NCBI GenBank assembly: GCA_017412705.1 | Contig: JAFPWS010000003.1 | Location: 1 to 47,083, forward strand | DNA: 47,083 nucleotides | Reading direction: 5' to 3' | Source: Prevotella sp. | GTDB taxonomy: Bacteria; Bacteroidota; Bacteroidia; Bacteroidales; Bacteroidaceae | Shown here: positions 1 through 47,083 of the stretch, piece after piece | How the letters are laid out: each line of letters begins with the position of its first letter | Position numbering within the stretch: the stretch's first letter is position 1 | Made by a program: the position numbers and the translations under genes | The notes under the pieces: generated by a model | Told to the model about the DNA's origin: nothing | What the model saw: only the letters and a program-made list of their open reading frames with translations | Database searches by the model: none

Positions 1-124
1 ACACAAAACTACAAAAAAGCCCCTGAATAGCAATCGCATTCAGGGGTCAATTTTATTTTGCCGCAGAGGGTCATTCATATTTTGCCCGTGAGGGTCAACA
101 TCGCTTGCCCTCGGGGGTCAAACA
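1..124. mobile_element. End of an IS21-family-like insertion sequence (partial)
   Basis: Read on the minus strand from 124, the sequence starts TGTTTGACCCCC and repeats the motif TGACCC(C/T)C at about 24-bp spacing; on the plus strand the GGGTCA cores lie near 43-49, 67-73, 91-97 and 114-120. A TG...CA end with several internal TGACCCC-type repeats is typical of IS21-family termini. The element would lie to the left of the window, so no transposase gene is visible. The boundary at 124/125 is inferred from the terminal CA, because the beta-barrel reading frame becomes family-like just after it. The identification rests on remembered end structure, not on a database match. Confidence 0.55.
12..56. 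terminator. Hairpin terminator inside the IS end
   Basis: The arms CCCCTGAAT and ATTCAGGGG flank a 9-nt loop. There is an A6 run on the left, which is a U-tract for leftward transcription, and a T-rich stretch on the right. It could stop transcription in either direction and would insulate the mobile element from outside promoters. Confidence 0.6.
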
Positions 125-371
125 CGCTCGGCTTTTCCAACAGGTTTGAACAGATGGTCTATGCCGATACGCTATGGACTATCACTAACCATGAGCAGGC
201 TGTTCGGCGTAATCCTTTCCTTGAAGGACGCTTCGGCTTCAACTACCAAGCGGGCGACAACCACTCCTTCGGTGGATTCTACCAGAATAGCTACGATTAC
301 GTGAAGACCCATAGGGAGAATGACGATGTCCTGCAAATCGTTCCCACGTCGGGGGCGTTTGGCGGGAATAG

Positions 372-404
372 CCTCCCCCTTCGGGGGGAGGTTGGTGGGG
401 GCTT
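372..404 (+). repeat. GC-rich palindromic insert, copy 1 (in frame in the barrel gene)
   Basis: CCTCCCCC, a 3-4 nt loop, then GGGGGAGG, followed by a G-rich tail (GTTGGTGGGGG). It encodes a Pro/Gly-rich stretch (LPLRGEVGGG) unlike its beta-strand surroundings. Confidence 0.7.
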
Positions 405-643
405 CTATGACCACCTGCAAAACAGCAGCGTCCGGCGTGACAAGAACACCCCCAGCCATCAGGTCAATTTTTATTACACGGGAAAGGTGGGCCAACTCAG
501 CATCGACTTTAACGCTGATTATACCTCTCGTAAGCAGCAGAGTCGCAATCAGCAGCAGGAATTGAGCGCTGAGTACGAAGACCGCGACGTGAACACCGGG
601 AGCCTGACGCGCAGCAAGATGTTTGCCGAGAAACTTTTCGTCA

Positions 644-686
644 CTCTCCCCCTCTCTTGGGGAGGGGACGGGGGTGGGCCAGGTCA
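644..686 (+). repeat. GC-rich palindromic insert, copy 2 (in frame in the barrel gene)
   Basis: CTCCCC and GGGGAG arms, then a tail ACGGGGGTGGGCCAGGTCAG (667-686). The encoded peptide is LPLSWGGDGGGPGQ. The tail closely matches that of the copy at 955-999. Confidence 0.75.
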
Positions 687-954
687 GATAGAAGTCGGCG
701 AGGAATACACCAACACGCGCTGGCGCAGCAGATTTGACAATCAGGAGGGATACATTGCCAACAGCGACAATGAGCAGCACGAAAGCAACATAGCGCCCTT
801 CGTGGAACTACGCCAACGTTTAGGACGCTTCCAGCTGTCGGCAGGACTGCGCTACGAGCATGTGGAATCTGAATACTTCGTGAGCGGCGTTCGCCGAGAA
901 GACCAGTGCCGCACCTACAACGACCTCTTCCCGTCGGCTGCCATATCCATCCGA

Positions 955-999
955 CTCCCCTCCCCCTTTCATGGGGGAGACAGAGGGGGGCCTGGTCAG
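955..999 (+). repeat. GC-rich palindromic insert, copy 3 (in frame in the barrel gene)
   Basis: CTCCCCTCCCCC, a short loop, GGGGGAG, then a tail ending GGGGGGCCTGGTCAGG. The encoded peptide is SPFHGGDRGGPGQ. The layout is that of copy 2, with the same reading frame through the tail (GGPGQ in both). Confidence 0.75.
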
Positions 1000-1848
1000 G
1001 GGATGAGTCTCTCCCTCAGTTACGCCAAACGCACGACACGCCCGTCGTACTGGCAGCTGAGCAGCGATGTCATCTATGAGAACCGCCTGAACCGACAGAC
1101 GGGCAACCCCTATCTGAAGCCTGTCAAGTACCACAACCTAAACATGAGCGTGATGTGGAAATGGCTCTTCCTGACTACCAACTTTACCCATTGCGTCGAC
1201 CCCATCCTGTATTCGGCAGAGAGTCTGGAAGAAGACTCAAAGGTAAACCTCGTGTCGCATAAGAACTACGACCATGCCGACTGGCTCACCATTACGCTGG
1301 GTGCACAGAAGGACGTCAGGCTGGGCCAGGCCACTTGGACGCCGCAGTACAACGTCACGCTGATGAAACCGTGGTTCAAGTCAACATTCCTTGACGCAGA
1401 GAAGCGTTTCAACCACCCGATGCTGGCCCTGCAATTAGGCAACATCGTGGCGCTGCCGCACGACTGGCTGCTGCAAGCCGACTTCATGATGCACACCCAC
1501 GGCTATCAGCAGAACGCATGGTTCGAGTGCACCCAAGCGGTACTCACGCTCAGCGTCAGCAAGGACTTCTTCAAGCGTCGTCTGAATGTCAAGCTGACTG
1601 GCAACGACCTCTTCAACGGCGGCATCAACCGCTTCACGCTCTACAGCAACCGCCTGATAATCAGTAAAGAGGAGGACAACGACTCCCGCTGCATCCAGCT
1701 CTCCCTACGCTACCGCTTCAATGTCACCCCGTCGAAGTACAAAGGCACTGGTGCCGGTAATGCAGAGAAGAACCGACTTTAATTATTTTATTGAACGCAA
1801 CGCCACACTCTGGCCAAAAGTCAGGGAACGCTGTCCTGAAGGGGCTTT

Positions 1849-1936
1849 TGCCCCGTCCGCTGACGTGTTCCGCCCGGCTTGCTGTCAGTCACCGCCCCGT
1901 CCTCTGACGGTCTCCGCCCCGTCCGCCAAGCCCTTC
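1849..1936. repeat. Tandem array, four 22-bp units (array 1)
   Basis: Units at 1849-1870, 1871-1892, 1893-1914 and 1915-1936. Each starts CGCCC (TGCCC in the first) and ends in C. Units 1 and 3 share GCCCCGTCC.CTGACG, and unit 4 shares GCCCCGTCCGC with unit 1. Unit 2 is the most diverged. The rest of the gap at 1783-2180 shows no convincing gene: an open frame over it is mostly shadow of the barrel gene plus low-complexity sequence. Confidence 0.7.
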
Positions 1937-2180
1937 ACTCCCTTTTTGGACGCTGCGATGGTACGACCGCCATATTGTCATGGCCATGACAAACGTTCAC
2001 GAAAAAGTTGCAGTTTTTTCTGTTCACATTTTGATTTAAAAGAGAGAAAGGGAAAAGAAAAAAAGAAAGCTTCCCCCCAACCCCCCTATTAAAGAATAAA
2101 CAAGAAAAAGGGTTAGAAGAGAAAACGATATATATAGCCGATGGCGATTTTTCTGGCTTTTCTTCTGTTGAGAAGGGGCA

Positions 2181-2219
2181 GGCCGTCGCTAATCAAAAAG
2201 TCACATTGACGGCCTTTTT
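2181..2219 (+). terminator. Hairpin terminator upstream of the dicarboxylate transporter
   Basis: GGCCGTC (2181-2187) pairs with GACGGCC (2208-2214) across a 20-nt loop and is followed by TTTTT. It probably ends rightward transcription from the receptor fragment. Confidence 0.6.
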
Positions 2220-2250
2220 CAGACCGTTTTCTAACATTTTCCCTTTTTTC

Positions 2251-2281
2251 TTTGCTGTTTCGGATTTTTTTCTTAACTTTG
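2251..2281 (+). promoter_or_regulatory. Bacteroidota-type promoter of the dicarboxylate transporter
   Basis: TTTG (2251-2254), a 19-nt spacer and TAACTTTG (2274-2281) match the Bacteroidota -33/-7 consensus. Transcription would start near 2288, leaving a 5' UTR of about 34 nt. Confidence 0.75.
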
Positions 2282-2321
2282 CATCCAAGAAAATTATTAC
2301 AATAACTAAAAAAAAGAGCTT

Positions 2322-3767
2322 ATGTCTTTAATTATGATTCTACAACTCATGATAGTGCTTGGTGCCCTTTGGGTTGGTTCTCGTTATGGCAGCCTGGCCC
2401 TCGGTGCTATTTCCGGTATTGGTCTTGCGCTGCTCGTCTTCGGCTTCGGCATGAAACCGGGCTCTCCTCCTACCGACGTCATCTACATCATCATCGCAGC
2501 CGTGACCTGTGCCGGTATCATGCAGGCGTCGGGTGGCATGGACTGGTTGATTCAGATAGCCGAGAAGATGTTGCGCAAGCATCCGGACCGTATCACTTTC
2601 CTTGCACCGCTTTGCACTTTCTTCCTGACGGTGCTGGTAGGTACGGGTCACGTGGTCTATACCCTGATGCCCATCATCTGCGACATTGCCCTGAAGAAGG
2701 GTATTCGTCCCGAGCGTCCTTGCGGTGTGGCCTCTATTGCCTCTCAGGTGGGCATCACCTGCTCGCCCATCGCTGCTGCTGTCGTGGCCTTCGTAAGTAT
2801 CTCCAACGCCAATGGCTTCGACGTCACTATTCCCGGCGTGCTGATGGTTTCCATCCCTGCCTGTGTCTGTGGTCTGATGGCTGCCGCCGCAGCGTCTTAC
2901 CACCGTGGTCTTGACCTGGACAAGGACCCCAAGTTCCAGGCCAGAATTAAGGACCCTGCACAGTATGAATACATCTACGGCAGCTCTGCCACGACGCTCG
3001 ACAAGGAGATTCCTACCGAGGCCAAGCGTGCCGTCTTCATATTCCTCGGCGCACTGGTGGTCATTGTCTTCTTTGCCATCTTCCAGAATGCCCTGCCCAC
3101 TTACGACACCATGCGTGCCATCAAGGGTGCCGAGCCGCTGAACATCACACCAGCCTTGTCGGTTACCGCCGACCAGCTGGTAAAGGCCAAGATACATGTC
3201 GACGGTATGACGGAGACTTTCCAGAAACCACTGGCCATGAACCTGGTCATCCAGATTGTCATGATTACCGCTGCCGCCCTGATGATTATCTTCTGCAAGG
3301 CCTCTCCCAAGAAAGCCGTGGCCGGTCCCGTGTGGCAGTCCGGCATGGTGGCCGTTGTGGCTATCTACGGCATCGCCTGGCTGGCAGACACCTATTTCTC
3401 CAACTATCTGAGCGAGATGCAGGTTATGCTGGCTGATATTGTCAAGCAGTATCCCTGGTCTATCGCCCTGGTGTTCTTTCTGGTTTCCGTACTCATCAAC
3501 TCGCAGGGAGCTGTCGTGGTGGCCATGCTGCCCCTCGCCTACTCGCTGGGCATTGCCGGACCCGTGCTGCTGGGCGTGCTACCCAGTGTCTACGGATACT
3601 TCTTCATTCCCAATTATCCTTCTGATATTGCCACTGTCAACTTCGACCGTTCCGGCACCACCGTTATTGGCAAGTACCTGCTGAACCACTCCTTCATGAT
3701 GCCCGGACTCATCTGTGTCTTCACCTCTACCATTGTGGCATATATTCTTTCCATGATTTTTTACTAA
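2322..3767 (+). CDS. dcuB: Anaerobic C4-dicarboxylate transporter (DcuA/DcuB family)
   Basis: A 481-residue, very hydrophobic inner-membrane protein. The N-terminal third follows the DcuA/DcuB pattern closely: a first membrane helix, PGSPPTDVIYIIIA, QASGGMDWLIQIAEK, then LVGTGHVVYTLMPIICD and IRPERPCGVASIASQ. In that family the protein exchanges or takes up fumarate, malate, aspartate and succinate, which suits an anaerobe with fumarate respiration and succinate export. At 481 residues it is somewhat longer than the usual 430-450, with an added soluble stretch between helices near residues 215-300. The ATG at 2322 fits the promoter upstream. A cytidylate-kinase-like gene follows 12 nt after the stop, probably cotranscribed. 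DcuA versus DcuB cannot be decided by eye. Confidence 0.9.
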   Translation: MSLIMILQLMIVLGALWVGSRYGSLALGAISGIGLALLVFGFGMKPGSPPTDVIYIIIAAVTCAGIMQASGGMDWLIQIAEKMLRKHPDRITFLAPLCTFFLTVLVGTGHVVYTLMPIICDIALKKGIRPERPCGVASIASQVGITCSPIAAAVVAFVSISNANGFDVTIPGVLMVSIPACVCGLMAAAAASYHRGLDLDKDPKFQARIKDPAQYEYIYGSSATTLDKEIPTEAKRAVFIFLGALVVIVFFAIFQNALPTYDTMRAIKGAEPLNITPALSVTADQLVKAKIHVDGMTETFQKPLAMNLVIQIVMITAAALMIIFCKASPKKAVAGPVWQSGMVAVVAIYGIAWLADTYFSNYLSEMQVMLADIVKQYPWSIALVFFLVSVLINSQGAVVVAMLPLAYSLGIAGPVLLGVLPSVYGYFFIPNYPSDIATVNFDRSGTTVIGKYLLNHSFMMPGLICVFTSTIVAYILSMIFY

Positions 3768-3779
3768 ACATTGTCAGAT

Positions 3780-4424
3780 ATGAACAAGAACGAGAAATTC
3801 ATCATTGCCATCAACCGGGAGTTGGGTTCTGGTGGCCGTACCGTCGGTGAGAAGCTTGCAGCCAAGTTAGGAGTACCTTTCTACGACAAGGCTTTGATCA
3901 GGGCACTGGAAAAGAAGTATCGCCTCACCGTTGACGAAATAGAAAGCCTGAAAGGTCGCAAGCATGGCTGGTGGGCAGACTTCGAACGTGCAATAGGCAT
4001 CGGCGATGCCCTAAATAGTTCGCGCTTCTACTACCAGTCCAAGCTGGACGACGAGCCGGAGCTGCTCACTACCGAGGAGATTTGGAAGGCCGAGAAGGAA
4101 ATTCTGATGGGTATTGCCGAGACCCGCTCCTGTGTCATTGCAGGTCGCACGGCCTTTCACGTCCTGAAAAAACATCCCAACCACCTGAACATCCTTATCA
4201 AGGCACCCTTGGAGCAGCGTATACAGCGCATTCTCCGCAAGCAGGACATAACCCGTGAGGAAGCCGAGAAGACCATTAAGAAGGTGGACGAGATGCGCGA
4301 GAACTATGTGCAGAAGTACACCGGCACATCGCGCTACGACACTCGCAACTACGAGCTGGTCATCGACATGGCCGGAAAGACGGAAGACCAGGTGGTAGAC
4401 CTAATTCTGAACTATATCGGCTGA
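3780..4424 (+). CDS. Cytidylate-kinase-like family protein
   Basis: A 214-residue protein that starts FIIAINRELGSGGRTVGEKLAAKLG, the P-loop-like opening of the cytidylate kinase-like family (AAA/NMP-kinase fold) that is common in Bacteroidota and Firmicutes. Later it has the pattern VIAGRTAFHVLKKHPNHLNILIKAPLEQRIQRI and a lid-like region with ITREEAEKTIKKVDEMRENY. It probably phosphorylates a nucleotide or another small molecule, but the substrate of this branch is not established, and it is not the housekeeping Cmk. I chose the ATG at 3780 over a TTG at 3771. It lies 12 nt after the transporter gene and is probably in its operon. Confidence 0.8.
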   Translation: MNKNEKFIIAINRELGSGGRTVGEKLAAKLGVPFYDKALIRALEKKYRLTVDEIESLKGRKHGWWADFERAIGIGDALNSSRFYYQSKLDDEPELLTTEEIWKAEKEILMGIAETRSCVIAGRTAFHVLKKHPNHLNILIKAPLEQRIQRILRKQDITREEAEKTIKKVDEMRENYVQKYTGTSRYDTRNYELVIDMAGKTEDQVVDLILNYIG

Positions 4425-4447
4425 CCTCCCGTACAGTCGGGACAAAT

Positions 4448-4486
4448 AAGGCGAGTGAAGCGTTCTTGCTTCACCCGCCTTTATTT
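4448..4486. terminator. Bidirectional terminator between convergent genes
   Basis: A 14-bp stem with one mismatch: the left arm is 4448-4461 and the right arm 4468-4481, with TTCACCCGCC on the right. It is T-rich on the plus side (TTTATTT) and on the minus side (CTTATTTG). It serves both the kinase-like gene and yycJ. Confidence 0.75.
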
Positions 4487-4500
4487 CATATTTCAAGACC

Positions 4501-5304
4501 TTATTCCAGTTCGTATGGTCCTGTGGGCGAGTTACGCTTCAAGACCTCCAGCTGGACATCGGCTCCGGGAATCACTCCATAGCTGCGCAACAGCGTTTCT
4601 ACCGTCTTGCGGGCCAGCTCGGGATGGTTATTCTCCTCGCTGAGGTGGCACAGCCAGATGTGCTGCAGGAAGTCAGACATGTTGTCTGCCAAGGCCTGGG
4701 CACAGGCACGGTTTGAAAGGTGGCCCGTACCAGAGAGAATGCGTTCCTTGAGGAACTTGGGATACGGTCCGCTCATCACCATCTCTTCATCGTGGTTGGC
4801 TTCTATCACCAAGTGGCGCGCCTGCTGTATATAGCCTTTCATCTGGTCGGTCACCTCGCCTGCGTCGGTAATGATACAGAAGTTGGTGCCCCCGGCCTCG
4901 ATGAAGTAACCCACATTGTCGCTGCTGTCGTGAGGCACGGCAAAGGGCGTCACCAGAAACTCGCCTATCTGTACCGGCTGGTCCTTCTCCAGCACCTTTG
5001 CCATCTCAGGGGCAATCTTCTGGGTGACACAATAGTTGCGGTTGATGCCTACATGCACCTTGCGGGTGGCATAGACGGGTATGTTGTAGTCGTGGCTGAA
5101 GGAGCCTACGGATTTTATGTGGTCGGCATGGTCGTGGGTAATCAGCACATGACGGACTTGCGAAAGACTGATGCCGTACTCGCGGAAGTCTTTCTTCAGT
5201 CCCCGTATGCCTACGCCTATATCGATGAGCAGGGCGTCCGTTGGCGTTTCCAACAGATAGCAGTTTCCGCTGCTTCCACTACCGAAAGATATGAATTTTA
5301 GCAT
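4501..5304 (-). CDS. yycJ: YycJ/WalJ-type metallo-beta-lactamase fold hydrolase
   Basis: 267 residues with a metallo-beta-lactamase fold. It opens with FISFGSGSSGNCYLL, the signature start of the YycJ/WalJ family, and has the metal-binding motif THDHADH at residues 56-62. More metal ligands are plausible at VPHDSSDN, ITDAGE and the C-terminal CHLSEENN. Members are probable nucleases (RNase Z/exonuclease fold) linked to DNA repair or cell-wall stress in other bacteria; the precise role here is unknown. The frame is open further upstream to 5334, but the ATG at 5304 is the right start because the protein fold begins at once and the -7 element at 5324-5331 overlaps the longer version. Confidence 0.88.
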   Translation of the reverse strand: MLKFISFGSGSSGNCYLLETPTDALLIDIGVGIRGLKKDFREYGISLSQVRHVLITHDHADHIKSVGSFSHDYNIPVYATRKVHVGINRNYCVTQKIAPEMAKVLEKDQPVQIGEFLVTPFAVPHDSSDNVGYFIEAGGTNFCIITDAGEVTDQMKGYIQQARHLVIEANHDEEMVMSGPYPKFLKERILSGTGHLSNRACAQALADNMSDFLQHIWLCHLSEENNHPELARKTVETLLRSYGVIPGADVQLEVLKRNSPTGPYELE

Positions 5305-5323
5305 TGTAAGTTCAAATTTCGTG

Positions 5324-5331
5324 CAAAGGTA
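5324..5331 (-). promoter_or_regulatory. -7 element of yycJ
   Basis: TACCTTTG on the minus strand, 19 nt before the yycJ ATG. No clear -33 box is seen. The 82-nt divergent region also holds the promoter of the lipoprotein gene. Confidence 0.6.
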
Positions 5332-5374
5332 CAAATAAAATAAAGATTAAGCGTGAAAAATTAAATATTATTTG

Positions 5375-5382
5375 TATTTTTG
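5375..5382 (+). promoter_or_regulatory. -7 element of the small lipoprotein gene
   Basis: TATTTTTG fits TAnnTTTG and ends only 4 nt before the ATG at 5387, so the transcript would have almost no leader. The -33 region is AT-rich without a clear TTTG. Confidence 0.5.
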
Positions 5383-5386
5383 CACT

Positions 5387-5830
5387 ATGAAACATCTGAA
5401 AGTCTTTATGGCTGCCCTGCTACTTGCCGGCTGTGACTTGGGGTTCAATGGCGACGAGGCTGCCCGTGATGCTGCTGTGGCGTGGGCCGACGCCTACTTT
5501 AACTGCGACTTCCACGAGGCTGCGGAATATGCCACCCCCGAGAGCGGGAAGTGGTTGCGCTTTGCAGCCTCCAACACCACAGAGGACGGACTTGAGCTGT
5601 TGCGCGAAAGAAATGCCAAAGTGGAGGGTGACGACTACTATCCTGTTGCCAACGATACGCTGCGTGTCATCAAACTGAAGGTGTGGAACCCTTTGCTGCC
5701 TACCGTCCCAGGCCAGGAGGCCCGTCAGGCTGAAAAAGGTGAGTTCCTCGTCACTGTCGTCAAGCGCGACGGAAGCTGGAAGGTTAGAATGGAAGGCCTA
5801 CCGCGAAGTGAAAAGCAAAGTCGCGACTAA
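5387..5830 (+). CDS. Small predicted lipoprotein, function unknown
   Basis: 147 residues. It starts MKHLKVFMAALLLAGC, a short signal peptide with a lipobox (LAGC), so it should be lipid-anchored in the envelope. The mature part begins with an acidic helix (DEAARDAAVAWADAYFNCDFHEAAEYAT) followed by strands ending EFLVTVVKRDGSWKVRM. This resembles the NTF2-like or DUF4878 type of small Bacteroidota lipoprotein, which is a fold guess, not a recognised family. The ATG at 5387 gives the signal peptide; a TTG at 5372 would overlap the promoter. The last 47 bp overlap the convergent tamL gene. Confidence 0.75.
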   Translation: MKHLKVFMAALLLAGCDLGFNGDEAARDAAVAWADAYFNCDFHEAAEYATPESGKWLRFAASNTTEDGLELLRERNAKVEGDDYYPVANDTLRVIKLKVWNPLLPTVPGQEARQAEKGEFLVTVVKRDGSWKVRMEGLPRSEKQSRD

Positions 5831-7994
5831 GCTTTGGATGGATGATGGGGAAGTGTTCCTTTTCTGTTTTGTAGACAGGGTTGACAGCCTTCATACCCAT
5901 ATCGAAACGGAGAATAAAGTAGTCAAAGTTAAAGCGGATGCCAAGGCCATAGCTGACGGCTATCTGCTTCCAGAAGTCTGACAGCCGGAATTGTCCCCCG
6001 GGCTGGTTCTCATAGTCGCGCAGATTCCAGATATTGCCTGCGTCAACAAACAAGGCTCCTCCCAGTTTCCAGAACAGGTGGGCGCGGTACTCCAGGTTGA
6101 CGTCGAGCTTCATGTCGCCCGTATGCATCAGGTAGTTGTATCCCCCATCCTCATTGTCGTAGTTTCCCGGTCCCAGACTTCTGACGCTCCATCCACGGAC
6201 GCTGTTGGCACCGCCGGAGAAGTACATCTTCTCAAAAGGCAGCACGTCGCTGTTGCCATAGGGATAGGCTATGCCGAACCCGATGTGGAAGACGATCTGG
6301 TTGCGGTAGTCAAGCTGGAAGTAGCGGGAGTAGTCGAAGTCGCCCTTCACGTACTGGGCAAACGCCACGTTCAGGAAGGTGTATTCATCGTCCTCGTTCT
6401 TATGGAAGCCGAAGGTGTTGGCCATCAGGCTGAGCAGATTGCCGCCAGTCTCGATATTGGTCTTGATGGCGTACGTTCCGTTATTGTAGGCATAGCGGAA
6501 ACCGGTGCGCATAATGAAGAGGTCCTGATAGTTGAAGAGCAACAGGGCATTGCGGTTGGCAATGTCTTCCATATACTCTTTCCTGAACTTTTCGCTAATC
6601 CAGGGCATGGTGATGAAGTTCAAATCCAGCAGGTCTAACTGGTAGCGGTCCCTCCTGTAGGGGAAGTCCCACTTGTACCGCCATCCTACGGAGAACACGC
6701 GTCGCAGGAACTCCGGACGGTTCTGCAGGTCATAGAGCAACGACACCTCACTGGTGGCATTGGCACTCCTATGGAACGACTCCGGCAGGAACGGTGCAAT
6801 GAAGCGTGGGAACTGTAGCTTGGTCTGCAGACTGTATTCCAGGAAGTTCGAGTTGGAGTAGCCCTCCAGTCCCTTGATGGCCTCGAAGGCCCCGCGCAGC
6901 TCAATGCTCAGCGCCTCGGAACCATGGAACAGGTTACGGTTCACGTATGTCAGCGAGGCCGCTGCACCCAGGTCGCCTGCTGTATTGGTACCCTCAGGCT
7001 GGAACGATATCGTCGACGGCTTGTTGGTGCTGATGGCAATGTCGCAGTCTATCAGTGCCGAGTCAGGATGCTCTCGCAGGCTGATGTTGGTGTAGCGCAC
7101 TGCCCCCAGGCGTCCGAAGTGGTTGTAGGTAGACTGCAGGTCGCTGGACGCGTAGAGCTTTCCCTCCTGCAGGTACGTGTTGTTCTGCAGCACCTTGGGG
7201 CGCAGGTGTATCACCGAGTCGTCAGCATTACCACTCAGATAGCGGATTCTGTTGATGGTGTACTGTCTGTGGGGGGCATCGGCAACCTGGCTGCTGCGAA
7301 ACCGGTGCAGCACCAGCGTCAGGTCTATGTCCGTCGTCCCCTCTACCGAGTCGGCCCTGTAACTGATGAAGTCCTTGTTGAAACGGAAGTAGCCCTGGTT
7401 GGTCAGCAGCGAGGTGATGCGCTTGCGCTCGTTGTCCAAGTTCTCCACGTTGAACATCATACCTTTTTCCAGTCCCCTGTTCACTATGCTGTCCATGCCT
7501 AACAGGCGGGCAATGGCCGTATCCTGAATGTCGTAGCCCACATTCCGCATATGGTATGCCGGGCCGGGATGCAGCTCGTAGACGGTGCGCAGCTTCTTTT
7601 TCCTGCTCATCGTCAGCACATCAACGCCGGCACGCAGGTATCCCTTGTTCATCAGCTGTTGCTGGATGCTCTTCATCGACAGGTAGGTCTGTACCGAGTC
7701 ATAGATGACGGGCGGCTCTCCTATGGAGCGCAGCGTGCGGTTTATCCACTTGGAGGTGTCGCGCCCCGACAGGTTGTAGGTGTAGAGGGGAATCTTCAGC
7801 GCAGAGAACCAGCGTGCATTGCCGCGCTGACGTACAAACTGCTTCAGCTCAGCCGTATTGATATCACTCGCCTTGACGTCGCTCTTCACCTGAGCACGAT
7901 CCAGCAAATACTCGCCATCGGCGACGTATTTCGTCTCCGAGCAAGCCGTCAGCGTCAGGGCGGCAACAGCGACTATGGCGAACTTGTTGCGCAT
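5784..7994 (-). CDS. tamL: TamL: lipoprotein BamA/TamA-family outer membrane assembly protein
   Basis: 736 residues. The N-terminus MRNKFAIVAVAALTLTACSETKYV is a lipoprotein signal with Cys18. POTRA-like domains follow (roughly residues 25-300, with LTNQGYFRFNKDFI), then a C-terminal 16-strand barrel. The barrel has the family signature FSGGANSVRGWSVRSLGPG, LEYRAHLFWKLGGALFVDAGNIWNL and a terminal strand FAFHFAVGLPF. In Bacteroidota TamL is the lipidated TamA homologue that works with TamB in moving proteins or lipids to the outer membrane. No tamB lies nearby. The divergent neighbour is a TrmH-type methyltransferase, an arrangement I remember as common in this phylum. Its -7 element (8002-8009) lies 7 nt before the ATG. 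Confidence 0.88.
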   Translation of the reverse strand: MRNKFAIVAVAALTLTACSETKYVADGEYLLDRAQVKSDVKASDINTAELKQFVRQRGNARWFSALKIPLYTYNLSGRDTSKWINRTLRSIGEPPVIYDSVQTYLSMKSIQQQLMNKGYLRAGVDVLTMSRKKKLRTVYELHPGPAYHMRNVGYDIQDTAIARLLGMDSIVNRGLEKGMMFNVENLDNERKRITSLLTNQGYFRFNKDFISYRADSVEGTTDIDLTLVLHRFRSSQVADAPHRQYTINRIRYLSGNADDSVIHLRPKVLQNNTYLQEGKLYASSDLQSTYNHFGRLGAVRYTNISLREHPDSALIDCDIAISTNKPSTISFQPEGTNTAGDLGAAASLTYVNRNLFHGSEALSIELRGAFEAIKGLEGYSNSNFLEYSLQTKLQFPRFIAPFLPESFHRSANATSEVSLLYDLQNRPEFLRRVFSVGWRYKWDFPYRRDRYQLDLLDLNFITMPWISEKFRKEYMEDIANRNALLLFNYQDLFIMRTGFRYAYNNGTYAIKTNIETGGNLLSLMANTFGFHKNEDDEYTFLNVAFAQYVKGDFDYSRYFQLDYRNQIVFHIGFGIAYPYGNSDVLPFEKMYFSGGANSVRGWSVRSLGPGNYDNEDGGYNYLMHTGDMKLDVNLEYRAHLFWKLGGALFVDAGNIWNLRDYENQPGGQFRLSDFWKQIAVSYGLGIRFNFDYFILRFDMGMKAVNPVYKTEKEHFPIIHPKLSRDFAFHFAVGLPF

Positions 7995-8001
7995 TTTCGT
8001 G

Positions 8002-8030
8002 CAAAATTACGAAAATAATTCGTAACTTTG
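8002..8030. promoter_or_regulatory. Divergent -7 elements of tamL and the TrmH-type gene
   Basis: TAATTTTG on the minus strand (8002-8009) faces left to tamL, 7 nt from its ATG. TAACTTTG on the plus strand (8023-8030) faces right, 19 nt before the ATG at 8050. The two promoters overlap within 56 bp, so each would affect the other. Confidence 0.6.
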
Positions 8031-8049
8031 TCCCCAAATAGGAAAAAAT

Positions 8050-8784
8050 ATGATTAGCAAGAATCAAATCAAGCTTATTCGCTCGCTGGAGCTGAAGAAG
8101 AACCGCAAGCGCGAAGGCCTCTTCGTGGCAGAAGGGCCCAAGGTTGTCGGCGACTTGCTGAGGGCAGGCTTCCTCCCCCACTCCATCTTCTCTACCCGCG
8201 AACAGGCCGGTGCCCAGCTGGTGACTGATGACGAGTTGCAACGCATCAGCTTCCTACAGCATCCTCAGGAAGTGCTGGCTGTCATGGAGATTCCCGACGA
8301 CAGTCCTACCGCCGGCCTGTCGTCGGCCTCTTCCCGCCTTGCCCTGGCCTTAGACGGTGTCCAGGATCCCGGCAATGTGGGCACCATCATCCGCATAGCC
8401 GACTGGTTTGGCATTGACACCATCTACTGCTCTCAGGATACGGCCGACGTATACAATCCCAAAGTCGTACAAGCCACCATGGGGAGCCTTGCTCACGTAC
8501 ATATTATATATTGTGACCTTCCTGCTCTGTTGCGAGATGTCTCGTGCCCCGTCTATGGCACCCTGCTCGACGGCGACAACATCTACCGGCAAGCGCTCTC
8601 GGCAAACGGCATCATCGTCATGGGCAACGAGGGGAACGGCATCTCAACCGAGGTGCGCCAGCTCATTACCCACAAGCTGTTCATCCCTAACTACCACCAA
8701 GGACCGGAGACAGCCGAAAGCCTTAATGTGGCCATCGCCACAGCCGTCACCTGCGCCGAGTTCCAGAGACAATTACATAAATGA
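8050..8784 (+). CDS. TrmH/SpoU-family RNA 2'-O-methyltransferase
   Basis: 244 residues with the layout of RlmB/TrmH-type methyltransferases: a short N-terminal substrate-binding domain (KLIRSLELKKNRKREGLFVAEGPKVVGDLL) and a C-terminal SPOUT knot domain. The knot motifs are visible as LDGVQDPGNVGTIIRIADWFG (motif 1), VMGNEGNGISTEV (motif 2) and IPNYHQGPETAESLNVAIATAV (motif 3), which bind S-adenosylmethionine. It should methylate a ribose 2'-OH in tRNA or rRNA; the target base is not deducible. Its final 38 bp overlap the end of the convergent btuC gene. Confidence 0.9.
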   Translation: MISKNQIKLIRSLELKKNRKREGLFVAEGPKVVGDLLRAGFLPHSIFSTREQAGAQLVTDDELQRISFLQHPQEVLAVMEIPDDSPTAGLSSASSRLALALDGVQDPGNVGTIIRIADWFGIDTIYCSQDTADVYNPKVVQATMGSLAHVHIIYCDLPALLRDVSCPVYGTLLDGDNIYRQALSANGIIVMGNEGNGISTEVRQLITHKLFIPNYHQGPETAESLNVAIATAVTCAEFQRQLHK

Positions 8785-9769
8785 TGACCGGTGCGCCGAT
8801 GACAGGTGTCACTGCGTTCAGGGGAATCACTCCCGACTCACCAGGCAGGAAGCAAAGGACGTTGCACAACAGGGCAACGACAGCTCCCAGCAGGATGGTG
8901 GCAGGCATGAGCAGACGGTGGTTGTCGGTATGGAATAGCAGACGGCCAATATGGGGAACTGCTAATCCTATGAAGGCGACAGGTCCGCAGAAGGCCGTGA
9001 CAATCGCTGTCAGCAAGCCTGTCACAATAAGCAGCCAGTTGCGTACCCTTACAATATTGATACCCAGATTCTCTGCATAACGGTCTCCCAGCATCAGGGC
9101 GTTGAGCGGTTTCACCAACAACAGGGAACCAGCCAATGCCAACAGGGTGATGCAGGCAAAGGTCGGCATCATCTTGGTAGACACGCCGCTGAACGACCCC
9201 ATGCCCCATACCATATAGGAGCGCACACCCTCGTCGGTAGCAAAGAAGTTAAGCAGCGAGATGGCCGAGTTTGACAGATAGCCTATCATGATGCCAATGA
9301 TGAGCAGCATGACGTTGTTGCGGACTACCGTGGAGAAAAAGAAGATGATGGCCATTACCGTCATGGCCCCTATAAAAGCCGCTATCAGTACGGCCACAAA
9401 TCCAGACAGCGAGACAGAGCCTGCCGAGATGCTGCCTCCTAAGAACAACATCACCAGAGCTACGCCCAGACCTGCCCCACTGTTGATGCCGAAGATGCTG
9501 GGGCCTGCCAGCGGATTGCGGAATGCCGTCTGCAACATCAGTCCGCTCACAGCCAGCGACCCGCCTGCCAGCGTCGCCGTAATGGCCTGAGGCAGTCGAG
9601 ACTGAAGAATAATATATTGCCAGGAAGGCTTGAGTTCCTCCCCATTGCCTGTAAGAATGCTGAACACGTCCTTGGCAGGTATCGACACCGACCCTACCAG
9701 AATATTCAGCACGAACAACGCCACTATCAGCAGCGCCAGCAACAGGCAATATATCGTTCCCTTATTCAT
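8747..9769 (-). CDS. btuC: FecCD-family ABC transporter permease, probable vitamin B12 permease BtuC
   Basis: 340 residues, about 10 membrane helices. Family motifs are LPQAITATLAGGSLAVSGLMLQTAFRNPLAGPSIFGINSGAGLG near residues 55-100 and the C-terminal GPVAFIGLAVPHIGRLLFHTDNHRLLMPATILLGA, which contacts the ATPase. FecCD permeases carry siderophores, heme or cobalamin; assignment to B12 rests on the operon and its cobalamin riboswitch. I chose the ATG at 9769, which overlaps the btuF stop by 8 bp and gives a proper first helix; the longer frame to 9838 lies inside btuF. No ATPase gene follows: the operon ends here against the convergent methyltransferase. Confidence 0.85.
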   Translation of the reverse strand: MNKGTIYCLLLALLIVALFVLNILVGSVSIPAKDVFSILTGNGEELKPSWQYIILQSRLPQAITATLAGGSLAVSGLMLQTAFRNPLAGPSIFGINSGAGLGVALVMLFLGGSISAGSVSLSGFVAVLIAAFIGAMTVMAIIFFFSTVVRNNVMLLIIGIMIGYLSNSAISLLNFFATDEGVRSYMVWGMGSFSGVSTKMMPTFACITLLALAGSLLLVKPLNALMLGDRYAENLGINIVRVRNWLLIVTGLLTAIVTAFCGPVAFIGLAVPHIGRLLFHTDNHRLLMPATILLGAVVALLCNVLCFLPGESGVIPLNAVTPVIGAPVIIYVIVSGTRRR

Positions 9770-10892
9770 CCAGTCGCTTATAATAACGTAAAGGAGGCAG
9801 GTTTGTTGTCTCTGGATGAATAATCTGAATGAACTCACTCAGCAACAAGTCAGGACGGAAAGGCGTCTCCTCATAGAACAGCGACTGCTCCACGTTGCAC
9901 CCATAGACCTCCCTGTCCCTGTACGCTTTCAACTGGTTGTACCCATGATGTTCACTCAGCAGCTCCTGATAGCAGTAGGGATGGTCGCTCGAGTAGCGAA
10001 ACATCCACACATCAGCCTCACCAGCCTGTTCCAGCACAGTCTCAAAAGGTAATGACAAAGACCCCGAATGCTCGTCTTTAGCCCAGTAATAGCGGGCCCC
10101 GCCGTCCTGCACCATCTGTCCTATGGTGCTCTTGCCGCCAGGTACATACCATACCGAGCCTACCATCTTGTCAATCAGCACCGAGCGCCCTGCACCAGCC
10201 TTGGCTGCCTGTTGCTTAAGCCTCTGGTAGTTCTTGTCTACGACATTGAAAAGGCTGTCCGTCTTCTCCTCAGCGCCAAACAGCATGCCGTAGAACTTCA
10301 TCCATTCGGCCCGTGCCAGGGGCGAGTTTTCCATATACTCGGCACACTCCACCAACGGAATGTTGATGTCCTCCAGCTTACCGTAGCCGCCTGAGTTCTC
10401 GAACGGCGACAGCATAATGACCTCCGGCTTCGTGTCCATAATCTTCTCCACCACGGGGTTCATGCCGTTGCCACAGTCGACCGCCTGGCCAGCCTTCACC
10501 CGATTATGAACGGCAGGCACCTTGATGTATTTCAGGTCAGCCACAGCCACTATCTGGTCACTGTGCCCTAAATTGTCAAGCAGCGAGCAGTGAACCGTCG
10601 TGAAGACGGCAGCACGCTCTATGGGTGTTCGGATTATGGAGCCGTGGGGAAGTCCCTTGGGCAGCTCATGTCCTCGCGGCACTAACAGATAGGTATGTAG
10701 CGTCATCCCCTCTTTCCAAGGGTTACGGATGTTAACCTCTTTGTAGCCGTCATGCTGGACGATGGTCAGTAGCGTAGAGTATTTCAACGACAGCGTATCG
10801 CCGTCCTCCTGTTGGTGAATCTGTCGCCCACCACAGGAGGATAGCAATACAGCTATCGAGACGCATAAGAAATTGTAAACCAGTCGATTCAT
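9762..10892 (-). CDS. btuF: Periplasmic cobalamin/siderophore-type binding lipoprotein (BtuF-like)
   Basis: 376 residues. The signal MNRLVYNFLCVSIAVLLSSC has a lipobox (LSSC), so the mature protein is lipid-anchored in the periplasm. The body matches the two-lobed periplasmic-binding-protein family 2 linked to FecCD permeases: IIRTPIERAAVFTTVHCSLLDNLGHSDQIVAVADLKYI in the first lobe, EVIMLSPFENSGGYGKLED, a long linking helix, and a second lobe with GSVWYVPGGKSTIGQMVQDGGARYYW. It should hand vitamin B12 to BtuC; the substrate is inferred from the operon. Its ATG overlaps the last base of the btuG stop codon (TAATG), a sign of translational coupling. Confidence 0.82.
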   Translation of the reverse strand: MNRLVYNFLCVSIAVLLSSCGGRQIHQQEDGDTLSLKYSTLLTIVQHDGYKEVNIRNPWKEGMTLHTYLLVPRGHELPKGLPHGSIIRTPIERAAVFTTVHCSLLDNLGHSDQIVAVADLKYIKVPAVHNRVKAGQAVDCGNGMNPVVEKIMDTKPEVIMLSPFENSGGYGKLEDINIPLVECAEYMENSPLARAEWMKFYGMLFGAEEKTDSLFNVVDKNYQRLKQQAAKAGAGRSVLIDKMVGSVWYVPGGKSTIGQMVQDGGARYYWAKDEHSGSLSLPFETVLEQAGEADVWMFRYSSDHPYCYQELLSEHHGYNQLKAYRDREVYGCNVEQSLFYEETPFRPDLLLSEFIQIIHPETTNLPPLRYYKRLDE

Positions 10893-12046
10893 TATTTCTG
10901 TTCAACATACTTCAGACCCGTGTTGAAGACAATGGCGTTAGGTCCCACGCCACAGTCATAGGTCTTCAGCAGCTTTCCGTCTTGTGAGTATTCTGCCACG
11001 TAGCCATTGGTGCTGTAGTTAGCATAGCCGGGGTTGTCGGCATTCTCGTTGTACGAGGCAATATATATTCTGCCTGTGATGGGGTCAGCCGTTATGACGT
11101 TGGGGCTGAAGAACCTGTCAAGACCAGTAGTGAAGGACTCCTTGACACCGGTTAAAATGCTGTAAACGTAGAATTCTGTAGGAATGGTTCCGTAGATGGA
11201 GTTGCAGGCATAGATGTTGCTTCCTATGAAGCTGCAATGTGTCGCGTCGAACAAGGTGGTGACCGTAGTGCCTGATATTCTTCGAATGCCGCCCATAACG
11301 TCGTTGTAGTTACCCATATCCTGCACATAGATGCCATTGCCGGCAACGGCTACATTCGTAGGATTCACTATCTTGCTGTCCGTAAACTCCTCGCTGGTTC
11401 CTGTTGTCAGGTTAATGACCGAGATTGAAGCCTTGCTACACATGCTGTAGTCAGAGTTGGCCACGTAGAGGATGCTATTATACACATCGAGTCCTTCGGG
11501 ATAGCTACCGGCAGTATACGTGTTCAACAGCGAGTAGGACGTTGTGTCAATGGCTGCCACGTAGCCGTTGCCCGATGTGGTGTACGTCGCCCAATCCGAT
11601 GAAGAGGAACCGTAGGTAGACACATATACCACTCCGCCTTCTATCGCCAGATGACGGGGCATGTTACCCTTCTCGGCACCCATCAGGTCAGTGGTCTTAA
11701 TCTGTCGGATGCTTTTCAGCGTCTTGGCGTCAACCACCTCAATGGTGTTCTCGCCGCTGACCACGATGTACATCTTCGTGCCATAGATCAGCGCGTCGTT
11801 GGCTGTCATACCCAAGCTGCGTCCGTTCTTGGCTACAAACTGGCTCTGTGCAGCTGACGACGCGTTATAGTCGATGTAGGTCACGCTACTGTTAATGCTG
11901 GCCCACTCGTTACCACCACAGATGACGTATGCGCCGTCGCTGGTAAATACAGGTACAATGGTTGGTGTACTGTCACTGTCGTTACACGCAGTAAAGAGGG
12001 TTGCGCCCATCATCATTACTGCCAAACTCAATAATTGCTTTTTCAT
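10892..12046 (-). CDS. btuG: BtuG-type surface cobalamin-binding beta-propeller lipoprotein (DUF5074)
   Basis: 384 residues. MKKQLLSLAVMMMGATLFTAC is a lipoprotein signal ending at Cys21, followed by NDSDS, an acidic stretch of the kind that exports lipoproteins to the cell surface in Bacteroidota. The remainder is repeated YVxNxxD-type blades (VVYVSTYGSSSSDWA, ILYVANSDYSM, GIYVQDMGNYND), as in a seven-bladed propeller with YncE-like repeats. In Bacteroides, propeller lipoproteins of this family beside btuB (BtuG) bind B12 with very high affinity and pass it to BtuB. Position directly after btuB (12-nt gap) behind a cobalamin riboswitch supports the same role. B12 binding itself is inferred. 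Confidence 0.82.
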   Translation of the reverse strand: MKKQLLSLAVMMMGATLFTACNDSDSTPTIVPVFTSDGAYVICGGNEWASINSSVTYIDYNASSAAQSQFVAKNGRSLGMTANDALIYGTKMYIVVSGENTIEVVDAKTLKSIRQIKTTDLMGAEKGNMPRHLAIEGGVVYVSTYGSSSSDWATYTTSGNGYVAAIDTTSYSLLNTYTAGSYPEGLDVYNSILYVANSDYSMCSKASISVINLTTGTSEEFTDSKIVNPTNVAVAGNGIYVQDMGNYNDVMGGIRRISGTTVTTLFDATHCSFIGSNIYACNSIYGTIPTEFYVYSILTGVKESFTTGLDRFFSPNVITADPITGRIYIASYNENADNPGYANYSTNGYVAEYSQDGKLLKTYDCGVGPNAIVFNTGLKYVEQK

Positions 12047-12058
12047 TCTTTTTGCTGT

Positions 12059-14050
12059 TTAGAATTTATAATTAATAGAAAATTGAAAACTTCTTCCTGG
12101 CATCGGATAGCGTGCCACAATCTCGTATTGCTTGTCGAACACATTCTTCAGGTCCAGCTGTCCTTCCAGCTTGTGCCGTCCCCAGCAGAACTGGCGCCAG
12201 AGCGTGACGCCACAATCTATATAGCCGTCAATCATCGTACCCTCATAATGGTCGTTGTTAGGCCAACGGCTGCTCATGCCCACACCATGCAGCGACAGGT
12301 TCACCCACGGGTTCTCCCACGTCAGCGACAGGCTGCCCGTATGCTCGGGCATATAGGCTATCTGGCGTCCATAGTTGGGCGATGCTGGGTTGTTGCGGTT
12401 CGCCACACGTTGGTAGGTATAGTTGCCAGCAACCTGCAGGCGATGACCGCCCGTCAGCTGCTGACAGGCCTTCAACGTAGCGTCAAGACCCAGGGTACGC
12501 ACCTTGCTGACATTCACGCACGTCCAGACAAACATATTGTAAGGAACGGCCACTATCATGTCACTCACATGGTTCAGATAGCCATCAAGGGTTAGCGTCA
12601 ACTGTCGCTGCTGTGGGGAACCGCTCATGAACGTCAGTCCCACGTTCCACTGGTGGGTGCTCTCGGGCAGCAAGTCCGTACTGCCGTAATGGTAATAGTA
12701 GCTCTCATTGAACGTTGGCGCACGGAAGATGTTCTTGTACCCTGTGCGGACATACAGCTCCTCGTCGTCCAACAGCCTGTACGATACAGATACTGATGGC
12801 GACAGCCTACGCATGTTACGGGCACTGCTGTCTCCTTCCTTGGTGTCGTTCAGGTAGAGCGAATACAAGAGACGTCCCATGACTGTCAGCCGTTCGTGGT
12901 GGTACTTGGCTGTAGCACTCTGCAAAATGGTGTGCCGGTAGGGTTTTCCCACGACAGTACGCCATGATGAGCCGTTCAGGTTGTTGAACGCATAGTCGGC
13001 AGAATAGTCGAAGGCCCAACGGTCGTCGGGCATATAGAGCAGTGCCGCCGAGGTGTAGGCCTCCCGTTGCCAATAGCTGGCATCGTTCACACCACCCGCC
13101 ATCAGCAAGTCCCGGTAAACGGACTCTGCCCAGTTCAACTTGCCGTTCACCTTCAGCATGAACCGCTCTCCCCAATGCGTCTGGAAAGCCAGCTGGCCAA
13201 AGGCGTTACGGTCGTGAAGCGTCTCACCGCTCAGGTTGGTATAGTAGCGCACCTGCCCAGGCAACTGCCTGTCGTTGTCGTAGTAGTACACCTTCCCCGT
13301 CAGCCGGCTCCTGTTGTTCATCCGATAGAGGAAGTTCAGCTCTACGTGCCCCGTATTCATCCGGCTGTTGGTGCGACGGTCTCTTATCGTTTCCGTCACG
13401 TTCTGGATGGTGTAGGGATAGTCGTTCTCTGCATAGGTGTACTCGCCTACCACAGAGAATGACAGTCGTTTGTTGATGCTCTGCTCGTAGCGGAGGAAGG
13501 GACTTATATAGCCAAACGAGCCCACCTTCAGCTGGGTGGTCAGGTGGGGCTTTAGGTCCTCAGAAGGTTTCCTCAACGTCTGTATGCTGAGCACAGCAGG
13601 TGTCGAGGCCTGGCGTGCTGGTATGAAGATGTCGTCGTTGTCGCCTATCACCAGCGACAACTCATCCACGTTGTCCAGAGAATAGCGTGACAGGTCTATC
13701 TCGCCGCTCTGGCATTCGCTGAGCATGACACCGTCGTAGCTGACACCTGTATGCTTGGCTCCGAAGCCACGCACCGACACCGTCTTCATGCCCCCTGCCC
13801 CACCGTAGTCGCGCAGCGTGATGCCAGGCATGCGGTGCAGGGCGTCGGCAATATCGGTAACGCCCATGGTCTGCATGTCCTTTCGGTCCATCAGGTGCAG
13901 GGGCGACGTCGAAGTGACCGTGTGCTGTTGGCGCGACTCGGTGATGGTGACACCTTCCAGCTCGTGAACCTTGCCCGCGATGGTATCAGTCTGTGCCATA
14001 GCACATAGCGACACAATAAACATTGTTGCTGTTGCAACCGTCTTCTTCAT
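12059..14050 (-). CDS. btuB: BtuB-like TonB-dependent vitamin B12 outer membrane receptor
   Basis: 663 residues. Signal peptide MKKTVATATMFIVSLCAMAQ, a TonB-box/plug region (residues about 30-150: VTITESRQQHTVTSTSPLHLMDRKDMQTMGVTDIADALHRMPGITLRDYGGAGGMKTVSVRGFGAKHT) and a 22-strand barrel that ends in FQFSINYKF with a terminal Phe. It has no carboxypeptidase-like extension, so it is a BtuB-type and not a SusC-type receptor. It is the first gene of the operon, 91 nt downstream of the cobalamin riboswitch, which names the substrate with good support. It should import cobalamin across the outer membrane with BtuG as the surface lid. Confidence 0.9.
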   Translation of the reverse strand: MKKTVATATMFIVSLCAMAQTDTIAGKVHELEGVTITESRQQHTVTSTSPLHLMDRKDMQTMGVTDIADALHRMPGITLRDYGGAGGMKTVSVRGFGAKHTGVSYDGVMLSECQSGEIDLSRYSLDNVDELSLVIGDNDDIFIPARQASTPAVLSIQTLRKPSEDLKPHLTTQLKVGSFGYISPFLRYEQSINKRLSFSVVGEYTYAENDYPYTIQNVTETIRDRRTNSRMNTGHVELNFLYRMNNRSRLTGKVYYYDNDRQLPGQVRYYTNLSGETLHDRNAFGQLAFQTHWGERFMLKVNGKLNWAESVYRDLLMAGGVNDASYWQREAYTSAALLYMPDDRWAFDYSADYAFNNLNGSSWRTVVGKPYRHTILQSATAKYHHERLTVMGRLLYSLYLNDTKEGDSSARNMRRLSPSVSVSYRLLDDEELYVRTGYKNIFRAPTFNESYYYHYGSTDLLPESTHQWNVGLTFMSGSPQQRQLTLTLDGYLNHVSDMIVAVPYNMFVWTCVNVSKVRTLGLDATLKACQQLTGGHRLQVAGNYTYQRVANRNNPASPNYGRQIAYMPEHTGSLSLTWENPWVNLSLHGVGMSSRWPNNDHYEGTMIDGYIDCGVTLWRQFCWGRHKLEGQLDLKNVFDKQYEIVARYPMPGRSFQFSINYKF

Positions 14051-14140
14051 TCTTCTTCCTATTCTGAATGCATTGCCACACTCGCTTGTCGAGAACGCCT
14101 AACCCCAGAGGACCATTCACGACTTTTTCTCTTCGCCATA

Positions 14141-14282
14141 GCAGGTATTCTGACTTGCGGCCCTTCAGTACAAACGTCTTCCCAACAATATCAGTGACTT
14201 CGTGTTTGTACGCTCTCTACGGCAGCTTACAGCTGCGGGACAGTTGGGGACTTGCACCCCATTCCCTGACTATAGCGCCTGC
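14141..14282 (-). promoter_or_regulatory. Cobalamin (AdoCbl-type) riboswitch
   Basis: Read on the minus strand, the core elements appear in order: closing-stem arm GCAGG, GGTGCAAGTCCCC, CTGTCCCGCAGCTGTAAGC (about 14221-14242), a central stem region with CACTG and GGGAAG, and the B12-box-like end GCCGCAAGTCAGAATACCTGC (14141-14161) whose CCTGC pairs with GCAGG. These are the conserved blocks of the cobalamin riboswitch class. It lies between the promoter at 14282-14312 and btuB, so cobalamin should lower expression of btuB-btuG-btuF-btuC. An open reading frame across it on the plus strand is spurious. Confidence 0.93.
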
Positions 14283-14312
14283 AAAGGTAGCGAAAAACGA
14301 GCGGAATGCAAA
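14282..14312 (-). promoter_or_regulatory. Promoter of the B12 operon
   Basis: On the minus strand TTTG (14309-14312), a 19-nt spacer and TACCTTTG (14282-14289) match the Bacteroidota consensus. Transcription should start near 14275, giving a leader of about 225 nt that contains the riboswitch. Confidence 0.8.
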
Positions 14313-14419
14313 GAAAAACCACATTTTTCTTTCATTTCAGAGGTGCATCCTACCTTGCCCAAAGGTCAAAGTTACGAATAAGCGAGTGAAAAACCAAGAG
14401 ACAGTGGCCTCTGGGAGAA

Positions 14420-14485
14420 TCGTATTACGAGTGAAGAGCCTTCGTATTACGATTGAAGAGCCTTCGTATTACGATTGAGCAGCAC
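14420..14485. repeat. Tandem array, three 22-bp units (array 2)
   Basis: Units at 14420-14441, 14442-14463 and 14464-14485. Each begins TCGTATTACGA(G/T)TGA, and the first two share AGAGCCT at the end. Each holds the palindrome CGTA-T-TACG. It sits between the B12 promoter and the glgP terminator; the remaining 100 nt of the gap show nothing recognisable. Confidence 0.75.
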
Positions 14486-14493
14486 CCGACAAG

Positions 14494-14531
14494 AAAAATG
14501 TCTGCCTATACAAGGAAGTACAGGCAGACAT
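14494..14531 (-). terminator. Terminator of the glycogen synthase-phosphorylase operon
   Basis: ATGTCTGCCT (14499-14508) pairs with AGGCAGACAT (14522-14531). On the minus strand the stem is followed by TTTTTC. It stands 23 nt past the glgP stop. Confidence 0.85.
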
Positions 14532-14553
14532 CTTATATAATACTCTTGGTTGA

Positions 14554-17136
14554 TTACTGCTGATGCTGAGGCAGCTCAAACCACTTGACATAGCAGAAGT
14601 CCTGACGGTGAGGCAGGTTCTTGTTCTTCGGATACATGCGGACGGCACTCTTGTACTGTCCAGCCTGCTTGGGATTCAGCTCAGCCTCGAAAGTGAAGTT
14701 GTTGCCCTCACGACCAACCATCTTAAACGGCTGGATAGAGAACACGCGCTCCTCACCGTTCTTGTCGGTATAGACGTTAACCTTCTCCAGAGCTACAGCA
14801 TCGTCGAGACCCTGCTCGTTGATGACGTACTTCACCTTATACTGCTGACCTGCGATCTCACCTGTTGCAGGCAAGTTGCACTCGCAGCTTACCACGTTGA
14901 TGGCATCCCAACGCTCAGCAACAGCTTCCTTCCACAGAGCAATTTCCTTAGCCAGCTTGTTGTCGTTCTTCGACAGCTCCTTGAAGCGCTTAGCCTGCTT
15001 CTCGTAGAACTTAGAATAGTAGTCGTCCAGCTGACGCTTCATGGTGTAGTGAGGAGCAATCTGGGCGATAGAGTTCTTGACAACCTTGATCCAGCCCTTC
15101 GAGATGCCCGTCTTCTTGTCCTTATCATAATAGAGAGGAACGATCTCGTTCTCCAGCAAGCTATAGATGGTAGCAGCGTCGAGCTGATCCTGATAGCCCT
15201 GGTTCTGGTAGGTACGCTTCTCGGTGAGTGCCCAACCGGCACCCTCGCGATAGCCCTCCAGCCACCAACCGTCCTTTACACTGAGGTTGACAACACCGTT
15301 CATCTCGGCCTTCTCGCCAGATGTACCGGATGCCTCGAGAGGACGTGTAGGTGTATTCATCCAGATATCAACACCTGATACCAAGCGGCGAGCCAACAGG
15401 AAGTCGTAGTCCTCGAGGAAGATAATCTTACCCTGGAACTCCTCACGCTGACTAATCTCGAAGATCTTCTTGATCAGGCCCTGACCAGCGCCATCAGCGG
15501 GGTGAGCCTTACCTGCGAACAGGAAGATGACGGGACGCTCGGGGTTGTTGACAATCTTTGAAAGACGGTCCAGATCGGTGAACAGCAGGTGAGCACGCTT
15601 ATAGGTAGCGAAACGACGGCAGAAACCGATGACCAGTGCGTTGGGGTTGAAGCGCTCAACGAGCTTCACCACACGTGCGGGATCGCCCTGATTCTTCAGC
15701 CAAGTCTCCTGGAACTGTACGGCGATATAGTCGAACAGTTTCTCCTTCAGCTTCTTACGGGTAGCCCAAACCTCCTCATCAGGACAGTTGTAGATACCGT
15801 GCCAGATGTCTTCGTTCGACTGGTCGCCCATGAACTTGGCATCGAAATACTTGCTGTAGACTGCGCGCCACTCAGCAGCAGCCCATGTGGGGAAGTGAAC
15901 ACCATTAGTCACATAGCCCACGTGGTTCTCCTCGGGGAAGTAGCCGTTCCAGATGGGAGCGAACATCTTCTGAGAAACCCATCCGTGCAGCATAGACACA
16001 CCGTTAACCTCCTGACAGGTGTTGCAGGCGAAGGTTGACATGCAGAACTTCTCGCCCTTGTCGTCGGGGTTGATACGTCCCATACCGATGAACTCGTCCC
16101 AGGTGATACCCAGTTTCTGGGGATAACCACCCATATACTTGCCGAACAGACCCTCCTCGAAGTAGTCGTGACCTGCAGGTACGGGAGTGTGAACGGTATA
16201 CAGACCGCTGGCGCGAACCAGCTCGAGAGCCTGGTTGAAAGTCAGGCCGTCTTCCTCGATATAATCGCACAGACGCTGCAGGTTGCAGAGTGCTGCGTGA
16301 CCCTCGTTGCAATGATAGATATCCTTCTTGATGCCCAGTTTCTTCAGCAGCAGGATGCCACCGATACCAAGCAGAATCTCCTGCTTCAGACGGTTCTCCC
16401 AGTCGCCACCATAGAGGCTGTGGGTGATGGGCTTGTCGAAGTCGGAGTTCATCTCGTTATCAGTATCCAGCAGGTAGAGCTTCACGCGACCTACATTCAC
16501 GCGCCATACATAGGCGTGAACCTGATAGTTAGTATAAGGTACGTCAACCACCATAGGATTGCCGTCCTTATCAAGCTGACGCTCGATAGGCAGCGAACCG
16601 AAGTTCTGAGCCTCGTAGTTGGCAATCTGCTGTCCGTCCATCGAGAGGCTCTGAGTGAAGTAGCCGAAACGATAGAGGAAACCAACGGCACACATGTCGA
16701 CGTTAGAGTCGGAAGCCTCCTTCACATAGTCACCAGCGAGCATACCCAGACCGCCCGAGTAGATCTTCAGGGCTGAGTGGATACCATACTCCATACAGAA
16801 GTAAGCTACTGAGGGGCGTGAGCTGTCGGGCTTCACATCCATATAGCTACGGAACTGTGCATAAACGTCCTTGACGCGCTTCATCAGCGACTTGTCCTTC
16901 AGGATGGCCTCCTTACGCTCAAAGCTCAGGCGCTCGAGGAGCATCACGGGATTGTGCTTTACGTCGTGGTAAATCTCAGGGTCAAGGTCGCGGAACAAGT
17001 CGCGGGCCTCGTAGTTCCACACCCACCACATGTTGTGGGCAATCTCGTCCAAACACTTCAGTTGCTCAGGAAGGCTTGACTTGACGGTCAGCTCCTTCCA
17101 CTGTGGAGCATTTGCATAGTCTGCTTTAATCTTCAT
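14554..17136 (-). CDS. glgP: Alpha-glucan (glycogen/maltodextrin) phosphorylase, GT35
   Basis: 860 residues. It is the alpha-glucan phosphorylase type with an N-terminal DUF3417-like segment (residues 1-120, [21 protein letters not shown]) and the catalytic core. The core shows [26 protein letters not shown], the glucan-binding [29 protein letters not shown], and the pyridoxal-phosphate site [17 protein letters not shown] with the Schiff-base lysine at K609. A C-terminal segment of about 130 residues (from [12 protein letters not shown]) looks like an added beta-sandwich. The enzyme releases glucose 1-phosphate from the ends of glycogen. It follows the glycogen synthase gene by 40 nt and is probably cotranscribed. 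Confidence 0.93.
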
Positions 17137-17176
17137 AATGCTATCTAAATAACTTAAATAAATGTCTTGAAATCAG

Positions 17177-18841
17177 TTACTTCTCACTTTGTCTTGCCTC
17201 GGCTTTGCGCAGGGCTATGTCGTAGGCCTCGTGGTAGAACTCGATGAACTCGCTCCACAGGGCTTTCTTCGACAGCTGGTCGGCCTTCTTGCGACAGGCG
17301 TCGACCTGCTTCTGGTCCATGGCCGAGAAGGCGGCGACGGTGTCCTTGATGTTATCAGCTACCTCAGAGTAATTGTAGTCGGTACGGTGAATGACCTTCA
17401 CACCGTCAGTCAGCTCACCATAGTGGCCAAACTCCTTGTTGGCCCACAGGCCGAAGCCTGCCAGGTCGGTGGTGATGCAAGGCACCTTGAAGGCTATGGC
17501 CTCTAACGGGGTATAGCCCCAGGGCTCGTAGTACGACGGGTAGATGCACAGGTCGTTGCCCAACACGACGTCGTAGTAGGTCATGTCGACAATGCCGTCC
17601 TTGCCGTCCAGATAACAGGGCAGGAAGATGACCTTCACGCGGTCTTCCTTGCGGTTGTGCATATCGTAGTACTTCAGCATGCCCAGCACGTTGTCGTGAC
17701 TCATATTGTGGAGCCAGTGAGTCACTTGAGGAACATCAAGAGGCGTATCATATTTCTTTCCACTCTTCAGTCGCTCCTGCAAGTCCTTACGGGGTTCCCC
17801 TACCCAACCAGGAACCTCGATGAAGGCCAGGACCTTCTTCTTCAGGTCACGGTCACGCAACAGGCGGTTCATGGCTTCCACGAAAACGTCGATGCCCTTG
17901 TTGCGGAACTCGTAGCGTCCGGAAGTAGAGACTATCAGCGTGTCGTCGTCGAGCGTTTCCCCGAGCAGCGCGTTGGCTACATCCAACAGACGACGGCGTG
18001 CTGCACGGCGCTTGCGGGTAAACTGTGCTGCCTTGGGTACAAAGCTATTGTCAAAACCATTGGGCAATACCACGTCGACGGGCTTGTCCAACAGTTCCTT
18101 ACATTCGTTGGCGGTAATGTCGCTCACCGTAGTGAAGCAGTCCACATACAGGGCTGTCTGCTTCTCAATAGAGTGCTTCGACTGCATGTTCAGCTCACCG
18201 GCCATCTGGTCGCCATTATAGGCAAACAGGTAGTCGTAGAGAGGCTTCTGGTTGCCGGCAATAGAACGTCCGATGCTGGTGGCATGGGTGGTGAAGACAG
18301 TTCCTATCTTAGGCAGCTTGCTGTTGATGTACAGGGCTCCCAAGCCACACATCCACTCGTTGGCGTGGTAGATGACACGCTGGCTCTCGAGTGCGAAGTG
18401 CTGATAGAAGCTCTCAACCACCAGGGCAGCGGCGTACGAGAACATGGAGGCCTCGTCGTAGTCGCCATAGGCATGAAGCGAGTCTACGCTGTAGTTCTCC
18501 CACAGCCAGCCATAGATCTCGTTTTTCTGTTCAAAGAAGGGATTGAAGTCCACCAATATGGCTATCGGCTCACCAGGAACAGTCCAACGGCCTACCCTGA
18601 CCTTCAGACCCTGCTCCTTGGCAGCCCACTGCCACTCGGCAAAGAGTGCCTTTTCTTCCTTGAAATAAGGACTTTCATTTTCCTTCCAGAAGTCGGGACC
18701 AATAAAGATGATGTGGTCCTTCATCTCGTCCTGAAGCGTCTTTGCACGCGAGGAAAGTACGGTGTAGATACCACCTACTTTGTTACATACTTCCCAGCTC
18801 GATTCAAAGATGTAATCAGGCTTTAAATAAATCTTTCCCAT
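17177..18841 (-). CDS. Glycogen synthase of the GT3 (animal/fungal-like) type
   Basis: 554 residues. It starts with FESSWEVCNKVGGIYTVLSSRAKTLQDE, close to the EVxNKVGGIYTV opening of animal and yeast glycogen synthases (GT3), and keeps GRWTVPGEPIAILVDF and HAYGDYDEASMFSYAAALVV. The catalytic E-x7-E motif is SYYEPWGYTPLEA with E439 and E447. GT3 enzymes use UDP-glucose, so this would be the donor here by inference, unlike ADP-glucose GlgA. It is about 150-200 residues shorter than yeast or human enzymes and lacks the arginine cluster used for glucose-6-phosphate control. First gene of a two-gene unit with glgP. Confidence 0.88.
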   Translation of the reverse strand: MGKIYLKPDYIFESSWEVCNKVGGIYTVLSSRAKTLQDEMKDHIIFIGPDFWKENESPYFKEEKALFAEWQWAAKEQGLKVRVGRWTVPGEPIAILVDFNPFFEQKNEIYGWLWENYSVDSLHAYGDYDEASMFSYAAALVVESFYQHFALESQRVIYHANEWMCGLGALYINSKLPKIGTVFTTHATSIGRSIAGNQKPLYDYLFAYNGDQMAGELNMQSKHSIEKQTALYVDCFTTVSDITANECKELLDKPVDVVLPNGFDNSFVPKAAQFTRKRRAARRRLLDVANALLGETLDDDTLIVSTSGRYEFRNKGIDVFVEAMNRLLRDRDLKKKVLAFIEVPGWVGEPRKDLQERLKSGKKYDTPLDVPQVTHWLHNMSHDNVLGMLKYYDMHNRKEDRVKVIFLPCYLDGKDGIVDMTYYDVVLGNDLCIYPSYYEPWGYTPLEAIAFKVPCITTDLAGFGLWANKEFGHYGELTDGVKVIHRTDYNYSEVADNIKDTVAAFSAMDQKQVDACRKKADQLSKKALWSEFIEFYHEAYDIALRKAEARQSEK

Positions 18842-18864
18842 TGTAAATACATGTATTATGGCTG

Positions 18865-18896
18865 CAAAGGTACTTAAAAAAATTAAAAATCTCCAA
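18865..18896 (-). promoter_or_regulatory. Promoter of the glycogen operon
   Basis: On the minus strand TTGG (18893-18896), a 20-nt spacer and TACCTTTG (18865-18872). The start would fall near 18858, 17 nt before the ATG. Confidence 0.7.
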
Positions 18897-18948
18897 TGTT
18901 TTCACATTAATTTTCAACGTAAACGATATTTTATTGATATAGATTTAG

Positions 18949-18956
18949 TACTTTTG
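18949..18956 (+). promoter_or_regulatory. -7 element of the small secreted protein gene
   Basis: TACTTTTG, 19 nt before the ATG at 18976. The spacing to a weak TTG around 18934 is short, so only the -7 box is convincing. Confidence 0.55.
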
Positions 18957-18975
18957 CCCGCAAATAGGACGAAAT

Positions 18976-19404
18976 ATGAAAAAGTTGCTGACAACACTCC
19001 TTCTGTCTTACCTCGGCATTATGAACGGTGCCGCACAAGGTAACGAAGACAGTTTTCGCGCGTACCTTATAAATAATGAGTATCAGGTTTACATGCGCAT
19101 CAACTTCTATGACCAGAACGTTGAGATCCCAGGCCAGGAGCTCTACGGGCCCCTGCCAGGCTTTCTGGGCAAGAAGTACAACTCCTTCTGCTGGGTCATC
19201 ACCTCGTGCCACGTCAAGGACGAGAAGGAAGCCGAGCTACAGCTCATCAACGACTTCGGCTCTGAGGACCTGAAGGCCACGCTGACCCGCGAGAACGACA
19301 CGCTGTACGTGCTCCGACAGGGTTCGGGAAGCACCCTTAAAATACCCCATAAGGGCAAATGGCGCAAGCTGCCCAAGAGGCTTGAGCTTGTGCGACGAAA
19401 ATAG
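18976..19404 (+). CDS. Small secreted protein, function unknown
   Basis: 142 residues with a signal peptide MKKLLTTLLLSYLGIMNGAAQ, probably cleaved after AAQ, so periplasmic or envelope-facing. The mature part is rich in strands (EYQVYMRINFYDQNVEIPGQELYGPLPGFLG, ATLTRENDTLYVLRQGSGSTLKIP) and ends in a basic run KWRKLPKRLELVRRK. It has two cysteines 4 apart in CWVITSC. I do not recognise the family. It has its own promoter and terminator, so it is a single-gene unit between the glycogen and arabinose operons. Confidence 0.75.
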   Translation: MKKLLTTLLLSYLGIMNGAAQGNEDSFRAYLINNEYQVYMRINFYDQNVEIPGQELYGPLPGFLGKKYNSFCWVITSCHVKDEKEAELQLINDFGSEDLKATLTRENDTLYVLRQGSGSTLKIPHKGKWRKLPKRLELVRRK

Positions 19405-19458
19405 AGCTTCACGCAAGCCGCAACTGGCTTACTTTCTTAAAAAAGTGTAAAAACGACA

Positions 19459-19486
19459 CCGGAGGGCAAAATTCTCCGGCTTTTTT
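19459..19486 (+). terminator. Terminator of the small secreted protein gene
   Basis: CCGGAG (19459-19464), a 9-nt loop, CTCCGG (19474-19479), then C and T6. Confidence 0.85.
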
Positions 19487-19506
19487 ATGGTCATATCTAA
19501 AATTAT

Positions 19507-19542
19507 GTGTAATTTTACACGCAAATTTAGAACGTTACTAAA
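19507..19542 (+). promoter_or_regulatory. Candidate promoter/operator of arabinose unit 1
   Basis: GTGTAA-TT-TTACAC (19507-19520) is an inverted repeat that also covers TAATTTTA, a weak -7 element. Just after it lies TTTAG (19526-19530), AACGTTA and CTAAA (19538-19542), an imperfect dyad. An AACGTT core occurs at the same relative place, between the -7 element and the ATG, at the araB promoter (28625-28630). The nearby AraR is the obvious ligand, but its site is not known to me, so this is a hypothesis. Confidence 0.35.
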
Positions 19543-19556
19543 AACTAACCCCAACA

Positions 19557-20735
19557 ATGAGAAACTTGAAGACAGTTTTTGCAGGAATGACGGTGGCTGT
19601 AGCCCTGTTGTCTGCTTGTGCCTCTGGTGAGCAGAAGGCACTGACGGTATCGGGTCTTGACCCTGCCAAGTTTGATACGCTGATTAACGAGAAGCCCGTG
19701 AAGCTGTATACGCTGAAGAACGCCAGCGGCATGGAGGTGTGCATCACCAACTATGGCGGACGCGTGGTAAGCCTGGTGGTTCCCGACAAGGATGGCAAGC
19801 CCACTGATGTTGTGCTGGGCTTCGACAACATCCGGCAGTATACTGACACACTGAACTCACCTACTGACTACGGAAGTAGCGTAGGCCGCTATGCCAACCG
19901 CATCAAGAATTCGCAGTTCAAGCTGAACGATTCCGTCTACCAGCTGAAGGTCAACGACAACGAGAACTGCCTGCACGGTGGCGGCACGACGGGTTGGATG
20001 AACCAGGTGTACGAGGCTGAGCAGGTGGGCGACAGCATCCTTAAGCTGACCATTGTGGCCGAGGATGGCGAGAATGGCTTCCCTGGCACCGTGAAGGCAG
20101 TGACGACCTACAGGATTACGGCCGACAACATGCTGGACATTACCTGGGAGGCTGAGACCGACAAGCCTACCATCATCAACCAGACCAACCACAACTACTA
20201 CAACCTCTCGGGCGACTTTACACAGGCTGCCTACGACCAGGTGCTGTACGTCAATGCTGACAAGTTTACGGCTTCTGACGCCAAGTACATTCCTACGGGT
20301 GAGATTCGCGACGTGGAGGGCACGCCCTTCGACTTCCGCACCCCTCATGCCGTGGGCGACAGCATCCAGTCGCAGTACGACCAGATACAAAATGCCACGG
20401 GCTACGACCACAACTTCTGCCTGAACACATGGAAGGACGGCAAGGGCGACGACAAGGTGGTGTGTGCCTCGTTGTACTCGCCCAAGACAGGCATCTTCAT
20501 GGAGATGTACACCAACGAGCCTGGCGTACAGGTATATAGTGGTAACTTCCAAGGTGTAGGCAAGGATGCCGACATCGTTCGCAAGCTGGGCCTGAAGTAT
20601 CCCAAGCACGTCAGCGTATGTCTGGAGAGCCAGAAGTATCCCGACTCGCCCAACCATCCCGAGTGGGCCAGTCCCGTGCTGAACCCTGGCGAGAAGTACT
20701 ACAGCCATGCTGCCTACAAATTCTCGGTTAAGTAA
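19557..20735 (+). CDS. galM: Aldose 1-epimerase (mutarotase), predicted lipoprotein
   Basis: 392 residues. MRNLKTVFAGMTVAVALLSAC is a signal with a lipobox (LSAC), so the enzyme is exported and lipid-anchored. The GalM fold is marked by ITNYGGRVVSLVVPDKDG, SSVGRYANRIKNSQF, the catalytic-histidine motif INQTNHNYYNLSGD, GYDHNFCLN and the C-terminal catalytic glutamate in VCLESQKYPDSPNHPEW. It interconverts alpha and beta anomers of aldoses; as the first gene of the arabinose unit it probably supplies the anomer taken up by the downstream symporter. An envelope location before transport fits that. Confidence 0.92.
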   Translation: MRNLKTVFAGMTVAVALLSACASGEQKALTVSGLDPAKFDTLINEKPVKLYTLKNASGMEVCITNYGGRVVSLVVPDKDGKPTDVVLGFDNIRQYTDTLNSPTDYGSSVGRYANRIKNSQFKLNDSVYQLKVNDNENCLHGGGTTGWMNQVYEAEQVGDSILKLTIVAEDGENGFPGTVKAVTTYRITADNMLDITWEAETDKPTIINQTNHNYYNLSGDFTQAAYDQVLYVNADKFTASDAKYIPTGEIRDVEGTPFDFRTPHAVGDSIQSQYDQIQNATGYDHNFCLNTWKDGKGDDKVVCASLYSPKTGIFMEMYTNEPGVQVYSGNFQGVGKDADIVRKLGLKYPKHVSVCLESQKYPDSPNHPEWASPVLNPGEKYYSHAAYKFSVK

Positions 20736-20760
20736 TATTAAACACTAAATTATAAGTATT

Positions 20761-22440
20761 ATGGCATTATTAGACTGGATTGTCATTGGCGTCTTCTGTG
20801 TTGCGCTGATTGGCATTGTGATTTGGGTTGTCAGTCAGAAGAACAACAACTCGGCAGACTATTTCTTGGGTGGCAAGGATGCAACATGGATAGCCATTGG
20901 TGCATCAATCTTCGCCTCAAACATTGGTTCTGAGCACCTGATAGGACTGGCTGGTGCCGGTGCCTCGTCAGGTATGGCTATGGCCCACTGGGAGATTCAG
21001 GGCTGGATGATCCTGATTCTGGGTTGGGTATTCGTGCCCTTCTATACGCGAAGCATGGTTTACACGATGCCAGAGTTCCTGGAACGTCGCTTCAACAAGG
21101 AGAGCCGTACCATTCTCTCTGTCATCTCGCTCATCAGCTATGTGCTGACAAAGGTTGCCGTGACGGTATATGCCGGTGGTCTGGTATTCCAGCAGGTATT
21201 CGGCATCAAGGAGCTGTGGGGCATTGACTTCTTCTGGATTGCAGCTATCGGACTGGTGGTCATCACTGCGCTCTACACCGTATTTGGCGGCATGAAATCC
21301 GTGCTCTATACCTCCGTGCTGCAGACACCTATCTTATTATTAGGCTCGCTCATCATCCTCGTGCTGGGACTGAAAGCCCTGGGCGGATGGGATGAGATGA
21401 TGGCCGTCTGTTCGGTACAGACCGTCAACGAATATGGCGACCACATGACCAACCTGATGCGCGACCTGCGCGACCCACAGTATCCCTGGCTGGGTGCCCT
21501 GGTAGGATCGGCAGTCATCGGCTTCTGGTACTGGTGTACCGACCAGTTCATCGTACAGCGTGTGCTGTCGGGCAAGGACGAGAAGGAGAGCCGTCGCGGT
21601 ACCATCTTCGGCGCCTACCTGAAGCTCACCCCAGTGTTCCTGTTCCTCATTCCCGGTATGATAGCCTATGCCATGGCTACCAAGGGCATCACGCTGCCCA
21701 ATGGCGAGGTGTTCGTGCTGTCTACTCCTGACGCTGCCTTCCCCACCCTCGTGGCAAAGATTCTGCCTGCCGGCATGAAGGGTCTGGTGGTTTGCGGTAT
21801 CCTGGCAGCCCTGATGTCGTCGCTGGCATCGCTGTTCAACTCGTCAGCCATGCTCTTCACCATCGACTTCTGGAAGCGCCTGCGTCCCGAGACTCCCGAG
21901 AAGCAGCTGGTACGCATCGGACAGACGGCAACGGTTGTCATCGTGGTGCTCGGTATCCTCTGGATTCCCATCATGCGCTCTGTAGGCGATGTGCTGTACA
22001 ACTACCTGCAAGACGTCCAGTCGGTGCTGGCTCCTGGCATTGCCTCTGCCTTCCTGCTGGGTATCTGCTGGAAGCGTGCCTCGGCCAAGGGTGGTATGTG
22101 GGGTCTGCTCTCCGGTATCATCATCGGTCTGACCCGCCTGGGCGCCAAGGTGTACTACAGCAACGTTCCCGACGCTGCCGACAACTGGTTCAAGGCTATC
22201 TTCTTCGATTTCAACTGGCTGTACTTCTGTGGCGTGATGCTGATATTCTGCTGTCTGGTGGTTATCGTGGTGTCACTCTGCACCAAGGCTCCCGACGAGG
22301 AGAAGATTCGCGGTCTGGTGTTCGGTACCTCTACTCCTGAGCAGATTGCCGCTACCAAGGCCAGCTGGAATAAGTGGGATGTCATACATTCCATCATTAT
22401 TCTCGGCATCACCGTGGCATTCTATATTTACTTCTGGTAA
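20761..22440 (+). CDS. Sodium:solute symporter (SSS/SGLT family), probable arabinose transporter
   Basis: 559 residues with about 14 membrane helices. Family features are SADYFLGGKDATWIAIGASIFASNIGSEHLIGLAGAGASSGMAMAHWEIQGW near the N-terminus, YTMPEFLERRFNKESRT and GFWYWCTDQFIVQRVLSGKDEKESRRG, followed by SSLASLFNSSAMLFTIDFW. It should import a sugar with Na+. Arabinose is inferred from its place between galM and araR (25-nt gap before it, 9 nt after). Bacteroides arabinose loci carry a related symporter at this place. Confidence 0.9.
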   Translation: MALLDWIVIGVFCVALIGIVIWVVSQKNNNSADYFLGGKDATWIAIGASIFASNIGSEHLIGLAGAGASSGMAMAHWEIQGWMILILGWVFVPFYTRSMVYTMPEFLERRFNKESRTILSVISLISYVLTKVAVTVYAGGLVFQQVFGIKELWGIDFFWIAAIGLVVITALYTVFGGMKSVLYTSVLQTPILLLGSLIILVLGLKALGGWDEMMAVCSVQTVNEYGDHMTNLMRDLRDPQYPWLGALVGSAVIGFWYWCTDQFIVQRVLSGKDEKESRRGTIFGAYLKLTPVFLFLIPGMIAYAMATKGITLPNGEVFVLSTPDAAFPTLVAKILPAGMKGLVVCGILAALMSSLASLFNSSAMLFTIDFWKRLRPETPEKQLVRIGQTATVVIVVLGILWIPIMRSVGDVLYNYLQDVQSVLAPGIASAFLLGICWKRASAKGGMWGLLSGIIIGLTRLGAKVYYSNVPDAADNWFKAIFFDFNWLYFCGVMLIFCCLVVIVVSLCTKAPDEEKIRGLVFGTSTPEQIAATKASWNKWDVIHSIIILGITVAFYIYFW

Positions 22441-22449
22441 GCCAGGACG

Positions 22450-23127
22450 ATGACCTCATTCTATTTTGAACACCAGAAGATATTTGTTTCTGTCGACTGC
22501 ATCGTCTTCGGCTTTGACGACAACCAGCTGAAGATACTCATCGGCAAGCGACAGATGGACCCTGGTCGTGGCAAGTGGAGCCTTTATGGAGGCTTCGTTC
22601 GCAACGACGAGAGTGTAGATGATGCTGCCGACCGTACCCTGTATGAGCTGACAGGCTTGCGCAATGTCTATATGCGCCAGGTAGGTGCCTTTGGCAGTGT
22701 AATGCGTGACCCCGGCGAACGAGTAGTCTCTGTGGCCTACTATGCCCTCATCAATGTAAAGGACTACGAGGAGCAACTGCTGCAGGCTCACCACGTGGAA
22801 TGGGTCAATGTGGAGAACATGCCCAAGCTGTTCTCTGACCATAACGACATGGTGCGCCAGGCCCGTAAGCTCATGCGTCAGAAGATGCACACTGAGCCTG
22901 TAGGCTTCAACCTGCTGCCAGAGCTCTTCACGCTGACACAACTCCAAAAGCTGTACGAGGCAGTCAAGGGCGAGGAGATAGACAAGCGCAACTTCCGAAA
23001 GCGCATCAAGGAGATGGACTTCATCGAGAAGACTGACAAGATAGACAAAAAGACTTCCCGACGGGGTGCTGCCCTCTATCGATTTAACAAAAAGATATAT
23101 AACGAAGAACCGAATTTCAAATTGTAA
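22450..23127 (+). CDS. araR: Nudix-domain transcriptional regulator of arabinose use (AraR)
   Basis: 225 residues: an N-terminal Nudix domain (about 1-150) and a C-terminal winged helix (about 155-225, with FNLLPELFTLTQLQKLYEAVKGEEIDKRNFRKRIKEM). The Nudix box starts at G48 but is degenerate. Where catalytic enzymes have REUXEE, this has R62-T63-L64-Y65-E66-L67, so two of the three metal-binding glutamates are missing and hydrolysis is unlikely. In Bacteroides the Nudix-type AraR is a repressor that senses arabinose; the gene context here (before araD and araA) points to the same role. It should control both arabinose units. Confidence 0.9.
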   Translation: MTSFYFEHQKIFVSVDCIVFGFDDNQLKILIGKRQMDPGRGKWSLYGGFVRNDESVDDAADRTLYELTGLRNVYMRQVGAFGSVMRDPGERVVSVAYYALINVKDYEEQLLQAHHVEWVNVENMPKLFSDHNDMVRQARKLMRQKMHTEPVGFNLLPELFTLTQLQKLYEAVKGEEIDKRNFRKRIKEMDFIEKTDKIDKKTSRRGAALYRFNKKIYNEEPNFKL

Positions 23128-23133
23128 CCTATT

Positions 23134-23832
23134 ATGTTAGAAGAACTGAAACAGAAAGTGTTCAAGGCCAATCTGGACCTTGTAAAGCATAACCTTGTGA
23201 TATTTACCTGGGGCAATGTCTCTGCCATAGACCGTGAGAAAGGTCTTGTCGTTATAAAGCCCTCAGGCGTTGAGTACGACGTGATGAAGGCCAGCGATAT
23301 GGTGGTAGTCGACCTGGAGACAGGCAAGGTGGTCGAAGGCGACCTCAACCCCAGCAGCGACACACCGACGCACCTGGTGCTCTATAAGGCCTTCCCCGAG
23401 CTGGGAGGCATCGTGCACACCCACTCCACCTACGCTACGGCATGGGCACAGGCTGGCAAGGATATTCCCAACATCGGAACCACCCATGCCGACTACTTCC
23501 ACGACTGCATTCCCTGCACCGAGGGTATGACGGCAGACCAGATGCCTGAGTACGAGAAGGAGACTGGCGTGGTCATCGTCGACCGCTTCAAGCGCGACAA
23601 CATCAATCCTGTCCACACCCCTGCCGTGCTGGTGAAGAACCACGGTCCCTTTGCGTGGGGTAAGGATGCCGACCAGGCTGTCTACCATGCTGTGGTAGCC
23701 GAGCAAGTGGCAAAGATGGCCTTTGTGTCATTCTGTGTCAATCCGCAGACCACCATGAACCCGCTGCTCGTTGAAAAGCATTTCTCACGCAAGCATGGTC
23801 CTAATGCCTACTACGGCCAGAAGAAAAAGTAA
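23134..23832 (+). CDS. araD: L-ribulose-5-phosphate 4-epimerase
   Basis: 232 residues of the class II aldolase/epimerase fold. Visible features are [20 protein letters not shown], the substrate loop [13 protein letters not shown], the Zn-binding [12 protein letters not shown] (His-x-His) and [17 protein letters not shown]. It converts L-ribulose 5-phosphate to D-xylulose 5-phosphate, the last arabinose-specific step. It starts 6 nt after araR and is followed 32 nt later by araA. Confidence 0.95.
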
Positions 23833-23864
23833 ATAGTCAAATCAAGTAAAAAAGGAAAGATTAT

Positions 23865-25403
23865 ATGAAAGCATTCGAGAATTTAGAGATTTGGTGGGTG
23901 ACTGGTGCGCAGTTGCTCTATGGAGGTGAGACCGTGAAAATTGTCGACGGACACTCTCAGGAAATGGTTGACGGCCTGAATGCATCAGGCATCATTCCCG
24001 TCAAGGTGGTTTATAAAGGCACGGCAAACTCTTCTAACGAGGTAGAGGCAGTGATGAAAGCCTGCAACAACGACGACAAGTGTATCGGTATCATCACCTG
24101 GATGCACACGTTCTCGCCTGCCAAGATGTGGATCAAGGGCCTGCAAGACCTGCAGAAACCCCTGCTCCACTTCCACACCCAGTACAACGCCGAGATTCCC
24201 TGGGAGACCATGGACATGGACTTCATGAACCTGAACCAGAGTGCTCACGGTGACATCGAGTTCGGACACATCTGCACCCGCATGCGTGTTCCCCGCAAGG
24301 TGGTTTGCGGCTACTGGAAGAGCGAGGAAGCCCAGAAGAAGATTGCCGTCTGGGCACGCGTGGCTGCCGGTGTGGCTGATGCCCGCAAGGTACGCTGTCT
24401 GATGTTCGGCATGAACATGAACAACGTAGCCGTAACGGATGGTGACCGCGTAGAGTTCGAGCAGCGTCTGGGCTACCATGTCGACTACTACCCCGTCTCC
24501 AGCATGATAGACTACTGGAAGAAGGTTAACGACAAGGAGGTAGACGAGCTCGTCGAGGAGTATAAGCAGCAGTACACCATCAAGATAGACGAAAGCGGCG
24601 AAGAAGTTTATTGGCAGAAGGTGCGCAATGCTGCACGTGCTGAGATTGCCCTGCGCCGTGTGCTGAAGGACGAGGGTGCTACAGCCTTCACCACCAACTT
24701 CGACGACCTGGGCGATGCAGACATCAACGACCCGGACTTTGCCGGCTTCGACCAAATCCCAGGCCTGGCCTCACAGCGCCTCATGGCTGAGGGTATCGGC
24801 TTTGGTGCCGAGGGCGACTGGAAGACAGCCTGCCTCTATCGCACGCTCTACATCATCCAGCAGGGCATGCCTACCGGTTGTTCGTTCCTCGAGGACTACA
24901 CCCTGAACTTTGCCGGTGACCGCAGCTCATGCCTACAGAGCCACATGCTGGAGGTTTGTCCGCTCATTGCTGTCGACAAGCCTAAGCTCGAGGTTCACTT
25001 CCTGGGCATTGGCATCCGTAAGCAGCAGACTGCCCGCCTCGTATTCACCTCAAAGGTAGGTCGAGGCATCAAGGCAACCGTGGTAGACCTGGGCAACCGC
25101 TTCCGCTTGATTTCCCAGGAGGTTGAGTGCATCGAGCCAAAGCCCATGCCTAACCTGCCTGTCGCTTCAGCCCTCTGGGTTCCCCAGCCCAGCTTCGAGA
25201 TAGGTGCCGGCGCCTGGATACTGGCTGGTGGTACACACCACAGTGCCTTCTCGTACGACATCACCGAGGAGTACTGGGAAGACTTCGCCGAAATCCTCGG
25301 TCTCGAGTATGTGCGCATCAACAAGCAGTCGACCACCAGCGGCATCAAGCGCGCCCTGCAGATGAACGAAATCTACTACATGCTGAACAAGGCGCTGAGG
25401 TAA
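23865..25403 (+). CDS. araA: L-arabinose isomerase
   Basis: 512 residues, near the usual 500. It opens with LEIWWVTGAQLLYGGETVKIVDGHSQEMV, typical of AraA, and keeps the Mn-binding region: FGAEGDWKTA, FLEDYTLNFAGDRSSCLQSHMLEVCP and the late GGTHHSAFSYD histidines. It isomerises L-arabinose to L-ribulose in the cytoplasm. It is the last gene of unit 1 and is followed by a terminator. Confidence 0.97.
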   Translation: MKAFENLEIWWVTGAQLLYGGETVKIVDGHSQEMVDGLNASGIIPVKVVYKGTANSSNEVEAVMKACNNDDKCIGIITWMHTFSPAKMWIKGLQDLQKPLLHFHTQYNAEIPWETMDMDFMNLNQSAHGDIEFGHICTRMRVPRKVVCGYWKSEEAQKKIAVWARVAAGVADARKVRCLMFGMNMNNVAVTDGDRVEFEQRLGYHVDYYPVSSMIDYWKKVNDKEVDELVEEYKQQYTIKIDESGEEVYWQKVRNAARAEIALRRVLKDEGATAFTTNFDDLGDADINDPDFAGFDQIPGLASQRLMAEGIGFGAEGDWKTACLYRTLYIIQQGMPTGCSFLEDYTLNFAGDRSSCLQSHMLEVCPLIAVDKPKLEVHFLGIGIRKQQTARLVFTSKVGRGIKATVVDLGNRFRLISQEVECIEPKPMPNLPVASALWVPQPSFEIGAGAWILAGGTHHSAFSYDITEEYWEDFAEILGLEYVRINKQSTTSGIKRALQMNEIYYMLNKALR

Positions 25404-25404
25404 T

Positions 25405-25441
25405 GGACAATTGCCAATTGACAATTGACAATTTGACAATT
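25405..25441. repeat. Short tandem repeat of a GACAATT-type unit
   Basis: Four or five imperfect copies of a roughly 10-bp motif (GACAATTG/CCAATTGACAATT) just after the araA stop. It is AT-rich and carries no gene. Confidence 0.65.
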
Positions 25442-25478
25442 AAGAGCATCCGACCAGTCTCGGGAGCTCTTTTTTTTT
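25442..25478 (+). terminator. Terminator of arabinose unit 1
   Basis: AAGAGC (25442-25447) pairs with GCTCTT (25466-25471), followed by a T run to 25478. Confidence 0.75.
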
Positions 25479-25505
25479 CGCGTTCACGAGAGCCATCCTT
25501 GCCGC

Positions 25506-26132
25506 CTAAGGCTTACTCAGCACGTAGAACTTCTGGCTGCGACTGCCTTTGCTGGTAATGCCCGACGTGGGGTCGAGAGCCAGGCGGCACAGCTCCTTCG
25601 ATGCCGTTGTGCGCGAGAGCCCCGTTAGCTTCACGTAGTCAGGAACACGCATAATCGTATTCTCCTCCAGAAAATCGCGGGCTTTCTGGGCACGCTCTGC
25701 CGGAGTCAGCTTCGACTTACGTAACCGGCTGACGCCTCCACGCTCCAGCACACACTTGCGGCTTGTCGCCCTTATCAGGTCGTTGTCAGCCCTATAAGCC
25801 ACGCCCGTCACCCTGATGCTATGGGCATTGCGACTACTCTCGCCCTCTTCAAAAGCATCCTGCAACATGTCGTCTCTCACGCCCAGCTTGGCGTTGAACG
25901 TGCCGATGCCATCCAGCTTCACCGAGAATCCTTCAGCCATGCTCAACGCCAGCTTCTCACTTACCAGCGACAGCACGCCGACGATAGAACTCTCCTCCAT
26001 GTGACCCTCGCGAGCGCACAGGCTCACGAACTGTTCAAAACTCATCGGCCTGAGCGCCATCTTGTAGTAAGCCTGCGTCCGCCCCGTTCCGTTCAGGTCC
26101 GCAATTTCCTTTTTGATATACTTTGCATACAT
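25506..26132 (-). CDS. HU-HIG-like DNA-binding protein with C-terminal winged-helix-like region
   Basis: 208 residues. Residues 1-125 have the Bacteroidales HU-HIG-like pattern (MALRPMSFEQFVSLCAREGHMEESSIVGVLSLVSEKLALSMAEGFSVKLDGIGTFNAKLG), with an acidic then basic strand region. The C-terminal 75 residues are basic and contain ADVxxTGLSRTTASKELCRLA-like sequence (residues about 160-190: NTIMRVPDYVKLTGLSRTTASKELCRLALD), which reads as a helix-turn-helix. It probably shapes or represses DNA, possibly at the array beside its own promoter; that link is inference. It lies on the opposite strand to the arabinose genes and has its own promoter. Confidence 0.82.
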   Translation of the reverse strand: MYAKYIKKEIADLNGTGRTQAYYKMALRPMSFEQFVSLCAREGHMEESSIVGVLSLVSEKLALSMAEGFSVKLDGIGTFNAKLGVRDDMLQDAFEEGESSRNAHSIRVTGVAYRADNDLIRATSRKCVLERGGVSRLRKSKLTPAERAQKARDFLEENTIMRVPDYVKLTGLSRTTASKELCRLALDPTSGITSKGSRSQKFYVLSKP

Positions 26133-26152
26133 ATTTTTAACCGTTTATGCTG

Positions 26153-26184
26153 CAAAGTTAAGCAATTGGATTGAAAAAAACAAA
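26153..26184 (-). promoter_or_regulatory. Promoter of the HU-HIG-like gene
   Basis: On the minus strand TTTG (26181-26184), a 20-nt spacer and TAACTTTG (26153-26160). The -33 box touches the first unit of the 21-bp array (26183-26266). Confidence 0.75.
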
Positions 26185-26266
26185 TCGTCGACGTGGTTTT
26201 ATTAATCCACGACGACGATTTATCAATCCACGTCGTGGATTTAACAATCGTCGTCGCAGATTTAAC
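26183..26266. repeat. Tandem array, four 21-bp units of palindromic type (array 3)
   Basis: Units at 26183-26203, 26204-26224, 26225-26245 and 26246-26266. Each reads AAT, an 11-nt core, then (A/T)TTTA and two variable bases. The cores are CGTCGACGTGG, CCACGACGACG, CCACGTCGTGG and CGTCGTCGCAG, that is, CGTCG and CCACG half-sites in changing order. Units 1 and 2 form a long inverted repeat, and unit 3 is a near-perfect palindrome (AATCCACG-T-CGTGGATT). A frame across it would encode a 7-residue repeat (RRGFINP, RRRFINP, RRGFNNR, RRRFNFA). A second TAACTTTG box follows at 26263-26270 on the plus strand. The rest of the 347-nt gap, up to about 26426, shows no gene. Confidence 0.85.
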
Positions 26267-26426
26267 TTTGCAAAGCACCTCCCGACCTTTCCACCGGCAC
26301 CTTACAACGTTTTTCCCCGTACCTCCAAACATTATCGGATCGTAGACATCATCTCTCGTTCCGTACATACGGAGCAGAAAACACGAACAAATACACTCGT
26401 TAACCGCAATTTTTCCATTCAAAAGG

Positions 26427-26457
26427 TTTGTAATTGAAGAAAAATGTTATAACTTTG
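26427..26457 (+). promoter_or_regulatory. Promoter of the leucine-rich-repeat gene
   Basis: TTTG (26427-26430), a 19-nt spacer and TAACTTTG (26450-26457), an exact match to the Bacteroidota consensus, with the start near 26464 and the ATG at 26480. Confidence 0.8.
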
Positions 26458-26479
26458 CAGACTAACAACTTATATATCT

Positions 26480-27290
26480 ATGAAGATTATGAGAAAACAT
26501 ATACTTTTACTCACAGTGATTTTGCTACCCTTAGTAGCTAATGCTCACGACATTGAAGTTAAGAACGCTGATGGCGTTACCATTTATTACAATTACACGA
26601 ATGACGGTACAGAACTGGCAGTTACTTTCCGTGGTAAATATTACACGGACTATCTTGATGAATATACGGGTAAGGTAGTAATTCCCGAGGAAGTAACCTG
26701 TATGGACAATACTCGTAAAGTGACGAGCATTGGCGAATTTGCTTTCAGCTATTGCAAAGAACTCACCTCTGTTACCATCCCTAACAGCGTGACGAGCATT
26801 GCCGAATCTGCTTTCTTATGAATGTACTGGCCTGACCTCCGTTACCATCCCTAACAGTGTAACGAGAATAGGCGAATATGCTTTTTGTCCTTGCTGGAAG
26901 CTCAACTCCATCACTATTCCCAACAGCGTGACAAGCATTGGCAAGAATGCTTTCTATGAAGTATCACTCTCTACTATTATTTCACAGATAGAGAATCCAT
27001 TTGCAATTGATGGTGATATTTCGTCGCCCATAGGAGTCTTTACAGTTTATACATTAAACCATGCTACGCTATATGTTCCAGAAGGTACTATTGATAAATA
27101 CAAGACAACGTATGGGTGGAGAAACTTTAAAAATATCGTAGAGGGTATTCCTTCTGGAATAAAGGGTATTCTTTTAGATAACGACAAAGACAGTCCTATA
27201 TATGACATCAATGGTAGAAGATTGGAAGATCCACAAAGGGGTATCAACATCATTAATGGCAAGAAGGTCGTGAATCTTCGCGTCTTTTGA
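26480..27290 (+). pseudogene. BspA-like leucine-rich-repeat (LRR_5) surface protein, frameshifted
   Basis: Signal peptide (MKIMRKHILLLTVILLPLVANA) and then LRR_5-type repeats: [74 protein letters not shown]. The frame breaks near 26810-26816. The sequence GCTTTCTTATGAA needs one fewer T to read AFYECTGL and join the two halves, so a single T insertion is the simplest cause. Downstream the second frame runs to 27290 with a C-terminus [22 protein letters not shown], a tail common in Prevotella surface proteins. Intact homologues bind host or dietary surfaces. Very short for the family (about 270 residues if joined). A sequencing error cannot be excluded. Confidence 0.75.
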
Positions 27291-27325
27291 CGCAGATACG
27301 GAGGGACAACCCCTGTTACTTTAAT

Positions 27326-27352
27326 AGTGCACATAGGAATCCTCTGTGCACT
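27326..27352. other. Hairpin downstream of the LRR gene
   Basis: AGTGCACA (27326-27333) and TGTGCACT (27345-27352) form an 8-bp perfect stem with an 11-nt loop, but no T run follows. It could be a weak terminator or a REP-like element for the neighbouring transposase. Confidence 0.5.
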
Positions 27353-27377
27353 CATTGTCTTCAGACACAAATGCAAT

Positions 27378-27423
27378 GGCGGGAACCCGCGCCGACATCC
27401 TCGGCCTCGGTTTCCCGCCCTTT
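27378..27423. terminator. Terminator-like hairpin between convergent genes
   Basis: GGCGGGAA (27378-27385) pairs with TTTCCCGCC (27411-27419) around a GC-rich loop that can also pair (CCGCGCCG..CGG). CTTTGTTT follows on the plus strand. Confidence 0.55.
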
Positions 27424-27458
27424 GTTTCTCCACATTATTATATAATTGAAACATCACT

Positions 27459-28505
27459 TTAAGGAGATTCACAAATAATCCGCGCCATATCGTTCAGAGC
27501 TATGCATTGGTCGCGACGAATGAGGGGACGCTCGTTATGGTGCTCCCAAGGAGCCAGAAGCAACAGTTGACCGCGGGCGCAGGCATCCAAACGCCGACCG
27601 CCAGGCTTGGCCAGGTCGGTAAAACCATTCTCCTGAAGGATGATGAGCGGAAGCCCCTCCTCGAAAGCAGCGCGCATCACAGCCTTCTCGCCCTTAGAGA
27701 TGCAAGGTGACACTAACACCGCACCGCTGCGGGCCTGACTGAGCCACCATGCCTGTTTCTCGGCTATCTGTTCGTCAGTAAGGCTGCGCGAGCACTGCAC
27801 CTGCAGACGCACGGGGCGTTGCAGTAGGAAACGGTTGCCAATGGCCGAAAACTGCTGACCAGCTACTATGATGTTGCGTTGCACTCGGAACAGGTCGGGC
27901 CGCCCGCGCTTCATCAGGAGGCGGCGCGGGTTATCGCGCAGATAGTCGAGCCATCGCTGAAGCTGGCCCTCGCGCAGCAGCAGCTTGTCGTTGTAGCCAC
28001 GGGCAAAGAGTAGGCCGTGGCTGCGGTCTTCGCCACGGCGGTCTCGCTTCTGTTGCAGTCCCATTTGTTGCGTTGGCAACGCAACAGACTTAACACCGAG
28101 GACGAGCTCCCTGTAATGCTGGTTGCACTTCTGCTTAAAACCGCGAAACGCCATGCCAAGCGACGTCGCCATCATTTCCTTTACAAAGAGGATGACGTGA
28201 AGATGGTCGGGCATCATCTGCAAAGCCACGACCGATATTTCCGGATGATGCTCAGGCGTTGCCAGCAATTCATCATACACCCGCTGCCCCAGCTCCGTCA
28301 GTTCCAACCTTGGCGCATTGTCACTATCGGCCGGGGCATCGCTGCGGCCCACGACTGCACCTAATAGCGGACGGCGGCCCTCGACGACCATCGTCACCAT
28401 AAACATCATACGTTCTGTGTAGTCGTGCCCCACTCAGCGCCGCAGCATTGACGGTTTCTTCTCGCCGGCGAATGCCTTCTGACTCTCGTAGACTTCGCGT
28501 TTCAT
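27459..28505 (-). pseudogene. REP-associated tyrosine transposase-like (RAYT/Y1) gene with in-frame TGA
   Basis: From a GTG at 28433 the protein is 324 residues, with the Y1 transposase motif MPDHLHVILF (HLH at residues 77-79), a long helix RGFKQKCNQHYREL and a likely catalytic tyrosine Y147 in FARGYNDKLL, followed by WLDYLRDNPRR. It then adds about 150 residues with LTDEQIAEKQAWWLSQARSGAVLVSPCISKGEKAVMRAAFEEGLPLIIL, outside the core. An ATG at 28505 opens the same frame (MKREVYESQKAFAGEKKPSMLRR), but a TGA at 28436-28434 stops it directly before the GTG. A -7 box TATCTTTG at 28511-28518 favours the ATG as the real start. Either the gene is disrupted by TGG-to-TGA, or translation restarts at GTG. 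Confidence 0.7.
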
Positions 28506-28578
28506 AGATGCAAAGATACGACACTTTCTGAAATTAACGCGTACTTCCACTCCCTTTTTGTATTATTAAGAAGAAATG

Positions 28579-28630
28579 TTTGGCTGTTTGCGGTAAAAAA
28601 GTTATCTTTGCAGAAAATTACCTAAACGTT
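28579..28630 (+). promoter_or_regulatory. Promoter of arabinose unit 2, with candidate AraR core
   Basis: TTTG (28579-28582), a 20-nt spacer and TATCTTTG (28603-28610). AACGTT at 28625-28630, between the start site and the ATG at 28638, matches the core seen before galM. The operator role is a guess. Confidence 0.55.
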
Positions 28631-28637
28631 TTATATT

Positions 28638-30224
28638 ATGACTGCAAAGCAAACCATCGAGGCCGGTAAGGCCATTCTCGGAATCGAATTCGGTTCCACA
28701 CGCATCAAGGCTGTGCTCATTGACGAGCAGAACAAACCTATTGCACAAGGCTCACACGAGTGGGAGAACCAGCTCGTTGACGGCTTGTGGACCTACTCTA
28801 CTGAAGCCGTTTGGTACGGCTTGCAAGACTGCTACGCCGAGTTGCGCAAAGACGTACAGAGGCAGTATGACTGCGAGATAGAATCGCTGGCCGCCATTGG
28901 CTTCTCTGCCATGATGCACGGCTATATGGCCTTCAACGACAAGGCAGAGATTCTGGTGCCCTTCCGCACCTGGCGTAACACCAATACCGGCAAGGCTGCT
29001 GCTGAGCTCTCCCAGCTCTTCAACTACAACATTCCCCTGCGCTGGTCTATCTCACACCTCTATGAGGCCATCCTCGACAATGAGGAGCACGTCAGCGACA
29101 TCAAGTACCTGACAACTCTTGCCGGTTATGTTCACTGGCAGGTGACGGGACAGTTTGTGCTGGGTGTGGGCGACGCCTCAGGCATGATACCCGTTGACCC
29201 TGCCACCAAGACCTACGATGCCACCATGGTCGGGAAGTTCAACCAGCTCATTGCTCCCAAAGGATTCTCATGGCAGTTGCTCGACATCCTGCCCAAGGTG
29301 CTTGTCGCTGGCGAGAACGCAGGTTTCCTCACTCCCGAGGGAGCCAAGAAGCTCGATGTCTCCGGCCACCTGAAGGCAGGCATCCCCGTATGTCCTCCCG
29401 AGGGCGACGCAGGTACTGGCATGGCAGCAACCAATGCGGTCAAACAGCGCACGGGTAACGTCTCTGCAGGCACCTCATCGTTCTCGATGATTGTGCTTGA
29501 GAAGCCGCTTACCAAGCCTTACGAGATGATAGATATGGTAACCACCCCTGACGGCTCACTTGTTGCCATGGTACATTGCAACAACTGTACCTCCGACATC
29601 AATGCCTGGGTGGGACTCTTCAAGGAGTATCAGAAGCTGCTGGGTATTCCCGTCGACATGAATGAACTCTACGGCAAGCTGTTCAATGCAGCCCTTGAGG
29701 GCGATGCCGACTGTGGCGGACTCATCAGCTACAACTATGTCTCTGGCGAGCCTGTCACAGGCCTCAGCGAGGGTCGTCCCCTCTTTGTACGCTCTGCCAA
29801 CGACAAGTTCAACCTGGCCAACTTCATGCGTGCCCACCTCTATGGTGCCATCGGTGTGCTGAAGCTGGGCAACGACATTCTGCTGAAGGAAGAAAATGTC
29901 AAGGTAGACCGTATTACAGGTCATGGCGGCTACTTCAAGACGCCTGGTGTAGGACAGCGCATGCTGGCTGCCGCCCTGAACTCTCCCATCTCCGTCATGG
30001 AGACCGCCGGTGAGGGAGGAGCCTGGGGCATCGCCCTGCTGGCAGGCTACATGGCTAACAAGCAAGGACTGAACCTTGCCGACTACCTGGAGAAGGTTGT
30101 CTTTGGTGGCAATACTGGTACAGAGATAGCTCCCACTGCTGACGACGTAGCAGGCTTCAACCGCTATATCGAGTCCTACAAGCGAGGTCTTGCCATTGAG
30201 CAGGCTGCTGTCGACAACAAGTAA
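28638..30224 (+). CDS. araB: FGGY-family carbohydrate kinase, probable L-ribulokinase
   Basis: 528 residues. N-terminal ATPase-fold motif [33 protein letters not shown], a central region with [30 protein letters not shown], and late motifs [33 protein letters not shown] and [32 protein letters not shown]. The family contains xylulose kinase and ribulokinases. Bacteroides arabinose loci use a kinase of this type rather than classical AraB, so L-ribulokinase is the likely role; xylulokinase cannot be excluded by eye. The stop overlaps the next start (TAATG), and the pathway needs an araB function, as araD and araA are present. Confidence 0.85.
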
Positions 30225-31378
30225 TGAGAGCCCTCCTGCTATACACTTTCCTGCTATGTTCAGCCTGTGCTCTTGGACAGGAGCGTAAGCCATGGGTGGT
30301 GCGAGCTGTCAATAAGTTAGGCGCTTTCATTGACACCATGGCAACCAGTGGCATCGACAAACGCTATATTGAGGTACCCGAGCGCCCGTGGCAGGTGATG
30401 CTCAAGTTCAATGCCAACGACATGGACCTGCGCTCATCAGCCACCCTGTCTCAGGAGACACTGGCCAAGCGGGGTATTACGGGAGAGAACACTATAGAAG
30501 CAGCCATCAAGCCTAATATGTCTACCTCCATAGGCCTTTGGGTGGGCTATCGAGGCTATGGCCTGGGCTATAGCTACTCCATCTCGGGCAAGGACGGCAG
30601 CAATTTCTCTTTTGGTGCCATGGGCTCTAACTACGGCATCAACCTGCGCATCAAGAGCTTTAGTACCAGAGAGATGGACATACACCAATGGGGCTTTTAT
30701 GAGGAAGGATTTTATGATGAAAAAATCACCAATGCAGAGTTGTGGGATGATGTCAATATACGCTCTGCCATCCTCGACGGCTACTATATGTTTAACGGCA
30801 AGCGCTTCTCCTATGCTGCCGCCTACGACCAGTCTGTAAAGCAGATACACTCTGCAGGGTCGTTCTTGATTGGTGCCATGTGGTTTCAGACCACCCTTGA
30901 CTACGCTCAAAGGCTCAACGCCCCCATGGTGCAGATTATGGGCAACATAGGCTACATGAAGATTCAGGAGGGAGCGCTGGGTGCTGGCTATGCCTACAAT
31001 TGGGTACCTGTCAAGAACCTGCTGTTCAACATCACGGCCATGCCCATGCTGGTGCTCTATAACCGCGTTAAGGTCAAGGTCTATGACTCCAACTACGACA
31101 TCTTCCTCTATGAAGATGATCCAACTACAGGCAAGAAGGCCATATTAGATGATGACGACAGTTGGACGGACGACATCACTATAGACGAGGTGGCCAGCAT
31201 GACGCGCCACAGTAAAATAACGCTGAATTACGATGCCCGTGTGTCGCTGACCTACAACTGGGACCGCTACTTTGTCAATGTCTACGGCCAGTGGAACAAC
31301 TTCCGCAACAAGTATGACAGCAACACGCTCAAGCTGAACGACTGGTATGTCAATGCATCGCTGGGCATCAGGCTTTAG
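30224..31378 (+). CDS. DUF4421 outer-membrane-like protein
   Basis: 384 residues with a signal peptide [19 protein letters not shown]. The body is aromatic-rich alternating strands (IGLWVGYRGYGLGYSYSISGKDGSNFSFGAMGSNYGINLRIKSF, NAPMVQIMGNIGYMKIQEGALGAGYAYNW, ITLNYDARVSLTYNWDRYFVNVYGQW) and it ends in strand-like ASLGIRL, as in a small outer-membrane barrel. This matches the DUF4421 family of Bacteroidota, of unknown function. Overlap of 1 nt with the kinase gene and placement before the arabinofuranosidase suggest an envelope role in arabinan or arabinose use. Confidence 0.75.
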   Translation: MRALLLYTFLLCSACALGQERKPWVVRAVNKLGAFIDTMATSGIDKRYIEVPERPWQVMLKFNANDMDLRSSATLSQETLAKRGITGENTIEAAIKPNMSTSIGLWVGYRGYGLGYSYSISGKDGSNFSFGAMGSNYGINLRIKSFSTREMDIHQWGFYEEGFYDEKITNAELWDDVNIRSAILDGYYMFNGKRFSYAAAYDQSVKQIHSAGSFLIGAMWFQTTLDYAQRLNAPMVQIMGNIGYMKIQEGALGAGYAYNWVPVKNLLFNITAMPMLVLYNRVKVKVYDSNYDIFLYEDDPTTGKKAILDDDDSWTDDITIDEVASMTRHSKITLNYDARVSLTYNWDRYFVNVYGQWNNFRNKYDSNTLKLNDWYVNASLGIRL

Positions 31379-31412
31379 CACAGAACACATTATTAATAAT
31401 AACAGCAAAAAC

Positions 31413-33002
31413 ATGAAAAGACTACTATCTACAACTCTCGTTGTGCTGGCAATGGCCACAGGAGCAATGGCTGGCGACAATGTGAAGATGACCATTCATG
31501 CCGACCAAGGCAAGTCGAAAATCAACAAAGAGATCTATGGCCAGTTTGCCGAACACCTGGGAAGCTGTATCTATGGTGGCCTCTGGGTGGGCGAGAACTC
31601 CCCCATCCCCAACATCAACGGCTATCGCAAGGATGTCTTCGAGGCCCTGAAAGCCTTGCAGATTCCTGTACTGCGCTGGCCTGGCGGCTGCTTTGCCGAC
31701 GAATATCATTGGCGCGACGGCATAGGCCCCCGCTCACAACGTCCCTCCATGAAAAACAACAACTGGGGAGGCACCATCGAGGACAACTCCTTTGGCACCC
31801 ATGAGTTCCTGAACCTCTGCGAGATGCTGGGTTGCGAGCCCTACATCAGTGGCAACGTAGGCTCTGGCACGGTAGAGGAGCTGGCCAAGTGGGTGGAGTA
31901 TATGACCTCAGAAGAAGGCACTCCCATGGCTAAGCTGCGTAAGGAGAACGGCCGCGAGAAGCCTTGGAAGGTAAAGTACCTGGGAGTTGGCAACGAGTCG
32001 TGGGGATGCGGCGGCAATATGCGCCCTGAATACTACTCAGACCTCTATCGCCGCTACGCAGTCTATTGCCGCAACTATGACGGCAACAAACTCTATAAGA
32101 TTGCCTCTGGTGCCTCTGACTATGACTACGAGTGGACCAAGGTGCTCATGGAGCGTGTGGGACAGCGCATGGATGGTGTGTCGCTGCACTACTATACCTG
32201 CTCAGGCTGGGAGGGTCCCAAGGGCTCCGCTACCAAGTTTGACAACGACCAGTACTATTGGGCCCTGGCCAAGTGCCTGGAGATTGACGAGGTCATCCAG
32301 AAGCACAAGGACATCATGGATGCCGCCGACACCAAGAAGCAGGTAGACCTGCTGGTAGACGAATGGGGCACGTGGTGGGACGAAGAGCCGGGCACCATTC
32401 CCGGACATCTGTATCAGCAGAATGCCCTGCGCGACGCCTTTGTGGCTTCCCTCTCGCTGAATGTGTTCCACCGCCATACCGACCGTGTGAAGATGGCCAA
32501 CATCGCCCAGGTGGTGAATGTGCTGCAGTCAATGATTCTGACCGACCAGGTAGGCACGGGCCACATGGTGCTCACTCCCACCTATCACGTGTTCCAAATG
32601 TATACCCCGTTCCAGGAGGCTACCTTCCTGCCCATCGACCTGAAGAGCGAGACCATGACCGTCAGCAAAGCTTACTTCAAGGAAAAGGCCGACAAAGAAA
32701 GTGGTACCCGTACCCTGCCCCTGCTCTCTGCCTCTGCAGCAAGGACTCAGGATGGCAGCATCGTCATTGCCCTGACCAATGTGTCGCTCGACAAGGACCA
32801 GACACTCGACATCGCCTTGGAGGGCAGCCAGGCCAAGGAGGTCAAGGGACGCATCCTGACGGCTAAGAATGTGGCCGACTACAACGACTTCCAGCATCCT
32901 GCCAAGGTAGCTCCCACTGACTTCAAGGACGCCAAGCTCAAGAAGGGTGTGCTGACGGTGAAGCTCCCTGCCAAGAGCGTCGTGGTGCTAAGTGTTAAAT
33001 AA
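31413..33002 (+). CDS. Alpha-L-arabinofuranosidase, GH51
   Basis: 529 residues. Signal peptide MKRLLSTTLVVLAMATGAMA, so exported. The GH51 barrel shows EIYGQFAEHLGSCIYGGLWVGENSPIPNINGYRKDVFEALKALQIPVLRWPGGCFADEYHWRDGIGP near the N-terminus, the acid/base E195 in LGVGNESWGCGG and the nucleophile E317 in LVDEWGTWW. A beta-sandwich domain with TLDIALEGSQAKEVKGRIL closes the protein. It cuts terminal arabinofuranose from arabinan or arabinoxylan. The frame extends upstream to 31347 inside the previous gene; the ATG at 31413 gives the signal peptide. Operon with unit 2. Confidence 0.93.
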   Translation: MKRLLSTTLVVLAMATGAMAGDNVKMTIHADQGKSKINKEIYGQFAEHLGSCIYGGLWVGENSPIPNINGYRKDVFEALKALQIPVLRWPGGCFADEYHWRDGIGPRSQRPSMKNNNWGGTIEDNSFGTHEFLNLCEMLGCEPYISGNVGSGTVEELAKWVEYMTSEEGTPMAKLRKENGREKPWKVKYLGVGNESWGCGGNMRPEYYSDLYRRYAVYCRNYDGNKLYKIASGASDYDYEWTKVLMERVGQRMDGVSLHYYTCSGWEGPKGSATKFDNDQYYWALAKCLEIDEVIQKHKDIMDAADTKKQVDLLVDEWGTWWDEEPGTIPGHLYQQNALRDAFVASLSLNVFHRHTDRVKMANIAQVVNVLQSMILTDQVGTGHMVLTPTYHVFQMYTPFQEATFLPIDLKSETMTVSKAYFKEKADKESGTRTLPLLSASAARTQDGSIVIALTNVSLDKDQTLDIALEGSQAKEVKGRILTAKNVADYNDFQHPAKVAPTDFKDAKLKKGVLTVKLPAKSVVVLSVK

Positions 33003-33018
33003 TAGGTAGTAAGCTGTG

Positions 33019-33885
33019 ATGAGTCAGGAAAGGAAAGACGTAGCCTTGGTGCTGTCCAGTGGTGGAGCCCGTGGCTTGGTACACATCGGCGTCATTGAGG
33101 AGCTGGAAGAAAAAGGCTTCCACATCACCTCTATTGCCGGTGCCTCCATGGGTGCCCTGATAGGTGGCGTCTATGCGGCAGGGAAGCTCAGGGAGTTCCG
33201 TGACTGGATGAAGACCGTTGACAAGCTTAAGATGTTGGAACTGACTGATTTGTCTTTCAGTCTTAATCATTTGGTTAAAGGCGAGCGCATCATTGATGCC
33301 ATCAAGGAGATTGTGCCCGACCAGCCCATAGAAACCCTGCCCATTCCCTATTGTGCCGTAGCTACTGACTGGGAGAATGGTCGCGAGGTGACCTTCCGCA
33401 AGGGAAGCCTCTTTGGGGCCATACGTGCCAGCATCTCACTGCCTGCCTACTATGAGCCTGTGCGCATCAACGGCATGGTGCTCATTGATGGAGGCATCGT
33501 CAACCCCATTCCCCTGAACCGTGTGGCACGTCATAAGGACGACCTCTTGGTAGGAGTCGATGTCAGCGGTCATGACTATCAGGGACAGAGCCAGCTGCAG
33601 CACTTCATTGAGCAACGCCGAAGGAGAGACAAGTCGCTGGGCCATCAGATACTCAGCAAGCTCATCCCTGACAACCTGGACTTCAACTACTACACGCTGC
33701 TCTCGCGTACCAGTTCCATCATGATACGCCAGAACTCCAAGCTCATGGCACAGCTGACGCAGCCTGACATCCTAATCGACATCCAGCTAAAGCGTTATGG
33801 TGGTTTCGACTATGACAAATCCGAGAAACTCATCGCTTTTGGACACAGTTATGCCCAGAAAGCTATCGAGAAGTATATAAAATAA
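33019..33885 (+). CDS. Patatin-like phospholipase family protein
   Basis: 288 residues. Patatin features: the oxyanion loop SSGGARGLVHIGVIEELEE, nucleophile elbow GASMG with S43, and the dyad aspartate D157 in DGGIVNP. It lacks a signal peptide, so probably cytoplasmic or at the inner membrane. The family hydrolyses acyl ester bonds in lipids; the substrate here is unknown. I chose ATG 33019 over GTG 33016. It lies 16 nt after the GH51 gene in the arabinose unit, but no obvious link to sugar use is visible. Confidence 0.9.
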   Translation: MSQERKDVALVLSSGGARGLVHIGVIEELEEKGFHITSIAGASMGALIGGVYAAGKLREFRDWMKTVDKLKMLELTDLSFSLNHLVKGERIIDAIKEIVPDQPIETLPIPYCAVATDWENGREVTFRKGSLFGAIRASISLPAYYEPVRINGMVLIDGGIVNPIPLNRVARHKDDLLVGVDVSGHDYQGQSQLQHFIEQRRRRDKSLGHQILSKLIPDNLDFNYYTLLSRTSSIMIRQNSKLMAQLTQPDILIDIQLKRYGGFDYDKSEKLIAFGHSYAQKAIEKYIK

Positions 33886-33896
33886 CTTAAAAAACG

Positions 33897-33927
33897 CTTG
33901 CCGATTGGATTTTTATTAGTAAATTTG
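33897..33927 (+). promoter_or_regulatory. Promoter of the transketolase-rpiB unit
   Basis: CTTG (33897-33900), a 19-nt spacer and TAAATTTG (33920-33927). Transcription would start near 33934, giving a leader of about 47 nt. Tkt and rpiB can therefore be expressed apart from arabinose unit 2. Confidence 0.6.
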
Positions 33928-33980
33928 CAGATTATCATAAAATATCAAAGTTATACACTAACATAACATCAATTATTATT

Positions 33981-35993
33981 ATGAACGACAACAAAGTAAT
34001 GAATCGCGCAGCGGACAACATCCGAATCCTGGCTGCTGCAATGGTAGAGAAAGCAAAGAGTGGACACCCCGGTGGCGCTATGGGTGGTGCTGATTTCATC
34101 AACACGCTGTATAGCGAGTTTCTGGTTTACGACCCTGAGAATCCAGCATGGGAGGGCCGCGACCGTTTCTTCCTTGACCCAGGCCACATGGCTCCTATGC
34201 TCTACAGCCAGCTGGCTCTTATTGGTAAGTACACCCTCGAGGATTTGCAGAACCTGCGCCAATGGGGCTCAGTAACACCTGGTCACCCGGAGCGTGAAAT
34301 TGCCCGTGGCATTGAGAACACCTCTGGTCCTCTGGGTCAGGGTCACACCTTCGCCGTAGGTGCAGCCATTGCTGCCAAGTTCCTGAAGGCTCGTCTGGGC
34401 GAGGTGATGAATCAGACCATCTATGCCTACATCTCCGATGGTGGCGTACAGGAGGAGATTTCACAGGGTGCAGGCCGCATCGCCGGTAACCTGGGACTGG
34501 ACAACCTCATCATGTTCTACGACGCTAACGACATCCAGCTCAGTACCAAGACTGAGGTGGTAACATGCGAGGATACCGCCAAGAAGTACGAGGCTTGGGG
34601 CTGGTATGTGCTGAAGATTGACGGCAACGATGTAGACCAGATTCGCGAGGCCATCAAGAAGGCTCAGGCAGAGAAGGACCGTCCTACCCTCATCATAGGC
34701 CATTGTGTCATGGGTAAGGGTGCCCGCAAGGCTGACGGCTCCAGCTACGAGAGCAACTGTGCTACACATGGTGCTCCTCTGGGTGGCGACAACTTCGTGC
34801 AGACCATGAAGAACCTCGGTGCCGATCCTGAGAACCCCTTCCAGATATTCCCCGAAGTCAAGGAACTCTACGCCAAGCGTGCTGAGGAGCTGAAGAAAAT
34901 TTGCGCCGAGCGTTATGCAGAGAAGGCTGAGTGGGCCAAGGCCAATCCTGAGAAGGCTCAGCAGCTGAAGGACTGGTTCAGCGGCAAGGCTCCGAAGATC
35001 GACTGGAGCAAGGTTGAGCAGAAGGCTGGCAGCGCTACACGTAGTGCATCTGCTGCTGTGCTCGGTCAGCTCGCTGAGCAGGTGCCCAACATGATCTGCG
35101 CATCTGCCGACCTGTCTAACTCTGACAATACCAACGGCTTCCTCAAGAAGACACACGACCTCGTTCGTGGCGACTTCAGCGGTGCTTTCTTCCAGGCTGG
35201 TGTAGCTGAGCTCACAATGGCATGCTGCTGTATCGGTATGGCTCTGCACGGTGGTGTTATCCCCGCTTGCGGTACCTTCTTCGTATTCTCTGACTACATG
35301 AAGCCTGCCGTACGTATGGCTGCCCTCATGGAACTGCCCGTGAAGTTCATCTGGACTCACGATGCCTTCCGTGTAGGTGAGGATGGTCCTACCCACGAGC
35401 CTGTTGAGCAGGAGGCACAGATCCGTCTGATGGAGAAGCTGAAGAACCACCATGGCAAGAACTCTGTACTCGTAGTTCGTCCTGCCGATGCCGAGGAGAC
35501 AACCGTTTGCTGGCGCATGGCAATGGAGAACATCGATACCCCGACCGCTCTCATCTTCTCTCGTCAGAACATCGAGATGCTGCCCGAGGGCAACGACTAC
35601 AATCAGGCCACTAAGGGTGCTTACGTTGTAGCTGGTTCCGATGAGAACTACGACGTGATTCTGCTGGCTTCTGGTTCTGAGGTTTCTACCCTCGAGGCTG
35701 GTGCCAAGCTGCTCCGCGAGGATGGTGTCAAGGTACGCATCGTGAGCGTTCCTTCCGAGGGTCTGTTCCGCAGCCAGCCGAAGGAGTATCAGCAGAGCGT
35801 GCTGCCTGCAGGTAAGAAGAAGTTCGGTCTGACCGCTGGTCTGCCCGTGAACCTCGAGGGTCTCGTAGGTGCCGACGGTACCGTTTGGGGTCTCGAGAGC
35901 TTCGGTTTCTCTGCTCCTTACAAGGTGCTCGACGAGAAGCTCGGCTTCACCGGTGAGAATGTTTACAAACAGGTTAAAAAGCTCCTTGCCTAA
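33981..35993 (+). CDS. tkt: Transketolase
   Basis: 670 residues, the usual length. Thiamine-diphosphate domain with HPGGAMGGADF and IYAYISDGGVQEEISQGAGRIAGNLGLDNLIMFYDANDIQLS, second domain with MACCCIGMALHGGVIPACGTFFVFSDYMKPAVRMAAL and the signature THDAFRVGEDGPTHEPVEQEAQ, and a C-terminal domain. It moves two-carbon units between pentose and other sugar phosphates, the entry point for xylulose 5-phosphate from arabinose. The stop overlaps the rpiB start by 1 nt (TAATG). Confidence 0.97.
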   Translation: MNDNKVMNRAADNIRILAAAMVEKAKSGHPGGAMGGADFINTLYSEFLVYDPENPAWEGRDRFFLDPGHMAPMLYSQLALIGKYTLEDLQNLRQWGSVTPGHPEREIARGIENTSGPLGQGHTFAVGAAIAAKFLKARLGEVMNQTIYAYISDGGVQEEISQGAGRIAGNLGLDNLIMFYDANDIQLSTKTEVVTCEDTAKKYEAWGWYVLKIDGNDVDQIREAIKKAQAEKDRPTLIIGHCVMGKGARKADGSSYESNCATHGAPLGGDNFVQTMKNLGADPENPFQIFPEVKELYAKRAEELKKICAERYAEKAEWAKANPEKAQQLKDWFSGKAPKIDWSKVEQKAGSATRSASAAVLGQLAEQVPNMICASADLSNSDNTNGFLKKTHDLVRGDFSGAFFQAGVAELTMACCCIGMALHGGVIPACGTFFVFSDYMKPAVRMAALMELPVKFIWTHDAFRVGEDGPTHEPVEQEAQIRLMEKLKNHHGKNSVLVVRPADAEETTVCWRMAMENIDTPTALIFSRQNIEMLPEGNDYNQATKGAYVVAGSDENYDVILLASGSEVSTLEAGAKLLREDGVKVRIVSVPSEGLFRSQPKEYQQSVLPAGKKKFGLTAGLPVNLEGLVGADGTVWGLESFGFSAPYKVLDEKLGFTGENVYKQVKKLLA

Positions 35994-36439
35994 TGGAAGT
36001 AAAAAAAGTTGGAGTAGCTTGCGACCACGCAGGCTACCCACTTAAGAAGTTCGTGCTCCAGTATCTTGAGGAGAAGGGTTATCCCTACAAGGACTATGGT
36101 ACCTGGAGTGACGCCAGTGTCGATTATCCCGACTTCGGTCATGCACTCGCTGAGGGCATCGAGAGCGGTGAGGTTTATCCCGGTATTGCCATCTGTGGCT
36201 CTGGCGAGGGTATATCTATCACCTTGAACAAGCACCAGCAGGTGCGCGCAGGCTTGTGCTGGATTCCTGAGATTGCACATCTCATCCGTCAACACAACGA
36301 TGCCAATGTGCTGGTCATGCCTGGTCGATTCATCGACAACAACATGGCCCGTAAGATCATGGACGAGTTCTTTACTGCTACCTTTGAGGGTGGCCGACAT
36401 CAGAAACGAGTCGATAAAATACCTGTTGTACAAAAATAA
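35993..36439 (+). CDS. rpiB: Ribose-5-phosphate isomerase B
   Basis: 148 residues, full length for RpiB. It begins KKVGVACDHAGYPLKKFVLQYLEEKGY and contains the active-site cysteine in IAICGSGEGISITLNKHQQVRAGLCW. It converts ribulose and ribose 5-phosphate. Translationally coupled to tkt and followed by a strong terminator. Confidence 0.96.
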   Translation: MEVKKVGVACDHAGYPLKKFVLQYLEEKGYPYKDYGTWSDASVDYPDFGHALAEGIESGEVYPGIAICGSGEGISITLNKHQQVRAGLCWIPEIAHLIRQHNDANVLVMPGRFIDNNMARKIMDEFFTATFEGGRHQKRVDKIPVVQK

Positions 36440-36446
36440 CATAAGG

Positions 36447-36472
36447 AACGGCGATTATTTCGCCGTTTTTTT
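36447..36472 (+). terminator. Terminator of the tkt-rpiB unit
   Basis: AACGGCG (36447-36453) and CGCCGTT (36461-36467) with a 7-nt loop and a T run through 36472. Confidence 0.9.
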
Positions 36473-36473
36473 G

Positions 36474-36481
36474 TACCTTTG
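36474..36481 (+). promoter_or_regulatory. -7 element of the LolA-like gene
   Basis: TACCTTTG ends 8 nt before the ATG at 36490 and follows directly after the T run of the previous terminator. The transcript would be nearly leaderless. Confidence 0.6.
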
Positions 36482-36489
36482 CAGCCCGT

Positions 36490-37107
36490 ATGAAAAGATT
36501 GTTTGTTTTAATAGGAATATTGTGGGTTGCCATAGGGCTCAGCGCCCAGGAACATGAGACGCCCAATGCACAGCAGGCCCGTCGCATGTTCATGGATACA
36601 TACAACATGATTTATGGTGGGACAGGCTCGCAGCTTCACTACAAGGTTAACATCATCGGCATCTATAAGACCGAGGGTACCATCTGGACCAAGGGCAAGA
36701 AGAGCAAGTTCATCGACGAGAAATACATTGCCTGGAACGACGATGTCACCTACTACCGTCTGGAACGTAAGAAGAACCGGATCACCATCTATGACGCCCA
36801 TTCTGAGGAGCGCGACAAGTATGCAGCCAAGTTCAAGTTCGTGCCCGAGAACTACACCTACAGCATCAAGGACTCCGACAAGGGCTACTACATCACCCTC
36901 AAGGCAAAGAAAGGCGTCAAGGGCATCAAGGAAGCCCGCTGCCTACTTGACAAGAAGACCCGCTATCCCATCAGTGTCCGCATCAAGCTGGGCATCTTCC
37001 ACACCACCATCAAGATTAGTGATGTCAGGGTTGGCGAGATACACGACTCATTCTTCAAGTTCCCCCGCGAGCAATATCCCAACTGCGAGTACGTTGACAA
37101 GCGCTAA
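36490..37107 (+). CDS. LolA-like putative outer membrane lipoprotein carrier
   Basis: 205 residues with a signal peptide MKRLFVLIGILWVAIGLSAQ and probable periplasmic location. The rest is a single beta-rich domain (LHYKVNIIGIYKTEGTIWTKGKKSKFIDEKYIAWNDDVTYYRLERKKNRITIYDA, YSIKDSDKGYYITLKAKKGVKGIKEARCLLDKKTRYPISVRIKLGIFHTTIKISDVRVG), which follows the LolA/DUF4292-like half-barrel pattern. Bacteroidota carry several such paralogues that may carry lipids or lipoproteins. Function is inferred from fold only. It has its own promoter. Confidence 0.7.
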   Translation: MKRLFVLIGILWVAIGLSAQEHETPNAQQARRMFMDTYNMIYGGTGSQLHYKVNIIGIYKTEGTIWTKGKKSKFIDEKYIAWNDDVTYYRLERKKNRITIYDAHSEERDKYAAKFKFVPENYTYSIKDSDKGYYITLKAKKGVKGIKEARCLLDKKTRYPISVRIKLGIFHTTIKISDVRVGEIHDSFFKFPREQYPNCEYVDKR

Positions 37108-37144
37108 CGTATAAGGTTTGGGGCTATCGGCTGTGCGTCGCCTG

Positions 37145-39211
37145 CTAATAGATGGTAAACAATATCTTGTCCATCTGGGTCTCGTTGATGCAGACCACGT
37201 GGTCGGTGACATAGCGATACAGACCGGCATTGTTGGTGACCACCAGTCGATACAGCTGGCCAGGTGTGGCATCCGTACTGAGCACGGTAACCGCCCGGCT
37301 GTTCTTCATCGGCAGATACTCGTGGAAGCAGCCCGACGACATTGTCTCAAACACGTCGCTATCGTCGGCAACGGCACGTCCGTAAATGGTCTCCTCGGTA
37401 TAGTAGCAGCCGTTGTTGTGAGGTGTCTGACCCGTAAACTTCTTCATGCGTGTCGTGGCAAGGCAGCACTCTCCGGCTCCGAAAGCCACCACGCGCTGCA
37501 GTTTAGGCCACAGGGAATTGGCCACCGGGCTTTCTGAGGCGAAAGCCTTGCTAACCTCATCGGCGCGCTGGGAGTCAGCCTCGCACAATTCCTCTAACAG
37601 CTCGTTGCGATGTCGCGTCATGTATTCGAACATGTCGGCCACGCGTCGTGTGTCGCATGCCACAATCTGGTCGATGTCGCGGTCAAGCAGCGCATACCGG
37701 CATATCGTGTGCATCTCCTCCTGCGGGTCAGTCTTGAAGAACTGTGCGTCGGGCATGGAGAACGTCGCACGGTTCTTGCCTCGCGCATAGTGGTAGTACC
37801 ACATGTATTTCTTCACCATCTGGCTCTCCAGCGTCTCCACCGTACACCCGTCGTTGGTCTGGCTTTTTCGCGGTCCGACGATGGCCACGAGCAGGTTGTG
37901 GTGACCCTTCAGCGTCGTGGCGAAATACTCCATGTAGGGTTGCAGATGCTCGTCGGTACAGGGGAATCGTTGTCCCTTGGCATTGACGAGATACTGCCGC
38001 ACGCTGGCAGAGGTCAGTATCCCACTCTCGCCGATGTTGGTCTGCAAGTCAATCAGGCGTTTGTAGTTATCATAGTCGGTCAGCGGCACCAGCTGCTGGT
38101 AGTCGGCCAGGGTCTCCGTCTCGTCGAAGTGGTAGTGCTTTCCGTAGTCCGTCGTAGCGTTGACGCGCAGTATCTTTATCAGGTCTGGCCACCCGTTCTG
38201 CGCATCCTTCAACATGGGACTTTCCATCGGATTCTCGGGATTGCGCAACACTTCCTGTGGCAGGTGATAGTTCAGGTAGCACTCCTCGGGCGAATGGAGC
38301 TTTGACGGCGTCATCTTACGCAGTTTCTTCAGGTTGGGCTCTGCCATTTCGCACAGCGTGCGCCGTTCCTCTACTGTCAGGTCGGATGCCAGATAGTACT
38401 GTGTCAGCAGCATAAACATCGTCTGTGCCGTATCGTTCACGTCAACTCCCAGCGCCTCAAGGTCGTCGATGATGCGGTTGGCCGACTTGAAGCAGTCCAC
38501 CAGGTCCTCCATCGACTTCTTCTTGTCCTGTATGATGGAGCCGCTATTGATGAAGTAGTGATAGCCGATGAACTGCGGCAGGTAGCAGACACGGTCGGCC
38601 TTCATCAGACACATGCCCGTATGCCATACATCCTCAAGCCACATGACTTCCGTTGAGAACGTGAGGTCGTGCTTGCGCAGGAAAGCCACGTCAAAGAGTC
38701 GCGATGTCGAGAATGGCCACAGTCCGCTGAACATCTCCTCCTGCCGGAAGTCCTTACGGTCCAGCACTATGCGCCACTTCGTCTGGTTCCACAGCACTTT
38801 CTCCGTGTGCGGATGCAGCGTCTCTTTCTCCAGCTCGTACTCGCGTCGGAAGGTCACCACTTGGGCTCCCGTCTCAATCATTTCACGACGGACCACCTCC
38901 AGGCAGTCGGGGGTATAGCTGTCGTCGCCGTCGAGGAATCCCAAGTAAGGTGACGTCACGAACTGCATGCCGTGGTTGCGCGGCGTTGCCGGTGTATGCA
39001 TACCGTCGTTCAGCTCCTTGATGATGACGTTGTTGTTGTTTTTGAACATCTCCGAGAGGCGCGGCAAATACGTCGGCTCAGAGTTATGCACTACGATAAT
39101 CCACTCTATGTTGTTAAAGCCGATTGACTGGCAGCGCATCGACTCAGCACACTTCTCAAACATGCCCATGTCCACATTGTGGAAGGGCGTCACAACCGAT
39201 ACCTTATACAT
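37145..39211 (-). CDS. GT2 glycosyltransferase fused to a GH3 (auxin-conjugase-type) domain
   Basis: 688 residues. Residues 1 to about 330 are a GT2 glycosyltransferase: YKVSVVTPFHNVDMGMFEKCAESMRCQS, the DxD-type motif YLGFLDGDDSYTPDCLE, and MWLEDVWHTGMCL. From about 332 to the end the sequence follows GH3 acyl-acid-amido-synthetase proteins: TTDYGKHYHFDETETLADYQQLVPLTDYDNYKRLI, LWPKLQRVVAFG, CFHEYLPM and GQLYRLVVTNNAGLYRYVTDHVV. In normal GH3 enzymes the ATP loop is SGTTGKPKYIPVT; here the aligned region is LVNAKGQRFPCT (K412 kept, the SGTTG part lost), so ATP-dependent chemistry is doubtful. The GT half has no signal peptide. Acceptor, donor and the role of the GH3 part are unknown. Single-gene unit with its own promoter. 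Confidence 0.85.
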   Translation of the reverse strand: MYKVSVVTPFHNVDMGMFEKCAESMRCQSIGFNNIEWIIVVHNSEPTYLPRLSEMFKNNNNVIIKELNDGMHTPATPRNHGMQFVTSPYLGFLDGDDSYTPDCLEVVRREMIETGAQVVTFRREYELEKETLHPHTEKVLWNQTKWRIVLDRKDFRQEEMFSGLWPFSTSRLFDVAFLRKHDLTFSTEVMWLEDVWHTGMCLMKADRVCYLPQFIGYHYFINSGSIIQDKKKSMEDLVDCFKSANRIIDDLEALGVDVNDTAQTMFMLLTQYYLASDLTVEERRTLCEMAEPNLKKLRKMTPSKLHSPEECYLNYHLPQEVLRNPENPMESPMLKDAQNGWPDLIKILRVNATTDYGKHYHFDETETLADYQQLVPLTDYDNYKRLIDLQTNIGESGILTSASVRQYLVNAKGQRFPCTDEHLQPYMEYFATTLKGHHNLLVAIVGPRKSQTNDGCTVETLESQMVKKYMWYYHYARGKNRATFSMPDAQFFKTDPQEEMHTICRYALLDRDIDQIVACDTRRVADMFEYMTRHRNELLEELCEADSQRADEVSKAFASESPVANSLWPKLQRVVAFGAGECCLATTRMKKFTGQTPHNNGCYYTEETIYGRAVADDSDVFETMSSGCFHEYLPMKNSRAVTVLSTDATPGQLYRLVVTNNAGLYRYVTDHVVCINETQMDKILFTIY

Positions 39212-39268
39212 ATTCTACATACTTTATTCATTACCACTTCACCGCCTCTGCTTTCATCATTACGTCAG

Positions 39269-39276
39269 CAAAGATA
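39269..39276 (-). promoter_or_regulatory. -7 element of the GT2-GH3 gene
   Basis: TATCTTTG on the minus strand, 57 nt before the ATG. No TTTG is seen at the right distance. The 256-nt gap to the next gene holds only this and the pheC-like promoter. Confidence 0.55.
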
Positions 39277-39402
39277 CGATTTTTATGGCAGAATCGTTAC
39301 GCTTTTCATTATAATTATTATGCCTTTAACATTTTTACACCCATGCCCGGCCATGCCGGAACTCTCTTTTGTGCTAAGACATTCATTTTCCCCTCAAAAA
39401 GT

Positions 39403-39433
39403 TTTGGTAATGCGGAAATAATCGCTATCTTTG
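39403..39433 (+). promoter_or_regulatory. Promoter of the pheC-like gene
   Basis: TTTG (39403-39406), a 19-nt spacer and TATCTTTG (39426-39433) are an exact consensus match. The start is near 39440. Confidence 0.75.
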
Positions 39434-39468
39434 CCAACATGAAATGTTGAATCAATAATGAGAAGACA

Positions 39469-40287
39469 ATGAGAAAGATTCTGGATTGGAGACTCGCTGC
39501 CATCCTACTGACATTATGCAGCTCTACAGTATTCGCGGCTTGTTCTGGCAGTAACACTTCACCTGACGGAAAGGTCACAGAAATCATAGAGCGAGGCACT
39601 TTGCTCGTTGGTACTACTGGCGACTATCGTCCGCTGTCGTTCTGTGAGGCAGACGGAACATATTGGGGCTTTGGCATAGAAGTGGCCAAAGAAATTGCCG
39701 GCTACATTGGCGTCGAGCCTGCCTTCGTGAAAACCTCATGGCCTACGCTGACAGCCGATGTGTTGGCAGAACCTCAGCTGTTCGACCTTGCCATAGGCGG
39801 CATTACCATTACTGACACCCGGCGTGAGACCATGCTGATGAGCGAAGGGTATCTGGCTAATGGCAAGACTATTCTTTGCCGCACATCAGAAGCAGACCGT
39901 TTCCGCACATTGGCCGACATAGACAAACCTGAGGTACGCGTCATGGTGAATCCCGGAGGACTGAATGAGAAGTTTGCCAAGGAGAACCTCACTCATGCCA
40001 TCATCGTTGTTCATCAGAAAAACGAGGAAATACCTTCTCTTGTAGCTCAGGGAGAGGCCGACGTAATGATTACAGAGATTACCGAAGCCCCTTACTATGT
40101 GCAAGCGGACTCCCGACTGGCAGCCCCACTATTGAACGAGCCTTTCACTCATGGAGAGATTGGTGTCCTGATGCGGAAGGAGCAAGACGATTTAATGGAA
40201 AAGGTAAATAACGCCATCCGAAAAATGAAGTCTGACGGCACACTACGCCGACTGCATGAAAAATACGGATTGATATACGCGTATTAA
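39469..40287 (+). CDS. pheC: Periplasmic cyclohexadienyl dehydratase-like protein (PheC type)
   Basis: 272 residues. Export signal MRKILDWRLAAILLTLCSSTVFAAC, possibly a lipoprotein (FAAC). The rest is a periplasmic solute-binding-protein fold (SBP_bac_3), but it carries the features that set PheC apart from plain binding proteins: LLVGTTGDYRPLSF, VKTSWPTLTADV, FDLAIGGITITDTRRETM, VRVMVNPGGLNEKFAKENL and EADVMITEITEAPYY. PheC turns prephenate or arogenate into phenylpyruvate or phenylalanine outside the cytoplasm. Arginine, glutamate and lysine positions of the active site are plausible but not checked. An amino-acid-binding protein is the alternative. The next gene is on the opposite strand. 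Confidence 0.75.
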   Translation: MRKILDWRLAAILLTLCSSTVFAACSGSNTSPDGKVTEIIERGTLLVGTTGDYRPLSFCEADGTYWGFGIEVAKEIAGYIGVEPAFVKTSWPTLTADVLAEPQLFDLAIGGITITDTRRETMLMSEGYLANGKTILCRTSEADRFRTLADIDKPEVRVMVNPGGLNEKFAKENLTHAIIVVHQKNEEIPSLVAQGEADVMITEITEAPYYVQADSRLAAPLLNEPFTHGEIGVLMRKEQDDLMEKVNNAIRKMKSDGTLRRLHEKYGLIYAY

Positions 40288-40362
40288 TGAAGAAAAGTCT
40301 CAGCATATTCGGGCAACATGACCTGTTTTTACCATTTGGATGGTAAAGGACTTCCAACGATT

Positions 40363-41337
40363 TCACTTCAGCTTCTTGCTCGCTGCCAACCCTGCCAGAC
40401 GGCCATTGACCACAATGTCGGCCACTCCGTTTCCGCCCAATCGGTTTGCGCCATGCAGACCGCCTGTCACCTCGCCCGCTGCGTAGAGGCCTGGTATCGG
40501 TGAGCCGTCAGCCCGCAGCACCTGGGTCTCAGTGTTCACACTCAAGCCGCCCATGGTGTGGTGGATAGCCGACTTTACGCGTACAGCATAGAAAGGCGGT
40601 GTCTCCAACCGCGTCGGCATCTCTGTGGCACTGCGTCCGAAGTCGTCGTCAAGCCCCTTTTCCTGTTGGGCATTGTATCGGCTGATGCTTTCAGAGAGTC
40701 TTTCTGCCGGGATGTTGACACGGCTGGCCGACTCTTCTACGGTGCTCCCTTCGCTCAGCAGATGCTGGTTGGCGTAGGTCTCGATGGATGCCAGTGACTT
40801 CCTCACAGCCTGGTCGAACACGAGGAAAGCCTCACCGCCAGCCTGCTTCAAAATGGCCGCCGACACCACGTCGCGCGTTTCCATCTCGTTGCAGAAACGC
40901 TGCCCGTATTTGTTCACCAAGATGGCACCATTGCCTCTCACTGCTTCGGTAATGAGGATGTGGTTAGTGGCTTCTGCCGTGGGGTGAATCTGAATGTTCG
41001 CCATCTGGATGGTGGCACCTCCGACGGCTGCCATCCATCCGAAGGCATCGCCCGTAGCCCCGGGATGGTTCAATGTGGCAAATCCGCTCAGTGAGGGCTG
41101 AAGGCGCGTTACCATGTCGAGATTGGCTCCGAAACCACCCGTCGCAATGATGACAGCTTTTGAAGTGAGTGTATAACTGCTGCCGTCGGCATTCTGCACG
41201 CTGACACCAGTCACGCTGCCGTCGGAACTGGTAAGCAACCCTGTCACTTTGTTCGACGTGCGAATCTCGATATTGTCCTTCTCGCTGGCCGAGCGGAGCA
41301 CTTTCGTTAGTGTTTTCGATTGACAAAAAAGAGGCAA
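40363..41337 (-). pseudogene. C-terminal remnant of an FAD-dependent fumarate/urocanate-reductase-like flavoprotein
   Basis: About 320 residues that match the second two thirds of flavocytochrome-c-type reductases (FAD_binding_2): EIRTSNKVTGLL, TSKAVIIATGGFGANLDMVTRLQPSLSGFATLNHPGATGDAFGWMAAVGGA, IQIHPTAEA, AIHHTMGGLSVNTETQVL and the C-terminal FAD/substrate motif GLYAAGEVTGGLHGANRLGGNGVADIVVNGRLAG. The N-terminal GxGxxG nucleotide-binding domain (about 150 residues) is missing. The frame opens only with a TTG at 41337 and there is no plausible start, so this is a truncated gene. The break lies near 41320, where repeat-rich noncoding DNA begins. Confidence 0.8.
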
Positions 41338-41359
41338 GCGTCAAAAACTTCAAAACTAA

Positions 41360-41402
41360 TTGCGCAGAAAAGCATCCTTTGCGCAGAATCCCCGATTTTC
41401 CC
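41360..41402. repeat. Dispersed repeat with paired TTGCGCAG, copy 1
   Basis: TTGCGCAG at 41360-41367 and again at 41379-41386 (19-bp spacing), followed by a CCCGATTTTCC stretch. The same layout occurs at 42177-42217. Confidence 0.5.
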
Positions 41403-41464
41403 GAGAAAAGACAGGAGTGCAGGGCAAGGAAAAAGAGCACAGAGCAAAAAGGAACGTCATCTTT

Positions 41465-41574
41465 CGCGCGTTCTGACGGCTTCTCCCGCGCGTTCTAATG
41501 GCTTCCCCGGCGCGTTCTAACAGCTACTCCGGCTAGTTCTAATGGCTTCCCCGGCTCGTTCTAACGGAGCCAGA
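41465..41574. repeat. Tandem array, five 22-bp units (array 4)
   Basis: Exactly 110 bp: units at 41465-41486, 41487-41508, 41509-41530, 41531-41552 and 41553-41574. Each carries GTTCT(A/G)A at positions 6-12 of the unit; units 2 and 4 share GTTCTAATGGCTTCCCC. The first two units start CGCGCG, later ones GGC. Within the 409-nt gap between the flavoprotein remnant and the small membrane protein gene (41338-41746) I find no gene. Confidence 0.85.
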
Positions 41575-41641
41575 AAAGGTGTGCGGACGTAGCAAACGGG
41601 GGCATCCCCCTATTCAAACAGGGATTGAGAGCCGGGCTAAG

Positions 41642-41729
41642 TATCTTTTGCCTATAGCCAAAATATCTTTCACCTATAGCCAAAACAACTTGCGCCTATA
41701 GGCAAAAGACCTTTCGCCTATACGCAAAA
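41642..41729. repeat. Tandem array, four 22-bp units (array 5)
   Basis: Units at 41642-41663, 41664-41685, 41686-41707 and 41708-41729. Each ends CCTATA(G/C)(C/G)CAAAA, and units 1 and 2 start TATCTTT. Unit 3 contains the perfect palindrome GCCTATAGGC. It ends 17 nt before the stop of the small membrane protein gene. Confidence 0.85.
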
Positions 41730-41746
41730 TAGAAAACACTTCCGAT

Positions 41747-42076
41747 TTATGACTTTTCACTTAAAAAGGATTGCCGATACTGCAAGGGGGTCATGTCGGC
41801 GGTCTGCCTGATGTACTCACGATGCTGCTGCGTCTTTTCACGCAGCATCGTCACTTCGTCTTCCTCTTGTGAGGTATCTTCCGTCACCTCCTGCCTTTCT
41901 TGTAACTTCTCCGTCAGCATCTTGTTCTGCTCCAACAGCATATTCTGGTTCTCCACCAGCATCGTGTTGGCGGAGATAATTTTCTTCGCAGTGACATTTT
42001 GCAGCACCACCGTAATGATGAAGGCTATCAACAATACGATAATAATGGCAGCGACAAGCAGCTGTGGTCCAGTCAT
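41747..42076 (-). CDS. Small membrane-anchored coiled-coil protein with AraC-like tail
   Basis: 109 residues. One N-terminal membrane helix (LLVAAIIIVLLIAFIITVVLQ, residues 6-26), then a long charged coiled coil (ANTMLVENQNMLLEQNKMLTEKLQERQ), an acidic stretch (EDTSQEEDE), and a tail REYIRQTADMTPLQYRQSFLSEK. The tail resembles the last helix of AraC-type DNA-binding domains (GMTPSQYR), without the helix-turn-helix helices before it. It may be a remnant of a membrane-tethered AraC regulator or a small protein of its own. A -7 box TATCTTTG at 42118-42125 (minus strand) lies 41 nt upstream. Confidence 0.55.
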   Translation of the reverse strand: MTGPQLLVAAIIIVLLIAFIITVVLQNVTAKKIISANTMLVENQNMLLEQNKMLTEKLQERQEVTEDTSQEEDEVTMLREKTQQHREYIRQTADMTPLQYRQSFLSEKS

Positions 42077-42176
42077 AGGAATGCGCAGTTTTACTTATTT
42101 CGAATGTAATTTGAATGCAAAGATAACGTTTTTCGCAGAAAATCCGCTTCTTCTGCCCATAAATCATCAAATAAGT

Positions 42177-42217
42177 TTGCGCAGGAATAATGATTTTGCG
42201 CAGAAACGCCGATTTCC
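42177..42217. repeat. Dispersed repeat with paired TTGCGCAG, copy 2
   Basis: TTGCGCAG at 42177-42184 and 42196-42203, 19 bp apart, followed by CGCCGATTTCC; compare 41360-41402. The surrounding 340-nt gap (42077-42416) also has the hairpin at 42219-42265 and a GCGCAG-like block near 42132, but no gene. Confidence 0.5.
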
Positions 42218-42218
42218 A

Positions 42219-42265
42219 ATGAAATTGGGGTAAGCCTTCTGCTATGAAAGCCTACCCCATTTCAT
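42219..42265. other. Long imperfect hairpin, possible terminator
   Basis: ATGAAATTGGGGTAAGCC pairs imperfectly with GGCTACCCCATTTCAT-like sequence on the other arm (about 18 of 20 positions) around a short loop. It could end transcription from the ZIP gene, but it lies about 150 nt past that stop and has no long T run. Confidence 0.45.
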
Positions 42266-42416
42266 TAACAGTTAGAATAACACCTTACTCCTCGACAGCA
42301 GCCTGCGCGGCAGCTAGGCAATGCTGAGTATCAGTTACTTACAGAGTTAGTGTAAAGTACTGGCACTTCTTTTAAATCTCAATCTGCCTATTCTGCTTGT
42401 TTTCAGCAAACAGGCA

Positions 42417-43199
42417 TTAAGCCATTACCACATCAAGTACCATCATAAGCACGAAACCGATGGCAAAACCAATAGTGCTGAGATTGGAGTGCTGACCGTT
42501 AGAGGCCTCGGGAATGAGTTCCTCGACCACAACGTAGAACATGGCTCCTGCAGCAAAGGCGAGCATGTAGGGCATGAATGGCATCAACAGCGAGGCCAAC
42601 AATAGGACTGCAATGGCTCCGACAGGTTCGACAGCACCACTCAGACTGCCAATGAGGAACGAGCGCCACTTGCTGTTACCTTCTGCCCGCATTGGCATAG
42701 AGATAATAGCTCCCTCAGGAATATTCTGAATGGCAATGCCCAGTGAGATAGCCACAGCTGATGCTACGGACAGTCCAGCAGCGCCCTGCTCTGCTCCGGC
42801 AAATACCACTCCGACAGCCATTCCTTCAGGCAGATTGTGGAGGGTAACTGCTAATGCCAGCATGGCTGTGCGCGACAAGCGTGAACGGGGGCCTTCCGGT
42901 GTGTCTGAACCGACATGGAGGTGCGGGGTAAGCTCATCGAGTGCTAACAGGAAGAAGATACCCAACAGAAATCCAGCTACAGCCGGTATGACGCTCCATT
43001 TGCCACTATCTGCCTCCATCTCCATAGCGGGGATGAGTAGTGACCATACTGAGGCAGCCACCATCACACCGGAGGCAAACCCCAATAGTGTCTTTTGCAC
43101 TCGGGGCGACATTTCATCCTTCATCAAAAAGACAAATGCTGAGCCAAACATCGTACCCAGCAGCGGTATCAATAGTCCTATGATCAACGTTGTAGTCAT
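42417..43199 (-). CDS. ZIP family metal ion transporter (GufA/ZupT-like)
   Basis: 260 residues with about 8 membrane helices. ZIP motifs in helices 4 and 5: HNLPEGMAVGVVFAG (residues about 120-134) and IQNIPEGAIISMPMRA (about 155-170), which coordinate divalent metal, and a His-containing loop ELTPHLHVGSDTPEGP between helices 3 and 4. Later sequence FAAGAMFYVVVEELIPE is a further ZIP hallmark. It likely takes up zinc or another divalent cation into the cytoplasm. Both ends are clear; the ATG at 43199 starts the first helix. Confidence 0.9.
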   Translation of the reverse strand: MTTTLIIGLLIPLLGTMFGSAFVFLMKDEMSPRVQKTLLGFASGVMVAASVWSLLIPAMEMEADSGKWSVIPAVAGFLLGIFFLLALDELTPHLHVGSDTPEGPRSRLSRTAMLALAVTLHNLPEGMAVGVVFAGAEQGAAGLSVASAVAISLGIAIQNIPEGAIISMPMRAEGNSKWRSFLIGSLSGAVEPVGAIAVLLLASLLMPFMPYMLAFAAGAMFYVVVEELIPEASNGQHSNLSTIGFAIGFVLMMVLDVVMA

Positions 43200-43272
43200 C
43201 TTTGTTATGATTCTATTTCTTGCAAAAGTTAAATGAGGAACTTGGATGTTCCCTGAAGCACGTCGAATCGTT

Positions 43273-45942
43273 TTATTCTAATTGGGGCATATTATTCAAG
43301 CAATGTAACGTCAGGCGTTGTTTGACTTCGTCTGGGTTCAACGATGTGCGTACAAAGCACTTGGTGGGTTCATCTGGCAACAGGTCGAAGTAGTTGTTGC
43401 TGAACCAGCAGTCTTCCGCTCCATCGATGGCGAGGGCAAGGGCGCGAACGAACTTGTCAGCCTTGACGGTAATTAGGCAACCGCCCTCTGTGGCTTCAAC
43501 ACTCACCTCGGGCTTGACGGGGGACAGCCACAGGTCTTTCTGCAGGCAGAGGAAGCAATCGGCCTCATAGCTCACACCTGAAAATACAGAAAGCTGCATG
43601 TTGACCACCACTTCCTCACGCTGCCGTCCTTTCAGCAATTCTGCTAAAGGCTGCTCCAGAACCAAAGTGGATGTGTTGGCTGGAATGCTGACAGTCTTGG
43701 TGAACGAGTTTACCGTTTGTCCGCTGAGGGAATAGACGGTCAGTTTCAACTTGCCCTGCTGACGGCACAACTGGTCGCTGACAGCATAGACGAGCAAACT
43801 GTCACCTTCAGCGATGGCCGAGCAGATCATAGGTTCAAATGCGTGGCGTACCATATAGTGTGCTGCCTTCCAACGACCATAGTAGTCGCGTGTGGCCCAC
43901 GATGCAACAGGCCAACAGTCGTTATGTTGCCACAATAGCGACCCCATACAATGGGGCATGTTGCGGCGATGGGCCTCGATGGCTGTACGCATCGCATCGC
44001 CCTGCAAGAGTTGTGAGGCATACAGAAACTGGCGGAAATCCTTTGTTTCACCATATTCGCTGTTGACATACCACTCAATCACCTTGTTGGCCTCCACACC
44101 GCCACGCTGATGCCACATCATCAGCGGACTGCTGATGTTATGCGTTATTGTGTCAGGTGCATAGCGAAGTACTGTGCTATATTCAGGGAACGACTGCATG
44201 CCATATTCGCTGAAGAAGTGGGCTTTCTCCTGGTTATAACTGCTCACAGGCATACGGCGATGGCCCACACCGTAGAAATGACGGTCGCCATTGATGCCGT
44301 CGCTGCCGCGACCTCTGACAGAGAAGGGTGAACCGACGGTGTAGATGTCGTCTGGGATCTGCTGGTTGGCAATCTCTTGCAGTACATCGTAATAGAGGTG
44401 CTCCTGTTGGTCACCTACCAATCGGGCTCCCTCGGGATTGCTCTTCTCCATCTTAGCCTTCCATCCCCAGTTGTACCATGCATCCGTACACTCATTCCCA
44501 CCGCACCATATCACAATGCTTGGGTGATTACGCAGACGGCGCACATTGTCGATGGCTTCCTGGCGCACACTCTCCAACCATTCGCCCTCAGCAGGATAGG
44601 TGCTGCAGGCAAACATGAAGTCCTGCCACACCATCAGTCCCATCTCGTCGCAGAAGTCATAGAACAGGTCGTCCTCATAGATGCCACCGCCCCACACGCG
44701 AATCATGTTCATATTGGCCAATACGGCATCCTGCAGAGTCTGGCGATAGCGGTCGGGAGTGACATTCGTTAGGAAATTATCCTGAGGAATATAATTGGTG
44801 CCCTTGGCAAACACAGGCACACCATTGAGCATGAAATAGAACTGGCGGTTGCCGTCAGCATCAGGATCCATCACTAATTTCACAGAGCGCAAGCCTATGC
44901 GTTTCTCTTGATGGGCCAACTGTCGACCAGCGGCAGTAACCTTTGTAGATATGGTATATAACTCAGGCTTGCCTAAGCCATTGCACCACCATAGGCGTGG
45001 GTTCTTGATGGAGAATTCCACAGGGATCGTGTTGATGCCTTTGTGCAGCGAGCATTTCCTGGTAGCCACTGTGTGACCATTGTTCTTATCGGTGACGGTA
45101 ATAACAACATTCTCAATATCCTCAGCAGCTTCCACTTCCACGACTTTAGAGAGTAATGCCTTCTTGGCAGTCACTTCTTTCTGACGCAGATGAACGTCGG
45201 TAATCCTCGCCTTGCTCCACGACTCCAGATATACACCACGCCAGATGCCGGAGGTGACCAATCGTGGTCCCCAGTCCCAACCATAGTGATAGCCGGCCTT
45301 ACGGGCAAACACGCTGAGCTTACGATCCAGCAGTCCGCCATTCTCCGACTGGTCGTTGGCAGCCTGATATAGGTAAGGATGGTTCGCCCATTTTGTCAAA
45401 TCCACCTTGACGGGAGAATGGAAATAGACGCGCAGCACATTATCACCTGCTTTCAACAAAGATTTGACCTTCGGTCGAAACTGTTCACGCTCGACAGAGT
45501 CCAAGCGAGCTTGACTCTTTGCTCGCTCATTCACAGCATTCACGCTGATGCGCCAGCGGCGGAACATATTATCTGCCTCCAATATCTTTGAGTCGTTCAA
45601 GAATACATCAGCATAAGTGTCCAGTCCGTCGAAACACAGGTCGATATGCTCGTCGTCAAGAATAGTCTCATCAGCACAGAATGTCGTCTCATAGACCCAG
45701 TCCTCCTTGTCCACCCATTGCACCTTTCGTTCGTTCAACCCGATATAAGGGTCGTCGATGAGTCCCTGACGCAGCAAATCGGTATGCACTACACCTGGCA
45801 CCTGAGCAGGATAGCGGTTAGGAAAACGCGCCTCGCCAAATGTCCATCCTTCATGCAGATACTGTCGGTTCTGAGCGAACAACTGCAGGGCAGATGCAAA
45901 AAAGAGCGTGATGACTATAGCAAAAAAGAATCTTTTCTCCAT
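43273..45942 (-). CDS. GH2 beta-mannosidase-like glycoside hydrolase
   Basis: 889 residues with signal peptide MEKRFFFAIVITLFFASALQLFAQ, thus exported. N-terminal jelly-roll (YLHEGWTFGEARFPNRYPAQVPGVVHTDLLRQGLIDDPYIGLNERKVQWVDKEDWVYETTF), Ig-like domain, TIM barrel with acid/base E484 in IVIWCGGNECTDAW and nucleophile E579 in FFSEYGMQSFPEY, then C-terminal sandwich domains. The order and the opening PGVVHTDLL...LNERKVQWVDKEDWVYE match beta-mannosidases. It should release mannose from mannans or N-glycan-type oligosaccharides; other GH2 activities remain possible. Starts 6 nt after the GH115 gene. Confidence 0.9.
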   Translation of the reverse strand: MEKRFFFAIVITLFFASALQLFAQNRQYLHEGWTFGEARFPNRYPAQVPGVVHTDLLRQGLIDDPYIGLNERKVQWVDKEDWVYETTFCADETILDDEHIDLCFDGLDTYADVFLNDSKILEADNMFRRWRISVNAVNERAKSQARLDSVEREQFRPKVKSLLKAGDNVLRVYFHSPVKVDLTKWANHPYLYQAANDQSENGGLLDRKLSVFARKAGYHYGWDWGPRLVTSGIWRGVYLESWSKARITDVHLRQKEVTAKKALLSKVVEVEAAEDIENVVITVTDKNNGHTVATRKCSLHKGINTIPVEFSIKNPRLWWCNGLGKPELYTISTKVTAAGRQLAHQEKRIGLRSVKLVMDPDADGNRQFYFMLNGVPVFAKGTNYIPQDNFLTNVTPDRYRQTLQDAVLANMNMIRVWGGGIYEDDLFYDFCDEMGLMVWQDFMFACSTYPAEGEWLESVRQEAIDNVRRLRNHPSIVIWCGGNECTDAWYNWGWKAKMEKSNPEGARLVGDQQEHLYYDVLQEIANQQIPDDIYTVGSPFSVRGRGSDGINGDRHFYGVGHRRMPVSSYNQEKAHFFSEYGMQSFPEYSTVLRYAPDTITHNISSPLMMWHQRGGVEANKVIEWYVNSEYGETKDFRQFLYASQLLQGDAMRTAIEAHRRNMPHCMGSLLWQHNDCWPVASWATRDYYGRWKAAHYMVRHAFEPMICSAIAEGDSLLVYAVSDQLCRQQGKLKLTVYSLSGQTVNSFTKTVSIPANTSTLVLEQPLAELLKGRQREEVVVNMQLSVFSGVSYEADCFLCLQKDLWLSPVKPEVSVEATEGGCLITVKADKFVRALALAIDGAEDCWFSNNYFDLLPDEPTKCFVRTSLNPDEVKQRLTLHCLNNMPQLE

Positions 45943-45948
45943 GAGTTC

Positions 45949-47083
45949 TTATTTCTGAGCATGAATCAATACTTCCTGTAGCACTATGCCCGGGTCGAGT
46001 AACCAGATGCGTAACCGCTGATGACCAGTCTCTGAGACGGGGATGCTGCGCGAGGCATAGCCGCGAAGCACATTCCAGCGCCACTCGGCAGTGAAGTCGC
46101 CCTCGTGGATAGAGAAGATGGTGGGAGCAGAATCACCTAACTGAACGGCATAGCGGATGTCTCTGCCGTCATACACATGCAGCGTAGGCAGCGTACGAAT
46201 CTCTATGGTGGCATCGCCAGCCTGCAAGTCGAGTTCGTATTCTGCGTATGGAGCTGCCTTTAGGTTCTCCTGCTGATACGAAGGCGTGTCGAATGGCTGA
46301 ACCAGTACACCGTCGGTATAGCCCAAGCCTTCTATGCGCTGAATGCCACCTTGCTTACTCTGATAATGTGAAGCAGGGATGCGCAGACGAGGCTCCTTGA
46401 CGAACGGTGGATAGAGTCCGAGGAAAATCTGGTCGATGCGGGCATCGGCCTTGAGGTCGGTGATACAAAGATGATTGTCGCCCTTCTTAAGGTGTAACGT
46501 TCCTACGCGGCTCCACATCGGTCCGACATAGGGTGCATGCCATACATTATTAATAGGTGTAGCTGAGGCCACAAAACTGTCATTCTCTGTCTTTACCTGG
46601 CAGAACTCGTTGTCCTTGGCTTCCTTCGAGAAATTGCGGATGGGTGTCAGCGCCTCTATCCATAAAGGCATCTCGACATCGGCATCACTGATAATGATGG
46701 AACCCTTGCTTGACAAAGCTTCTCTGACAGAGAGGAAACGGGCCTGAGGACTGTTTTTCGCCTGCATTATCAGTTCGGGTGTGGCCATGGGCTGCTCTAT
46801 CTTCTCAGAGCGGAACCAGTGGTAGGGTTGCCAGCTGAAGAATTGCTGCCATTTACCATCAAGGATATCCTCATTGTAATGACGCGTCGACTCATTCAGA
46901 ATGTCGAACATCTGCCTGACACGGTTGGCATCTGCCATCGCTCCGATACTGTCGCCTGTCGTTGCCCTTACCATACTGCGGCGAGCCAAGAGCTGATACT
47001 CGTTGATCATCGCCGCACCACAGACGGGATAGCTGACGAGTTCGAAGTAGGCATTTTTCAGTGATTCCGGGATGCGGGAGGCC
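45949..47083 (-). CDS. GH115 alpha-glucuronidase, C-terminal part (cut by window edge)
   Basis: At least 377 residues; the frame stays open to the end of the window, and the 5' part lies beyond it. The visible portion starts with IPESLKNAYFELVSYPVCGAAMINEYQL, a GH115 hallmark, followed by GKWQQFFSWQPYHWF and a C-terminal beta-sandwich domain with HAPYVGPMWSRVGTLHLKKGDNHL and LRIPASHYQS. GH115 enzymes remove 4-O-methyl-glucuronic acid from xylan. The catalytic region itself may lie outside the window. It precedes GH2 in the same unit with a 6-nt gap, so hemicellulose breakdown is likely. Confidence 0.85.
   Translation of the reverse strand, partial: ASRIPESLKNAYFELVSYPVCGAAMINEYQLLARRSMVRATTGDSIGAMADANRVRQMFDILNESTRHYNEDILDGKWQQFFSWQPYHWFRSEKIEQPMATPELIMQAKNSPQARFLSVREALSSKGSIIISDADVEMPLWIEALTPIRNFSKEAKDNEFCQVKTENDSFVASATPINNVWHAPYVGPMWSRVGTLHLKKGDNHLCITDLKADARIDQIFLGLYPPFVKEPRLRIPASHYQSKQGGIQRIEGLGYTDGVLVQPFDTPSYQQENLKAAPYAEYELDLQAGDATIEIRTLPTLHVYDGRDIRYAVQLGDSAPTIFSIHEGDFTAEWRWNVLRGYASRSIPVSETGHQRLRIWLLDPGIVLQEVLIHAQK

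Follow-up and report, generated by a model that had tools for sequence, protein, structure and literature searches.

Results

Tandem arrays in the window and their dispersed families

The DNA analysed here (the window) is a stretch of 47,083 nucleotides from a rumen Prevotella sp. (GCA_017412705.1, contig JAFPWS010000003.1, 1 to 47,083) that contains five short tandem arrays (Table 1). A first-pass annotation had listed these arrays and read their common period either as selection on spacing or as the mark of a copying mechanism with a 22-bp ruler. All five are real by TRF, and their unit counts, in order of position (4, 3, 4, 5 and 4), were confirmed from the DNA. TRF reported period 22 at 1850-1926 (array B, weakly, with 62% matches and 10% indels), 14420-14478 (array C) and 41642-41731 (array A), period 21 at 26189-26249 and 26204-26266 (both array D), and period 22, with 44 fitting too, at 41466-41567 (array E). 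Scanned against Rfam at the gathering score, the window gave nothing but one cobalamin riboswitch.

Table 1. Arrays in the window and the linker that joins two of them.
Feature	Unit	Position	Strand	Context and basis
Array B	4 x 22 bp, CCGCCCCGTCC-type	1849..1936	no strand	3' of ORF 58-1782; TRF and DNA read
Array C	3 x 22 bp, TCGTATTACGA-type	14420..14485	no strand	between phosphorylase stop (14554) and cobalamin riboswitch
Array D	4 x 21 bp, AATCCACGTCGTGGATT-type	26183..26266	no strand	divergent gap between HU-HIG gene and LRR_5 gene
Array E	5 x 22 bp, CGTTCTAACG-type	41465..41574	no strand	one end of compound element
Linker		41575..41641	no strand	within compound element; kept in other genomic copies (alignment of 7 copies)
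Array A	4 x 22 bp, TTTTGCC-TATA-GGCAAAA + 4 spacer	41642..41729	no strand	other end of compound element

The sequences had been called unrelated. They do differ from one another, but none is unique, as each has a dispersed family in the genome. With overlapping and opposite-strand rows merged and the own copy included, the host genome held 13 distinct places for query 41440-41760 (17 rows before merging), 22 for 14390-14500 (array C; 24 rows), 12 for 26130-26300 (array D; 18 rows) and at least 23 for 1780-2000 (array B; 23 rows), the last being a lower bound from the 40 of 52 candidates that were scored. The first-pass annotation had set matches to one shared repeat family against its own reading; each array does lie in a dispersed family, but the families are many and unlike, with the same period. 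Further genomes of the genus likewise carry the sequence of array A. Family D was present in one of 121 genomes of the taxonomic family and family F1 in one of 149 of the order, in both cases the host. At the slot 3' of the phosphorylase gene, which holds array C, blastn matches stop at the gene end in 80 of 80 relatives. Alignment of seven genomic copies placed arrays E and A, previously listed as separate, at either end of a single compound element whose linker is conserved; the left end is common to four of the seven.

A sharp peak at 22 bp

Outside ORFs of 200 aa or more, 1.1 Mb of host sequence (about one-third of the genome) contained 79 arrays, with period 22 in 37, period 21 in seven and periods 20 and 23 in none; some two to six direct unit repeats make up an array. 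A lag count made without a repeat finder gave 88 runs at lag 22, against 2 at lag 20, 3 at lag 23 and 1-8 in the shuffle. The plot of unit length against count proposed in the first-pass annotation has, in this third of the genome, the sharp peak at 22 with varied sequences that it had predicted, and both of its readings survive. The peak was found in relatives too, with varying strength.

In 80 Prevotella loci there were 57 runs at lag 22 and 6 at lag 23, but 117 at lag 21; this excess of 21 over 22 we count against selection for a fixed geometry. The 22-bp excess, with different sequences, extends to other genera of the family (lag 22 against lag 23: 24 vs 0 in G067, 15 vs 1 in G061, 10 vs 1 in G068). 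It is weak in G024 (4 at lag 22 but 6 at lag 20) and in G072, where 21 is preferred, and G197 carries 23-bp arrays, which a changing ruler fits as well as a fixed DNA geometry does; all three genomes speak against the geometric interpretation. The excess was absent from the 150 kb of Escherichia coli examined. A clade-wide 22-bp peak was unreported among the matches listed by a literature search that reached few subscription papers and no bioRxiv.

Units are dyad-symmetric and share no sequence

The 45 distinct 22-bp units are strongly dyad-symmetric, with a mean longest arm of 5.02 compared with 3.48 in shuffled units (z 11.9). The arm reaches 5 bp or more in 26 of them and falls short in the other 19, the latter counting against the geometric interpretation. 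Palindromy follows the period: z was 7.0 and 9.0 at 22, 1.6 at 21 (80 loci) and 2.5 for periods 15-20 and 24-39 pooled. Relative to the dyad axis, conservation is highest 4 bp out and lowest at the axis and 10 bp out. Diverged arrays are no less symmetric, mean arms being 5.4 for arrays of low unit identity, 5.2 for middle and 4.5 for high. At locus L205 both arrays, read by eye, keep a nearly constant 17-bp core while the 5-bp spacers vary, a pattern suggestive of a constrained core.

From the pooled arm profile a shared half-site motif seemed possible, an idea rejected on k-mer counts: relative to base-swapped units, none of the 12 commonest k-mers at lengths 4, 5 and 6 exceeded z 3.0, the score of the top one, TGACA (6/46 units). 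GTAG/CTAC occurred in 9 of 46 units, where 6.0 would be expected (z 1.8), and CGTC lay outside the 12 commonest 4-mers listed. Two results tell against geometric selection: compensatory changes are few (12 doubles keep pairing and 7 break it, beside 189 singles), and the W/S harmonic at 11 bp is slight (z 2.7 among 33 tests, with 3.1 in two of the rest).

Unit duplication is mainly direct. The mirror-like folds of L222 and L260 had prompted the idea of fold-back, that is, serial inverted copying, which was rejected: over 51 arrays, asymmetric positions match 72 times in direct orientation and five times in inverse orientation, though TRF itself selects direct repeats.

Phase beyond the arrays

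In the flanks of 46 arrays, dyads hold the phase of the array lattice, the highest z values among 44 phases falling at 0 (4.6) and 10.5 (3.9); without four strong loci these become 3.5 and 2.7. That the second peak falls at 10.5 and not at 11 (z 0.8) is a point against a strict geometric lattice. So is the result for abutting unlike arrays, whose axes are separated by a multiple of 11, give or take 1 bp, in four of eight pairs where chance gives about 5/22; the count uses unaltered TRF coordinates for nine pairs of period 22/44, and is 5/9 with the same-family pair L268 included. L265 is an abutting 22/21 pair and L196 a 22-bp pair. Arrays E and A are out of phase, with 181 bp between axes, again contrary to a geometric rule.

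Arrays are enriched between convergent genes

Seventy-five arrays of period 22/44 were placed in gaps between genes. Convergent gaps held 29 arrays per 211 gaps and divergent gaps 11 per 257 (P = 0.0004), so that nearness to promoters, as first proposed, is not the rule; of the window arrays, array D alone lies in a divergent gap. The accompanying suggestion of an HU-HIG-like binding protein is supported by nothing beyond the one HU-HIG gene (25506-26132) that adjoins this array.

Discussion

These data suggest that what is kept in the arrays, in this Prevotella as in its gut relatives, is their geometry, a unit mostly of 22 letters and often mirror-symmetric, and not their sequence, which varies by array and species. 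The explanation we favour, at a probability of roughly 40%, is that they are dispersed intergenic minisatellites whose units are supplied by duplication and which are maintained as regular sites on one face of the helix, read by geometry. Each unit would be a dyad of two DNA turns with two opposed half-sites, spaced at roughly 11 bp in the families where this is clearest, and the arrays would persist as a regular row of sites for a dimeric or DNA-wrapping protein that senses geometry and shape over exact bases. Spacing would be retained because copies arising off phase would not function. Candidate readers include a nucleoid protein and gyrase, the latter to relieve supercoils where genes converge; no reader protein was found for the arrays, which weighs against this explanation. 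A broader proposal, which we regard as rather unlikely, is a family-wide, sequence-free geometric code: dyad lattices with about one half-site per turn, shape-read by a protein or enzyme, in which the bases turn over while spacing, symmetry and, in places, phase across unlike arrays are preserved. If geometry is selected, this would be a conserved trait of chromosomes that escapes homology searches for want of an alignable sequence, and the arrays would provide concrete sites for finding their reader.

In the strong rival explanation, units are copied or inserted in built-in quanta of 22 bp: an enzyme handles a fixed-length hairpin plus spacer and adds neighbouring units, the arrays themselves being functionless. 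We hold this possible but somewhat less likely; if it exists, the enzyme would represent a novel class of repeat maker. This rival accounts for rulers that differ between genomes (22 in the host and G067, 21 in G072, 23 in G197), the predominance of direct copying, the abutting unlike arrays and compound dispersed elements, and the quick turnover of families such as D and F1. Against it, we have no candidate enzyme, and Y1 transposases are missing from five of eight array-bearing genomes; the near-constant core at L205 and the undiminished symmetry of diverged arrays also count against it. Plain replication slippage with unconstrained unit length, the least probable of the explanations weighed, likewise accommodates direct copying; it is refuted in the host by the length spectrum, which is sharply peaked where slippage minisatellites would spread broadly, and palindromy tied to period 22 is also against it. 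Plasmid iterons are disfavoured by dispersal to 12-23 places.

A role in RNA, with tandem hairpins in 3' untranslated regions protecting or terminating transcripts, is improbable. It fits the enrichment at convergent gene ends and the finding that six of eight arrays fold better than shuffles (z -2.4 to -9.0), as tandem palindromes are expected to do anyway. However, for two of the five arrays in the window, folding was not stronger than in shuffles (z 1.2 and 0.2), U-runs after each hairpin were not seen by eye, and the 22-nt period is left unexplained. We give very little credence to ordinary REP/BIME elements spread by RAYT (TnpA-REP), even though the arrays are palindromic, intergenic, located at gene ends and species-specific, and the host has one Y1_Tnp gene (L093) with NHVH and YIHQNP, read by eye, like subclass 2.6 of PMC6006769. 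No tandem array lies in the 3,360 bases around this gene, and window units were not seen by eye in its flanks, the host gene alone being examined; a 13-nt inverted pair flanking it is unlike the window units. GTAG tags are somewhat above expectation (z 1.8). Among the host and 11 other genomes searched, Y1_Tnp was present in G000, G016 and G072 but absent from the array-bearing G024, G032, G061, G067 and G068, although these are 97-99% complete. REP/RAYT is therefore rejected as the general cause.

Comparison with known systems

The first-pass annotation had pointed to 22-bp repeats in Porphyromonas, and this was a fair lead: the minisatellite-MITE BrickBuilt of Porphyromonas gingivalis is the closest published element that we found, and 22-nt repeats are mentioned for strain W83 (PMC4596501). 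Like the arrays, BrickBuilt consists of dispersed, intergenic direct repeats of about two turns in the Bacteroidales, with leader and tail flanks and predicted stem-loops (PMC4596501). The E-linker-A element, the one examined in this respect, is similarly a tandem minisatellite within a dispersed element with conserved flanks. BrickBuilt differs in being one sequence family of period 23 with IS5-like terminal repeats, present in 19 copies in strain ATCC 33277 and with related elements in further strains and in P. gulae (PMC4596501), whereas the window units are of 22 or 21 and the arrays form many unlike families across genera, mostly of 22.

REP/BIME elements resemble the arrays as short palindromic extragenic repeats, mostly intergenic, clustered and in species-specific families (PMC3733652, PMC6006769). 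REPs, though, carry a GTAG or CGTC tag and are predominantly head-to-head dimers (PMC3733652), whereas the arrays are direct tandems stepping by 22 bp, with no RAYT common to their genomes.

Two systems are nearer in their geometry. BvgA occupies Bordetella promoters as head-to-head dimers whose centres lie 22 bp apart and which place one monomer on each turn, with weak sites tolerated (PMC7250471), but these are promoter sites of one regulator, whereas our arrays are scarce in divergent gaps and have many sequences. Gyrase binds and cleaves intergenic BIME-2, and its helically phased motif is recognized by indirect readout (PMC6379681); this motif spans 130 bp with a 10.75-bp GC period, unlike the arrays. 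Our best guess is that the arrays would act as DNA platforms, recognized through their geometry and offering roughly one half-site to each turn, in the manner of BvgA dimers or of gyrase on BIME-2.

Period-22 arrays in the host genome

The first-pass annotation had placed five arrays of 21- or 22-bp units in the window; TRF and reading of the DNA bore out all five, with their periods.

Arrays and other features of the window
Feature	Position	Strand	Details
24-bp repeat	44-98		TRF, 2.3 copies, close to contig start
Array B	1849-1936		4 x 22
Cobalamin riboswitch	14123-14301	-	Rfam RF00174, 80.5 bits; ahead of TonB-dependent receptor gene
Array C	14420-14485		3 x 22
Heptanucleotide repeat	25402-25441		TRF, AATTGAC x 5.6
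Array D	26183-26266		4 x 21
FAD_binding_2 gene	40363-41337	-	adjoins compound array; match covers only profile positions 143-414 of 414; perhaps a gene fragment
Array E	41465-41574		5 x 22
Linker	41575-41641		between E and A
Array A	41642-41729		4 x 22

The host genome (96 contigs, 86% complete) looks like that of a rumen Prevotella, judged by the 80 phosphorylase-gene relatives that were kept (best 92% identical, MAG Bacteroidales RUG12118; most others Prevotella/Prevotellaceae, several rumen-derived); we take 'RUG' to mean rumen. Matching with four queries assigned every window array to a dispersed family. After overlapping and opposite-strand rows were merged, and with the query's own copy included, 41440-41760 (compound element) had 13 distinct host places (from 17 rows), 1780-2000 (array B) at least 23 (from 23), 14390-14500 (array C) 22 (from 24) and 26130-26300 (array D) 12 (from 18). 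As aligned copies indicate, arrays E and A are a single compound element: the linker is present throughout all seven copies, most poorly in that of locus L008, where just the final unit and some of the remainder are left, and four of the seven share the left end AAGAAATTTCAACAA. By eye, this L008 copy (~1501-1572) is flanked by two near-copies of one gene end, as if enclosed by a local duplication.

We sampled 60 host stretches plus the window (1,105,135 bases); these were large contigs picked via array hits, together with the beginnings of 20 low-numbered contigs, and array density in them may therefore be biased. Among 118 non-overlapping TRF arrays in these bases, 39 had period 22, 10 period 21, seven period 24 and two period 44, with none at 19, 20 or 23. 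Outside ORFs of ≥200 aa, a crude map used for all counts 'outside long ORFs', the share was 37/79 at 22 and 7/79 at 21. A TRF-free count of near-identical 12-mer runs at fixed distance (lag) gave 88 runs at lag 22 vs 2 at lag 20 and 3 at lag 23; locally shuffled host DNA gave 1-8. Runs were also raised at multiples of 3 (as many as 42), at 7-14, 8, 11 and 16 (14-42), and at 44 (51).

The period in other genomes

The Prevotella-like neighbourhoods of the 80 phosphorylase genes, one apiece (1,441,954 bases), gave 57 runs at lag 22, 6 at lag 23 and 12 at lag 20. Lags 21 (117) and 14 (89) stood above lag 22; because 21 can be divided by both 3 and 7, lag 21 is swollen by coding and heptanucleotide repeats. 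TRF found 25 arrays at each of 22 and 21, and outside long ORFs 21/118 and 15/118, respectively. Heptanucleotide repeats are a second repeat class beside the 22-bp arrays, period 7 being the commonest TRF period in these loci (L154-L233; 30/179). One relative carries a 21-bp array of 8.3 near-identical copies ~2.3 kb before its phosphorylase gene (L180, 7497-7670).

Two genomes of the host's genus, G016 and G024, had 9/27 arrays at 22 and 4/27 at 44 outside long ORFs; by lag, G016 gave 6 at lag 22 vs 1, and 22 at lag 41, and G024 gave 4 at lag 22, 6 at lag 20 and 8 at lag 44. Four period-41 arrays lie within 200 kb of G016 (L109-L118); the accessible text of PMC4596501 describes 41-nt repeats in MITEPgRS of P. 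gingivalis too. Outside the host's genus but within its family, genomes G061, G067, G068 and G072 had 17/42 arrays at 22 and 5/42 at 21 outside long ORFs, most strongly G067 (lag 22, 24 vs 0 at lags 20 and 23), while G072 favours 21 (lag 21, 6; lag 22, 2; TRF, 4 and 2 of 6 arrays). Stretches of G032 were mostly picked around family A hits; they were excluded from the period spectrum and gap counts, but kept in the symmetry, flank and copying tests. Four genomes from other Bacteroidales families (362,427 bases) had no period 22 among 16 arrays outside long ORFs, with three at 23 and three at 21; lags 22 and 23 gave 4 and 10. In G197, from another Bacteroidales family, L249 has a pair of 23-bp arrays (8231-8298 and 9647-9736) that share one repeat family and an ACAAGCTTGT-like core. 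In 150 kb of E. coli K-12 there were 0 runs at lag 22 and two TRF arrays in all. Among the matches listed in the open-access literature we found no report of a clade-wide 22-bp peak.

Unit sequences differ, symmetry is shared

Host arrays of period 21, 22 or 44 (n = 51, some coding 21-bp arrays included) fell into 21 clusters at 16/22 matches, five of them multi-member (13, 8, 6, 4, 4). The biggest family of the host sample, F1, has 13 arrays with units like AGTTTCTCGGTAGGAAACTACC. Across all sampled genomes, 83 period-22 arrays (≥2.4 copies) reduced to 45 units matching each other at <16/22 positions, an upper figure for independent families since a few, such as those of F1, are diverged variants of one family. 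No k-mer stands out in the units. Family A occurs in 12/60 same-genus genomes, host included, and families D (1/121) and F1 (1/149) in the host only; families turn over fast.

The longest dyad arm of the 45 units averaged 5.02 vs 3.48 after shuffling (z 11.9), with an arm ≥5 in 26/45. For period-22 sets before reduction, z was 7.0 in 39 host arrays and 9.0 in 25 arrays from the 80 loci; these loci reached z 1.6 at period 21, and pooled periods 15-20 and 24-39 reached z 2.5. An arm ≥5 was present in 38/65 arrays (30 null rounds averaged 7.9 and never exceeded 16), and in these 38 conservation peaked at 0.975 4 bp from the axis, with lows of 0.835 at the axis and 0.865 10 bp away; the null was flat at ~0.90. 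Mean arm was 5.4, 5.2 and 4.5 for low, middle and high unit identity. Double changes inside arrays kept pairing in 12/19 cases vs one third expected (P = 0.007), but 189 single changes broke pairs. By eye, both arrays of L205 keep a 17-bp core with differing 5-bp spacers. An even build is seen in several units (GTAACC-N5-GGTTAC-N5; AGTGCGGA-TAG-TCCGCACT-CAT; TTTTGCC-TATA-GGCAAAA-N4), so that half-sites alternate about every 11 bp in them; units from families B, C and E lack this evenness.

Phase and genomic placement

At L260, the arms differ among eight successive 22-bp rows and are centred on one axis column. By TRF coordinates, axes of adjacent period-22/44 arrays lay ≤1 bp from a multiple of 11 in 5/9 pairs (5/8 in an earlier count with hand-redrawn coordinates), or 4/8 without one same-family pair, vs ~5 in 22 by chance; taken alone, this agreement is weak, and the window pair is 5 out of phase. 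Around the 46 of 93 arrays with a clear axis, the flank dyad score peaked at phases 0 (z 4.6) and 10.5 (z 3.9), with z 0.8 at 11; these remained the top two (z 3.5, 2.7) once L260, L061, L219 and L224 were removed. In the nearest 22 bp, phase 0 alone stood out (z 4.1; 10.5, z 1.2).

Between ORFs of ≥200 aa, 75 period-22/44 arrays were distributed as 29 convergent, 35 co-directional and 11 divergent, vs 15.5, 38.7 and 20.8 expected from gap bases. The excess in convergent over divergent gaps (29 per 211 vs 11 per 257; odds ratio 3.6) has P = 0.0004 if every array is treated as independent. Co-directional arrays had no clear preference, 19/35 lying closer to the upstream gene's end.

Possible origins and known relatives

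Length and symmetry are what the arrays still have in common. We favour, with a probability of about 0.4, a platform read by geometry, in which a unit would span two DNA turns and offer one half-site per turn. An enzyme that copies or inserts 22-bp quanta is a somewhat less likely source, to which the variation of the ruler between 21, 22 and 23 lends some weight. Unit copying is mainly direct (asymmetric pairs shared directly 72 times, inversely 5). A role at the RNA level is a weaker candidate: for two of the five arrays in the window, folding was not better than that of shuffled sequence.

The geometry proposed for the platform would match that of BvgA dimers, for which the accessible text of PMC7250471 likewise gives two DNA turns with one half-site per turn. 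Helical phasing and shape reading in intergenic DNA may also recall gyrase and BIME-2, as portrayed in the accessible part of PMC6379681; the arrays show only a weak 11-bp W/S harmonic (z 2.7, among 33 tests), a feature that would suit gyrase. REPs have habits in common with the arrays, but the RAYT linkage fails: Y1_Tnp is absent from 5/8 genomes with arrays, and RAYT was rejected as a requirement. The nearest described element that we found is BrickBuilt of P. gingivalis, going by the accessible text of PMC4596501, and its unit length is equal to that of the 23-bp arrays of G197.
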